This document shows, piece after piece, positions 1-64,000 of a stretch of DNA of 64,000 nt; the stretch's first letter is position 1; the number at the start of each line of letters is the position of its first letter. The DNA lies in the NCBI GenBank assembly GCA_029339505.1, contig JAQISU010000041.1, forward strand, positions 7,015,001 through 7,079,000. The letters run 5' to 3'. Below the pieces are notes generated by a model. It ran no database searches, had not been told where the DNA came from, and saw only the letters and a program-made list of their open reading frames with translations. This stretch comes from Unio delphinus. Lineage: Eukaryota; Mollusca; Bivalvia; Unionida; Unionidae. Both the position numbers and the translations under genes were made by a program.

Positions 1-539
1 AATCATACTCTTGCAGTATGTGTATTTAAATAGTTCTAAATAAAAATGGTCAATATCTTACTGCTAACTTGTACAAACCAGACCTAATTGATCCTGTTGT
101 CAAGCAGCTTGCATTGTTGAATAGTGAGTTGTACATATAATTCAATTTTAACTTGGCTTTATGTTTTGCATTCTAATGAACAAATTCATGTGACATTACT
201 TTAAGGTCAAAGATTATGACTTGGGAGATTAGGGTAGTTGTATTGTGAGCACAATAATACAAACCAGTATTCATAAATATTTACCCAATTCTGTTTGTGG
301 CAATTTTTTATGAAAACTTTGAATGATACCACTTAGTAACTTTTCAAAGTAGTATTACATATTTATTTAACCAGATATTGCATATGAATATATTTTTACT
401 TTATTGGAGACACGTTCATTGATCCACTAGCCACATTATCAGTTTCAATATCAATGCTGTGGTTACTGTCATGTACTGCACTTACAGATATCTTCTATAC
501 ATGCTAACTGAAATATAGGAAAATTGTTTTTCATACCAA

Positions 540-890
540 ATTTTTTTATGTTGCAGTAAAAAAATTAGTTTTGATACCAATTCTTTTTCATTTTGGAATT
601 TAACAAAGTGTTTTTTATACCAACTTTTGCATGTTGAATATTAAAAACTAAATTTCATACCAACTTTTGGCATGTTGGAGTAATAATAAAAAGTATTTGA
701 TACCAAATTTGGCATATATGAGAAAAATAAGTTTTTTGAACTAACTTTGGCATCTTGGAGTAAAAAATACAGTTTTGATAATAAAAGTTTTAATAAAAGT
801 TTTGATCCTAAGTTTGGCATGTTGGAGTAAATAGAATGTTTTTTGTTACAAAATTTGGCATGTTGGAATACAAAAATATATTTTGCACAC
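540..890. repeat. minisatellite, about 60-bp units
   Basis: Five to six imperfect units, each containing a GATACCAA-type segment, a TTTGGCATGTTGGAGTAA-like segment and an A-rich spacer. It lies directly upstream of a LINE 3' end. No coding potential is seen. Confidence 0.7.
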
Positions 891-1165
891 CATGGCCCAG
901 CAATGTGGAACGATTTGCCTATTGAAATTTGACAAAATGACAGTGATTCTATTCAAGAGTGCTCATGAAACTCTTTTTCGACTGCAAGAACAAAACTTAA
1001 AACCTAACAATGTTTCCTACCTTAAATATTTTTAGCATTTTGTTATGTTTTCTAATTTCATGGTGTTTTGTTTTTTGTAGTCGTATCATTATATATGTTG
1101 TAAAGTGCTTAGAGCTTCTAAAGATTAGGCACTATACAAAGTCCTCATTCTTTTCATTATTATTT
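890..1165 (+). mobile_element. 3' end of a CR1/L2-like LINE (fragment)
   Basis: The plus strand reads a decayed peptide resembling the end of LINE ORF2 (a P-x-M-W-N-D-L-P block followed by an F-K-S-type stretch). It is followed by a 3' UTR with a GTAAAGTGCTTAGAGC stem half and a short ATT-type tail, as in CR1/L2 3' ends. Only the last ~270 bp are present, typical of 5' truncation. The family name is from general resemblance. Confidence 0.5.
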
Positions 1166-2269
1166 CATCATCGACAGTATTAGAGCACTTAACCTTACAA
1201 GATTAAGCTATGGTATCCAGTGTATAGTTGCTCATAAAATTAGGTCTGTAGAAGACTAGTTCCAGCATTGGATCACTGGAACCATAATTGGATCAGATGC
1301 ATCCACATCAAGCAGAATGCAAATGAACAGTTCTTGTTCATTCAGCTCAACATCGTGAGTGATATCCATGACTGTAGCTCAGTGAATTTTCACATCAGCA
1401 TCATAAACATAGATGCAGTTGCATATTTCAACCCATCAGCTGTATAATCATTTTCTTTAAACTAATTGCCAATATTACTTACTAGAAGTTTGTGATAGTT
1501 GTCAGTAGATCATGTTTGTTTATCTGTGGCATGTGACAGATCTCATAACTGCTTGGGCCTGTATCAAAAATGAATTCTTCTATAACTCAAGGGAAAATGT
1601 CTGATTTCATCAACACAGACCACTTTATTTAAAAATGTATTGAATGAGTAGTGTTGCTTTTTATGTTGATGCAAATGATGTATAAATCATCTGCGTGTGA
1701 AATGAATTCGGTAACTTTACAGAGGCTCATGCAAAATAATTTGGCTGTAGTCTTGAATATCAATGAATAAGCATTGTCATGACATTAGAATGCATCCTGT
1801 TTTTATCTATTACATGCACATTCTGTAACCCAACTATTGTTGTCATCCCATGTTAGCGTATTACTTTTGAATAGTTATTTTCTTCTTGGCTGTGTTTAGA
1901 ATTCTTAGCCACAGGTGACTTCCAGGTTTCCAAATACCTCTATATGCAGACATTGAATAGATGCATAAGAGTCTTTATTTGGAGTTACTAGCATCCAGCG
2001 AATGCAAATCAAATGTGAGTTATTTATCGTCTCATATCCCCCAGATTCATGACTGATCATCAGAAAAAAATCTCAATATTACTTTTCACTTGGATTTTAA
2101 TAGTTGTGTACAGTAATAAAATTATAATGTAAATTTACTCAATATGACTAAAATTCCACATGGCCCAATGCACTGGCTACATGTTATTTGCCCCAGTCAG
2201 CCGTGAAATTGGCTGGCGCAAGCTGCATGAAAGTAACAAGATGTCTTTGTTTTCTGTTGGATTCTGTAG
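1166..2269. other. AT-rich non-coding DNA, presumed integrin intron
   Basis: No open frame or domain was recognised. It lies immediately before the first recognisable integrin exon and is most simply intron. Confidence 0.5.
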
Positions 2270-5200
2270 AATGCCTCAGCAGGATGTGTCATAACATATA
2301 CAGAGAGTGACAATATTCTGATGTCATCTACAACTGTGGGACCCACAGAACGCACAACTCGCTTTATAAACAGCATACCTATACCTAATCAGCAAAAACA
2401 CAAAAGAGACAATCCACATGACGTTCAGATGTTAGAATTGACAGTTCAGGATCCGTTAAGGCATGATATTGTAAGATTATTCATATATTACATGGTGATC
2501 TGATTTTCAGATTTTGCTTTACATTTAATTATGTGTTCATAGCTACTTAAATATGCGATTGCACCCAGTTTATTGTATTAAAAGATATGGATATAAATTT
2601 GTTGATTGATGGAACCCAGTCTGTTGCCTTTATAGTTTATCTGTATGGACTTAAATATGTGGATTGAGGATAGAACAGTCTGATCTCGTTATACATGTTT
2701 GCATATGTAGATGAGCTCAATATGTTGTCTTTTGATAGTCACAGCTGATTGTCTCCTTGATATAAATTTTTCCGTAGATTATTTATTGATAAAGCATTAT
2801 GGTTCAAATTGGCACCGTGAGGTAGGTATGTGTTATTCCACAAGGATTTATAAGTTGTCAAACTTCAGAATTGATATGGAAAGATACTTTGCACATTGTC
2901 AAAGTCCATTTCAACTGACTGTAACTCACTGCCTAAAGGTCATTTCAACTGACTGTAACTAACATTGCCTAAAGGTCACTTCATCTGACTGTAACTCACA
3001 TTGCCTAAACGTCACTTCATCTGACTGTAACATATTGCTAAAAGGTCATTTCATCTGAATGTAACTCATATTGCTAAAAGGTCACTTCATCTGACAGTTA
3101 CTCGGATTGCCTAAAGGTCATTTCATCTGACTGTAACTCACATTTCCTAAAGGTCATTTCATCTGACAGTAACTGAGATTTCCTAAAGGTCATTTCAACT
3201 GATTATAACTCGGATTGCCTAAAGGTCATTTCATCTGTCTGTAACTCAAAAGCCACAATTGATATTAGTAACTGCCTAAAAACTGTTCATAAATATTTTA
3301 TAAATTGGTGAGATCAGATCTCAGACTGGAAGTATTGTCAGTACAAGACCTGGGTCAATTAATTTGACTAACTGAAAATTGTATTATCTCCCTAATTAAA
3401 ACACACAGCAAGATGAATATTGGTATCAATATGTATTACTTGCCAGATTAATGCAGTCAGTTAATTAGTAGACTGATTGATCTTTATTTTATTTTGCAGT
3501 TAGAATTGAGTGTAGCATACATTATATTCCTAGATTCAAATATTTAGAGAACATGCATAGAAATTCATTAAACTGACAAAATTAAACTAACTACAGGGAC
3601 ATTTCTATTGAGAAGCCAGCATAGTTATATGTTGTGACCCCTTTATCATGACAGCACATAATGATTACTTCCTTTCGACAGATCACCCATTCATATTAAT
3701 ATTTGTCACTTTCCTTATGTTTACATGGAAGCTAAATTATTTGTCATACTTGAATGGTTTATTAGTTTTCTTCAGCTGAATCTTTATTTGGTTTTTAGTT
3801 TCAATACCCTCAATCCTTATGTCAAAGAATGGAGATATTGTGTTTTATCTTTGCAAATTTTAATGTCTGAGACTTCTAGTTTAATTTCATATAAAATAAT
3901 ACACTTTTTACAAGTTGTGTGTACCCAAAAAAATAAATCAGGTGAAAATCTCGTTTTTTGTAGACTTGTGCAAACTATCAGTGTCGTCTAGTCACATGTA
4001 ATGTAGGTGCTGTAAAAGGAAAAGAAAAGAAAACAGTGGATGTGAATATCAACATTGTTGAGAAAAATATTCCATCAGATAAGGTAATTATTTTAATTTC
4101 ACTTCATTATTCAATGCAGATTTTTCAGTATATTATTTTACAAACACAGTTTGTGCAAACTTTTAGGATTAAGTTATTATTTATATGCCTGATATGCAGT
4201 AATGAATTAGCTTACAATAACAGTTATAATTTATGTGTAAAATGCAGTAATGATTTTTGTTTACAGTAATAGTTATTGTGTGTCTGAAATCCAGTAATGA
4301 TTTTTGTTTAATAAGTTATTATTTATATCTGATATACAGTAATGATTTTAACTTGCAGTAACAGTAAATGTTACATATCATTGACAGTTATCAGGTATGT
4401 GTCTGAAATGCAAAAATGATTTTAGTTTACAATAACAGTTATTATGTATGTTTCTGATATTCAGTAATGATTTTAATTTACATTGACAGTTATTATGTAT
4501 GTGTCTGATATGCAGTATAGATTTTTGTTTAAAGTAACATTTGATGATGTATACATCTGAAATGCCAAAACAGTTATTTGCTTTAGAAGAGTATTTTAAA
4601 AACATCCATTTAATATTATCATTGGCTGCTAATTATTTGCTTGCATATGATGTATTGTATTTAAAAGTGAAGCTTGACAGACTTATTGTCTCCCCATCTG
4701 TCAGTCTGTCCTAACCCTAACCCTGAGTATGTCATTTTGAAGCGAGACTGACAGATATATTGTCAGTCTGTCAGACTAACTAATGATTATGTATCCAGAT
4801 ATATTTTACCAGTCATTACACTTGTAGATATTTACAAATTTATTTATTTATCAAACCATATGCATGATATTTGTTGACAGAGTGGGGAAAGAGCTGAAAT
4901 TTAAAGGTCAGTCACCAGGACCATAACTTTTGGTAATGACTATACTCAACCTGTTTTAGTGTTAAAGTAATTTATCACATAATGTTCATTTTTAATATAG
5001 TAAAATATAATTTGCCACACTACAATGTAATGCTTAGTAATGTTACATAGTATCATCATTAAGTAATGCAAACTTATTAACTCCGTGATGCAGAAGCGGA
5101 AGGTCGTGGGTTCGTTCCCCGACTGAGTCATACCAAAGACTTACAAAAATGGTACTAACAGCTGCCTCGCTTGACGTTCAGCATTAAGAGGTTAGTGTTA

Positions 5201-8200
5201 TGACTGATCGACCTGGTGTCAGGAAAATGTGACTGGGTGTTACATCATGCTACATGTCTGCGGCATGATACTCCATTGCTAGACATCACTATAAACTGCC
5301 TAACTGCAGATATCGTAGCAATAGAACTGAACAAATTGGTAAAGCTACGTTAAAAATCCTAATCAAATCAAATAACTGTGATAAAGAGAATCATAAAATC
5401 ATGTTTCTTAAACATTTGTAAAACGTATTGGTACAAATATGCCACTTGCTGCAAGCTGCTTGTGGTATTTAATATTAATACTTTCGCGAATATTATGTCA
5501 ATTCTCTATATAATTGATGAAAAAAACACCTGCTAAATAGGAAAATTGTGGTAATTGGGGTTTTCTCACCATCACTACTACATTACAAAGTTCAGAAGTC
5601 GTTATATTTAACAGGATGCTTGAAAATCATAAGTTATAGAGAGGTAAAATATTACACAAAAAACCATACCCTTCAAAACTGTAGGAAACAGTGAACATTA
5701 ATGCCAACAAGGACACCTGAGATGTGTCATGAATATAAAAAGCTGATAAATTTGTGCATATAACTATCAAAAGAACTAAATATATAAATTGAAATGTTCA
5801 GTTATAAGAAAAGCAATGAATAGAAGACATGTACAGTGATAAAAAAGGTATTGTTTTGAATTGTACAATGGTAAGAAAAGCATTGAATTGAAATGTACAC
5901 TGATAAGAAAAGTACTGAATTGAAATATAGTTATAAGAAAATCATGGAATCAAATAAAATATACAGTGATAATAAAAGTAAATGAATTTAAAATATAGTG
6001 ATAAGACAAGTACTGAATTGAAATGTACAGTGATAATTAAAGTAATGAATAGAAGAAATGTACAGTGATAAAAAAGGTAATGTTTTGAATTGTACAGTGG
6101 TAAGAAAAGTACTGAATTGAAATGTAGTTGTAAGAAAATCACTGAATCAAAGAAATAAAGTGATAAGAAAAGTAAATGAATTTAAAATGTAGTGATAAGA
6201 CAAGTACATCGATAAGTACTGAATTTAAATGTGAAAAGCACTGAATCAAAAAAATGCACCATGATAATAAAAGTATTGAACCAAAGAAATGTACAGTGAT
6301 GAGCAAAGCATAGAATTGAAGAAATTTACAGTGGTAAAAGATATAGAATTAAAGAAATGTGTAGTGATAACAAAAGTACTATGATTGACATTTGATATAT
6401 TTTATGCAGGGTCTACGAGAAATAACTTACGTATCAAGGGCAAAGGTATTAGATCCGTATGTGAAGTTTAGGATGCCTGATAAATTATTTACTGAGGTAA
6501 GCCCATGTTTTAAATAACAAAAATTTCAATGCCATTATTTTGAGTATATACTTAAAAAATAACTTTATTGTTAAACATGTATTATTCAATGTGTGTGTGT
6601 GTGAGCGGGTGTGTGTTTTTGTGCACCAGCCATACATCATATTAGGACACACCTAATTAAATTCCCATGAACCATAATGTTAATATTTAGCAAAATTATC
6701 ATGCATTCAGCATAAGAAACAAAATATGTCGATATCCCATAGACGAGACCAGACATTTAAAAGGATGAAAATTACATTTGTAGCAAAGTTTGTTTTGAGA
6801 AAAATTCCTTAGATGTAACCATGACCAAAGTTAGGCCGTAAGTCGTTTCCATTTTGAACTAAAGAGTACATGTGAGGTAAAATTGATAAAATGAAAATGG
6901 TTTAGATTCATGCCAACTATTCCATATATTTTACACACATGCAGTAGGGTCAAAAAGAAATTGGCTTTTTGAAGTCCTAAAATTGTAGTTGTGGTCGACG
7001 TATCAATGAGTACATTTACTTGGCATACTTAGGTTGGTTCTGTAATTCATAAAATACTTGGATGTATGTAACCAATTAATCTATTTAATTATTTGAATTA
7101 CAGAATAATATTTAGTTTATCTGGCTCATCATACAAGCTTTTTCGCTGTTTTAGAAAAGGACAAAACTGGTGATGAGCCCGATTTCCCCAGATAACATTT
7201 GGATCATAATAGGCTCTGTAGCAGGAGGCATTGTGTTGTTGACCATTGTCATCATCATCTTGTGGAAGGTATGTAACAACTTTAACATTTAAATGTTGGT
7301 TGACGAAAATTGGTTAGTTATTATTTTAAGATATTGAGCTACGAGTTTTTGTCTTTTTTATCTTCTCTACCCTGACAATCATCCCATATGTTGTCTCTTC
7401 ACCTTTAGAATAGTTCAATTATCTTGTTGCATGCAGTTTTTCACAAGTAACTATCAAAACTTCTGTACTGTCTGTAAATTGTTGAATATAAATATTTTGG
7501 ATTGTTTTGCACTTTAACTAATGAAATTTGGAACCAAGTGCTTCAATGATAAATATTCGTTAAAGAAAAGTTGATTATTCCTCAAAAAAATTCTTCTCAC
7601 TAATAAGCACCTACTAGATAAAATATATGTAATTTCTGTATAAATAACATGTTGACTTTCTATATTTGTATTATTAGTGTGGATTCTTCAATAGGAAGCA
7701 GCATAAAGAAATCCAGAACTACAAGAAGGAAATTCTGTATAAAGGTACATGGATGAGCTCAATGGGGAGTGACAAAAGACCACAAACATAAATCTATTTT
7801 CACTATCTCAGTGCCCTTATTTGCAGTTTAGTAATTATAGTTTCTAAGTGCAGTGAACTTGATTCAGGCATATATTGATTCTATGCCTAGCTCTGCTGAC
7901 CTTTGAATTGGTTTAGAAAATGTAAACCCCCCAAAGAAGTTGGGAAGATGGTAACTGATCAAAGGTATTTAGATTTGCCTTATGCAGCAATTTTTAGTAT
8001 TTGTATGCTTTACACTTTATCTTTCTGTCAAATATTGACTTCATGTTTGCTTATTAGTTTCATTGTTTTCCCCATTAGTGTGAGTGCTAATTGATGAATA
8101 GGTGGCAGAGTTGACAAAACTTAGCTGTGTTAATGAATTTCTCACAAAAACTGCCAATTTTTATTCAGAACTGCCTGATGTACTTTGCATTGGTGCCGCT

Positions 8201-9025
8201 CAGTTACCTGTATGACAAATAAAGTGTCTCAAGGATAAAATAGCATGTAAGATAAGATACTGAAACAAGTTCACCTTCATGTACATTAGGTGGTGAATAC
8301 TAAGTAAACTGGTTGATTTTTACAGATTGGAATGTAATTAGTATTACTCTAATGAAATTTTACTGTATTTACTCTAATACTGCTACCTATATTTGATATA
8401 TGTCTTTGTTTATGATAGAATAGTAGGTTTTTTTTCACAAATAATATATTAAATTTTTCTGTATCTCATACTAGTATTAATCCATGATAATTTCACCAAT
8501 TAATCCAAATTAATTTGTCTACACAGTGATTTATTTTTGTTTCTATTTTTCCAAGTCTTTCACAATTTATTTATACATTTTTTTTACAAAATTATGTGCA
8601 ACATTGTTAGGAACATCACATCATCAGCACTCAATTCCATTAAAATAAACCAGGAAAATTTATTATTTGATATGGTTTGAAACAATTTGTACATACATTA
8701 TTTGGCAATGTTTACATCCAGTTTTGGTTAAGATAGAACTTTGTTCAATAAACACATTTTGCAGGTTGGATACTACGTTTGTTTGGTGATACCAATATGC
8801 ATTTTTAGGCATGTGGATTGGTTTCGTTTGCGATGTCCGTGTACAGTTTCTCCAGAAATATTAATAAGTTTAAAAAATATAGATTTCTCTTTTTTCCTTG
8901 TCTATTTGTCATTGTATGTTTTAGGTCCAGGATTCATTCCACTGAAATCATTGATTTGGATAGACAGAAGACGATCGCTCCAATCTGCTAGATCGGCAGA
9001 AACTCTCGGTAGTAACAATCTCTAG
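2270..9025 (+). CDS. integrin alpha subunit, 3' exons (partial gene)
   Basis: Six exons join in compatible phase: 2270-2470, 3964-4083, 6410-6496, 7155-7268, 7678-7744 and 8925-9025, each with AG and GT borders. The first carries a dibasic KHKR site like the furin site that splits many integrin alpha chains. The second has a C-x4-C-x4-C cysteine pattern of the last calf-2 segment. The third and fourth finish the ectodomain, the fourth also encoding one hydrophobic helix ending in LWK. The fifth opens with CGFFNR, the integrin alpha GFFKR hinge with K changed to N. Integrin alpha chains pair with beta chains at the cell surface and bind matrix ligands. The propeller and thigh exons lie left of the window. 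Closest in layout to furin-cleaved alpha chains such as alpha-5, alpha-V or alpha-8; orthology is not settled. Confidence 0.85.
2895..3250. repeat. minisatellite, about 36-bp units (intron)
   Basis: About ten imperfect copies of a unit containing CTAAAGGTCATTTCATCTG and ACTGTAACTCACATTGC. It lies in the integrin intron 2471-3963. Confidence 0.85.
4140..4580. repeat. minisatellite, about 60-bp units (intron)
   Basis: Six to seven imperfect copies built from GTAATGATTTTTGTTTACAG and ACAGTTATTATGTATGTGTC-type segments, in the integrin intron 4084-6409. Open frames here are repeat shadows. Confidence 0.75.
5080..5375 (+). mobile_element. tRNA-derived SINE (bivalve-like family)
   Basis: A B-box-like GGGTTCGTTCCCC near 5109 follows a degenerate tRNA-like head. 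The body contains GACGTTCAGCATTAAGAGGT and CAGGAAAATGTGACTGGGTG segments, and it ends near AAAAATCC/AATCAAATC. From memory this body is common in bivalve SINEs. It interrupts an integrin intron. A second, 5'-truncated copy is at 9795-9965. Confidence 0.65.
5790..6390. repeat. minisatellite of ACAGTGATAAGAAAAGTA units (intron)
   Basis: More than twelve imperfect units of roughly 35-55 bp, each with a TACAGTGATAAGAAAAG core and a GAATTGAAATG or GAATCAAAGAAATG linker. It ends just before the exon at 6410. Confidence 0.8.
7155..7744 (+). CDS. integrin alpha membrane helix and GFFNR exons
   Basis: Exon 7155-7268 (38 codons, phase 0) encodes a short juxtamembrane segment and about 24 hydrophobic residues from NIWIII to IIILWK. 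Exon 7678-7744 continues with CGFFNRKQHKE and a basic stretch ending EILYK. In integrins this hinge contacts the beta-chain tail and holds the receptor in its resting state. The lysine-to-asparagine change in the box is unusual but keeps the two aromatic residues and the arginine. The exon ends one base into a codon, matching the two-base start of the exon at 8925. Confidence 0.85.
8925..9025 (+). CDS. integrin alpha terminal exon (cytoplasmic tail)
   Basis: A TTTTAG acceptor precedes 8925. The frame completes the split glycine codon of the exon ending at 7744 and runs to TAG at 9023-9025, adding a tail rich in R and S that ends GSNNL. Without this splice, translation past 7744 would end at TAA 7789-7791 after a different short tail. 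Both ends are plausible; which is used needs transcripts. Confidence 0.6.
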
Positions 9026-9138
9026 AATGCAAGAATATTTTATTAATATGGTATATAGTGACAGCTAATATCTATAATTCAAGAGGATTTGATCAATATG
9101 ATATATAATGACAATGTCTAGAATGCATGTGGATTAGA

Positions 9139-9600
9139 TTAACTCATTTGGCCCCGATGCCGCCTGTACGCGTAATCCAGTTTCTGCATTCAACGGCCGA
9201 TACCGCCTTTTCGTGAAGTTTTTCGACTGTATTCAATGGCCGATACCGCTGCACCGCGGTCCGAATGTATGGTCGAAAGAAAGTCTCTGATTGGTTACAA
9301 ATGGGGCTTTTCCTAGCATCAGACCCACTTGTAGCCAATCAGAAATGAATTTACGTTCGTTTGGGCAAACTTTAAATGTTCGGAAACAAAGGATTACTAC
9401 TTGGGATCCATTTCAATACACGGGTTTTTTTCTTTAAAAAATCGTAAAATGATGGCAGAAGCACGATTGTTTTTTTTTATGGCGGTGAGGGCGAGAATGA
9501 GGAGTTTTTCGGGTTTGATCTCGAAAATATTGAGTAATTAGAGGAGAGATATGTTCGACAGTTGTTATTGCGAGATTTCGAATGGGACATTGAAGATAGT
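9139..9600 (+). mobile_element. 5' end of a piggyBac-like transposon (truncated)
   Basis: A GC-richer island starts at TTAA (9139-9142), the piggyBac target site, and interrupts a minisatellite. It has two GGCCGATACCGC blocks near 9194 and 9239, and ends in a short acidic, phenylalanine-rich frame reading EEFFGFDLENIE before a stop. Acidic N termini of this kind occur in piggyBac transposases, but no catalytic part or right end is present. The family call is a guess from TTAA and the acidic stretch. Confidence 0.3.
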
Positions 9601-9794
9601 GACAGACAATCACTATAATGCAAGATTAGATTAATATGGTATATAGTGACAGACAATTACTATAATGCAAGATTAGATTATTATGGTATATAGTAACAGA
9701 CAATCCCTAGAATGCAAGGAGATTACATTAATAGGGTATATAGTGACAATTTCTAGAATGTAAGGATATTAGGTCAATATTTTCTATAGTGACA

Positions 9795-9965
9795 GACAAT
9801 CTTGATGCTCAGCATTAACTTAAAAGGTTAGCGTTAGGACTGGGTGGGACATAGTCCTACATGTCTGGGATATGATGTCCGAGTGCTAGACATCACTATA
9901 AACTGCCCAACTGCATACATCATCGCGATATGATCAAAACGTTGTTAATTCTACATTAAAAATCC
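9795..9965 (+). mobile_element. 5'-truncated SINE, same family as 5080-5375
   Basis: Shares GCTCAGCATTAA, AAAAGGTTAGCGTTAGGACT, GCTAGACATCACTATAAACT and the AAAAATCCAAATC end with the copy near 5.1-5.4 kb. The tRNA-like head is missing. Confidence 0.65.
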
Positions 9966-10901
9966 AAATCACACACACAGACACACACACACACACATTA
10001 TGGTGTATAGTGACAGACTATCTCTAAAATGCAAGATATCAGATTGATAAAGTATATAATGACAGGCATATTATTTTCAAGGTCACTATGCCATTAATTT
10101 ACATGTTTATTTCAGAATAGATTGATAAAGTATATACTTACAGGCATGTTATTTCCAAAATTGCTATGCCATTGATTCACATGTGTATTTCAAAAACAGA
10201 CATTAAATGAGTTATTCATTGCTAGGTTTAATTTTGATACAATATACAATTCAAAAAGTGCAATGTCTGTATTGAGCTAGTTTGAATAAATGCAACATTA
10301 ATCAACAAATGTTTTATCATATGTAGTTCATAGTTTAGTTTGTGCAAGCTGTATAATAAAATTATAATCAGTTTAGTTGATATGGAAAAGTATCAATACA
10401 ATTATAATCCGTTTAATATGGAAAATGTATATAAAAGTTGTTATCAGGTTTATTGATATGGAAATATGTATAACACAATTATAATCAAGTCTTTTAATTG
10501 ATGTGGAAAGTTGTATCATGTGTTGTTATTATATATATTTTTAGATGATTTTGTATCTAACTCACTGAGCCATATTCCACTGTGGAAGCCATACTTTTGG
10601 TTGGATTTTAAACAAATCTGGATTGTGTATGTGTGTGTGTGTGGATTTTAAACCCAATCTCAAACCCTTCGGAGCCCCATTAAATTGGAAATAAGTCAGT
10701 CCTTTGTGTCATTAAGCTCTACACCAATCATAAGTAGCTAATGAATGAGATCCATGAATAAAAGTGATTTTATGTAAAATACAGTGTCAGTACATTCAGT
10801 ACAACTCCAAGTCTGTGTGATAGCATTTATGAATAATATATTTAATTTCAGAACATGTTTATATGTACTTAATTTTTTCTACAATTATTTGTGTATTTCA
10901 G

Positions 10902-11554
10902 TATCTACTGGCGCCATGCCATCACCACTAACCAGTGACACTGATAGGTTCATGTGTATTGCATATCTTCTAGTTGATGTCGGATCCAGGGTACTAAGAC
11001 AACTATTAAATCATCACACAGTCACGTCCACCTGCACTCTGGGCCAATATCTGGCCAAAAACATGAATATTATTAACAGTCTTAGAAGGGTATTCAACCA
11101 ATCCCAGATGGACATCATGTTTCCACCAAATGGTGGTGATACAAAGCTAGATGACTATGACATCACCCTGCTGTCCGCCCTCTTTCAGAACATTGTACCA
11201 ACTCTGAATAAGCAAGAAAAGGACATGATCAAAAGACTACGAGAAGAGAGAAACAAACTGTATGGTCATGCTAAGTCATGTCAGATTAGTGCCAATGACT
11301 TCCAGACATATTGGATTGACATCAGCTCAACATTGACAACTCTCAGTCAACAGTGCGGGGACACTGCTTTTGAGGCTAAGATATTGCAGGAAATTCAACG
11401 CACTAAAGTTTCAGCAATCCCTGCTGGATCCTACCTAGATATACTCAAAACATGGTTTGACATGATAGAATTAGTTAAGGATGAGTTACAGAATGTGAAA
11501 GCAAGACTACAAGTACTGGAGTCAAATAAAAAGTCATCAGCAAGTGAGTCATAA
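10902..11554 (+). CDS. DZIP3/HEPN-like domain protein (last exon or short gene)
   Basis: The frame is open for about 217 codons from an AG acceptor (TATTTCAG, ending 10901) to TAA at 11552-11554; the first methionine inside is at 10916. The protein has DRFMCIAYLLVDVGSRVLR at its start, then LFPP-like, DDYDITLL and RNKLYGHAKS blocks, and a C-terminal coiled coil rich in E, L and K. This pattern matches the DZIP3/hRUL138-type HEPN domain expanded in molluscs and amphioxus, usually found in large innate-immune-type proteins. Function of this copy is unknown. The RN-x3-YGHA motif resembles the HEPN R-x4-6-H signature. An AATAAA lies at 11592-11597. Only about 170 bp separates it from the giant inverted-arm element. 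Confidence 0.6.
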
Positions 11555-11591
11555 ACATGGATGTCCCTCTGTAAAAGGAGCAGTCTGAAAA

Positions 11592-11597
11592 AATAAA
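11592..11597 (+). promoter_or_regulatory. polyadenylation signal AATAAA
   Basis: Located 37 bases after the stop of the DZIP3/HEPN-like frame. Confidence 0.5.
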
Positions 11598-11715
11598 ACC
11601 AGGGTCATAATGTAATCACACTTAAAGGAAGAGTCCCAGACAATGTGAGGCATTGACGTGTGTTGAATTATTATCCCATTACAGGACAGGCATTTAGAAT
11701 CTGCATTTGACTAAA

Positions 11716-11723
11716 ACATACCT
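11716..11723 (+). repeat. left 8-bp target-site duplication ACATACCT
   Basis: Identical to 52105-52112 and directly adjacent to the tip of the left arm. Confidence 0.65.
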
Positions 11724-14134
11724 ATGGATAGCCGTCGCCGCCAAAATTACATTAAATTAAATGATCTGGTATGAAATCAAATGATTTAACCTAGCAAATG
11801 AAATGATCAACCCAGATACCAAATGATGTGGTGTCACCTGAAATAATTTAACGAACAAAACCGAATGATGCTTTCAAGTTTCAAATGACGTGGTATTAAA
11901 TGAAATGATCAAGTGTGAGATGAAATGATTTAACCCAACAAACGGAATGATCAATTCAGATTCCATATGATGTTGTGTGATATCAAATGATGTAGCATGC
12001 AATGAAATGATTGAACCCCAAAAACGAAATAATGAATTCAGATTTCAAATGATGTTTCGTTAAATGAAATGATCTGGTATTAAATAAAATGATTTAAAGA
12101 ACAAAACGGAATGATGATATATGCTTCCAAATGACGTGCTATTAGATAAAATGATGTAGTCTAACATGAAATGATTTAACTCAACAAATGAAATCATGAA
12201 TTTAAATTCCAAATCATCTGGTATTAAATAAAATGATTTAAAGAACAAAACGGATTAATGGAATCTGGTTCCAAACGATATATTATTAAATGAAAGTACG
12301 TAGTATGAAATAAAATGATTTAACTCAACAAATGAAATGATGAATTCAGATTCCAAATAATGTGATATTAAATTAAATGATTTAAATAACAAAACGTATT
12401 GATGAATTCTGCTTCCAAATGACGTAGTATTAAATGAAATTATGTAGTCTTGAATTAAATGATTTAACCCCCAAAAAAGAAATGATGTATTCAGATTCCA
12501 AATGATCTGGCATTAGATGAAATGGTCTGAAGAGCAGAATGGAATGATCAGCTCATATTCCAAATGATGTGGTATTAAATGAAACGTATTGAAAGTAAAC
12601 CATCTGATCAAACTACGATCAACTAGCGTAAATCCAAACAATCACAAGGGGGCGCTGTTATCTATGACGTATAATGTCAGCACCCCGAAACAGAATCGAC
12701 GGTCGTATTTACAGCATTCGCTGAGATTTTTGCATAGGACAGTTGCAGAGCAAAGCAAAGGCAAGTATTTCTTTTCGTCTTTTATAAACAAGAGCCACGT
12801 TTTCCAATCAGCATAAAATGATTTTATCCACATTAATGAATGTGCGTGTGTTTTTTTCTTTCTTCAAGTTCTGCGCTTTACTGCGCGAGTTTCTTCTGCT
12901 TCAACAAAGCGAGATCTATCAACTAAAGAGATTAAATCTTGATTTTATTTGATCATTATTAATTAACATGTTTAATGACCTTACACACTAAGCCAAAAAT
13001 GTGTTTCCCGTCACTTTTGGTATATTTTACATTACCGTCCCTACGTGCATACTCGTTATTCGTCCAAGGTTTATTTATTTATTTCTTTATTTATTTTAGT
13101 ACTGAATAATTTTAAGATAAAACTAATAACAGCGTTGTCTCCAAAATTGTATAATCCTGTCAGTTTTACAGGCTTCCAGATATCAAGAAACTCTGTGTAT
13201 ATGATGCTTTATTTCTTATATATTGGTCACTATAAAGGCGGATGTACTTTAGGAATGACATTGTGGTTTTTTTTGTGGCTATTATTTAAATGTATTACCA
13301 GTAAACGGTAATATATGGCTATATGTATATTAGAAGTAACACTGAAGAAACTATGACCATTAAAATATTAAAATATTAAATTGAAATAAAAAAATTTAAA
13401 TATAAAAAAAAAGTTTTTAAAATGATATGAACATGGAAGTTTATAACAGTTGATGATTAAAATTTACATGAACCTTGTGCATGCAACATTCGTGCAACAA
13501 TGTTTATCGATTTGCATACTAATTAAAAAGTTATTCTTTTTTAGTTTCTATTTATGTACACATTTCATCTTTTTTTCATAAGCCAAACTTTTAGTCTTTT
13601 ATCTTCCAATTTATATAAAACCTAGTACCAAACTAATAACTTTGTATTTTATAAGAATATCTAGTTTGAATGAATTATTAATGTCAGTTAGTTTCATAAT
13701 TCCATTCCAATTTCCATCTGCACATTATTTCTGGTGCGTCTACTTTTAATAAAAACGAAGATGGAACCTTCATGATAATATATGGTTTTGTAAAAATCCT
13801 TGAAAAATTGTGAAAGCAGAAAATATTTTACAAAAATCATAGAAACATGATCCTGGGATAATTCAGAAAGAAGAAAAGAAAAAGATTCCATTGCTGCTAC
13901 CTTTCTTTCGATATATGTTTCAACACTACAAAGACTTCCATATTTGTAAAGTTATATATGGTGAGCCCTTAGAAAGACAAACGGTCCACATCTCCATATC
14001 GATGAAACAAATCAACATGGAACGTGTATCAACCATTAGCATCTCTTGATACTTTAAGTTTGGGTCTATATGAAGTGCTACAACTTTATGGTGTTAAACT
14101 AAGTAAGAGAAACAAGCGAAACCGTAGAGTTTAA
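11724..14134 (+). repeat. left inverted arm of the 40-kb unit
   Basis: The outer ~870 bp consist of diverged units of roughly 100-120 bp with AAATGATTTAACCCAACAAA, GATTCAGATTCCAAATGATG-like and GGTATTAAATGAAATGATG pieces. The inner ~1.5 kb is non-repetitive and includes short frames (for example around 13045-13311) whose counterparts appear in the other arm. By eye the arms are well above 90 percent identical, with few indels. No transposase was found in either arm. Confidence 0.85.
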
Positions 14135-14180
14135 GAAAATCTAACTTTCTGCATCATTATCAGATTTATTATGTCAAGTA

Positions 14181-14186
<6 letters not shown>

Positions 14187-14211
<25 letters not shown>

Positions 14212-14272
14212 CTTCTTCTTCTTCTTCTTCTTCTTCTTCTATTATAATTATTACTATTATTATTATTATTAC

Positions 14273-14309
<37 letters not shown>

Positions 14310-14310
14310 G
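14187..14310. repeat. (TTC)n followed by (ATT)n microsatellites
   Basis: Pure CTT/TTC units to about 14240, then ATT units with a few interruptions to about 14310. Confidence 0.95.
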
Positions 14311-14728
14311 CTGTTGTTGTTGTTGAACATGATATTTGTGCTCTTGGTGTCTTTAATTTATTCTCTTCTTATTGTTTTATTCTGGTGCTGTACACACCTA
14401 CAAGCACTTCTTCGCATTTTCTGACATGACATGAGGCGCCACCAGTTATTAGTCTAAGTGGTGCTAAACAGTGATGGTTATTGTAATGTTTTGTTATTGA
14501 AGAATAACTACAGTAGCGATCTATAACTTTTATCATAGCTTTTATTAAATAAAATTTGTATATATGTCAGCAGTATCACATGCGCAGGCGCGCACTGAGA
14601 AAATGTATCATGAAAAGGAGAGCAATATATGCATTCCAATCAATATGTATGTACAGCAAGTATGACTTAAAACGCGATGAGAATAATGATAGTGTATGGC
14701 ATGAAATTAATATTACGTATAAATATGA

Positions 14729-15045
14729 GTGACAACATCATACGTGGTAATTTTTCTGAAAGAAATGTGTTCACAGTATAAAGACTTAGTTTCTAATGAT
14801 TCCAGGCCAAACTATATAAACAATATGTTCGGTAAAAGGATAAATAATGTCAATACAGTTTCTGGTCCATCGATAATATGCTCTATACCAAATTATAACT
14901 TTCTTCTTTCTAAGCCCGAAATGGAATTGTAAAAAAAAAAATTGGGTCCAGTCATTTGGAACTGGCTACCTATAGATGTTAAAGAAAAACCATCAGAGCA
15001 TTCCTTTCATCACAGGAGTTTGCAATGGCTAGAATCTAAATAATG
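14729..15045 (+). mobile_element. 3' end of another LINE (fragment)
   Basis: A frame at 14729-14932 is followed by a stretch reading PVIWNWLPIDVKEKPSEHSF and ending in a stop, the same P-x-I/M-W-N-x-L-P end pattern as the fragment at 890-1165. No upstream reverse transcriptase is present. Confidence 0.4.
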
Positions 15046-15074
15046 TATATAACCGGTTATGGTCATCTATCCCA

Positions 15075-15121
<47 letters not shown>

Positions 15122-15355
15122 GTGCGTGTGTCTTTTGAATGAAAAGCTTTAAATCGTGCATGTGGTGTACACAATGCTTTCTGTGCTATATCAACACTTA
15201 ATTGTTCCTGTGTATGTAATCATTTATACCTTTTCTGTATGATGTTTGTTTCTCAACTGTATTTTATATATTTGCCTCTACATATATATTTATATAATAA
15301 AGTGCCACAAATGACGTTAGTTTCGGTACTAATTGTGTTACCATCATCACATAAG

Positions 15356-15400
<45 letters not shown>
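15075..15400. repeat. (TG)n at 15075-15118 and (ATT)n at 15356-15400
   Basis: Two simple tracts flank unremarkable AT-rich DNA. The long isoleucine run in a frame here comes from the ATT tract. Confidence 0.95.
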
Positions 15401-16449
15401 AAATGCAAAGAGAAATTAACATTGAACCAAAGGTGGAAAACAAAGAGAAATGCTTGAAATTAATATGTAAAACCAGCCGTTGATGTTAATCAGTTCTAGA
15501 CCAGTGTAGCATGTCTAATTAATTTCTTTGTCAAGAACAGCTGAGCAATATTTAAAGCTAATTATAATTAGGCTAACACTGTGTTGTGGTATTGCGTTAA
15601 AACATAAGATGAGACGTCGTGTTCTAACTATCAATAACTTTTATATTCTTTATTTTTGGTGGCACCCCTCCCCATTAAAAAAACTAAAAAAAAGTATGTT
15701 TATGTATGTGTGTGTTCCACCTGATGTGTTGTTTTGTGTTTTTTAGACTTTTTCTTCAACTTTACCCTAACTTTACTTTTTTCCCGTCGGGATTTTATAC
15801 TATTAGAGGGATATTTTGGTCCCTAATGTTTCTATGGAGGTGTGTCCCGGGCATTGAGGCCCATCATGAGTCTCTTGCCTCCTTTAAAATTTCAAAATTA
15901 ACCCTGGCTAGGGGTTCCCTATATCCTTTGTGTGCTATTTGTGTTGTGCTATTTGTATGTGCTATATGTATACATATATATATATATATACATTGTGTCT
16001 TGTTAGGATAGCCGTCCTAGATCAAATTCCCCAGTTGTATAATTTTCTCTATTTTTTTAAAACAGACCCCTAAACGGTCTTTGTTTCTTATATATTTAAA
16101 ATTTAAAACATTTTAATCCTTTTGAATTTGGTACAAAACATGGTGTAATTAAGTTATTTTTAAATGGTTGTTACCAACCTTATTGTTTTAGTGCTTGTAC
16201 AATTATGTTCCATGTTTTGTAATCTTCCTTATTTATCCAATAGGACTACTTTGATCGAAACTAGATCTGTACATTTTTTATTTTATTTGTAGGTCACCAG
16301 TATCTTCTTGAGGGCCCTGTTTCCCTTCTATCTAACTTTTTTTTTCTCTATAACAATTACCTGTCCGCATGCTCTCATATTCCTAACTATGTAATCTGCT
16401 ATTTCATCCCGTAGTGTAGTGTTATAAATCCCATCAAAATAAAAAATTT

Positions 16450-17830
16450 GTTATTGTATTGCTGTGTATTTTTAATTTTTCCAATGATTTAAATTCTTTG
16501 TTTTATTTTTTTCACAATTAGTCATAGTATGAATTTTTGTAAAAGGTAGATTTTTACACAATGGACATTTTGGCGATACTCTGACCATATGCCGTCGCAC
16601 TCCGAAGTCTCCTGTCAACCACGCATCATGCATGTATTTGAACAGGACACTGTTCATTTTAAGTGATTTAAGTCTGACCCAGTTTACACAGGCCCTATCC
16701 CAATCTACGGTAATGTGTTTCTGTTCTATATTATTTTTTTCCTTATTTATTGTGTGGTCTGTTATCCATTTGTATGTTGATTTTGTGTCAATTTCCCATA
16801 ATTCTTTTGCGTCCCTATATTTTAGTAACAATTATTTTATGGATCTTAATTTCCTTGGCATCTCTATTAACTTAACTAGATTATTGTTTTTGTATATGTC
16901 TGTTCTCTGCTTCATGGAGAATCCGTAGAAATATATATAGAGACCTTGCCAAGCTATTTTTTGACTCTGCTTTCAGTTCCTTAAACCTGTTTAAAATGTT
17001 GGTGTATTTAATTAGGGTTGGATTGGGGAGGCCTAGGCCTCCCCTCTTCTCTTCCCTGTATAGTGTTTCTTTGTTTATGTAGTGCATTTTAAAAGCCCAT
17101 AAATATTTGATAATTCCGTTATCTATGTTTTTAAGCGTTGCGTTTGATATGTCTAACGATTTTAATTTATAATTAAGGTGCACATACCTATAGTTTTTTG
17201 CTACTTGTGCCCGTTCCAAAAGGGATAGTGGCGTGAGTGCCCAGATTTTTATATTATCTTGTATTTTCTCCCTGATTTCTTTGAGATTTTTTTCGTTCTC
17301 ACTTTCCCCAAAATTCACTCCAAATGTTTTAACTCTGTCTTTAATAAAGGGAAGAGGAAGCCCATGTCGCTTACCTCTCCAGTAACCTAACTAAAATATT
17401 TCTGTTTTGCCGGGGTTTATTTTAGAACCCAACACCTTACCAAATTGGTTAAATTCCTTGAACAATTCATCATAGGAATTTTTTTCTTGTACAAAGTTTG
17501 TGCAATCATCATCATGTTGTAGCATTTTTACCTACTCTTTAATATTTGGAACCCTGATTCCTTTAATCGTATGGTTTTTCCTCATTTTAATACTAAGTAA
17601 TTCTATTGATATTACATATAATAGCTTAGATAGTCGGCATCCCTGCCTCACTGATCTTTTAATTTCAAATTTTTCCGTTTTTGTTCCATTTACCTGTACG
17701 CATGAGTTGATATTTCTGTACAAGGTTTTAGTCCAATTTAGAAAATTGTTTCCGAAACCAAATTTCTCTAGTGTCTTGTATAGATAGTTTTGTTCTAATC
17801 TGTCAAAGGCTTTTCCTGGTGTATTAGTAC
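16450..17830 (-). pseudogene. non-LTR retrotransposon ORF2, C-terminal part (decayed)
   Basis: Read on the minus strand. A frame at 17723-17532 has RSVRQGC, the reverse-transcriptase motif before the catalytic Y/F-x-D-D. A frame at 17318-16881 has W-x-L-T-P-L-S-L-L-E-R-A-Q-V-A, the post-RT thumb block, and GGLGLPNP. A frame at 16831-16472 ends in a C-P-L-C zinc-knuckle-like cluster with H and C. Frames are broken between blocks, so it is not active. A related copy lies at 20150-21540 on the same strand and another, reversed, at 46480-47560. Confidence 0.8.
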
Positions 17831-20149
17831 CATAGCACTATTCAGACCTTTGATATTTATGTACTCTATTATGGTTTGATGGTACCAGTGGAAATATGAC
17901 TCATGCACAGAGGGTTCTGATTGGTCAGCTACCATGTATAATGTTACATCTCTCTTCTTACAAAGAAGAAGGTTTTAATACACTTTATTAAACTGTCTAA
18001 ATTAATCATGAGCCATTATAACTAACATATCAAAACCAAGAGCGTCTTTGATAGCAAATATTACGGGGGGGGGGGGGTTGATCCTCGGTACTCTCCCCAG
18101 CACAACAGCTGGTTCAAGTTGATTGAGGAACACCGTCTGTTAGCCAATAGTGTCTACGATGGTGTAATGTTTTCCTTGTCCACCCATGAGTGTATTAAGT
18201 AATGAGTGTATTGTTGTATATTTTTTTATGAAATTTTTAAAAACGATAATTTAGATGACGGTTAATCTTTGTTTTGTTCATCAAATATAATAAAGTTTTG
18301 TTAACCACTAAGGAATTCAGACTGATAATACTCTCTATCACAAGTCAGAGCTAACTTGTGACATATATTCCCTACTAGAGCTGTAGAGAATACTGATTTC
18401 TTTACAATCTGATTCATGAACTTAGGATCGTACTCTTGTCCCATAGAACTATTAAGTTCCAGGCCAATTTCCTTTCCTTTCCTAATGTATATTATATTAA
18501 ATATTACCCAGTTGACTTTGCCAAAGTCATTTGTCCATTGTGTATGTATTTTTTATTTTTATTATGTTTGTTGTACAGTGTAGTTGTATGGACGGAACTA
18601 TCTAAAGTCATATCTTTTTTGAGTTATAAGACCATGTAAAAAAGTTTTATTGTGAAATTTTGAAAATTTGTTTTATAGTTACTAAAAAAAAGTGAAAATA
18701 AAAAACATAAACAATCGAATGGTGCAGTTTATTTAAATAGGTTATGTATTGGTGTTATCTAATAATTTTGTTTATATGCTGTGGCATTTCCAAAATATTT
18801 ATGTCTAGTAGCAATGTGTTTTTTTGTTGTTCATTCGGATATCCTATTCCATAGCGGTCGTTTCCATTTTAGCCAAATTAGTCTAGATTAGAATGTTTTG
18901 AAGTATCCGAGAGCATTTTGCACCAAAAGGTTTGATTAATCAATTTAAAGTCGTTTTAAAATAAAAGGTGTAGTTGTTAGAAATAAATTTAGTACAGTTG
19001 AAAGTAAACTGTTGAGTGATTTTTCATATAGTATGTTAATAAAACCTTGGCTTTATTATTTGCTTATTTGCTCTTATGTACCTTAGCACACAAAGCGAAA
19101 TGAGAGAAAGAAGAAGGAATAAAACTAAGCTTCACTTGTCTATGTTTATACCTACAGAGGGCATCACAATTATTTGGGGAGTTACTCAGTAGACTATTTG
19201 AGACGACTCATTATTTGTATTAGTTGGCATTTATTTTATCAAATAAGGTAATAATCTTTGTAAGTTGTTTAAGTAAAATTTATTTCTTAATTATTGAGTT
19301 ATTCTCCTTATTGTGTAAAGAGAAATTCTCAGTCGCTTGGTATTCTCATTGTGTAGTTTTTGTTAATTTGTAGTGTTTGGTCACATAGTCGTTTTAGTTC
19401 CGTATAGACTTAGGTCAAGCTATAGAGTGGAGAGGTAATCACACAATGAATACACAGACCACATCTGGCGTTATACAACTATCCGTTTGGCTTTCCAGAG
19501 TGTTATGCAATGTCATTATGTAATCCCGTCTTTAATAAATCAAGTCAAGGATTATTTCTTATAGTGTAATTTTGGGTTTTCATTATAAATTATTTATATT
19601 ATTATTTATTTTTATGGAGCTCAGATATAAGAAAAGAGCAAAGAGAAATCTGTTGCGTGCGTTGAATATAGTATATAATACAACATGACATATTATTTTA
19701 AACATACATGCTTTATAGAAAATTTTGAATTAAGAATTAATATTAAAAACCATTAATGCGAGTGAGAGATTCCACAATGATGTTACAGTTCACAACTGGT
19801 GTCTTACAACAAGCCATTTGGCTATCCAGTGTATTGTGTAATTCCAACCCACCCCTAAGCTTTTCAGTAAAGTTTTAAAGTTAAAAATTCCATAAAGTTT
19901 TATTTCTTTTTGCTATTATATTAAATTCATGCCAAATTGAATTAAACAAATAATTTTTGGTTATGTGTGCTTTTTCCATGAAAGTGAAGTCTCTCATGTT
20001 CCATATTTTTTTATGATACTGAATTTTGTTTATGATTTGCTGTAAATTTTTTATTTTATTATTTTTACCCAGGTATGCTCCTAGTACTTTTACATATTGT
20101 TTGATTATTTCCTTTGGAAGTGTTAAATATTTATTTTGTGTCCAATCTC
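17831..20149. other. AT-rich DNA with no recognised gene
   Basis: Contains a G10 run near 18064 and two diverged copies of a segment with ACAACTATCCGTTTGGCTTT- and ACAAGCCATTTGGCTATCC-like cores near 19480 and 19805, probably an unidentified repeat. Nothing else was recognised. Confidence 0.5.
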
Positions 20150-21540
20150 CAATAATAAATATTTCTGTTTTTTCCTGATTTAGTTCAGACCCAGATGCAT
20201 TACTGAAGTTTTTAATTGGTTAATTAGATTATCATATGAGTTGTTGGTTGTTATGAAGTTTGATATGTCATCTGCATGTAGAAAGGTCTTGGTTTGTTTA
20301 TTCATATTAGGGAGTGTGATGCCTTTTATTAGTTCATCATTTTGGATAGAGACATTTATTGTTTCTATTCCAATAACATATAGTAGCATTGATATTGGGC
20401 ATCCCTGTCGAACTGACCTTGTGACAGGGAAAGCAGTAGTTTGTGCCCCATTAATTTGGATTTTAGATTTGATTTGGTTGTACAATATTTTAATCCATTT
20501 AATGAAAGTCTGACCAAAGAAGTTTTTCTAAAGAGTTTTAATTATGAAGTTTATTTCAATTTTATCAAAAGCTTTCTCTTGGTCAAAGAGTATCAAGGCA
20601 CCACCAAAGTTATTATTTTACATGTATTCAATAGTTGTTTTAATAGATATATATTGTCAGATATTTGCTTTCCTAATGCTCCACAAGATTGGTTATTCAT
20701 GGTTATGTCACTTAGTGTGTTTTTTAGTCTATTTGCCAAAATTGTACTTAATATTTTGTAGTCTATATTAAGTAGAGATATGGGTCTCCAGTTTTTTAAT
20801 TCAGTAGTTTCTCCTTTTTGTTTATATAGGAGAGTGATTAAGCCTGTCCTCAATGAGTTATTCGTTATATCACAATGAAGGATGTAATTATTTAGGTTTT
20901 GCAAAATTGGTAAAAGTTGAATTTTAAATTTTTTATAAAATTCTGCATTTAGTCCATCTAAACCAGGAGTTTTATTTTTAGATATACTATCAATGGCTTC
21001 ATCTATTTGTAATATTCCAATAACATTGTCACACATTTCTTTATCTTCTTCAGAAATAACAGGGAGTATTACATTTTCTAGGTATTTTTTTTTCTTCAGG
21101 TATGTGTTTACTATGATATAGCTTTGTATAGAAGTTTTTAATGTTGTCCATAATTTCTTTTTTTTTGTCTTCTGTAATAGAGTTATTGATCTTCAGTTTA
21201 GTTATTTGTTTTTCATTTCCATTTTTTAGTTCTTCTCTCCTATATATTTTCCTAAATTATAAATATCATGGTAAAACCTAGCTCTTTGTTTATCTCCATC
21301 ACTTTTATATTTCTTTAAGTTATCTAATGTTTTTTTACATTTGGTTTTCTGTTCGTTTGAAGTATTTGTGTTTTCTAAAATTCTCTTACATTCTTTTTCT
21401 AAAATCTGATTATTTTTACTTTGAAGTCTGGAGTATTTCTGGCATATTGATTTAAATTTTTCTTTTAAATTATCCCAGGATTTTAAATTTTCAAAATAAA
21501 AGGAATCTATTTCATATTTAATTTCAATTTGTAGTTCTGG
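20150..21540 (-). pseudogene. non-LTR retrotransposon ORF2, reverse-transcriptase part (decayed)
   Basis: On the minus strand a frame at 21036-20593 carries SKNKTPGLDGLNAEFYK, LYKQKGE and NWRPISLLN (RT fingers and palm). A second at 20485-20180 has RSVRQGCP and LHADD, the latter with the two catalytic aspartates. The two frames are shifted against each other. Upstream, to about 21540, lies an AT-rich, lysine-rich region like the linker between endonuclease and RT. It ends about 450 bp before the virus-like element. Confidence 0.8.
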
Positions 21541-21985
21541 TAGTCTAAGTACACTAGTATTTAGCTTCCATTACAATGATCAACGAATAAATTTCTGCAA
21601 CAGACTGAGAATGCATTTTAAATTTTTTTAAATTCTTGTTGCTTGCTTGATTGCTATTTAATGCACACAACAGGTTCTTTTGAATCACCGTCTGTGTTTA
21701 TCAACAAAACTATACACGTACACCGTGACACACTATATTACATGTTTACTCCTGAATTACTCCATACTATCTACCGGTAAATTGTATCTGTGTTCAGTCC
21801 GTTCTACCTATGTTGTGTTAGATTATCACGATTACTAGGACTCCAGTTTATACACATTTTGCAAGAAGTTGGATGCGAAAGGTTTATATAGCCTCTACAT
21901 AGAGGTGGACAGTTTCTTATTTTACATTCACATTTCTACGACTTATTGTAAAACAATATCTTCAGTCCTTCTTTGTGGCAGCTTG
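21541..21985. other. unannotated flank of the virus-like element
   Basis: No gene or repeat was recognised. The last five bases of the flank (21986-21990) are one copy of the CAAGG target duplication. Confidence 0.5.
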
Positions 21986-21990
21986 CAAGG
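21986..21990 (+). repeat. 5-bp target duplication CAAGG (left)
   Basis: Matches 37026-37030 directly outside the other end. Polintons usually make 6 bp; a sixth base differs (G left, T right). Confidence 0.8.
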
Positions 21991-22256
21991 AGCAGCAGAG
22001 AGGGTGAATCCTACAACGTTTTTAGACAAAATTTGATTGAAATCCTAAAACGAGCCGTCTTATAATCTTATTTTAACCAAAAAAAGGCGAACCCTACAAC
22101 GTTTTCAGACAAAAAATTGATTGAAATCTCCCTATGAAATCATTTTAACTAAAAAAATGAAAACGATTTTTTTATCAATTTTGGTCGCAACGATGTGGTC
22201 ATCCACCCTCTCTGCTGCTTAGTGATTTCATCACTGGGTTAATAAAAATAATAAAT
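21991..22256 (+). repeat. left terminal inverted repeat of the virus-like element
   Basis: Pairs with 37025-36742. The TIR is itself bracketed: the tip reads AGCAGCAGAGAGGGTG and its inverted copy CACCCTCTCTGCTGCT stands at 22204-22219. Between them lie two imperfect direct repeats of about 75 bp (each with CCTACAACGTTTT and AATTGATTGAAATC-like pieces), then a TCAATTTTGGTCGCAAC block. After the inner bracket come TTAGTGATTTCATCACTGGG and an A/T stretch still shared with the right end. Confidence 0.9.
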
Positions 22257-22287
22257 AAATTGATCGAGTCTTTAGGATGAAAATCAT

Positions 22288-23637
22288 TTATGATTTTACA
22301 AACAGACTAATCGCTAACACCTCTTCTTGTAAATCAATCAGATTATTTGACTGGTCGGTGAGTTTGAAATTAATTCTGGTTAATGAATTATTATGGCATC
22401 GCATGTAGACAGGATTAATTGGGTTTTCAATAATTAGGAATCCTGGAGGAGCTGTTGGTGCAAATGAATAAAGAATATATCCTTGCTGAGCTTGATTTGA
22501 TCGTTCGAGATTAATTTGATAGCTTCCTTCGATAACATCACACACTAAATTGAGCGCAATCACCGATGAAATATTCACGTTGAACGGAGCGATATGCCTA
22601 CCACCACCATCTGGATCATTATTATGTTTGAGGAGGACAGTTGAGTCTGATTTTTGTAGTGCTTTGATATCGGTTTTAACAATTTTTGCTAATTCATCAG
22701 CGTTGTATTTCGGAAACTTGAAATTACGCAGATTGTCTTCTGTGATATTGTAATCGGTTAGGAATCGTTGTTTATTGTCGCTGTTGTCATTAATTATTGT
22801 TTGAATAATTAGTTCATAGATATATTTCATGTCCGATATAAGCTGATTTATTATTTCAACGTGTTTTTGCGATCTTGTTTTCCGTAGTTGTTCTAGTTGT
22901 GTGTCATATAATTGTTTAATCTCATTAAAATAACCACGGACGTCAGTTAGCGTAAATGAAATAGTAACAGATGAGTCGGTTGTTCTTTTAATGATAAAAT
23001 CCCATTGCAATGTGTCTTTGTTGGTGAATATAAATCTATCGGCGATTCTTCCTTTTCTTATATCAGATAAATTATCTCGATAACTGGGATTGATTTCATG
23101 ATATGATTGTACATCCGTGGTTAAGTCGGTGGTGGATTTTTCCGGTGGTTTTTCAGGCCATCCTAGTACGGTTCTAATAGAACTTTGATAGATATCTACG
23201 ACGTATCCTTCTGTGCTTATCTCAATTGCGGATGATAGTGTCGGCTCATGAACTGTTATAGCGATTTTTGATTCTTTTCCAGTAATCGATTTTATTCTAC
23301 GCGCGAATTCATTATTGATTTGTTCGATTTGGTATGACCCTGTTGGTATCGAAACGACGTTCCAGTCTGGTGTTTCGTCGGGTTTATTCTTATTTGCAAA
23401 CACCAGTGAATTATTCGGTTGTTGACCACCAAATGATTTTGATCTGATATTAGGCCAACTGTGATACATTCGTAGTTTTGCTAGCGCTATCTCCTTCACT
23501 GGGACCGGAGAGGGGAAATTCACACTGAATTCTGGATTCGTTGATGTTATTGATATCATGCTTGTTTGTACTGGGTTCGTGTTCTCCACTATTTGTTGAA
23601 GTAATTCCTGCGGTGTTGTCATTGTTATTATACTCAT
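22288..23637 (-). CDS. penton-like / minor capsid protein, 449 aa
   Basis: The N-terminal third has a WNVVSIPTGSYQIEQINNEF block, a P-x-G-S-Y-x-I-x-x-I-N pattern recurring in virion proteins of Polinton-like elements. An LGWP block follows around residue 155. The middle (about 235-310) is predicted helical with charged heptads. The C-terminal ~110 residues look beta-rich (PPGFLIIENP, SLTRINFKLTDQ) and end in SLFVKS, like a jelly-roll. It is the last gene of the minus-strand virion block and lies next to the left TIR. Penton identity is inferred from length, position and the beta-rich end. The first nine residues are repeated at the head of the duplicated fragment just upstream. Confidence 0.6.
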   Translation of the reverse strand: MSIITMTTPQELLQQIVENTNPVQTSMISITSTNPEFSVNFPSPVPVKEIALAKLRMYHSWPNIRSKSFGGQQPNNSLVFANKNKPDETPDWNVVSIPTGSYQIEQINNEFARRIKSITGKESKIAITVHEPTLSSAIEISTEGYVVDIYQSSIRTVLGWPEKPPEKSTTDLTTDVQSYHEINPSYRDNLSDIRKGRIADRFIFTNKDTLQWDFIIKRTTDSSVTISFTLTDVRGYFNEIKQLYDTQLEQLRKTRSQKHVEIINQLISDMKYIYELIIQTIINDNSDNKQRFLTDYNITEDNLRNFKFPKYNADELAKIVKTDIKALQKSDSTVLLKHNNDPDGGGRHIAPFNVNISSVIALNLVCDVIEGSYQINLERSNQAQQGYILYSFAPTAPPGFLIIENPINPVYMRCHNNSLTRINFKLTDQSNNLIDLQEEVLAISLFVKS

Positions 23638-23788
23638 GTTGTATTTCTAATTTTGGTATCGAGGAATCATAAATACTGACCATTACTGAGAACTCACAAT
23701 CTGGTAATGTTGATATTATTGAGATCATTTTGTTTTTTGGGTTCGTGTTTTCCGATTCCATCGGTGTTGTCATTGTTATTATACTCAT
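23450..23788 (-). pseudogene. duplicated fragment spanning the membrane-protein end and penton-gene start
   Basis: A 112-codon frame begins with MSIITMTTP like the penton-like gene, then repeats an EFS-x-MVSI-[FY]-DS segment and a KLE-x-QHEYNNNDNT segment from the end of the upstream 181-aa protein, and finally runs out of frame into the penton-like gene. It reflects a tandem duplication of about 170 bp (units near 23517-23690 and 23691-23860). Probably not a separate gene; it could be translated as a short peptide. Confidence 0.5.
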
Positions 23789-24239
23789 GTTGTCGCTCTA
23801 ATTTCGATATCGCGGAATCAAAAATACTGACCATCGCTGAGAATTCACTATCTGATATAATCGTATTATCGAGTGACGACGATATCATCAATGATAATTG
23901 CGAATATGCGGTTGATGCAATATGAAATTGAAGTAAGTAATTCTGCAGTTTACTCTGGCTGCATGATGATATCTTTTTTGCTATCCCGGTTGATATACCC
24001 CCGATTGTAGCCACCGCAGAAATGAAAATTGGAACTACGACCGGGGCAATCATTGTAACCGATGCAAGTATTATTCCGGCGCCAGTGAGAACGCTTGACA
24101 CCGAGTATATAATAACATCAATTGCGGTGATTCTTCGTCGGTATTTTTTTATTTTTATTTGATACTCCTCAGTGAGGGTTTTGAGTCTATTCTGAAATTC
24201 TCTGACCTGATCATAGCGACATTGAGTTGATGAAATCAT
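23694..24239 (-). CDS. two-helix membrane protein with coiled coil, 181 aa
   Basis: Residues 10-37 form a charged helix. Residues 39-86 are a long hydrophobic hairpin, two membrane helices joined at IAP. The segment ISDSEFSAMVSIFDSAISKL (about 127-146) matches an I-S-x-x-E-F pattern I recall from a small protein of similar build in other animal Polinton-like elements. The last 35 residues are N/D-rich. Likely a virion or membrane-associated protein; function unknown. Its C-terminal part has been duplicated downstream. Confidence 0.55.
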   Translation of the reverse strand: MISSTQCRYDQVREFQNRLKTLTEEYQIKIKKYRRRITAIDVIIYSVSSVLTGAGIILASVTMIAPVVVPIFISAVATIGGISTGIAKKISSCSQSKLQNYLLQFHIASTAYSQLSLMISSSLDNTIISDSEFSAMVSIFDSAISKLERQHEYNNNDNTDGIGKHEPKKQNDLNNINITRL

Positions 24240-24286
24240 TGTTATTTTAAAAATACTAGCGTTTTCAATTGTGAAATCCTTTCAAT

Positions 24287-25492
24287 TTAGTTATTTACTT
24301 CGCATATGAATTCTAAGCACCAGGATATTTTTGATCTAATCGTACTATCAACCGCGACAATCTCAAATTCTTCTTCACCCCGGATAATTACTGTTGCGGT
24401 GCCACCAAAATAGGTTTTACCGCTTACGATGATATCAAATTGCTTGTCAGAGATTAACGTCATCCTGTAGATACCATGGGGCCACTCCCCGATATTGACT
24501 TTCAATTTAGCATTAGAGTCTTTTATCCAATCAAAGGTCCCATGCTTTACCCTTTCAGATTTTTCTTTTAGTTTAGCAATATCGTCATAAACGTCGAGAT
24601 AGGTTTTATTGATTTCGGTATATTTCATTATCGTTCCATTCCGGCGTTTAAAAAATGAAACCAAAAGGAGGCCGAATCCAAAACCTTGTTCGGTATTATA
24701 ATGCCCGTTGAGTTCAGAATATGTCGTCGTGATATTGTAACTTTCAGAGCCCTCAAAGAACTTATTAGCCATTTCGCTGATGCGTTTTTGTTCATCAATA
24801 GCTTTTTTAACTTCAGCGAGAGTCATGCCAACCACAAGCGGGGTTCCAAAGAATCTACCAACAATGTCGTTAGTGGGTTTTTGATCTTCTATTAGTTTAG
24901 AAATCTCGAGATAATTTGCCTTGAATTCTGAAGCAGTCATTATCCTTCCAGCTTCCTTGTTAGCGAAGAATGAATTCAACAAGTCTTTAATTTCAGTGAG
25001 AGTCATGCCAACCACAAGAGGGGTTCCAAAGAATTTATGTATAACATTTTTGCGAAAAGAATTATAACCTCGTATATGATCATCCAGCTCACTGCCGTGG
25101 GTGGTAATCTTGTTGTCTTGGGTGGTAATCCTGTTGTCGTTGTCGGTAATCATGCGGTTGTTGGTGATAATCATCTTGTTGTGGGTGGCAATCGCGTCTG
25201 TGATCGTAGACACAAGTGCGCCTGGTTTAAGTCGTCCGTCGTTGGAATACAGCGCAATAGAGTTTTCAGCGGCGTCGCGCTGCCGTATCAAAATGTCATT
25301 CAATGACACATCACTGGATTTCAATTTACCCTGTTTGTCCTGAAATACAACTATTTCGTTCGGGTCAACACTTGTTAAATTTAACGTCTCAGCGATTTCA
25401 TCTTCAATTAGTTTTTTTACATCCTTGACAGAATCAGGTGGTGCAGTGCCATCGGGTTTGGGTTTCAAAGATCTCCCCCAAATATCAATCAT
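24287..25492 (-). CDS. fiber-like protein, 401 aa
   Basis: The N-terminal ~95 residues include LNDILIRQRDAAENSIALY. Residues 97-140 are a short-period repeat (ITTNNRMITDNDNRITTQDN type) that would form a trimeric coiled coil or triple beta shaft. A segment FFGTPLVVGMTLTEIK is repeated with two changes (FFGTPLVVGMTLAEVK) about 65 residues later. The last ~90 residues are beta-rich and aromatic, like a small receptor-binding head. This shaft-plus-head plan is that of viral fibers. No homologue was recognised, so the fiber call rests on architecture and on its place between the membrane protein and the protease. Confidence 0.5.
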   Translation of the reverse strand: MIDIWGRSLKPKPDGTAPPDSVKDVKKLIEDEIAETLNLTSVDPNEIVVFQDKQGKLKSSDVSLNDILIRQRDAAENSIALYSNDGRLKPGALVSTITDAIATHNKMIITNNRMITDNDNRITTQDNKITTHGSELDDHIRGYNSFRKNVIHKFFGTPLVVGMTLTEIKDLLNSFFANKEAGRIMTASEFKANYLEISKLIEDQKPTNDIVGRFFGTPLVVGMTLAEVKKAIDEQKRISEMANKFFEGSESYNITTTYSELNGHYNTEQGFGFGLLLVSFFKRRNGTIMKYTEINKTYLDVYDDIAKLKEKSERVKHGTFDWIKDSNAKLKVNIGEWPHGIYRMTLISDKQFDIIVSGKTYFGGTATVIIRGEEEFEIVAVDSTIRSKISWCLEFICEVNN

Positions 25493-25516
25493 GTTATTGT
25501 AAAACTCTTTCTCTCT

Positions 25517-26098
25517 CTAAAATCGTTTTTGACGACTTCGTCGAAAAATCTTCGATTTTCTCCAGCGATTACTAGTGTATTCATTAACGACAACATGTGG
25601 TGGTTTTCCGCTTGGGTTACTCAAGGAGTTAGAAATAGCGTCAAGGACATTTAATACTTCGCTGCCACATATTGGTGGGTCAATCATCGTTTGTGTTGGT
25701 AGCGTAGAATACCAAGTCTTCATTGGAAGGGTTTTTATATACCGCATAAACTCTTTTGGTGGGGCTAATCCATATGAATCAAAATAGACAATCCCACGTG
25801 GATCAATAGCGTATGCAACCCAGTGAGTTCCAGGTCCGGTGCTGTTATCGAGATTAATAATACCTGTTTCAGTTTTGTTTGGTTGATGTGGTAATTGATC
25901 TTTCATAAAAACACCTCTGAAATTTTTAATCACTAGTTTTTTAGCCGCATCCATTAAATCAAAATTGGACATAGGAACCATCGATTCCTCAATTAATAAA
26001 TCGTTCCTGGTAGTCTTAGACCCTTTCCGCTGTACCACGAATACGGGGTTCCTGGTAGTCTTAGACCCGATCCGTTCACGGATCTTCCGCTGTACCAC
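25517..26098 (-). CDS. adenain/Ulp1-type cysteine protease, about 150-193 aa
   Basis: The catalytic set of the adenovirus-type maturation protease is visible: H92 in GTHWVAYAID, D107 in YFDSYG, Q136 for the oxyanion hole and C144 in PPICGSEV. In adenoviruses and Polintons this enzyme trims capsid precursors inside the particle. All key residues are intact. The first ~38 residues are not part of the family: they are copies of a GSKTTRN-type peptide created by tandem repetition of the end of the upstream gene. M40 or M43 is therefore a likely original start. It sits between the fiber-like and pX-like genes. Confidence 0.9.
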   Translation of the reverse strand: MVQRKIRERIGSKTTRNPVFVVQRKGSKTTRNDLLIEESMVPMSNFDLMDAAKKLVIKNFRGVFMKDQLPHQPNKTETGIINLDNSTGPGTHWVAYAIDPRGIVYFDSYGLAPPKEFMRYIKTLPMKTWYSTLPTQTMIDPPICGSEVLNVLDAISNSLSNPSGKPPHVVVNEYTSNRWRKSKIFRRSRQKRF

Positions 26099-26137
26099 GA
26101 ATACGGGGTTCCTGGTAGTCTTAGACCCTTTCCCTTT
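26004..26137. repeat. tandem repeat joining the pX-like and protease genes
   Basis: Units of 45 and 60 bp plus a partial third begin TTCCTGGTAGTCTTAGACCC and contain CCGCTGTACCACGAATACGG. The repeat overlaps the stop of the pX-like gene (26121-26123) and extends the protease frame upstream with basic repeats. Confidence 0.9.
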
Positions 26138-26516
26138 TTTTATATCCTTTCCCAGTTGCTTTCTTTAGTGCCATTCCTGCTGCAGTACCAACAGCCCCTA
26201 ACGCCGCTGCTTTAGCCACCGCTGGGGCTACTGCTGAAATCAATGCTGGAATCGCAGCTAACAACGGAAATATACCGCCTGTTTTAATCATATTTTTGAT
26301 AGCAGCCGCAGAAAGAGTAATCTGAACACCTTTTTTGGCTGCAAGTGCATCATTGAAATGTTTCACCTGACGAGTTGTCAGCGATAGTTTATTTGCACCA
26401 CCAGTCATTTGGTTGGGTTTCAACGTGATTGTGGTTCCACATTTTTTAGCTGATTCCGATTGCAATTTTTTTAATTGACCGGGAGTTAACGCAACACTAA
26501 TAACACTATATGACAT
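26121..26516 (-). CDS. pX-like minor virion protein, 131 aa
   Basis: The N-terminal part has two L-T/K-x-Q-type segments (VALTPGQLKKLQ and KLSLTTRQVKHF), a pattern I associate with small pX/pVI-like proteins of animal Polinton-like elements. Residues 79-117 are a long Ala/Ile-rich hydrophobic segment, and the C-terminal tail is basic (KKATGKGYKKRER). Such proteins bind DNA or membranes inside the capsid and are often protease substrates; that role is inferred. It lies directly downstream of the major capsid gene. Confidence 0.6.
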   Translation of the reverse strand: MSYSVISVALTPGQLKKLQSESAKKCGTTITLKPNQMTGGANKLSLTTRQVKHFNDALAAKKGVQITLSAAAIKNMIKTGGIFPLLAAIPALISAVAPAVAKAAALGAVGTAAGMALKKATGKGYKKRERV

Positions 26517-26555
26517 TATATATAATTGATTGATTCTAATTCAATGAAAAATCAA

Positions 26556-27965
26556 TCAAAGATTTTCTACTGGGGCATCTACCACTCTCATTCGTCCACC
26601 AACACCTTCGAGTAACATTGATTTATCACTGAGAATGACAGCAACCGCTCTATAATCAGTAATAGCACCACGAGTCACATTAGCTCTAAAGTGTATATCA
26701 ACGACGGATTGTCTTGTTAAATCGAGATGTTCCAGTGAGAAGTAATAGATCGGATACAGATTCTTAAAATCAAATTGTGATATTTGCAAACCAGTATCGA
26801 CATTTTGATCGCGTGCCATAAATGACAACAGACGATGATAAACTCGTGCAATATGATTTTCTGTGTAATTAAGTTGTATATCCTCGGATGGTTCCTGTTG
26901 GCCGTTTATTCTCAGTGAGACGTCTTTCACACCTAATTGATCAAATATCATATGACTGAAACGTTGATCGCCAACTCGTGCGTTATCTTGTAACGCAATA
27001 AATATATGACGTGGCGCAGAAACGCCTTGTTTTGATGCTAGGTTCCAAGTGAATAACCCGTTGATATTTGATTGTTTAACATCTGTACTCACGGTTAGCC
27101 AACTCAACAACGACTTTCCTCCTTGGTCCATAAATGATAGCAATCGTTCTTCTGCGGTGATTGCTGGAGTCAACACTGGCATCCACAATGATATTTTTGT
27201 TAAATTGACTTTACCGGCATCAGCATTGGGATTTTCAGCATCTGCTGGAATCCTCCAGATTGCGTCATTATCATCACTCTTTCGTACAAGCGATACTGTA
27301 TGCTTCGCCCCGTAGATAACTTTTCTGACGTTTCTACAGAATCCAAATATGTGATGCAGTGGAATCGCGCATGAAAATGATATACGCGCTCCTTGCAACA
27401 TTGAGTTTCGTGTTACAGCTCCTAGATTGAAATTAGCATCGTTGTTTATAATCATATTCTCGACATCAGCATCACTATTATCACGTTTTTCTGGTCGTCT
27501 TACAACAAATGGATTTCCTCCAGCGGTATTCTTACCATCTTTTGCAAACATCATAGAGGGTCCTGCTGATCTTGTATAATCATCAGAATATCTCGCTAAC
27601 CCGATTATTGTTGTAGCCACATCAACATCGCGATCTATGGACTCAATTTCTTTTCCATCAATGAGATATCTAGCACTCTCAAATAACGCCATAATACCAT
27701 TATTGACAAAACCGACTTGAGTACCATCTGGATACGGTGCTGGTACAGCAGGAGTATCATCAGTTGTTACAAGTTCTCCTTCTACTTCAATAAACGCTTC
27801 ACAGGGCAAAAAGTATTTACTGGTATCATGGACTTGAAGTTCAATTCTTGCTCGACTATTTGAGTCTATGGCATGATAGGCGTAATATTGATAATCGCGT
27901 ACAGAATCATCCTTGCCAACTGGGGCGTCTATATCAAACGCCGGATCATGTGATTTTTTGAACAT
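26556..27965 (-). CDS. major capsid protein, double-jelly-roll type, 469 aa
   Basis: The protein has the build of the capsid protein found across animal Polinton-like elements: an early YQYYAYHAID block, YFLPCEAFIEVEGEL, then NNGIMALFESARYLIDGKEI around residue 90, a long middle region with SWLTVSTDV, and a C-terminal half with NLYPIYYFSLEHLDL and VDIHFRANVTRGAI. These blocks alternate with predicted beta strands over ~470 residues, the size of double-jelly-roll capsid proteins. Trimers of this fold form the faces of icosahedral capsids. The start at 27965 is the only methionine near the conserved N terminus. No breaks are seen. The fold is assigned from family resemblance, not structure. Confidence 0.75.
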   Translation of the reverse strand: MFKKSHDPAFDIDAPVGKDDSVRDYQYYAYHAIDSNSRARIELQVHDTSKYFLPCEAFIEVEGELVTTDDTPAVPAPYPDGTQVGFVNNGIMALFESARYLIDGKEIESIDRDVDVATTIIGLARYSDDYTRSAGPSMMFAKDGKNTAGGNPFVVRRPEKRDNSDADVENMIINNDANFNLGAVTRNSMLQGARISFSCAIPLHHIFGFCRNVRKVIYGAKHTVSLVRKSDDNDAIWRIPADAENPNADAGKVNLTKISLWMPVLTPAITAEERLLSFMDQGGKSLLSWLTVSTDVKQSNINGLFTWNLASKQGVSAPRHIFIALQDNARVGDQRFSHMIFDQLGVKDVSLRINGQQEPSEDIQLNYTENHIARVYHRLLSFMARDQNVDTGLQISQFDFKNLYPIYYFSLEHLDLTRQSVVDIHFRANVTRGAITDYRAVAVILSDKSMLLEGVGGRMRVVDAPVENL

Positions 27966-28011
27966 TTTATTCTATTTATCAGAGTCTAAATCGTGAAATC
28001 ATAAACGATTT

Positions 28012-28458
28012 TCATCGTCGTAGTTTTTTAAAGCCACTTCCTGCTATCATATTTGCAATATTGCTTTGGTCGGGGGTTAAAGCCATCGACGCTAATTTTT
28101 CGTCTACTGCGTTATTTATAATTCTACTAACACTTGCAGGCATCTCTGCTGTAGATGGTAACGGTTTCTTTTTTCATAAATCACTTCGTGATTTCACTAA
28201 TGATGTTAATTTATTCTTCGCAGTTGAAAATGCTTTTCCAGCAAGATCTCCAACAGCACCAATACCCTTATCACGAATAACTTCAATTGCTTTCATTCCT
28301 AGTTGTTTAGCCAACGGCATCACTTTTGGAGCCATTCTCGCAAATAACCCTGCAATGGTATTGCCTAAACCATCTCCGTAGTATGCTCTATAAACTGGAA
28401 ACCGTGAATTAACTACATAGACGGGGGTTGGTTTATCATGATTGTAGTGTATGATCAT
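28012..28458 (-). pseudogene. small capsid-associated protein, interrupted by in-frame TGA
   Basis: The open part (28458-28177) gives 94 residues with a YYGDGLGNTIAGLFARM segment, a glycine-rich hydrophobic pattern seen in pVI-like and other minor capsid proteins, followed by lysine-rich helices. TGA stands at 28174-28176, but the same frame continues for 53 further codons to TGA at 28012-28014 and encodes a basic start (KKK), a helical middle and an MIAGSGFKKLRR-type end. The stop can be explained by one C-to-T change in an arginine CGA codon. The gene is either disabled, shortened, or read through. Confidence 0.6.
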
Positions 28459-28464
28459 TATTTG

Positions 28465-28488
28465 AAATCAGAAACAATTTTTCAATTG
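28465..28488 (-). promoter_or_regulatory. 24-bp shared upstream motif (copy 1)
   Basis: On the coding strand CAATTGAAAAATTGTTTCTG followed by ATTT lies just before the ATG of the small capsid-associated gene. An identical 24-bp copy stands at 29522-29545, also just before a minus-strand ATG. Candidate late promoter; similar but looser AATTGAAA stretches precede the gene at 24239. Confidence 0.45.
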
Positions 28489-28498
28489 ACTTTTCAAT

Positions 28499-29515
28499 TC
28501 AGTCACTATGATACCCATTTGCTAACTCGTCAATGAAATCTCGATATGTTTTGATATCCATGATACCACCCTGAAATAATCGTCTACAGATATCAGCTGC
28601 TTCATTAATAATTTCCGGTGAGTTATTTCCAGCTCGGAAACCTCCTACAAGAACTTCTAATCGTGATATATCATTGATAACACTACCAGGACATGTCGTG
28701 GTAGAGTCAAAGACATCCTTTGGATTTCCAATCGAATATCCTTTTCCGCTTGTTTCCTCAGTTGTACCAGTTGCGCCCTCACTATCATCAAGTAATTGTC
28801 TTTGTCGGCCTCGACTTTGTTGTTTTTGTATACCATAGCTATCAACTCCTGCTTTAAAAGTTCTGTACTTAATTGTATCCTTTTTCAAATTACCAGTAAT
28901 ATCCTTGTTTATTTTATACAACCAATCTACCCAGTCGTCTCGTTTAATTCTACTGTTTTTATACTCGTCTTTTAAAAACTCTCCCTTTGAATAATATTTT
29001 TGGGCAGCGAAAATACCAAAATCCGCATAATCTTCGAGTTTTATTAATTGAGATTCTTTGATTTCTTTTATAGCTTCTTCGGTGAATTTGTCTATAAAGG
29101 GAACACCTCTTGGGGTGACGACATCAACAGGTTGTGGTTCAGGCGCAGAATCATCAATATCAGCTAATTGTTCATACTCGCGCTGAGTTTTTATATCACT
29201 GGATAGCTGTTGTATCCCTGCGCGTGTTTGTCCGGTCTCTGCTGCTATCCTTTCAAGCGTATCAAGCAGCGGCGCCTTCTTTACTCGTTCTCGCTCAGGA
29301 ATATCTCCGTATATCGCTGCTTCAGTTAACTTTTTCACATCTTTGGTCGCACTTGTTATCGGAGTAAACAGTTGTTCACTTGACACAGAAAAGTCAGGCT
29401 GCGCTTGTTGTCGTTGTTGTAGTTTATTCCGTACAGAGTCACGAATTGGTACAAATCTCCTGATTGCATCCAGTCGTTCACGAGCCAATCGGGTTGTTAA
29501 TGCTTCATTGACCAT
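28499..29515 (-). CDS. coiled-coil virion-module protein, 338 aa, function unknown
   Basis: Arg/Gln-rich helices occupy the N-terminal ~110 residues (for example LARERLDAIRRFVPIRDSV). A P-rich linker with GVPFIDKF follows. A central helical region contains WVDWLYKINKDITG. A Gly/Ser/Thr-rich hinge precedes a C-terminal box, GGFRAGNNSPEIINEAADI, ending in a Y-R-D-F-I-D-E-L helix. I recall this G-x3-AGN-x-S/N-x(n)-Y terminal box from proteins of other invertebrate Polinton-like elements, where it is also unexplained. A scaffold or core-protein role would fit, but is inference. Confidence 0.55.
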   Translation of the reverse strand: MVNEALTTRLARERLDAIRRFVPIRDSVRNKLQQRQQAQPDFSVSSEQLFTPITSATKDVKKLTEAAIYGDIPERERVKKAPLLDTLERIAAETGQTRAGIQQLSSDIKTQREYEQLADIDDSAPEPQPVDVVTPRGVPFIDKFTEEAIKEIKESQLIKLEDYADFGIFAAQKYYSKGEFLKDEYKNSRIKRDDWVDWLYKINKDITGNLKKDTIKYRTFKAGVDSYGIQKQQSRGRQRQLLDDSEGATGTTEETSGKGYSIGNPKDVFDSTTTCPGSVINDISRLEVLVGGFRAGNNSPEIINEAADICRRLFQGGIMDIKTYRDFIDELANGYHSD

Positions 29516-29521
29516 TATTTA

Positions 29522-29545
29522 AAATCAGAAACAATTTTTCAATTG
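29522..29545 (-). promoter_or_regulatory. 24-bp shared upstream motif (copy 2)
   Basis: Identical to 28465-28488 and positioned 7 bp before the ATG at 29515. Directly upstream a partial second copy (AATTGTTTTACAATTG) follows. Confidence 0.45.
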
Positions 29546-29616
29546 TAAAACAATTTTTCAATCCCGACCTAACACCATCGATTTTTGACATCCCTTGAGG
29601 GTCGGCTAAAAAAAAA

Positions 29617-29692
29617 ATGATTAATGGTCGGGCAATCAAATAATGATAAATAGTCGGTCAATCAAATAATGATAAATGGTCGGTCAATCAAA
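29617..29692. repeat. three 26-bp tandem repeats (intergenic)
   Basis: Units contain ATGATAAATGGTCGGTCAATC with one or two changes each. They sit between the 338-aa and 133-aa genes, next to an A10 run. Confidence 0.85.
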
Positions 29693-30089
29693 ATTGTTCA
29701 TTTTCTTGAATTAACGCCCGTAGGTTTCTAACTTTAGAATTAACCTCCTTTTTCAATTCGTATTCGTACCCCAATTCTTTTCGTATTCGTTCTACGATAG
29801 TATACAACGGAGCGAACACACTTACGTCACTGGAAAATGCGAGAGAGTCCCGAATAGAATTCTGAATTCTCTTGATGAGCGCATACTTCTTTGGTAGCAT
29901 ATATTTATTGTTGTTAACTCCGTATTCAATATCCTGAAAATCAGACATGATTTGATCAGGATTTAACCCATCTGATAGTTCAATATCCCAACTTTTCAAT
30001 TTTGAAATCTCGGATAAAATGCTATTCATGTTTTCAGAATTCATTATTCTATAACAATTATATATTTCTAAATGAAAAATATGACGCAT
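29688..30089 (-). CDS. small helical protein, 118-133 aa, unknown
   Basis: Not recognised. The second methionine (residue 16, MNSENMNS) is a more likely start than the first, whose extension is AT-rich and hydrophobic. The rest is helical, with alternating charges (IRKELGYEYELKKEVNSKV) and no cysteine pattern or catalytic motif. It lies between the virion block and the HNH gene. Confidence 0.45.
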   Translation of the reverse strand: MRHIFHLEIYNCYRIMNSENMNSILSEISKLKSWDIELSDGLNPDQIMSDFQDIEYGVNNNKYMLPKKYALIKRIQNSIRDSLAFSSDVSVFAPLYTIVERIRKELGYEYELKKEVNSKVRNLRALIQENEQF

Positions 30090-30212
30090 TAGACATAACT
30101 AAATTGAATTTTTTTGTCCCGTCCTTTTTGAAATAGCCGATCGACAAACCCCCTCTGCAACGAATCGTACTGAGGCTCTACAAATATTGAAATACTTGCC
30201 GGCTTCATATAT

Positions 30213-30581
30213 TTATTTAAATATTTTTTCTTCGTTAGTTGTTGTATTCAAAGATTTTACTGGTTTCACTTTTTTTGAACAAATGCCAGTCCTTCCTCGT
30301 TTGGAATTCTCACTCTGTGTGATTGCTTGCAGATTTGATAAAGAATTGTTCCTTGGATTAGAATCCTTGTGATCGATAACAAAACCATTTTTGATCAATC
30401 CATTGAAACATTCAAATACGAAACGATGATTGTAATATTTCTTCTTTCCAACAGTAAAGAACAAATACCCCATACCATTATCCCACCCAACTGGGTTCTT
30501 CAGTCTACAGTGTCTTACAACACCATCACTGGATGCTTCATAATTTGTACTCACTGGGTGTGGTCTGAATTCCTGGTTCAT
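30213..30581 (-). CDS. HNH homing-type endonuclease, 122 aa
   Basis: Residues 1-45 resemble the NUMOD4-like N-terminal domain of phage HNH proteins (a Y-E-A-S-x-D-G start and a GYLFFTV strand). The HNH core follows: YYNHRFVFECFNG with H52, then VIDHKDSNPRNNSLSNLQAI with D70-H71 and N79/N83. Enzymes of this type nick or cut DNA and often spread themselves. This one is free-standing and divergent from the polymerase gene, with 96 bp between the starts. It is independent of the zinc-binding HNH domain at the end of the polymerase gene. Confidence 0.85.
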   Translation of the reverse strand: MNQEFRPHPVSTNYEASSDGVVRHCRLKNPVGWDNGMGYLFFTVGKKKYYNHRFVFECFNGLIKNGFVIDHKDSNPRNNSLSNLQAITQSENSKRGRTGICSKKVKPVKSLNTTTNEEKIFK

Positions 30582-30677
30582 TAGTATACTATACTATTTG
30601 TCTAATTCATTGACTGATCCATTGCAGTGATTCATTATACATAAACCTTTCATTTAGACACTTGTTTTTAGTATAGC
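30582..30677. promoter_or_regulatory. divergent intergenic region, probable early promoters
   Basis: These 96 bp separate two divergent starts (HNH at 30581, polymerase at 30678). They contain an inverted AGTATAC/GTATACT-like stretch near 30586-30594 and TATA-like GTATAGC before the polymerase ATG. Confidence 0.35.
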
Positions 30678-31826
30678 ATGAAGGAGTTCAAGAGATTGCC
30701 TTCGAAAAATGCTGAATTCAATGCTGATAAGGAGTTTAAGAGATTATTAAAAATCAATCATAGATTTAATCTCGATAGACCCAAAAAACGTCCAAGAGAC
30801 GGAAACATGAAAGAGTTTAAGAGATTATTAAAAATTAGTCCTAGATTTAATCTCGATAAACCCAAAAAACGTAACAAACGTCCAAGAGACGGAAACATGA
30901 AAGAGTTTAAGAGATTATTGAAAATCAATCCTAGATTTAATCTCGATAAACCCAAAAAACGTAACAAACGTCCAAGAGACGGAAACATGAAAGAGTTTAA
31001 GAGATTATTAAAAATTAGTCCTAGATTTAATCTCGATAAACCCAAAAAACGTAACAAAATCAATCCTAGATTTAATCTCGATAAACCCAAAAAACGTCCA
31101 ATAGACGGAAACATGAAAGAGTTTAAGAGATTATTGAAAATCAATCCTAGATTTAATCTCGATAAACCAAAAAAAACGTCCAAGAGAGATTACCCCTGGA
31201 AAGATGCTCAATTCAATCTCGATATAGCTTCTAATACACCAAAGAATACAATTCTTGATAAAGCCATGATTAGTAAAATCAGAGACTGTTTTAATGAATT
31301 CAAGCGTGATGGAGCATCTTATTGTTGGTCAACATTTCGAATTGATGGTGTTGTTGATGCTACCATGACTGATGAAAAAGCAGCAGTGATAATTTCACGT
31401 GTTGGGGAAAAACGGCATTTTTTCCGAATCAAATTCATTATCGAAGTCGATGGCAAATGGATTATTAAGGATAAATTTGAACCAATCCTCAAGAATAAAA
31501 AAGCTGTCATTGTGAGTAGAGATTCCAAACCAGGGATTCTAACCGGCATTGATAAACCATACTACGAAAGATCTTATCCCGTAACAGCAATGGTTTATGG
31601 GATATATCCGTTAAATGATAAACCCGATATCGCAAAACTAGCTCCTATGAAATATTCGTCAGGGCTTAATTGTGTAGCAGAACGAATAATAGAACACTTC
31701 ACAAATGCATCCCGAGGAAATAAACTAACTGATCTGCGACGTAGGAAAATAACCGAGTGGGAACTGACAGTGAAACAGCATGGTGCAAAGATTTCTGATA
31801 TAGCTAAATTAGAAACATCATTATGA
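30678..31826 (+). CDS. polymerase N-terminal segment with 30-aa repeats
   Basis: Residues 1-175 consist of near-identical repeats (unit starts MKEFKRLLKI, continues RFNLDKPKKR, ends RPRDGN); exact 90-bp units lie at 30807-30896 and 30897-30986, followed by a 126-bp variant. The repeat is strongly basic and may act in DNA binding or nuclear import. The remaining ~200 residues contain CWSTFRIDG, an alternating beta region and YSSGLNCVAERIIEHF. No exonuclease motif was recognised. The frame stops at TGA 31824-31826 but is the same frame as the downstream polymerase. Confidence 0.7.
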   Translation: MKEFKRLPSKNAEFNADKEFKRLLKINHRFNLDRPKKRPRDGNMKEFKRLLKISPRFNLDKPKKRNKRPRDGNMKEFKRLLKINPRFNLDKPKKRNKRPRDGNMKEFKRLLKISPRFNLDKPKKRNKINPRFNLDKPKKRPIDGNMKEFKRLLKINPRFNLDKPKKTSKRDYPWKDAQFNLDIASNTPKNTILDKAMISKIRDCFNEFKRDGASYCWSTFRIDGVVDATMTDEKAAVIISRVGEKRHFFRIKFIIEVDGKWIIKDKFEPILKNKKAVIVSRDSKPGILTGIDKPYYERSYPVTAMVYGIYPLNDKPDIAKLAPMKYSSGLNCVAERIIEHFTNASRGNKLTDLRRRKITEWELTVKQHGAKISDIAKLETSL

Positions 31827-31841
31827 TTCCCAATAACCGTT

Positions 31842-34418
31842 ATGACGATAACCGGAGAGGTTTTATACGAACCGAAATATAACAAAAATGGAGCACCAAT
31901 ACAGATTATTGATCATAACAAACACGCGTGGACACCTGCGGTAACAATATTTCCACGAGAACGAACCGTGAAATATATCCCTAAGGAGTTCGTCGGGGAT
32001 GTTTTCTATGAAGAGAAATTATTTGATGCTATTCATGCGTTGTGTAAGGATGATCCTGTGTCAGTGTGGTTACTTAAAAGTGATGAAGAATTCGATCAAT
32101 TTGTAAAACCAAATGGTGAATTATATCGCATTGAAGAATTAGATAACAGAATGAGAAAAATCGCTAGTGATTTTTCACAGGAGAATTCCCATGAAAAACT
32201 ACTCACGGATAGTTTTACAATTCCATCAGTGGTAGCTCACTTCGCAAGAGAAGAAAACTCATGGCGTCCAACACGAAATGATTTTCTCGAGGATGTTAAA
32301 TTGAGTTGCGTCGAATTTGGTCATGGAGGACTGTGGAATACGAAATACTCACGTGATGGTATGATTTCAATTGATATATCCGCGTGTTATCCCGGAAGTT
32401 TTCTCGGGTATGGGGAATGCGCTGAGTACTTCAAACGATTTGGACACCCCACGCATGAAATGACTCGTGTTGCGATTAATGGACCATTGCCTGATTTTGA
32501 TTTAACCGGATTCGCTCGTGTGATATCATTTGAATTAGCTACAGGGTTACATCCGTGTAGTTATGTTTGGCTCGGTAGACACCTATCTGAAAAACACTGG
32601 ATGCCAATAGTGCTATTGAGATATATGATTGATTGTGGTATGCTAATATCGTTGATTGTTTCCGAGGCTATTATATGCTATCGAGCTCAGAAAGAAGTTT
32701 GGCTACCACAACCCGATCTAGATAGAATAATCAACGAACTACGAAAACAGTTTCCAGATTTCAGTGAAGAAGAAATCATAAATTGGTCTAAGAAGTTATT
32801 TGAAATTAAAAAAGAACAAGCAAAAGATCTCGGAAGAAGAATAATCGGTAAATTTACCCAGGGTGGACGATACGATAACGCAAAATACTCTTCGCGGTTG
32901 ATCATAGATGTCGCTGAATACGATTTTATTGTAGCGGATTTAATGAAACAAGGAAAACTTGTATCCCGTAAGGATGCTTTTCTATCCAATGGTGAGAAAT
33001 TAGGTACGGTTGTTACCTACTGTGATGGATATAATTCCCAGTACACACATTTGAGAAGTTCAATGCTAGCCTATGCTTCTATTAATCTATTTTCGATGAT
33101 AAATAGATTTCCTAATACCGCGGTTAGAGTGGCCACTGATTCGATGTATATACACAATAAGTACAAATCAGCTGTAGCGGCATTCACAGATCCCGAAGAA
33201 AATTGGGGGCGTTGGCGATTTAAAAAGGAGATGCTACATGAGTATTGTGAATCCGCAGACGTTGCCATGGATGATAAATATCTTTGTTGTAACCGTATTG
33301 AAATTCAATCAGAATTTTCTAATGCACCACCGGTATCTGATCCAGTATGTAGATATAAGACACTTTATTTAAACGGTTGTGGTGGGTCAGGAAAGACAAC
33401 TCGTGCAATTGAATTATTTCGTCGTGGAAACGTTAGCGTTTCTAACATGATTGTGCTAACACCGACTCACAGACTCGCCAGAGAGATGATACAACGAGGG
33501 GTAAATGCTTGCACTTATCACAGTTTTTTTCGATGGAAGGGTGACAAATGGACTCCTGAGCGTATGGGTGATAAATTCATTCCTGAAATCATAATTTGGG
33601 ATGAAATATGCACAGTGTCATTAGATGTATTAAAAACATTTCTTGAGTGGTTGTTAAACAAAAACACAAAAGTCGTTATGTGCGGTGATCAAGGCCAACC
33701 ACCACCATTTGTCGGTGCATCTCCACATGAATGGCTAAAGGGTTTTGTAGACTACTATGAAGAAATCACCACTGATTATAGATCACTTGATGAACGATTA
33801 CGCGAGTTCAAAGCGCTAATTAGATTACAACCGGATAGAATCCAATGCGAAATAGCGCGTGAAGTGATTTCAGAAACCCCAATGAATGATTTCTGGGAAG
33901 CGTGGAGACCAAACGATTTGATCATTGCAAGTAGAAAAATAGTCAGGGATAAACTTCAGATGAAGTTATTTGAATTGCATAAAGAAAAATTTGCAACGCT
34001 TCCAGTACCCCTTTGTTATAGGCCATCGGATACACGAAAACAGAATATTGAAGTTGATATTCCAGGACAGAGTGAAAAACAAATTCTCGTATTAAATGAT
34101 ATTGTGCTGGTTGATATCAATGTCGTTGAAGATGCATTGCGTGCTAATAAATCCCCGTGGACGCTAGGATACGCAGCAACAATACACTCTTCACAGGGAT
34201 TGACTATATCGAATACAATTGTTTGGATGGTGGATAATCACATCGAATGGTCAAATTTAGTCTATCTCGCAGTATCCAGAGTACGAAACATAAATCAACT
34301 TCGAAGAGTTGTTTTCGATGATAATGACACAACAATAAGTGATATTGATGTTAGCATCATTAATAAAAAAACTCTCCGGTTACAAACAACAGGACAAAAA
34401 AAACCAACGAGAATTTGA
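31842..34418 (+). CDS. B-family DNA polymerase palm fused to SF1 helicase, 858 aa
   Basis: Polymerase motif A is SIDISACYP (D178, Y183). A motif-B-like KEQAKDLGRRIIGKF lies at about 324-338, SMLAYASINLF at 407-417, and motif C is VATDSMYI (D433). The palm is compact, without an obvious protein-priming insertion. From about residue 505 a superfamily 1 helicase follows: Walker A GCGGSGKTT (512-520), THR box (PTHRLA), Walker B IIIWDEIC (D587, E588), motif III MCGDQGQPPP, and near the end YAATIHSSQGLT and YLAVSRVR (motifs V-VI), closest to the Pif1/RecD type. Catalytic residues in both halves are intact. In ordinary Polintons the polymerase is not joined to a helicase. Confidence 0.9.
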   Translation: MTITGEVLYEPKYNKNGAPIQIIDHNKHAWTPAVTIFPRERTVKYIPKEFVGDVFYEEKLFDAIHALCKDDPVSVWLLKSDEEFDQFVKPNGELYRIEELDNRMRKIASDFSQENSHEKLLTDSFTIPSVVAHFAREENSWRPTRNDFLEDVKLSCVEFGHGGLWNTKYSRDGMISIDISACYPGSFLGYGECAEYFKRFGHPTHEMTRVAINGPLPDFDLTGFARVISFELATGLHPCSYVWLGRHLSEKHWMPIVLLRYMIDCGMLISLIVSEAIICYRAQKEVWLPQPDLDRIINELRKQFPDFSEEEIINWSKKLFEIKKEQAKDLGRRIIGKFTQGGRYDNAKYSSRLIIDVAEYDFIVADLMKQGKLVSRKDAFLSNGEKLGTVVTYCDGYNSQYTHLRSSMLAYASINLFSMINRFPNTAVRVATDSMYIHNKYKSAVAAFTDPEENWGRWRFKKEMLHEYCESADVAMDDKYLCCNRIEIQSEFSNAPPVSDPVCRYKTLYLNGCGGSGKTTRAIELFRRGNVSVSNMIVLTPTHRLAREMIQRGVNACTYHSFFRWKGDKWTPERMGDKFIPEIIIWDEICTVSLDVLKTFLEWLLNKNTKVVMCGDQGQPPPFVGASPHEWLKGFVDYYEEITTDYRSLDERLREFKALIRLQPDRIQCEIAREVISETPMNDFWEAWRPNDLIIASRKIVRDKLQMKLFELHKEKFATLPVPLCYRPSDTRKQNIEVDIPGQSEKQILVLNDIVLVDINVVEDALRANKSPWTLGYAATIHSSQGLTISNTIVWMVDNHIEWSNLVYLAVSRVRNINQLRRVVFDDNDTTISDIDVSIINKKTLRLQTTGQKKPTRI

Positions 34419-34620
34419 TATTGATGCTGAACTAATAATCACTTTGAAGAAACAACAGAATAATCACTGCGCGAGTTGCAATTGTATAATGCGTTGGCAG
34501 TATTCGGATAAGGATCCTCGCCAATTCACCGTAGACAGAAAAAATAACAATCTCGGTCATGTCAGAAATAATGTGATGTTGACTTGTCTTGAGTGCAATA
34601 GACGCAACGGTGCTAGTTAA
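34372..34620 (+). CDS. zinc-type HNH domain in +1 frame after the helicase
   Basis: The frame +1 to the helicase encodes CASC, then FTVDRKNNNLGHVRNN and CLECNRR: two CxxC pairs around an HNH core, as in the McrA/HNH_5 type. There is no good start codon of its own. Residues just before it (GYKQQDKKNQ) already look like protein in this frame, so the frames probably joined at the A7 run 34365-34371. A +1 shift, or one extra A, explains it. The last 8 bp overlap the convergent integrase gene. Confidence 0.7.
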   Translation, partial: LSGYKQQDKKNQREFDIDAELIITLKKQQNNHCASCNCIMRWQYSDKDPRQFTVDRKNNNLGHVRNNVMLTCLECNRRNGAS

Positions 34621-35536
34621 GACCATGCGGTGGCAATTGAGTATCCTCGGGAATCACTTGTAGTTGTTGTCGAGTAAATCCTCGTTGAGGGGCAGTTGAA
34701 TCCAGTTTATAGACTGGAGGTCTACCCGTAGATCGTGTTATACTAGATATCTTATGCGTAGTGACGCTCCAAATAGGATCAGTAGCCCTTTTTCTACCCC
34801 CTTCAAGCTCTCCTGGTTCGTATAAGTACCTCACAATGACACTACTACCAAGAATTGGTTCTTTGAAATCTTTTTGTGGTTGTACGGGTATTGACTTCTT
34901 TTTAATCGCGTTGATAGGTTTCATGTTGATTGTTCTAGTAATCTCGTTATTCAGTGCAGTAATCACAGATGGTAATCTTTTAACCCATTCACTGGATCGC
35001 TTTTCTTGAATGAATTCTTTTGCGTATTGATATCCAAATAACTGCTCAGCAATCGTCCGATTAAATCGTTCTACAATGGCCTGATCGCGATGTAGCGCAG
35101 TATGCCCTCGTCTTATGGTGACATTATGATGAAATTCCTTGCCAGGATCAACCTGCAATAGATTTGGCCAGTGCAGAGGACCTCGTCGATAAATCCTTTC
35201 AAATGCAGAAGCGACTTCAGTGGCCGATTTTGTTTTCAGCGGTTCTGCTTCTTTGTATCGACTCGCAACATCAACTACGGTTAACGCATATTTGTAACCA
35301 CGATCATGTGGCAGAAATAATATATCAGCCTGATGAACTTCATTAGGAGCGGTCACATCAAAATGCGAGAATTGAATTTGTTTAGGCGGTGGTAGATAAA
35401 TTTGCCATAGTGCCTGTTTGGATAACCAATTAGCCGCAGTGGTTTTTTTCACTTTTGCAGCTCTAGCGAGTTTATTGATTGCAGCGTTACCCCTCCAGTA
35501 TCCCCTCGGAGAATAATAAATTGATTCTATTCCATA
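34613..35536 (-). CDS. retroviral-type DDE integrase
   Basis: Catalytic core: D43 in HQADILFLPHD, D102 in LLQVDPGKEF and E128 in HRDQAIVERFN (counted from the methionine at 35452). D102 to E128 is 25 residues apart, shorter than the usual ~35. A C-terminal SH3/chromo-like part has VIVRYLYEPGELEGG and TDPIWSV, and the protein ends near QLPPHG. The conserved N-terminal helix region (YYSPRGYWRGNAAINKLA) is open upstream of 35452 as far as 35536, with no ATG before a stop at 35537-35539, so the true start may be non-ATG, spliced, or lost. It would insert the linear element into host DNA. Confidence 0.9.
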   Translation of the reverse strand, partial: YGIESIYYSPRGYWRGNAAINKLARAAKVKKTTAANWLSKQALWQIYLPPPKQIQFSHFDVTAPNEVHQADILFLPHDRGYKYALTVVDVASRYKEAEPLKTKSATEVASAFERIYRRGPLHWPNLLQVDPGKEFHHNVTIRRGHTALHRDQAIVERFNRTIAEQLFGYQYAKEFIQEKRSSEWVKRLPSVITALNNEITRTINMKPINAIKKKSIPVQPQKDFKEPILGSSVIVRYLYEPGELEGGRKRATDPIWSVTTHKISSITRSTGRPPVYKLDSTAPQRGFTRQQLQVIPEDTQLPPHGLN

Positions 35537-35539
35537 TTA

Positions 35540-36060
35540 TTAATTACCAGCACCTAACATCAATTTACTTTTCATAGCCGATTTTATCAAAAATGAAGAC
35601 AATTTTTCTTTGAAGGATTTATCAGGAATAGCATTTAACGCATGAATTAATTTCACATCTGCTAGATGCCTGTGTTGCAGATTGCTGCTTTTATAAGCAA
35701 CATCATGAAGGTGACAGGCCTTATCAATGGCGTTTATTGGTTCTTCACCGGGGTTGGGTTGATTTTGATTATTGAGTCTGATATCAAGTCTGGTTCCCGG
35801 TCCACAGTAGCTATATCCTGGAAGGTGCTTTTCTCCGGGGTATTTTGCCCATGGGGTTCCAGGGAGTTTTGCTAATTTGGCTGCGATATCACCTCCTCGT
35901 TTTTTTTTAAAGGTTCCTTGGGTTTAGAAACAAATCTAAATTTCTTTGTACTACATTGTACGCATTTACCAGAAAGCGCTGATCGGTTATTTTTTGTTGT
36001 AATCGTCGTCAAGTCATCTGTGCCAGTACGCGTTTTACACTTCACACAATATAGATCCAT
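35540..36060 (-). CDS. zinc-ribbon / phospholipase A2-like protein (0 and -1 frames)
   Basis: Frame 0 starts at 36060 and gives a zinc ribbon with C5, C8, C33 and C36; alone it ends at 35872. At 35905-35899 the coding strand reads A-AAA-AAC in phase with the codons, the canonical -1 slip site. The -1 frame is then open for 119 residues to TAA at 35540-35542. It encodes YCGPGT (calcium loop), AIDKACHLHDVAY (His-Asp dyad), and a basic helical end. This is the pattern of the PLA2 domain in parvovirus VP1, used there to breach membranes during entry. Role here is inferred by analogy. Alternatively one A was lost from the A9 run. Confidence 0.8.
35899..35905 (-). promoter_or_regulatory. candidate -1 ribosomal frameshift heptamer A-AAA-AAC
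   Basis: Codons in frame 0 read TTA AAA AAA AAC GAG. A -1 slip places CGA GGA GGT next, which opens the PLA2-like frame directly. The same heptamer is used by several retroviruses. A downstream stem or pseudoknot was not established. Confidence 0.5.
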
Positions 36061-36065
36061 AATTT

Positions 36066-36737
36066 ATGTATAGAAATATGGATATAATTGATTTTTCAGC
36101 GACTAAAACAAGAGAACCAATTAAGCATCATGCAGCGCTACCAAACTCTATCCGGATGATTATAATCGGGCCATCTGGATCCGGTAAAACGCAATTGCTG
36201 CTCAATTTAATAATGAGATGGATGAAGTGGGATAAGTTGTATTTAATTGCCCCTAGCGTAGATGATCAACGATGTTATGAAGTGTTAAAGGATTTTAACG
36301 AGAATGCATCAGAAATTAAGGGTGAGAACGCCATTGATTTTATAACCGATATCGATGAAGCACCGAGTATTGATGATATTGATGGAGATATTAACAATTT
36401 AGTCGTATACGACGATATAATGTTGGATAAACAAAAGAATCCTGCTAGAATATTTTCCCGTGGGCGTCACAAAAACACTGACGTGATATATGTCACTCAA
36501 CGCTACACTCAGGTTCCAAAAGTTATCAGAGATAACTGCAATATTCTTGCTGTATTCAACGGAGTTGATACTCATACTCTTAGAAATATATGGCAGACAT
36601 GGTGTTCTGATATGGACTTCAATCAATTTAAAAACTTCTTTAGTCATGCTCAGTCAACCCCGTACGGATTCGCAACAATAAATTTGCATGATCCTCGGAC
36701 ACGATATCGTATCGGACTTGATCAAATATTCGGTTAA
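36066..36737 (+). CDS. A32-type genome-packaging ATPase, 223 aa
   Basis: Walker A is IIGPSGSGKTQLL (GPSGSGKT at 35-42). Walker B is NLVVYDDIML (D116, D117). The strand after it is DVIYVTQRY with Q145 as the sensor, and RGRHKNTDV precedes it. Size and motif spacing match the FtsK/HerA-related packaging ATPases (poxvirus A32 type) of Polintons, which pump DNA into preformed capsids. The start is 5 bp from the divergent start of the zinc-ribbon gene; methionine 5 (36078) is a possible alternative start. The stop is almost in contact with the right TIR. No breaks. Confidence 0.93.
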   Translation: MYRNMDIIDFSATKTREPIKHHAALPNSIRMIIIGPSGSGKTQLLLNLIMRWMKWDKLYLIAPSVDDQRCYEVLKDFNENASEIKGENAIDFITDIDEAPSIDDIDGDINNLVVYDDIMLDKQKNPARIFSRGRHKNTDVIYVTQRYTQVPKVIRDNCNILAVFNGVDTHTLRNIWQTWCSDMDFNQFKNFFSHAQSTPYGFATINLHDPRTRYRIGLDQIFG

Positions 36738-36741
36738 AATC

Positions 36742-37025
36742 ATTTATTATTTTTGTTAACCCAGTGATGAAATCACTAAGCAGCAGAGAGGGTGGATGAC
36801 AACAAGTTGCGACCAAAATTGATTAAAAAATCGTAAAAGTCTCCATATGGCAAATGGAGATATTTTTTTTAAGTTAAAATATGAGATTTTTCAATCGACT
36901 TTTTTTGCCGGAAAGTTGTGAGGTTCGCCCTTTTTTGGTTAAAATGAGATCGTAGGAAGGCTTGTTTTAGGATTTCAATCAAAATTTTGTCTGAAAACGT
37001 TGTAGGATTCACCCTCTCTGCTGCT
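36742..37025 (-). repeat. right terminal inverted repeat of the virus-like element
   Basis: Inverted match of the left TIR, about 18 bp longer because of small indels in the middle. Both brackets (36781-36796 and 37010-37025) are intact. The stop of the ATPase gene (36735-36737) lies 4 bp before it. Confidence 0.9.
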
Positions 37026-37030
37026 CAAGG
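37026..37030 (+). repeat. 5-bp target duplication CAAGG (right)
   Basis: Partner of 21986-21990. Confidence 0.8.
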
Positions 37031-37036
37031 TTTACA

Positions 37037-37038
37037 TA

Positions 37039-37096
<58 letters not shown>
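37037..37096. repeat. (AT)n microsatellite
   Basis: About 30 AT units directly beside the right target duplication. Confidence 0.97.
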
Positions 37097-37099
<3 letters not shown>

Positions 37100-37115
37100 A
37101 TTATTTTTTTCATAG

Positions 37116-37316
37116 GTGGTAGAAGAGGAACGGAGAAAGCCAAAGTTACATTGGAGAAAATATTACAGTTTGTGACTGCATCTGCAGAGATACCTTCCTA
37201 GAAGTTCAACTTGTATAAATGTCCTTTATTTACCTTTGGGAAATTTACCTTATAATACTGCATTATTTTTCTTTTTTGACTATGCATTTTTGAACGAATA
37301 CTTCGGAAAAATGTAA
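37116..37316 (+). pseudogene. HECT-type ubiquitin ligase C-terminal remnant
   Basis: After an acceptor-like TTTTTTCATAG the plus strand reads KVTLEKILQFVTASAEIPS, then TAG. One frame over it resumes with STCINVLYLPL and YAFLNEYFGKM before TAA. Both pieces match the end of HECT domains (L-x-F-x-T-G ... P ... S-T-C-x-N-x-L-x-L-P ... A-x-x-N-x-x-G-F-G), where the cysteine of T-C is the ubiquitin acceptor. The segment between them is missing, so it is a broken exon. The identification is from motif spacing only. Confidence 0.4.
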
Positions 37317-38558
37317 TCTGACATTTTTCACCTCAGTCAAAATCTGCTTGGAGATAGAGAATGAAAAAAAGCAATTTCTGACTGAATCCACATTTTACAA
37401 TCACGTCGATAATAATTTTTAATAACGCTCTTTTTCTAATGAAGTTGTTCGTTATTTTTTATACATACAATTTATTTTCATACTGTCCAACTTGTAAAAG
37501 ATCGTTCCAACTGGTTTCAAGAACCATCACGTGTACGCGAAAAATCTGTAACACGTCAATGCTTTTTATTTTCTTGATGAGTCTAATTCCCATTTAAGGT
37601 AGTTTCTGCTACATACACAATAACATTTATAACAGTGTTCGATTGATCAAATGAAGCGAGTTCACACGACATACGTAGGGGTCACTAAATTTTAATACAA
37701 CAAATACTTCCACAAGTCAGTTATCAAAACACGGTCGGCACTTAATTAAGTTCTCGGAGAAAAGCGCGCGGACATAGCTGTTAAGAAAGATTGACGCATT
37801 TTACGTTTAATTACAAGAGGACACATTGCATTTATGATGATTACACTTAAAAGAAACTTAGAGATAGAACTAGAACACAAATTTCAGTTGATAAATAAAT
37901 TATTTACTTTGTATTTATTTATTAAAGTACTGCCTCCACTATTGTAAGTGACATTTTCATTGATTGAAATTAACTTAGACAAAAATGAGGATACATATAT
38001 AATCAATCATGGAGGATTACAATAATATACACCAAACAGAACATGAAGTTCTATCCCTGAATTACACAGAAGAATGCTAAATAATGCTGACAGAATCTGT
38101 ATAAATACGAATAAATAATATCATACAGGTAAGAGGAGTACTCTGCGGAGATTTCAGTTGAATTCAAGCAAAAGCATGTTCTATTACTGCTTATTGGATT
38201 GTCATAATTTAAAAAAAAATATCAACACTATTAAATAAGATTTTGGTATAGTCGGACATACCTATTAAGAGTAGATTTGATACTCAGATCTCAGTTGACG
38301 AAGTCTTGCGGAAATTATTACTTTATTAATTTAAACATAGAGCTGTATTACATCACAGTCTATTGAATAAAGAACACAAATTATGTTATTAATACATTTG
38401 TAATCTTTCGAATAGGGAGTTAAGATGAATTTAATTAAAAATAGAGGAATGAAAGAAAGTTGTAACAGACGTTTAAAATACTGCTTTGAGCAATTGCATA
38501 AAGTTAAATCACTCCATATAATCACTGGAAATGTAGTAGAATACATGAATTATCGACT
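37317..38558. other. AT-rich DNA, nothing recognised
   Basis: No gene, RNA or clear repeat was found. It separates the HECT remnant from the last exon of the integrase pseudogene. Confidence 0.5.
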
Positions 38559-41500
38559 TCAAACTTCCAAAACCTCGTCTACAGAATCTAAAGCATGCAA
38601 ATATGGTTCAATGTCAGAAAGGTTAGCTACGTTAATTCCACGCATTTTGGCATTGAAAGAATGCAACTGTTCTTCATTAAAAGTAGCTCTATTGATGGCA
38701 CGTCGATATTGTCTTCAACGCTTGGCTCAGGTAACGGTGCATCTGGATCCATTCCATACTCTGGTAGAGCGTCCTAAATGAAGAAAAAAAATACTATTTT
38801 GTCTGCAATGTATTCATTTATTTTCTTATAATAAAAAACAATTCAAAGACACAATTAAGTTTGGCTATTAAGAAATGAATTCGTTTAAGAGAATAAGCTA
38901 CGGTGGCTCAATTTTAACTTCCAAATATCACCAACAAATGTTAAGCTAAAAGAATAGCATATACTGTCTTGCAGAACCGACAAAAAACGAATTTGTAATT
39001 TGATCTCTGCATGGTAAATTGGTGAAAGTTTTCCGTGCTAAAAGAAATTGTTCCTCGATATTGGACAAACAGTTTTCTGAAACTCTATAAAATTTGTCGA
39101 ATACTGTCTGTTATTTTCTATACAGTAGATATGTTACAATCAGATGTCCTTTAATTGCTATTTTTATTGACATGCATGGAATTTTGCTTCTTTATATTGT
39201 TATTGTAATGTTTTGCCGATTGTAAATTTGGTATGTTTTATGATCTTGATATAATATATTTTGAAAATACAAGTACTTTCCACTTAACGAAGTAGCACAT
39301 TGTGAAGTTGTAGTCATTTGTTATGACTCTGTTAATCACATACACTGCTAATTAGAAGTATACACACACAGACATTGATAAAATAATGGTAGGCATTTTA
39401 AGGAGCGTACAGATTGTATAGTATCCAGTTTTAAATCGCTTACCAATATGCCACATTGCTTAATATGCGACAAGCTTCTCACCTGATCTAATTCTTTGAA
39501 GTATTCGTTAGCAATTACTTTATTCTCGTTAAATATACGCTGCAGTCCAAGTATAAATAGCTGGCAGGGAGTCTTGTTGTTCTCAGTTATCAATTTATGA
39601 TTGCTCCATGAATTCATAAACTTTAATAGTCTGTCATTTATCACATTTTTGTACACATAATGCAAGCAGAATACATGTTTCTCCGAATCTGGATTTTAAA
39701 AAAAGCCATTGACTTCCAATGACACAAAAAGCTCATAAAATAAAGAAAGCACAGCATTATACACATCACGCCATAGCCTCTATATCCTCGAATTATGGAC
39801 ACTTTTTCCAGTTATATAACTTCCCCTATTAAGGCCCCGACGAGGGTGTGAGAGCATGTACTGAGCAACTTCACGGTTTTCCACACCCGTGTTCCCTCTT
39901 ACTCGGGAAGGCAGGCCCCATCTGGAAACGGCTTCAGTGAAATGGTTTAAAACGGTTGAAGCTCTATTATCACAGTTGCTAGCTAGGTAGACAATAAGCC
40001 TTGTGAAACCATCGATGCATCCGTGTATTACAAAACGCCATCTGCAGAATATATGTATATCGCTTTCCGCGTTATATGAGACAAGAAAATGTGTTTTGTT
40101 TTTCCTGCAAGGGATGGTTATAACAATGATAACACCACACGTATTGTTATCTAATATAAAGTAGATCACTGACATATTGCTTGATCTCTCACTCTCGAAT
40201 GTCGTCCATCATAGCTTGCACTCCACATATATAAGTGTTAAATGTAAACTGCAGTTATTAAGATATTTGAAAGTAGCTAAGAAATGCATTATAACTGAAG
40301 AAAATCTCCTATTAAGTTTGGTAAGCAACTGAATGTCAACACATTCTTGATTCATTCTTAGTAAACATTGTATTGATCAGATATTTGTAAGATTCATAGT
40401 TATTGGTGTCATTTCTTAATTAAACATGAATACTAAATGACCAAATAACATATTGATGTCCATATTGATGTCCATATGAATATCAAACATAGTCTCCTCA
40501 AAAATATGAAATAATATTTCTCTCTTGTCTTTATATTTATAACCAATGCAGGCAAATTGTTTTTCCGCCTGTGCTTTGTTTACACAAATAGAGTAATTCG
40601 TTGCATTACTTGGAATAACAGGCGAGTTTCAACTGTACCAATGTTTAAAGCTGTTTCTGTTCCAAGCTTATTAATATTTATCTCCCAAATATGTTAAAAT
40701 CCTAAATATCGGATTAAGCTAATACTTACATTAACAAGTAACTAGCTTCCATTGATGGATCTGATGTTGTGATGTCCTTGCCGAAGTTTCATGATATACG
40801 TCCGAAACTATTTAAGAGAACTGATTGAATTATTTTATGCTGTAACTTTTTTCCTTAAATGTGTTCAGAATTAAAAGGTTTTATCTTGGAGATGCCAAGA
40901 TATAGAAAATTTGGAACACAATTATGTGTCTTTTAATTTTAGAATTTCGGGACCTAGGAAATTAAATTAACAAAACGTTGGGTACTGACAATTAGAGATT
41001 ACACACAACTTTAATGTTTGCGCATGTCATGTAACTGAGTGGAACATTACCGTATCAGTTTGTGATTGCCATCAAAGGCAAGAGGGGACGGAACTGAATA
41101 AACCCTTCGCTCTATACACCGTAACTGCCTCAATTGTTGTCCAACCGGATCTACAGTTCTAACTGCTCTCCTTATTCTATCTCTTTGTACATGGATACCT
41201 TGTGAAATGAGATGACCTTCGATTGTCTTTAAACCTAAAGAAACAAGTATTTAAAACATGACTACAAGCATTGAATTCATAAAAAACTTATTTATTTATT
41301 TGCAGATATAACATTTACAGTCTGTATACAATTCCAGGATATAATTAAGGATCTAAATGAATTAAAATTGTATTGGTCTCTTTCAAGAGAATGACAGTTG
41401 CAAACCTAAACTATTTGTTTGCCATACAATGAGGTTTTCATTTTGGGGGCAATTAAAATAATTTACTATCTAAAATTGTATTTATATAAATATATTTATT

Positions 41501-42857
41501 ATATTCTAAAAAGCTATAAATGTATCCAAACATTGGGAAGCGTACAATTATTCAGAATGTGAAAGTCTCTATAAAGTCGTGATATAAGTTGCACACTTTC
41601 GCCTTAAGAGTTAATGATAAATGCTTGTGTAAATAAGCATACTAACACCTATAAGCACGCTTTTGTTGTATTTTTCAAGCTTAGTAGTGTCCAGATCGCT
41701 GCAGAGGTAGCAGACCACTTGACTGAATTTGAAATTTGTTAGGATAAATATGTGCAAGATCGTCTGTTTGTTGAATCTGATTAACTTCGGACCAATACTT
41801 TCAAGACAGTCAAATGCCTTAAAGCTTTACATGCAAATCGAACTGCACTTGCAAGTCTATGACAATCACCGGCAGTTAAACGATATCGTCACAGTTTATG
41901 AAAGCACTGATCATGTTTTAAAGGAGACCAGAAACCAATGGAAATATAGAATAATAATAACAACACAATAGAAGGAAACTTTATTCTGAAGTATCATATG
42001 TACCACAATGCCAATATTTAAATATTGGTATATGTTCTATGAGCTGAATCTCCGTGATCTTGTGTGCAAAATTTCCGCACCTATTCGGTTAATCTCGTGA
42101 TGTGACGTCATAGTAACGACTCCAGCATCCCGACTGACGATTTTGTATTGCTTACGGGTGTAAATAGCACATTAAAAAAAGGCTGTGGACAACACTTGTT
42201 TTCTCTTTTCGAAACGATAAAGGCATAAAGAATGTATTGATACTACAAGCGCGTCTATTTCAATGCAACACAATACAACACTCCGTGCTCATTACATTTC
42301 ACAAAGGAATGCTACGAGAGGGATCACGAAAAATAGCAGATCTATACTAAAAGTTAAAACTGTTCCAGACATACCAATGGATATTTTAAATCATGGGAAA
42401 AGTGTCGAACGTATATGTTACGAAAATAGACAGAAGGCCGAGTAAATGACCACAAAATGCAACAGTCAATTCCAGATATTTTATCTTCACCATCATTGCT
42501 AATAAAAAATATAACAGCCCGTCACCTATCATGATGATGAAATGAGTAAATGTATTTTCAAGATCACAATCTAAATCATATCACCACTGTCCAATGTGAA
42601 ATTGAGATCTGACTTTAATCAAATGGAAACTTTGTTTAAAAAATAAGATTCTTAACCCCTGACACGGTATTGTTTCGAGAAAACATAATTTTCAGCAATC
42701 TTTAAAAAATTAAAAAAATTATTTAAAACCAAAAACTTTCAGCCCATGCCTGTTACACGTATAATATTCTGTAATGATTGGAATTGATATAAACAAATAT
42801 ACCTTGGGCAGTTTAAATAGCAGTGATTAAACGAAAAGAGGTCAGATAAAAATCATG

Positions 42858-42964
42858 CACTATCATTTTGTTGGCGTTTCGAATCAAACGGGACTTTTGT
42901 AAGTAACATAGTCGCCATATTGGCATAGGCAAGTCTGTTTTAAGCAACAGGGGTAATGTAGTTC
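42858..42964 (+). repeat. 107-bp direct repeat, copy 1
   Basis: Near-identical to 44758-44865 (about two changes). It begins CACTATCATTTTGTTGGCG and ends GGGGTAATGTAGTTC. It lies in the second intron of the integrase pseudogene. Confidence 0.9.
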
Positions 42965-44757
42965 GCATATCTCGGGAGAAGATTCAACTTTTAAAAGTGC
43001 AAACCAAATCTGGTTTCTTCATGTTTGTCTCGCTTGCCATGTTTTGTTTACATTTGAGGAACGTCTAGCATTGCGTCAGGGGACCACATGATCTGTTGAC
43101 TCATAAATATCGGAAAAACTCGGCAATTTACGGAATCGTGGTATCTTCAGCCCATGATATTGAATTTATAAACAGTACAGTCGAATTAAAATTTGTCAAG
43201 AATTACATACATGAATGGAATTTTTTTTATTTCTGGTCTCCTTTAATATGTTTAAATACCATTCTTGTTGTAAATAAAAATGAGTTTTTAACACAAGTCA
43301 GTTATTGTATAATATCTTTTAGTCGGCGATTGGGCTATGTTGGGCAAAGTCACTGTATGGAAAAATGACCAGGAGTCATTACAAAGCCAGAGTCGGTAAT
43401 TGATCTTTAAAAACAGTTGCGGAAAAACAAAGCCCCATCCACAGTAAAAATGTCAAAACTTATATATCAATATTCAAATCAATGAACATATATTACAACT
43501 ATTTTACTGTACACAGAGAAGTCATTTAGTTGGAGAAAAAGAACTCTTACCTGAACGAGGAAAGTTGTTGATTATTGAATGCACCATCGATATTAACTCA
43601 TTTTCACTTATATTACTGAATCGTATCCCATGAGTCAAACGTAAGTTTGCTAGTCTCCGCTCTACAGCTCTCCTGCTTACCCCAAGCAAACTTGCCATAT
43701 TTCCTGTTGTAAAGTAATTTTCTGTAGAAAAATTAATACAGACGTTATTGAAAATAATTGTCCAAAGCACGAGAAAGATTTTCCATAGAAAGGTTTATGT
43801 TATGTGGATATAATATAGAGAATATAAATCGGTTAGTAAGGTCTAAAACACAACATTTCAGCGTACATAAAACATTAACAATCACTATATACACATTTTA
43901 ATTATATGTGTATGATAATACAAAATTTGCACCAGGAAAACGTTGGAGCCCAAGTGCAATCACGATGGTTCAAAAATCATCTGAGTTCGTGGGCAAACGT
44001 TTGTACACATCATAAGGTATATAGTATAGTTATTATTACACGTTGAACACTTAGCCATTTAACTTGTATTCCAAATATCCAACGAATAAAGTTTCAAACA
44101 GGAAAATAAAATAATAATTTTCAAACTGCGCGTGTAATTCTGATGCATGAAAGCAGCTGACATAAATAAAATGCATGAGGTCGAAGCACGATGAGATGGC
44201 CCAATCACGTGTGACGTTTTATTAAGTGATGCGAATAACATATGAATATAAACTGTCAGACATTTTTTTTTTATAATGTTTTACAGCATTTGGTAATAAA
44301 AATATTATTTAATTAAAACGAAAATAACAGCAATGGTTAATTTCAGACGCATAGGATATATGTTTTTAATAATATCCTACATTTTTTTTATATACCTTCC
44401 ACTTTATGAAAGTTTAGCGTTATGAAATAATTCCATTAATTTTGAAACAATGCACTACATGAAAGAATCATGCAAACAAACCAAAGAAAACACAATTTCT
44501 CTTATAATGTACGGTAAAAGTATAGATTGTAGAATTTCATATTAATTCTTTGACAGTACTATATATTAAATTTCAATACATGGTTCTTTAAGGACTAAAA
44601 TATTGGTACATGTTCCCATTTACTTGCAAACCTCCCAACACACACACACACCGATGTTAAAACGAAAAGGCATCAACATGAAGCAAAGCAAAACATTAAC
44701 AAAACTTAGTCATTTTATTCATAATTTCTAACCTGACTGTCACCTTAGAGTGCCATT

Positions 44758-44865
44758 CACTATCATTTTGTTGGCGTTTCGAATCAAACGGGACTTTTGT
44801 AAGTAACATAGTCGCCATATTAGCATAGGCAAGTCTGTTTTTAAGCAACAGGGGTAATGTAGTTC
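44758..44865 (+). repeat. 107-bp direct repeat, copy 2
   Basis: Partner of 42858-42964, located in the first intron of the integrase pseudogene. It overlaps a short minus-strand frame (44985-44740) that was not recognised. Confidence 0.9.
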
Positions 44866-45629
44866 ACCGTCTTTAATAATTTCAGTAATTCCGGAAATTT
44901 TTGGTGTTACATGTCTCTTACATGTGTGTACAAGAGTTGTCCTTTTTATTTGCTCAATTTGGTCACTAAATATTAAACATGTCATGTCTTACAATATTGA
45001 AAACTATCAACGCTTTAAAATGATATTTGCTTGCATACGGAAGCAGTATCAAATATTGAACATGAGCATCAGAGAAATAAAGAAGTTGGAAGCAGTAAAC
45101 ACTGAATATGTGTTAGGGGATAACAATGGAGCATGTACATATAATACAGTAGAAGATGTCTTGAAAGACCAACTCTTTTACCCCAAAGTTTTGGTCTCTC
45201 AAGACAGGTGGTCTCTCATAACAGGTCACGATGTTATATAATCAATAAATTTGTGCACTGAGATTGTGGTCTCTCAAGACAGGTGGTCTCACATAGCAGT
45301 GGTCTTTCAAGACAGGTTTTACTGTATACAGCATGTTAGTGTGTCAGTTGAGTTAAGAAATTACCAGTGAAAAATTGTAGTTGTTCCTTTCTTCTGTCAT
45401 AAAGAGGTCTGCCCCTATGCCCAGTATAGACTTGCGAGGCTCTGTACTGGTGGTCTTCGCTGACTGGCATAGAATTAATATCGGTTTTGTCAAGGATACT
45501 ACGAGCTTGTCCAAGTAGCTCAATCACTTCCACAGGCACTGATACATCTTGCAGGGAGTCCTCCATTAAAATCTCAATTCTACGTACCTGAGTCCTTATA
45601 ATGTTCGCTGCTTCAATCCTATTTGACAT

Positions 45630-46012
45630 ACGCTCTTTACATTATCTCAATTCTTCCATGATAAAGTTTACTAACGACGCCAATCCTGTTGAGCCATAAT
45701 TCATTTTTGTGGTAACATATCATCAGAGTGAAATGGAATTCAAAACGTGAATGGCAAAACTGTCTTTAGAGTCGATTGCGTTCATTTGTCATTGCAGGCA
45801 ATGGAATTGTGTTGATTTGAAGAGGCAATGAACTGGAAGTGATACAATGTGTAAATAGTTTAAATAGTTATAAAATCACACTTTCATCGCAAGTAGTGAA
45901 GCTATTGCATGTGTAATACATGTGTTACATTATTTTTCCTGGAACAACGAGTGAATAATTGTGGGAAAGGCTAAATATTACAGTGTTATTCCAATTCAAC
46001 AATAATCACGTT
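45630..46012. other. upstream of the integrase pseudogene, nothing recognised
   Basis: AT-rich sequence that would hold its promoter; no motif could be assigned. Confidence 0.4.
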
Positions 46013-46342
46013 CAGGGCCGGACCTGCTATAGCCCCCCCCCCCCTTTAAAAAAAAACAACACTGCTTTTGATAAAAGATGCAAAGGGGGTTCCGAATTCT
46101 TTTTTTTTTAAATATTTTTTTAGTGTTTTTACAACATTGCAGTTTTTAGTCACTTTTGTTAGATCCCTTTTCAAGGTTCAGATAGCACCAGATTGCACCA
46201 TTTTGCATCCTTGAAAAAAAATTCAGGGGGGGGGGGGCAAGCACCCGGTTCCCTTAGAAGGCTCGGCGATTCGCGCCTTCGCTTAACCCAATAACAAGTT
46301 TGCCCCCCCCCCCCACCCCTGAAAAACTTAGGTCCGGCCCTG
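46013..46342. mobile_element. 330-bp TIR element (MITE) with 5-bp target duplication
   Basis: Ends are CAGGGCCGGACCTGC and, inverted, CAGGGCCGGACCTAA. ACGTT flanks both sides (46008-46012 and 46343-46347). The interior has C13, G12 and C14 runs and no coding frame. CAGGG ends suggest a hAT-like or related cut-and-paste family, but the target duplication visible is only 5 bp. Confidence 0.75.
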
Positions 46343-46479
46343 ACGTTCGTATGTTATTTTTAAAAAATCACTTTTAAATCACAAGATTGCTGAAAACATA
46401 ACTCCAGACTATGTGGAATGCTATCTATGCTATTAAACTGACAGCAATTAAAATTATAAGTACGAAATAAAAATGCTAC

Positions 46480-47560
46480 ATCATGCAGGCGATTATACGA
46501 ACTTTATTAAAGACCAAAATTCCTTTAAACACCTAGTGAAGGAATTTGACAAATTTGGGAAGACCTCTGGGTAAAAAATAAATCATGAAAAAACTTTAAT
46601 ACTGAAAATAGGGAGCTGGAGAGGAAATCACTCAGGATTACCACCACACTTTAAAGAAAAAGAAAGAGTGAATGCATTGTACATTTATTTTTGGATAAGA
46701 GAAAAACAAGAAAACTATAAAAATATGAAACAGAAATTATAAACGAATGTGAACACCTGGGCACTTACGCCATTATGTCAAATGGAACGGGCCCAAGTGT
46801 CCAAAACCTACTTGTACGCGTATATAAATTTTATTACCAAGTCTATTGACATAGAAAATAAAAATTTAGAAAGAACTAGATAAGGAGATTATTAATTACA
46901 TATGTGATTTTAAGACCCGCTACGACAAGAGGGAAACTTTATATGGAGTACAAGAGAGGAGGACAAGCACTCTCCAACCCCAATTTTGATAAAGACTGCA
47001 AATATTATAAATAGATTTTAAAAGATTACAGTAATACCAACATCAAATTTGGGAGAGAATATACATCTACTGGTTTGGGTTCACAATGTGAAACGGATTG
47101 GGGGGGGGGTCATTTATAAAAATAATAAACTTGTATATAAAACAAAATGAAATACCAAGAAAACTGAGACATATCAAAGAAATACTAACCAAATATAGGG
47201 ATATAAAAGGTTTATGGGACCAGGAGGAAAAACTAACATATTGATACATTAAGAGAGGGAGTCAAAACAACACTAAATGTAAAGTAGAACATGAGAGCAT
47301 AGAGATTAACTGGAAAAGAGCATGGGGGCACTGGACCAAATTACGCTCCATAAAAATACAAAGCCTCTGCTTGAAATACATGCACAATGCATGGTTGATA
47401 GGAGAGGTAGCAGTGAGACGTGACATGGTCAGAGTATCGACAAAATGTCATCTGTGTAAAATAAGCCACTTTTAGTAAACTACACACAATGATACAGTGC
47501 GAGAGCAGGAAAACATGTAAATTGAAAGTGATATAAGAAATAAGCAAAGGGAGGAGATAT
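46480..47560 (+). pseudogene. non-LTR retrotransposon ORF2 C-terminal part (decayed, third copy)
   Basis: The plus strand repeats elements of the minus-strand copy at 16.5-17.3 kb: an APLRHYVKWNGPKCPKPTC-like thumb region, an EERRTSTLQPQF-like block, and a GEVAVRRDMVRVSTKCHLC zinc-knuckle-like end near 47400-47460. Many stops. A G9 tract near 47100 interrupts it. Confidence 0.65.
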
Positions 47561-49699
47561 TAAAAGTCAAATATATGAAGACTGCAATAAATAAATAAAA
47601 ATATACAAAATTACAGAGTACATAGTAGACATCATGATGTCCTGTGGGCAAATAATTGTGATAAAGAGGTAAACAGAAATATAAGGGGAAAAAAAGAGTG
47701 ATTAATTTTTTTTCTATCTTTTTTTGTTGTTGTTTTTCTTCTTTTTTCTTTCTTTTATACAGACAAAATATACATGGGGAAAATAAAGACTATGACATCA
47801 TGGGGTTAAATCACATGTCGCTACGGGAAGTGGACAGGCACGTGAAAGAGTTTTGAAAAAATACCCCATGTAGAACATAAACAGACCAAGTACAGATATA
47901 AAACACAAACAAGGGCTAATTCATAGGTTAATATTTACTAACTCTTTATCAATCTTAAAGCCATACAGCTCCCGTACTGTATGGTTTGACCAACCCACAG
48001 ATAGAAAAAAAAAGCAATTCTGGATTCCTTCTAATAAAATATTTAGATAAATTAATAAAAAGGAGGCCTAATCCGACTCAGGAGAAACATAATGAAAATA
48101 TAGAGGGGTGGACCTTGAATCGAGCGTAACCTACCTATTGATACTCCTAGAACTACCACGAGGAACGACACATATTAGCACGAGATTAAAACAATATATA
48201 AAAAAAAATTCCATAGAAGAAAAAAAAGAGGAAAATAAAACTAGTACACCTTTTCATCGTCAGAATTCAAAAAACCAAAACAATTTAATCGAATATAACA
48301 TAATAATATATATATATCGGGTCCTAAATCCAAATTAGTAGAAAAGAAATACAACTGCGAAAAATAACACTGAATCTAAAATTGATATTTCAAACATGTA
48401 TATCAAATAGCATACACACAATATAGCACCACTACATATAACAGATACTGAGACCTAGACGACCTCTAGGAAAGGAAACAAAAAATACATGGGAAATAAC
48501 TTCGAGCAAAGCGAAGAAGATAAAAAAACAGGCTCGGACGAACAACCTTTTTACATAACACTAAGGAAACATAAATACCCCATCAAAACTTCTAACACTA
48601 TACACAGTACAGCACAATAAGGGTGTACACACATTACAGCACAATAAGGTGTACATACAGTACAGCACAACAAGAAACTATTAGAAATCGATTTCAGACA
48701 GAGAGATTTACCGTTACTCTAAAACTGGACTGAAATCCCACCTGCTGATGACAAATAGAAGACAGCAAGCGGTAATTAAATTACCAAGCAAGACCGAAAA
48801 GCGTGCCCGTATCAACCTACAAACTAATGAGAAACGGTTAACACAGAAGAGACTAACATAAGGACACATACGATTGATTCATATTAAATACTACGGGGGA
48901 GAACTAGCAGTAAATGACCGGGAAATAGAGCAAAAAAATAATTCTTAAACATAGGGCAAATCAAGAGCTAATGAAACTTAGCCAACAATTTTCCTTATCA
49001 GGACTACAAAGAAACAAACCAAAAAGTCATATTGTCTCCGGAAAGCCATCTTAGGTTGCTAGTAAAATTACACCAGAGACTCTTTTGATCTGCATATTTT
49101 CCATCATGCCCATATGTTGGAAAAAAAATTCAATCCCATCCCAGGGCAAAAGCAACCGAAGCTTGCTATCTAAATAGAACCCGCATGAGTTGATGTAATT
49201 AATAACGTCATCATGGCCACTTTGGCTCATGCATAACTACATACCAAACAAAATATTTTAAAAATGAAAATTCAGGAGCAGGACTCGAAAGTGAGAGTCT
49301 TGAAACTGTAATACAATAAAAGAAAATAAATGGAAAAATATAAAAATAAATAAATAAAACAATTTGTGACATAATAGTAAACGGAAGCATGACTCTACAG
49401 TGAACAAGCTAATCAGAAGTGGAACGCCAATGAGATTTTATGAACGAATTCTGCAACCGTCCAGTTGAGAAATAATGACAATAAATCAACAAAAATGAAA
49501 TATCTTAACGACAGATTGATGACAATATCCACTTTAACAAATCTTTTTTCCACCACGTCTGCTCGATGGAAAATTTCAATCCATTTTCGGGGAGAAAGCA
49601 ATGAAAGTTTTGATATATAATACAACACACATATGACAATTTATTTACGTTGATGTATTTCCCTAAGGGTATCACTCACAAATCGGTGATGCTGTTTTA
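47561..49699. other. AT-rich DNA, nothing recognised
   Basis: Contains T-rich tracts near 47710 and a short triplicated CAGTACAGCACAA motif near 48605-48670. No gene, RNA or transposon end was identified. Confidence 0.5.
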
Positions 49700-52104
49700 T
49701 TAAACTCTACGGTTTCGCTTGTTTCTCTTACTTAGTTTAACACCATAAAGTTGTAACACTTCATATAGACCCAAACTTAAAGTATCAAGAGATGCTAATG
49801 GTTGATACACGTTCCATGTTGATTTGTTTCATCTATATGGAGATGTGGACCGTTTGTCTTTCTAAGGGCTCACCATATATAACTTTACAAATATGGAAGT
49901 CTTTGTAGTGTTGAAACATATATCGAAAGAAAGATAGCAGCAATGGAATCTATTTCTTTTCTTCTTTCTGAATTATCCCAGGATCATGTTTCTATGATTT
50001 TTGTAAAATATTTTCTGCTTTCACAATTTTTCAAGGAACTTTACAAAACCATATATTATCATGAAGGTTCCATCTTCGTTTTAATTAAAAAGTAGACGCA
50101 CCAGAAATAATGTGCAGATGGAAATTGGAATGGAATTATGAAACTGACATTAATAATTCATTCAAACTAGATATTCTTATAAAATACAAAGTTATTATTT
50201 TGGTACTAGGTTTTATATATATTGGAAGATAAAAGACTAAAAGTTTGGCTTATGAAAAAAAGATGAAATGTGTACAGAAATAAAAATTAAAAAAGAATAA
50301 CTTTTTAATTAGTATGCAAATTGATAAACATTGTTGCACGAATGTTGCATGCACAAGGTTCGTGTCAATTTTAATCATCAACTGTTATAAACTTCCATGT
50401 TCATATCATTTCAAAAACTTTATTTTTTTATATTTAAAATTATTTATTTCAATTTAATATTTTAATATTTTAATGGTCATAGTTTCTTCAGTGTTACTTC
50501 TAATATACATATAGCCATATATTACCGTTTACTGGTAATACATTTAAATAATAGCCACACAAAAAAACACAATGCCATTCCTAAAGTACATCCGCCTTTA
50601 TAGTGGCCAATATATAAGAAATAAAGCATCATATACACAGAGTTTCTTGATATATGGAAGCCTGTAAAACTGACAGGATTATACAATTTTGGAGACAACG
50701 CTGTTATTAGTTTTATCTTAAAATTATTCAGTACTAAAAAAATAAATAAATAAATAAACCTTGGACGAATAACGAGTATGCACGTAGGGACGGTAATGTA
50801 AAATATACCAAAAGTGACAGGAAACACATTTTTGGCTTAGTGTGTAAGGTCATTAAACATGTTAATTAATAATGATCAAATAAAATCAAGATTTAATCTC
50901 TTTAGTTGATAGATCTCGCTTTGTTGAAGCAGAAGAAACTCGCGCAGTACAGGGCAGAACTTGAAGAAAGAAAAAAACACACGCACATTCATTAATGTGG
51001 ATAAAATCACTTTATGCTGATTGGAAAACGTGGCTCTTGTTTATAAAATACGAAAAGAAATACTTGCCTTTGCTTTGCTCTGCAACTGTCCTATGCAAAA
51101 ATCTCAGCCGAATGCTGTAAATACGACCGTCGATTCTGTTTCGGGGTGCTGACATCATACGTCATAGATAACAGCGCCACCCTGTGATTGTTTGGATTTA
51201 CGCTAGTTTATTCGTAGTTTGATCAGATGGTTTACTTTCAATACGTTTCATTTAATACCACATCATTTGGAATATGAGCTGATCATTCCATTCTGCTCTT
51301 CAGACCATTTCAACTAATGCCAGATCATTTGAAATCTGAATACATCATTTCTTTTTTGGGGTTAAATCATTTAATTCAAGACTACATAATTTCATTTAAT
51401 ACTATGTCATTTGGAAGCAGAATTCATCAATCTGTTTTGTTATTTAAATCATTTAATTTAATATCACATTATTTGGAATCTGAATTCATCATTTCATTTG
51501 TTGAGTTAAATCATTTTATTTCATACTACGTATTTTCATTTAAAAATATATCGTTTGGAACCAGATTTCATTAATCCGTTTTGTTCTTTGAATCATTTAA
51601 TTTAATACCAGATGATTTGGAATTTAAATTCATGATTTCATTTGTTGAGTTAAATCATTTCATGTTAGACTACATCATTTTATCTAATAGCACGTCATTT
51701 GGAAGCATATATCATCATTCCGTTTTGTTCTTTAAATCATTTTATTTAATACCAGATCATTTCATTTAACGCCACATCATTTGAAATCTGAATTCATTGT
51801 TTCATTTTTGGGGTTCAATCATTTCATTGCATGCTACATCATTTCATATCACACAACATCATTTGGAATCTGAATTGATCATTCCGTTTGTTGGGTTAAA
51901 TCATTTCATCTCACACTTGATCATTTCATTTAATACCACGTCATTTGAAACTTGAAAGCATCATTCGGTTTTGTTCGTTAAATCATTTCATGTGACACCA
52001 AATCATTTGGAATCTGGATTGATAATTTCATTTGCTAGGTTAAATCATTTGATTTCATACCAGATCATTTGATTAATGTAATTTTGGGGGCGACGGCTGC
52101 CCAT
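49700..52104 (-). repeat. right inverted arm of the 40-kb unit
   Basis: Reverse complement of 11724-14134. The AAATGAT-type tandem units are now at the right (about 51235-52080), with the same order of units. Identity is high throughout, with scattered substitutions and small indels, so the arms have either stayed similar by gene conversion or are young. Confidence 0.85.
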
Positions 52105-52112
52105 ACATACCT
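52105..52112 (+). repeat. right 8-bp target-site duplication ACATACCT
   Basis: Identical to 11716-11723 and adjacent to the tip of the right arm. Confidence 0.65.
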
Positions 52113-52278
52113 GTCAGCAAAATTAAATCATTAACAGCTTGTATCCCTTGCAGATTACTGGTACTTTATGTGTTTGTTTATTCAGTGTTGGAATGAACTA
52201 AGAGAGGATATGAATTGATCTATTATGAATTTGACTATCAATTTTGCAATACATTGAATGTTTTAAAACTTACTAGAA

Positions 52279-52540
52279 GGACCCCGAGTGACGGAGTGGT
52301 CTGAAGCGCTCTCCGTTATGGATCACTGCCATCTCACCTCAGTCTGCGTGGGTTCAATTTTAAGATTCGACTAATGTAGTTATGTGAGAAAACTTACCAG
52401 TAGCTTCTCATAGGTCGGGGGTTCTTTTCGGGGGTTTTCCCATGTTCTTCCTCCACCAATAATACTGGCTGCCATGTATAGCCTATCGTGTGCTGAAAAA
52501 TGGCATTAAACCCTACAACAACAACAACAACAACAACAAC
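52279..52540 (+). mobile_element. tRNA-derived SINE with (CAA)n tail, copy 1
   Basis: The head resembles a Leu/Ser-type tRNA: an A-box-like GAGTGGTCTGAAGCG and a B-box-like GGGTTCAATTT. A 3' part with TGGCTGCCATGTATAGCC and a (CAA)n tail follows. Further copies lie at 52951-53193 and 53739-53971. Confidence 0.8.
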
Positions 52541-52950
52541 CAACTTACTAGATAATAATTATATAAATACACATGCCTTATGATCATACCAGGAATTTTT
52601 CTTGACAAAAGTATGATATTTATAAGTGTGTATCTATTCACACGTGTTTTACAGCCATCAGTTTGTATACATGTTGCTAAATATGGTCTCACCTTTTAAT
52701 AAGTCATTTATTTTAAACATTCCTATGATTTGACATCTTAAAATATGTTCTGTGTATCTTGCCATTTAATTTAGTATTTTGCAGAAATATGCTTCACAGT
52801 GACAATCATCAGTACTTAATTGGTTTAGTTGGTGTTTATGTAATGTATGTAAATAGTGTTAAAGTTGCTGTGTTAAACAGTGTATGGAAATGCTGTTGTT
52901 ACCTTTTTACATAGTGTATGGAAATAATGCTATAGTTACTGTGTTGCATA

Positions 52951-53193
52951 GGGGCCTCGAGTGATTTAAAGTGCTGTCCATTATGGATCACTGCCATCTC
53001 ACCTCTGTCTGCGTAGGTTCGAGTCTGAGATTCAGCTAATGTAGTTATATGAGAAAGTTTGCCAGTAGCTTCTCGTGGTTCAGTGGTTCTTTCCGAGGGT
53101 TCTCCCGGGTTCTTCCTCCATCAATAATACTGGCCGCCATGTATAGCCTATCGTGTGCTGAAAAGTTGCATTAAGCTCTACAACAACAACAAC
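52951..53193 (+). mobile_element. same SINE family, copy 2
   Basis: Shares CACTGCCATCTCACCTC, GGTTCGAGTC and TGGCCGCCATGTATAGCC with copy 1 and ends in (CAA)n. It sits inside the minisatellite that continues to 54.96 kb. Confidence 0.8.
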
Positions 53194-54960
53194 TGTGTTG
53201 CATAGAGAGTATGATAATAATGTTGTATTTAAAGTATTACATAGAGTGCATGGAAATAGTGTTATAGTTAATGTGTTACATAGAGTGTTTGGTAATAATA
53301 TTGTAGTTATTGTGTTACATAGTGTATGACAGTAGTATTGTAGTTGCTGTGGTACATAGAGTGTATGGAAATAATGTTATAGTTACTTTGTAAAACAGAG
53401 TGTATGGAAATAGTGCTATAGTTACTGTGTTACATTTAGTGAATGGAAATAGTGTCACAGTTACTGTGTTACATAGTGTATGGAAACAGTGTTCTAGGTG
53501 CTGTGTTACATATAGTGTATGGTAATAATGTTGTAGTTACTATGTTACATAGAATGTATGGATATAGAGTTGAAGGTACATAGAGTGTATGGAAATATTG
53601 CTGTAGTTACTGTGTTACATAGAGTGTATGGAAAGTTTTTAGCTACTGTGCTACATAGAGCATGGGGAATAGTGTTGTATTACTGTGTTCCATATAGTGT
53701 ATGGAAATGATGTTATAGTTACTGTGTTACATAGAATGTTGTAGGGTTTAATGGCATTTTTCAGCAAACAAAAAGCTATGCATGGCAGCCAGTATTAATG
53801 GTGGTTAAAGAACCTAGAAATACCATTGGAAAGAACCTACCCATGAAAAGCTATTGGCAAGCTTTCTCACATACACACAGTGGCAGAATCTGAGACTCGA
53901 ACACACATAGACAAAGGTGAGAGTGCAGTGATCTCTAACAGAGAGCACTTTAGACCACTCGAATCCCCTCCATAGAATGTATGAAAATGATATCATATCA
54001 TCGTTACTGTGTTACATAAAGCATATAGAAATAATGTTATAATTACTATGTTACACAGTGTATGGAAATAGTGTTATAGTTGCTGTGTTACACAATGTAT
54101 GGAAATAGTGTTATTATTACTGTACTGTGTTACATAGAGTGTATGGAAATAATGTTATAATAACTGCATTACATACTGTTATGGAAATAGTGTACAGTTA
54201 AATTGACTGTGTTACATAGAGTGTATGGAAATATTGTTATACTTACAGTGTTACACAGTGTATCGAAATAGTGTTACAATCACAGTTCAGCATTATAGTT
54301 GCTGTGTTATAGCTATTTTGTTACATAGAGTGTGTGCAATAGTGTTATAGTTTCTGTGTTACAGAGTGTATGGAAGTAGTGTTAAATCACAGTTTATTGT
54401 TACAGTATGACACATAAACAATGGAGATAGTGTTATAGTTTCAGCATTACATATAATGTATGGAAATAATGTTGTAGTTACTGTGTTACATAGAGTGTAT
54501 AGAGAATGTAAGGAAATTGTGTTATCATTACTGTGTTACATATAGTGTATGGAAATAATTTTATTGTTACTATGTGTATGGAAATATTGGTACATTCACA
54601 CTTCAGGGTTATGGTTGCTTCATTGAGTGTATGGAAATCGTGGTACAATTAATAGTTCATTGTTGTAGAAAGTCTATAGAAACATGCTTGCCATAGTAAC
54701 AGTTCATTGTAACAGTAATATAGAATGTATAGAAATATGCTAGACAGTTGCAGCTCATTTGTATAGTTATATATAGTGCATAAAAATATGCTAGACATAG
54801 TTGCAGCTCAGTTATATTTATACATAATGGCATTTCCTTGTATAGTTATAGTGTATATAAATATGCGATGCATAATGACAGTTCCTTGCATAGTTATGAA
54901 TAGTAAAGAGAAACACACTAGGCATAGTGGCAGTTCATTTATATAGTTGCAGCTAGTAAC
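53194..54960. repeat. minisatellite, about 38-45-bp units
   Basis: Some 35 imperfect units of the type TACTGTGTTACATAGAGTG plus TATGGAAATAGTGTTATAGT. It is interrupted by the reverse SINE, and degenerates to the right into units with CATAGTTGCAGTTCATT. Confidence 0.85.
53739..53971 (-). mobile_element. same SINE family, copy 3 (reverse)
   Basis: Reverse-strand copy: starts at the TTGTAGGGTTTAATGGCATT tail side and ends at CCACTCGAATCCCCTCC, the inverted head. More diverged than the other two. Confidence 0.75.
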
Positions 54961-54973
54961 TCTAAAACTATTA

Positions 54974-57172
54974 CAGTCCTTCCCGTTTATGTCGACATCT
55001 TCGGGCCCGAGAAAATATTGTTGACATAGGCGGATGTCGAGATAAGTGTTGGGGGGGGGGGGCTGAAAAAAGATAAAAGTTCAAATTCGTCAGCAAACGG
55101 TCACCCGTCGTCAGTGAGTAGCATTTGCACTTTGAGAAAACGATGGAAATTTTGAGTGCATAAAGACAGAATCAGTGTGAAATACACTTGCATATTGACA
55201 AATTACATTTTGGTTACCCTTGTGTAGTAAAATCCAAATTAAAATACATGTATTGTATCGATCACTTCCTAATACAAAAAAACATTACGATATTCAATGT
55301 CTGCATTAGCACATGGTTGGATAGTTGTTATTTACACGATTCATGTACATGTACTTAACTTGGCCTGGATTTTGTTCAGTCTGTTCCCATCTTATTGAGG
55401 CTACCAAGGGGATCGGGCTATTCACAGGGAAATATAAAAAAAACTGTCAACACTACATATATTCTCCACAAATACTTTTGTATCCGACGTTATGACGAAC
55501 ATTAAACCGACTGAACCAACCATTTGTTGCAGCAAAGTTCTCCACACTAAGTTTCTTTCGTAAATGCTTCAGTGAACCATTTTGATGCTTCCTCCACGTC
55601 TTTAAATGTAGCAGTCTTTTGATTCTTCCTTTGGGGAGCACAGTTACCTCCAATGTAGTCTTTCTTTATAGACTCATCAGCTTTCATCCTTCCTGAACAG
55701 GTGTTATTTTTAAGTGACAAAATTTCCCAGACCCCTTTGTGAGATGTTTAACCCTCAACTTCCTTAACAGCCAAATATTTAGTTTCTAGAGACTGTAAGT
55801 TGAATTTGCCTTTTACACTGCAATTGGTAACCATCGTAGATGTAAATAAAGTTAAAAACGAAACTTTCACAGCAAAATAAACTTGTTTTAATCACCGATC
55901 AATTTCAAAGGTCTCAGAAACGTGTAATCTGTATTTTGACGCAATTTTTATATTCCTGGATTCAGAAATTCATGTATACAGGAGTCCTCTGTGCGCATCA
56001 ATTTCCTGGATGCCAAATTTAGGGGCTTGCTAGTCCTTCTTCAACCACTTGTTATGTGGGAAATTGTGTTGATCAGTTGATCCTTTTAGCTGTGCTGATA
56101 TTTACAATCAGAAAATTCAGTAGCTGAAAGACCCACAGATGTACATGTTGTCATTGTAAGAGTATATCTGAAGAACATGACCCACACGCTAGGCGGCAAG
56201 ATCAAAGACTTTACTAGCTGCAGAGTGGTGAGAAAATGTGCTGATATTTACAGTGATTGATTTCAGAGGTAGAATGACCCATTAATGTACTTGTGTATAA
56301 GAAGAGTACATCAAATGAACAACATTTGCCTTTATTATTATTTTCATTTCCAAGTGTAGCAAACTAAGTAGTGCTTGCGACCTCAGAATCAAGACATGCT
56401 CAACAGGAGAGTCGCTGTTTGCAAATTTTGACAAGAAAGGTTAAACAGAAAATCAACAAAGATTGTAATGAAATTCAACAGAGTGTTAGAAGTTGCTAGA
56501 ACTGACATTTTGCGTGGAACACTATGAATGATGCCTAATTTAGTGCTTGGAAATAGACCTATTCTTGACCTGACAATTCACTCTCACTCTAATGGACAAA
56601 CAACGGCTACATGTCAATGCTGTAAACAAGTTTGAAAATTAAACTCTATGGCAACCGCTGTTTCTACTCGTCTGGAAATATAGCCATTTCAGGCATGCCC
56701 AATTTACTTCTGATAGGGAAATGAAACGTTTATTGGTGGTACTCTTGAACTCCTAGTTTGAAAATGCTAGCGTCACTTCTGTGCATTCTTTGGAAAATGC
56801 AAGAATTTATCAGATTTCACTTCTTTTAAGTTGCCGCGTGGGGCCAGCTTTATAGGCCCAAACAAAAGCCTATGGTGGTTATTTTTATTTATCTGACCAT
56901 GACATTAAAGCCTGTAGGCAAGATCAACTAATTGTTGAACAAAGTATGGGTCGGAACTGGCAGCTTGTCGACAAAAATAATTAGAAAAGAAAAAATTTGT
57001 TCATGCTGGGACCAAGGGCTTCTGTCGACATGTACATTTATATTTTATCTCGATATCGACATAAGCATGACAATTTGATAGTAATAGTAGACCAAGGGAC
57101 TGGGACTTTGCTTTTTTGTCGACATAGGCAGCTTGTCGATATAAGCGATGTCGATACAAACGGTTAGGACTG
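54974..57172 (-). mobile_element. pogo/Tigger-like DNA transposon, 2.2 kb, decayed
   Basis: Inverted ends CAGTCCTTCCCGTTTATGTC and, on the other strand, CAGTCCTAACCGTTTGTATC with TA on both sides (54972-54973, 57173-57174), the Tc1/mariner-superfamily target. A minus-strand frame at 55653-55453 has ENFAATNGWFSRFNVRHN, the CENP-B-type helix-turn-helix of Tigger transposases. The DDE catalytic part was not found intact. Repeats of TGTCGACATA-like words occur near both ends. Confidence 0.75.
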
Positions 57173-57224
57173 TAGTAGGAGTTTGATAAATAAATGCTTT
57201 TTTTAATTGCACTCAGTACCACCT

Positions 57225-57700
57225 TACTGTGGAAGGTAAAGAGTCTCCCCAATGTTATCATGCATGGTTGTATCACGGCACTGGGAAAGGTTAAATTCAG
57301 CCCATTGTTATGATGCATGCTTGTATCACCCCACTTGGTAAATGATAAATTTACCCCATTGTTATCATACATACTTGTATCATCCCATAGGTAAATGTTA
57401 CATTCACCCCATTGCTATGTTACATGCTTGTAACACCCCATTGTTCATTGTTAAATGTTAATTCACACCATTGTTATCATACATACTTGTATCACCCCAC
57501 TCTGGATGATTAAAAGTATTCCCAGCGTTATAGTGCATACTTGTATCAACTGGGGAAAGTTAAATGTATCACGTATCGAATGATGCATACTTGTATCACC
57601 CCATTTGTAAATGTTAAATTCTCCCCATTGTTATGATGCATACTTGTATCACCCCACTTGGGAAAGTTAAAAGTATCCCCTGAGTTAACATTGAGCTCTC
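57225..57700. repeat. minisatellite, about 60-bp units
   Basis: About eight units containing GTTATGATGCATACTTGTATCA-like and CCCCACTTGGTAAATGTTAA-like segments. Confidence 0.85.
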
Positions 57701-58104
57701 TACCCTATAATGATATGTATACTTTACCTGGATGTAAAGGTCAAGTCATTGATGCGTCCAGCATTATACTCCCTTCCTACCCACCAATGGTTTGGATACT
57801 GGGTTACAGCTTAGAAACTGTTTATAGCCCCACACTAAATTAGATATAAAATTGAACTTGGAACTGCTTTACATAATAGCTATTCCCACAATATAGCCTT
57901 GAAAATTCTATTCTGAGATCCTTGGCAGTATGTGAAATAGACATTCAACCATACCCTACTTGTGTATGTATAGAAGGCATTCAATATGTCTTGAGTCTGT
58001 GTATGTATAGACGGCATTCAATATGTCTCGAGTCTATGTATGTGATCTATATAGTAGTGCTGCTTTGAAGTGAAGCCAATGTCTAAGACATTCAATACGA
58101 GTCA

Positions 58105-59948
<1,844 letters not shown>

Positions 59949-60015
<67 letters not shown>
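59949..60015. repeat. (TA)n microsatellite
   Basis: About 33 TA units. Confidence 0.97.
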
Positions 60016-60018
<3 letters not shown>

Positions 60019-62789
60019 CATATAATTATTTTTCAAATACAAACTGAAATATTAAATACAAGTTAGCATATATTCATTTATTATCAATATATAAAACGAG
60101 AAATATATATAATAGAAATGTAAAAGAACACAACTTGCCCAATACAGCAGCAAAAAACAAGGTATAAGAAATCAAATAAATGTAATTTCATTATTGACAC
60201 ATCAATGTAGATCCAATTACACTACTACTAGAATATATTACAGGATGAGGCAGAAACACTGTAAGTAAGAATCGTAGCATTCGAGTTCATTTGACAGGAA
60301 TTCAAATAAAGTTTGAAAACTAAAACTTGTCATTTATATTTAGCTATAAGGCTGGTTGATTGATGTTTACATGCACCAAATGACTATTTAAAAATGGCAA
60401 CATAACTAAGGTGTTTTGTCCAGCAATAAACCTGAGCAGTTAATAATGTGAGACCTTTTAACATGCATATCTAAACGTTCCAGCATGCAATCGACAAGGA
60501 GACTCCAACCATATTAATTAATGACACCTAGAACAGTTTCAAAGATGTAGAAAAAATGGCATTTTTAACCGATGTGAAAATCCAAAGAAGCAAGTACTGC
60601 TACTTCATTTCTTATGACATCCTGGAAATTTCTTTCACTGTGGTACATGCATAGTATAATCCTGGGACACTATAACAACTTGCTTATGAACCAATTTAAG
60701 CCATGTCTTACACACACTCCAAATTGTTGACTGGTTTCAAAAAAGAAGGGTGTCAAATGTATTTTTCAAGCAATGATAAAATCTGAAATTTGTGTCTTAA
60801 GTAGGAGATGAATGAATAATTATGAAATGTTTCAAGCAGTGATAAAATCTGACAGTTTTAATCAACTAATATTTATGAAATTTTTCGCACAATGATAAAA
60901 ACATACATTGAACTCAACATGTAATTTTTTATTACATGCACTTAAGCAGGATTTGTGTCATGTATATTAATAATAATGTATCTCTCTAGATATTTCATTT
61001 TCTCACTTACTTTCTTGTAACTATGATACAAATATTATGTTATTTCGGTCCATAACCAAGATTATAATTTTTAACCTCAATAAAGATTCATTCAAAAGAC
61101 AAAAACTTATGTTCAGTGTAACAAGAAATATTTCTAAAACCTTCGAATAATAAAACCAATTTAGGACTCAAAATCCTTTGTTACTATTTGAAATTATTAC
61201 CATTATATTAATAATAATATGAATCCTATTATGTACTTTTCCAAAACAATTTAAATATGAATCGCACAGGAATAATTTAAATCAATAATACTGCTATGAC
61301 CTGTGTAGATACGACCACATCACACTCACCAGCACATCATGCTAAATTAACGGATATATTAGAACATGATAAAATACTTTTTATTCAAATTCTACTACTT
61401 ATGGTGAATTTTTTGTCACCATGATCATGTCCAAAGACTTAGGAAATAAAATAAATTGCATTAAATTTGTGCACACACACCATGCCAAAAAGTTTTATAA
61501 TAACAAACAAAAATACAATGCTTAATTGATAACAAAATGAAAGAAACTAACCTTGTACTGTTATCATTTATTCATTCTTTTTATCGTCATGAGCAAAAAT
61601 ATTAAAGGCAATAATATATCCACGAACTGCTTTTATATAACGTATGCATACAGTGTGTTATCACTTTTTTCAGATAACAAGACACATCATGTCACTTTCA
61701 TTAATATTGGTAAATGAATCCTGGCTGAATGTCCTCAAAGGTTTGAATGTTGTGACTCTAAACACTGGATCCAGCAAAATCACAAACGTGAGAAATAGAC
61801 ATATCAATCCATTGCTTGAAGGCATGTGCTACGCACACATGAAATGGCATAAAGAACAATATAACCTAGTGTATTATATCCGGGGTAACAATATGACAAT
61901 ATTTCAGAACTAAAAATCATTAAAAATACATTCACAGTGAGTAAAAATGACAATCTGTTTGCTTCGAATGGTTACAAAAGGTTCTATTAAAGTTAATGCT
62001 GTGTATACTATTCACACTGCGTACCTCAATGCAGAGTGTATCAATTATAATTACATATGGAAAAAAATCCATGGTGTTGAATAAACACCTGGTAATGAGC
62101 AATAAACTCTTCATTTTAGCTTATAGGTAGGATATCATATGCAAAGGTTATTTTCTTACAAAGCAAGCTGACCTAAGAAATAGACTTTGGATAGGTTTTA
62201 GCTTGGAGCATTTTTAAAACATACATATGTACACAATGTTGGCCAACATAGGGAAGCCAACCTCAGTTTCTTTCTACCAGTATTGAAATTTTGAAAATGA
62301 ATAAAAACAATGGAACAGTTTGAAATAAAAACTTCTCTCACATTTCCCAAAAAAATAACTCATCGCATTCATTATTGTGTACATAGCATATAAAAATGGG
62401 AATGAAAATAAATACAAAATAAACCACATTATGGATCTTAGCCATTATGGAAACGTTTGCAGTGCGATAGTCGTGTACTGATGAGGCCTGGCAATGTGCA
62501 TCGAAGAAAATCCATGGCCTAAAGTTTCACCTTAGAAGCATGCAGGTTGGCCTAGAAAGCATGCTAGAGAGAAGATGCCCCAAAGAAACATGAAATCAGT
62601 GACCCCAGCCAGATAAATAATGCATGTGAAAATGATGATGTTAGGTGATGGCATTACAAGCATTTCACATTGAAGCAAAATGAGAAAATTGTAAATTTTT
62701 CAAAATTACATGGAACTAGAGTAACAGCAAAACATTTCAAAATCCCAAAATCAACTATTACAAATTAGTTAAAAATAGGTTTTTCTCAG
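60016..62789. other. AT-rich DNA, nothing recognised
   Basis: A few AAGCAGTGATAAAATCTGA-like repeats lie near 60765-60900. A short frame at 61644-61913 has no recognisable domain. Confidence 0.5.
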
Positions 62790-64000
62790 CAGCTTAATGG
62801 GGAGATTTAGCAAGAAGAGGGAGACCAGTATTATATAGCAAGGATAGGGAGAAGTATCATATAGCACGAAAAGCGAGACATTATTATATAGCAAACAGTG
62901 GAAGACCTGCATCATATAGTAAGGACAGGGAGACCAGTATCATATAGCATGAAGTGGAAGACCAGTATTATAAAGCAAGGAGAGTGAGAAGTATCATATA
63001 GCAGGGAGAGGAAGACAGTATCATACAGCACGGAGACTGAGAGAGTATCATATAGCAAAGAGAGGGAAACCAGTATCATATAGCAAATACATAGAAGACC
63101 AGTATTGTATAGCTAGAAGAGGGAGAAGTATCACATAGCAGGGAGAGGGAGACATTCTGATATAGCAAGCAGTGGAAAACCAGCATCATACAGCAAGGTG
63201 AGGGAGACCAGTATCGAATAGCAAGGACTGGAATACCAGTATTGTATATCAAGGAGAGGGAGACAGCATTATATAGCAAGGAAAGAGAAACAGTATCACA
63301 TAGCAAGGAGAGGGAGATAGTATCATATAGCAAGGAGTGGATGACCAATATCATATAGCAAGGAGAGGGAGACAATATCATATACCAAGGAGTGGAAGAC
63401 CAGCATCATATAGCAGGGCGAGGGAGACTGTCATATAGCAAGGAGTGGATGACCATTATCATATAGCAAGAAGAGGGAGACAGCATCATATACCAAAGAG
63501 TGGAAGACCAATATCATATAGCAAGGAGTGGGAAACCAGTATCATATATCAAGGAGTGCAAGACCAGTATCGTATAGCAAGGGGAGAAAGACAGTATCAT
63601 ATAGCAAGACCAGTGTCATGTGACATTGAATTGGATGGATAAGCCGCAAAGTGGTACTGATTTGTTGTCTGTGACATTATGCCCCAGTGATAGACATCAT
63701 ATATCAAGGAGTGTGTCACTATCATATAGCGAGGAGAGGGAGACAGTATCATATAGCAAGGAGAGGGAGACTATCATATAGCAAGCCTTGTAAGACCAGT
63801 ATCATATAGCAAGAACAGGAAGACCAGTATTGTATAGCGAGAGGGAGACATCATATAGCAAAGAGATGGAGACAGTATCAAGCAGCAAGGAAATAAAAAC
63901 AGTATCATATAGCAAGCAGTGGAAAACCAGCATTATAAAGCAATGAGTGGAAGACCAGCATCATATAGCAAGGTGAGGGAGATGGTATCACATAACAAGG
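62790..64000. repeat. minisatellite, about 30-bp units, running off the window
   Basis: About forty units of the form GTATCATATAGCAAGGAGAG plus GGAGACCA or TGGAAGACCA, with many variants. Units are head to tail without unique spacers. Frames across it are repeat artefacts. Confidence 0.95.

Follow-up and report, generated by a model that had tools for sequence, protein, structure and literature searches.

A large insertion in a freshwater mussel genome is probably an old IS3EU transposon that holds a later Polinton-like element

Among transposons with long inverted arms, the Foldback, Galileo and Tetris elements are served by P-superfamily or unknown enzymes and make 8-bp target-site duplications (TSDs). 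IS3EU elements, as described in two accounts (PMC10045372, PMC12730594), are placed beside IS481-type transposases; complete families have TA..TA termini and TSDs that are usually 6 bp, and the fungal members have TAYGG..CCRTA ends and a 6-bp TSD. The ends together with the length of the duplication are what set IS3EU apart from other integrase-type families. Joint transposon-virus elements have also been published, and the Teratorn report (PMC6431247) describes a fusion of piggyBac with a herpesvirus that has 18-bp terminal inverted repeats (TIRs) and an active enzyme.

Here we analyse a 64-kb window, the whole stretch of contig under consideration, from the unionid freshwater mussel Unio delphinus. 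The sequence from 11723 to 52105 is very probably a single insertion, a large DNA transposon belonging to the IS3EU/GingerRoot superfamily. Behind this assignment stand inverted repeats of 2.4 kb with TA..TA ends, a target duplication readable as 6 bp, and a broken, spliced gene for an integrase-type DDE transposase. The element measures ~40 kb, or ~25.3 kb after subtraction of a nested virus-like element together with a single copy of its CAAGG duplication, and the stretch looks like one old mobile element whose enzyme is now broken. The likeness to IS3EU lies in the TATGG..CCATA ends, the 6-bp target duplication and the integrase-type DDE transposase. The mussel arms are 2.4 kb long and carry a phased array, whereas the TIRs of the fungal families, with which the contrast is drawn here, are described as over 30 bp; Repbase has 45 IS3EU families. 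Foldback, Galileo and Tetris elements likewise have long inverted arms made in part of tandem repeats, and the mussel element differs from them in its integrase-type enzyme and 6-bp duplication. Rfam and tRNA scans gave no matches.

The left arm occupies 11723-14134 on the plus strand, with the tip TATGGATAGCCGTCGCC, and the right arm occupies 49700-52105 on the minus strand, ending in ...GGCTGCCCATA. Global alignment of the left arm with the reverse complement of the right gave 2342 matched and 59 mismatched positions with 8 gap events, or 97.5% identity over aligned bases. In a self-comparison of the window the arms matched solely each other and themselves. These data, together with flanks that match at both tips, bear out the sequence-only reading in its two basic claims, that the arms are inverted copies aligned to their very tips and that they bound one insertion with long TIRs. 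Its exact boundaries need correction, each tip having been set one base too far in: BLAST pairs 11723-14139 with 52105-49695, so that arm homology reaches the tips at 11723 and 52105. The inner ends of the arms have no duplication of their own, and the inner arm had no match among phage records.

The position of the tips bears directly on the length of the duplication, which had been given as 8 bp. The matching letters are indeed exact at both tips, the 8-mer ACATACCT starting at 11716 and at 52105; it occurs four times on the plus strand of the window, a chance of ~6e-5 at one given position. The tips, however, read best as TATGG...CCATA at 11723/52105, with an element-end pattern of TATGG[AG][TC]AGCCGTCGCC, which leaves a 6-bp duplication, CATACC, outside them at 11717-11722 and, identically, at 52106-52111. 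The 8-mer then consists of CATACC plus, on each side, one base of the element and one chance base of the flank. Moving the boundary out by one base thus yields the IS3EU end motif and the expected 6-bp duplication together, both of which had been taken from the literature before the tips were re-read. An end scan of the window covered 3978 TAYGG/CCRTA pairs separated by 60 bp to 60 kb; three of them were flanked by a perfect 6-bp direct repeat, against 0.97 expected by chance, and only the pair at 11723/52105 had matching termini (27/30, as compared with 15/30 and 7/30 in the other two). On the flank letters alone, in this one copy, an 8-bp reading is possible. A one-base choice of boundary can make a 6-bp IS3EU duplication look like the 8-bp signature of hAT or P elements.

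That 8-bp reading carries its own explanation of the locus: a transposon of the hAT, P/Galileo, Merlin, Zisupton or foldback type, mobilised by an enzyme supplied in trans, in which the integrase gene is an unrelated nested remnant. The exact 8-mer speaks for it, as do long repeat-built arms like those of Foldback elements, and the integrase gene also lies within two pairs of short, AT-rich ends that have 5-bp repeats (21458/49326 and 25927/47704), although both appear chance-like. We nevertheless consider it improbable. No transposase of those families was found in the scanned ORFs: Pfam matches at E up to 0.01 contained no hAT-, P- or Galileo-type enzyme in 100 of 116 interior ORFs (at least 50 aa) and 7 of 20 arm ORFs (at least 40 aa), nor did matches at E up to 0.1 in 20 longer ORFs. 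The boundary one base further out gives both the IS3EU motif and its duplication, and all five exons of the integrase gene are collinear, the scan for terminal repeats having shown no pair that encloses the gene more closely. The affiliation with hAT, P or Foldback/Galileo elements proposed earlier is accordingly set aside, since the ends fit IS3EU and no enzyme of those families was found in the scanned ORFs.

The mobilising enzyme, previously called unknown, has a candidate inside the element, a broken PF24764 integrase-type transposase gene of five exons on the minus strand (45584-38562), complete except for about the first 33 residues, which were not found. By tblastn its homology falls into five collinear blocks on one strand, and the four introns are all GT..AG and join the exons in frame. 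Exon 1 (45365-45584, as far as homology reaches) matches P0139 at 41% (2.0e-08) and P0105 at 32% (9.1e-07) and has a donor site. Exon 2 (43551-43721), a helix-turn-helix-like region, matches P0086 at 90% and P0105 at 49% and has splice signals on both sides. Exon 3 (41051-41234) holds the region of the first catalytic D, just before which it has three residues fewer than its relatives. Exon 4 (39483-40041) encodes the catalytic core (PF24764; rva_4 3e-34 and 9.1e-14; 79% to Sinanodonta P0086), and it is broken: stops lie at 39780-39782, the position of the catalytic E, and at 39696-39698, and the second catalytic D is replaced by N (39891-39893). Exon 5 (38562-38773), the C-terminal part, follows an acceptor TTTAG and matches P0110 (90% and 77%) and P0136 (77% and 82%), each in two frames; compared with the Sinanodonta proteins, its frame is broken near 38679-38681. 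Having two stops, a broken frame, a substituted catalytic D and missing residues, the transposase is, to judge by its sequence, dead.

The nearest relatives of the transposase are three proteins of another mussel, Sinanodonta woodiana (79-86%). The PF24764 gene may be assigned as the IS3EU transposase through the ends and the duplication, the tree having taken in PF24764 proteins only. Two full-length PF24764 relatives matched the NCBIfam models for IS481 (7.5e-12 and 8.6e-9) and IS3 (2.2e-7 and 3.2e-4), below the model cut-offs; these matches do not discriminate IS3EU, since the nested Polinton-like element has an integrase that matches the same models about equally (4e-12 and 1.3e-6). A PDB profile search with the transposase placed a dihydroorotase chain first (0.0011; the match lies outside the core and is regarded as chance), with integrase cores following at 0.05, and the predicted structure of a coral relative, P0105, had a mean pLDDT of 58.7. 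In four sponge contigs with related genes, found alongside symbiont MAGs, no TA..TA ends accompanied by a 6-bp duplication were seen. In the viral_contigs collection the tip pattern had no matches, and no candidate stretch was confirmed for relatives of the transposase (0 of 14) or of the nested element's capsid (0 of 2) and helicase (0 of 71). A candidate enzyme is now supplied for a very large, long-armed insertion in a minor, little-studied transposon superfamily.

In each arm the outermost ~870 bp consist of a phased array of ~42 sites. In the left array (11760-12608, plus strand) a walk found 42 AAATGAT-type cores at a spacing of 20 or 22 bp, with one step of 23, and 38 of the 42 carry five or six of the six core letters; the period of 20.55 bp has a power of 31.3, whereas 150 dinucleotide shuffles reached 7.0 at most. 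The same walk found 43 sites in the right array (51203-52069, minus strand), where the power at the 20.55-bp period is 30.4. We propose that the transposase attached to the long arms, probably at these evenly spaced putative binding sites in their outer third, and that the element would have been cut and pasted into a CATACC target. Its gene may then have decayed in situ, after which LINEs and later the Polinton-like element would have inserted into the dead transposon, which grew to 40 kb. With ~42 sites spaced two helical turns apart, the arm arrays offer a direct binding test for such transposases.

The nested Polinton-like element spans 15,035 bp (21991-37025), with terminal repeats that begin AGCAGCAGAGAGGGTG... 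and its own 5-bp duplication, CAAGG, at 21986-21990 and 37026-37030. The name reflects these ends and the genes for a DJR capsid (5.7e-16), an A32-type packaging ATPase (8e-13) and an rve integrase (3.7e-08), which it shares with Polintons/Mavericks and Polinton-like viruses, as it does a weak adenain-like protease match. It also has PLA2-like (4.3e-12), HNH (1.2e-14) and SF1 helicase (7.1e-12) domains. It differs from Polintons/Mavericks in its 5-bp rather than 6-bp duplication, in terminal repeats only ~92% identical in aligned bases, in a long protein with a RecD2/Pif1-like helicase, and in having no Pfam PolB match in its scanned ORFs, nor was there one in four helicase relatives. A PDB profile search with the helicase gave 19 matches, with Pif1-type helicases at 8.3e-06 to 8.9e-04, RecD at 0.018 and no polymerase; in the consensus of the relatives there are stretches that, by eye, we take to resemble polymerase motifs.

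The sequence-only reading had treated this element as transposon cargo. It does lie nested between the arms, as Teratorn's virus-like part is enclosed by transposon ends, but its status as cargo does not hold up well: its own terminal repeats and 5-bp duplication indicate that it inserted by itself, and it looks younger than the arms. It is probably a later arrival. That its genes are mostly open suggests an arrival long after the divergence of the arms, and the contrast between this nearly break-free element and the three breaks in ~1.35 kb of transposase coding sequence is consistent with decay of the gene over the arms' divergence time. A dead transposon can thus act as a landing pad and then resemble giant mobile cargo.

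It is unlikely, by comparison, that the Polinton-like element is cargo in the manner of Teratorn (PMC6431247), the whole 40-kb unit having been moved here by IS3EU transposase acting in trans. The transposon's outer ends do flank the virus-like element, whose own terminal repeats are less alike than the arms, and the full unit could have jumped recently because, under cut-and-paste, arm divergence does not date the last move. Against this stand the independent insertion indicated by the element's own ends and duplication, a resident transposase that is dead, and no functional link between transposon and virus-like element; an element with its own ends and a broken resident enzyme are also what separate the locus from Teratorn. 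Equally doubtful is a recurrent partnership, in which a long-armed IS3EU transposon with phased sites harbours a Polinton-like virus and its ends, acted on in trans, carry the whole 40-kb unit along, virus included. That the arms come from two separate insertions or a mis-joined palindrome is very improbable: long inverted repeats are hard to assemble, but 59 differing sites and 8 gaps mean that the assembler did not simply duplicate a single arm, the duplication in the flanks is perfect, and the inner arm ends are unduplicated.

The left arm has, close to its inner end, a CCGTA (14122-14126) that resembles a tip. Each arm was considered as an element of its own and rejected, since arm homology continues past this motif and no duplication lies there. 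Two LINE reverse-transcriptase remnants are nested in the transposon on the minus strand, at 16522-17837 (RVT_1 4.9e-07 at 17535-17837) and at 20183-21192 (RVT_1 2.8e-07 and 8.7e-06). The segment 16522-17530 is related in inverted orientation to 46468-47492; at 63% identity and beside reverse-transcriptase remnants, this pair was rejected as an extension of the arms.

The insertion at 11723-52105 is a single 40-kb unit, confirmed by its anatomy as the sequence-only reading had proposed, and it is bounded by paired inverted arms. Aligning the left arm (11723-14134) with the reverse-complemented right arm (49700-52105) gave 2342 matches, 59 mismatches, and 8 gap events. This divergence of 2.46% substitutions plus 8 indels is spread evenly over the arm length, and the window contains no unknown bases.

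The same reading considered the element a foldback-type transposon whose mobilizing enzyme was unknown. Both points gave way to a different identification, an IS3EU-type transposon that carries its own dead transposase gene. Pfam placed an integrase core (PF24764) on the minus strand at 39780-40208 (3e-34), with a further match at 39351-39695 (9.1e-14). A 300-residue read-through of this exon region, with X at stops, retrieved 336 protein relatives; among the best 120 of 336 listed, the closest was Sinanodonta woodiana protein P0086 (79%), and the other named sources were corals, nemerteans, echinoderms, a brachiopod, a tunicate, and fish. When ten relatives were compared to the window by tblastn, homology fell into five collinear minus-strand blocks, from 45584 to 38562, spanning the protein from approximately residue 34 to the C-terminus. 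All four introns start with GT and end with AG, and the frame is kept across every join (marked by a slash: ...FFTG/ENYFT..., where the joined codon gives E; ...PRSG/LKT...; ...HKLIR/WRF...; ...ELDQ/DALPEYG...). The ordered blocks and their in-frame introns indicate one spliced transposase gene. Judged against columns invariant in the ten relatives, this gene is broken: the second catalytic D is replaced by N, a stop codon occupies the catalytic E position, three residues are missing ahead of the first catalytic D, a second stop lies at 39696-39698, and exon 5 has a frame change near 38679-38681. The window copy (38% of columns filled) grouped with P0086 in a 27-row tree, with support of 100/99. 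Two full-length relatives match the NCBIfam models IS481 (7.5e-12, 8.6e-9) and IS3 (2.2e-7, 3.2e-4), all under true-member cut-offs; these matches fit an IS3EU-type enzyme without being specific to one, because the Polinton-type integrase nested within the element matches the same models (4e-12, 1.3e-6). Contigs L001-L004, assigned to MAGs of bacterial sponge symbionts, carry genes for this animal-type PF24764 transposase and are therefore probably sponge-host contamination. Two of the transposase introns share a 112-bp direct repeat (97.3%; 42854-42964 and 44754-44865), within which a TTCGAATC stretch resembles a SINE B box.

The 8-mer ACATACCT starts at 11716 and 52105, flanking both tips; it occurs four times on the plus strand of the 64-kb window, so that finding it by chance at the second tip has a probability of ~6e-5. 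The left tip reads AAAA CATACC TATGGATAGCC... and the right tip ...GGCTGCCCATA CATACC TGTC, and BLAST pairs 11723 with 52105. These letters are compatible with an 8-bp duplication and ATGG tips, or with a 6-bp duplication and TATGG tips. On spare matches alone the 8-bp reading is slightly simpler, needing one chance match versus two. Rust-fungus IS3EU transposons have 6-bp duplications and ends TAYGG..CCRTA (PMC12730594), and in complete IS3EU families the termini are invariably TA..TA and the duplications usually 6 bp (PMC10045372). With this end motif, taken from the literature before the tips were re-examined, the window yielded 104 TAYGG and 91 CCRTA sites, forming 3978 pairs spaced 60 bp to 60 kb. 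An exact 6-bp repeat lay outside 3 of the 3978 (0.97 expected), and among those three only 11723/52105 had matching termini (27/30). No long-armed IS3EU in a mussel was described in the titles and abstract openings among the matches listed, a set mostly outside the subscription literature and thus no proof of novelty; the word IS3EU is absent from the main text of a bivalve transposon survey (PMC10294476).

The outer 870 bp of the arms carry AAATGAT-like cores repeated every 20 or 22 bp. A simple walk ran for 42 steps along the left arm and 43 along the right, and 38 of the 42 left-arm sites kept at least 5 of the 6 core letters; its rule is loose enough for shuffled sequence to reach as many as 36 (mean 8). 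The periodogram, a firmer test, found the same 20.55-bp period in the left and right arms, with power 31.3 and 30.4; the maximum over 150 dinucleotide shuffles was 7.0, and the inner arm reached 2.3. With roughly two helical turns per step, the sites would lie on the same face of the DNA; they are putative binding sites for the transposase. Tandem units of 144 and 82 bp fall near multiples of the 20.55-bp step. Two oyster satellites, CgiSat35 and CgiSat47, are classed as DNA/IS3EU in PMC8268682, and thus tandem repeats tied to IS3EU are already known in a bivalve.

Inside the transposon, 21991-37025 is a separate element, with ends AGCAGCAGAGAGGGTG matching 16/16 and CAAGG on both sides. Its predicted genes, comprising a double-jelly-roll capsid domain (5.7e-16), an A32-type ATPase (8e-13), an rve integrase (3.7e-08), an adenain-like protease (weak, 0.0017, below the Pfam cut-off), and domain matches to PLA2-like, HNH, and SF1 helicase proteins, identify it as Polinton-like. 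Polintons have a 6-bp duplication (PMC10045372), whereas here it is 5 bp (21986-21990 and 37026-37030). The helicase gene (31194-34617) is broken in at least two places, by a stop and a frame change; it is a single long protein in relatives (~1170 aa in the closest). The 65 proteins related to the helicase include ones from Sinanodonta, a coral, and glomeromycotan fungi. The first half of the relatives' consensus bears what we take, by eye, to be polymerase-like motifs, although this part matched no family model, and an HNH-like tail was seen by eye with weak HNH model matches. A 90-bp coding-length tandem repeat (~30 residues, K/R-rich) lies just upstream of the helicase homology, at 30732-31097.

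The virus-like element had been read as cargo of the transposon. It does lie inside, but as a nested unit with its own ends and CAAGG, and probably as a later arrival. Drift at arm age, simulated in 60 runs over its 12 open frames (9420 bases), would give ~20.9 breaks affecting 9.3 of 12 frames, and no run (0/60) left all 12 open, a count biased by the frames having been chosen for being open. Together with the helicase (~3.4 kb, at least two breaks), these frames cover ~85% of the nested 15 kb, leaving little room for hidden broken genes. Over ~1.35 kb of transposase coding sequence there are three breaks, two of them stops and one a frame change; ~3 are expected at arm age. Open nested frames alongside arm-age damage in the transposase make it probable that the nested element is much younger than the arm divergence and landed in an already decaying transposon. 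Because the arms of cut-and-paste elements may already differ when they insert, the time of the last move cannot be read from their divergence. Against a younger nested element, its terminal repeats (21991-22256 and 36742-37025) show 21 differences in 256 aligned bases plus 9 gaps, although most of its genes are open, and so diverge more than the arms (59/2401; Fisher p 1.1e-5); this points to an older arrival unless the ends differed initially, and they may not be equalized during replication.

Among the ORFs scanned, no host genes were recognized inside the element. The stretch at 16.5-21.2 kb holds two or three remnants of LINE reverse transcriptases, and one probable relative lies at 46.5-47.5 kb. 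Directly left of the element is a HEPN-domain gene (HEPN_DZIP3, 10778-11554), for which ten Sinanodonta woodiana proteins (76-84% identity) head the best 20 listed and Potamilus streckersoni (67%) is next among the matches listed, which makes a unionid freshwater mussel the most likely host; many similar copies of this family occupy one chromosome-sized Sinanodonta contig. A long tandem array with a ~28-bp unit (62808-64000) continues past the right end of the window.
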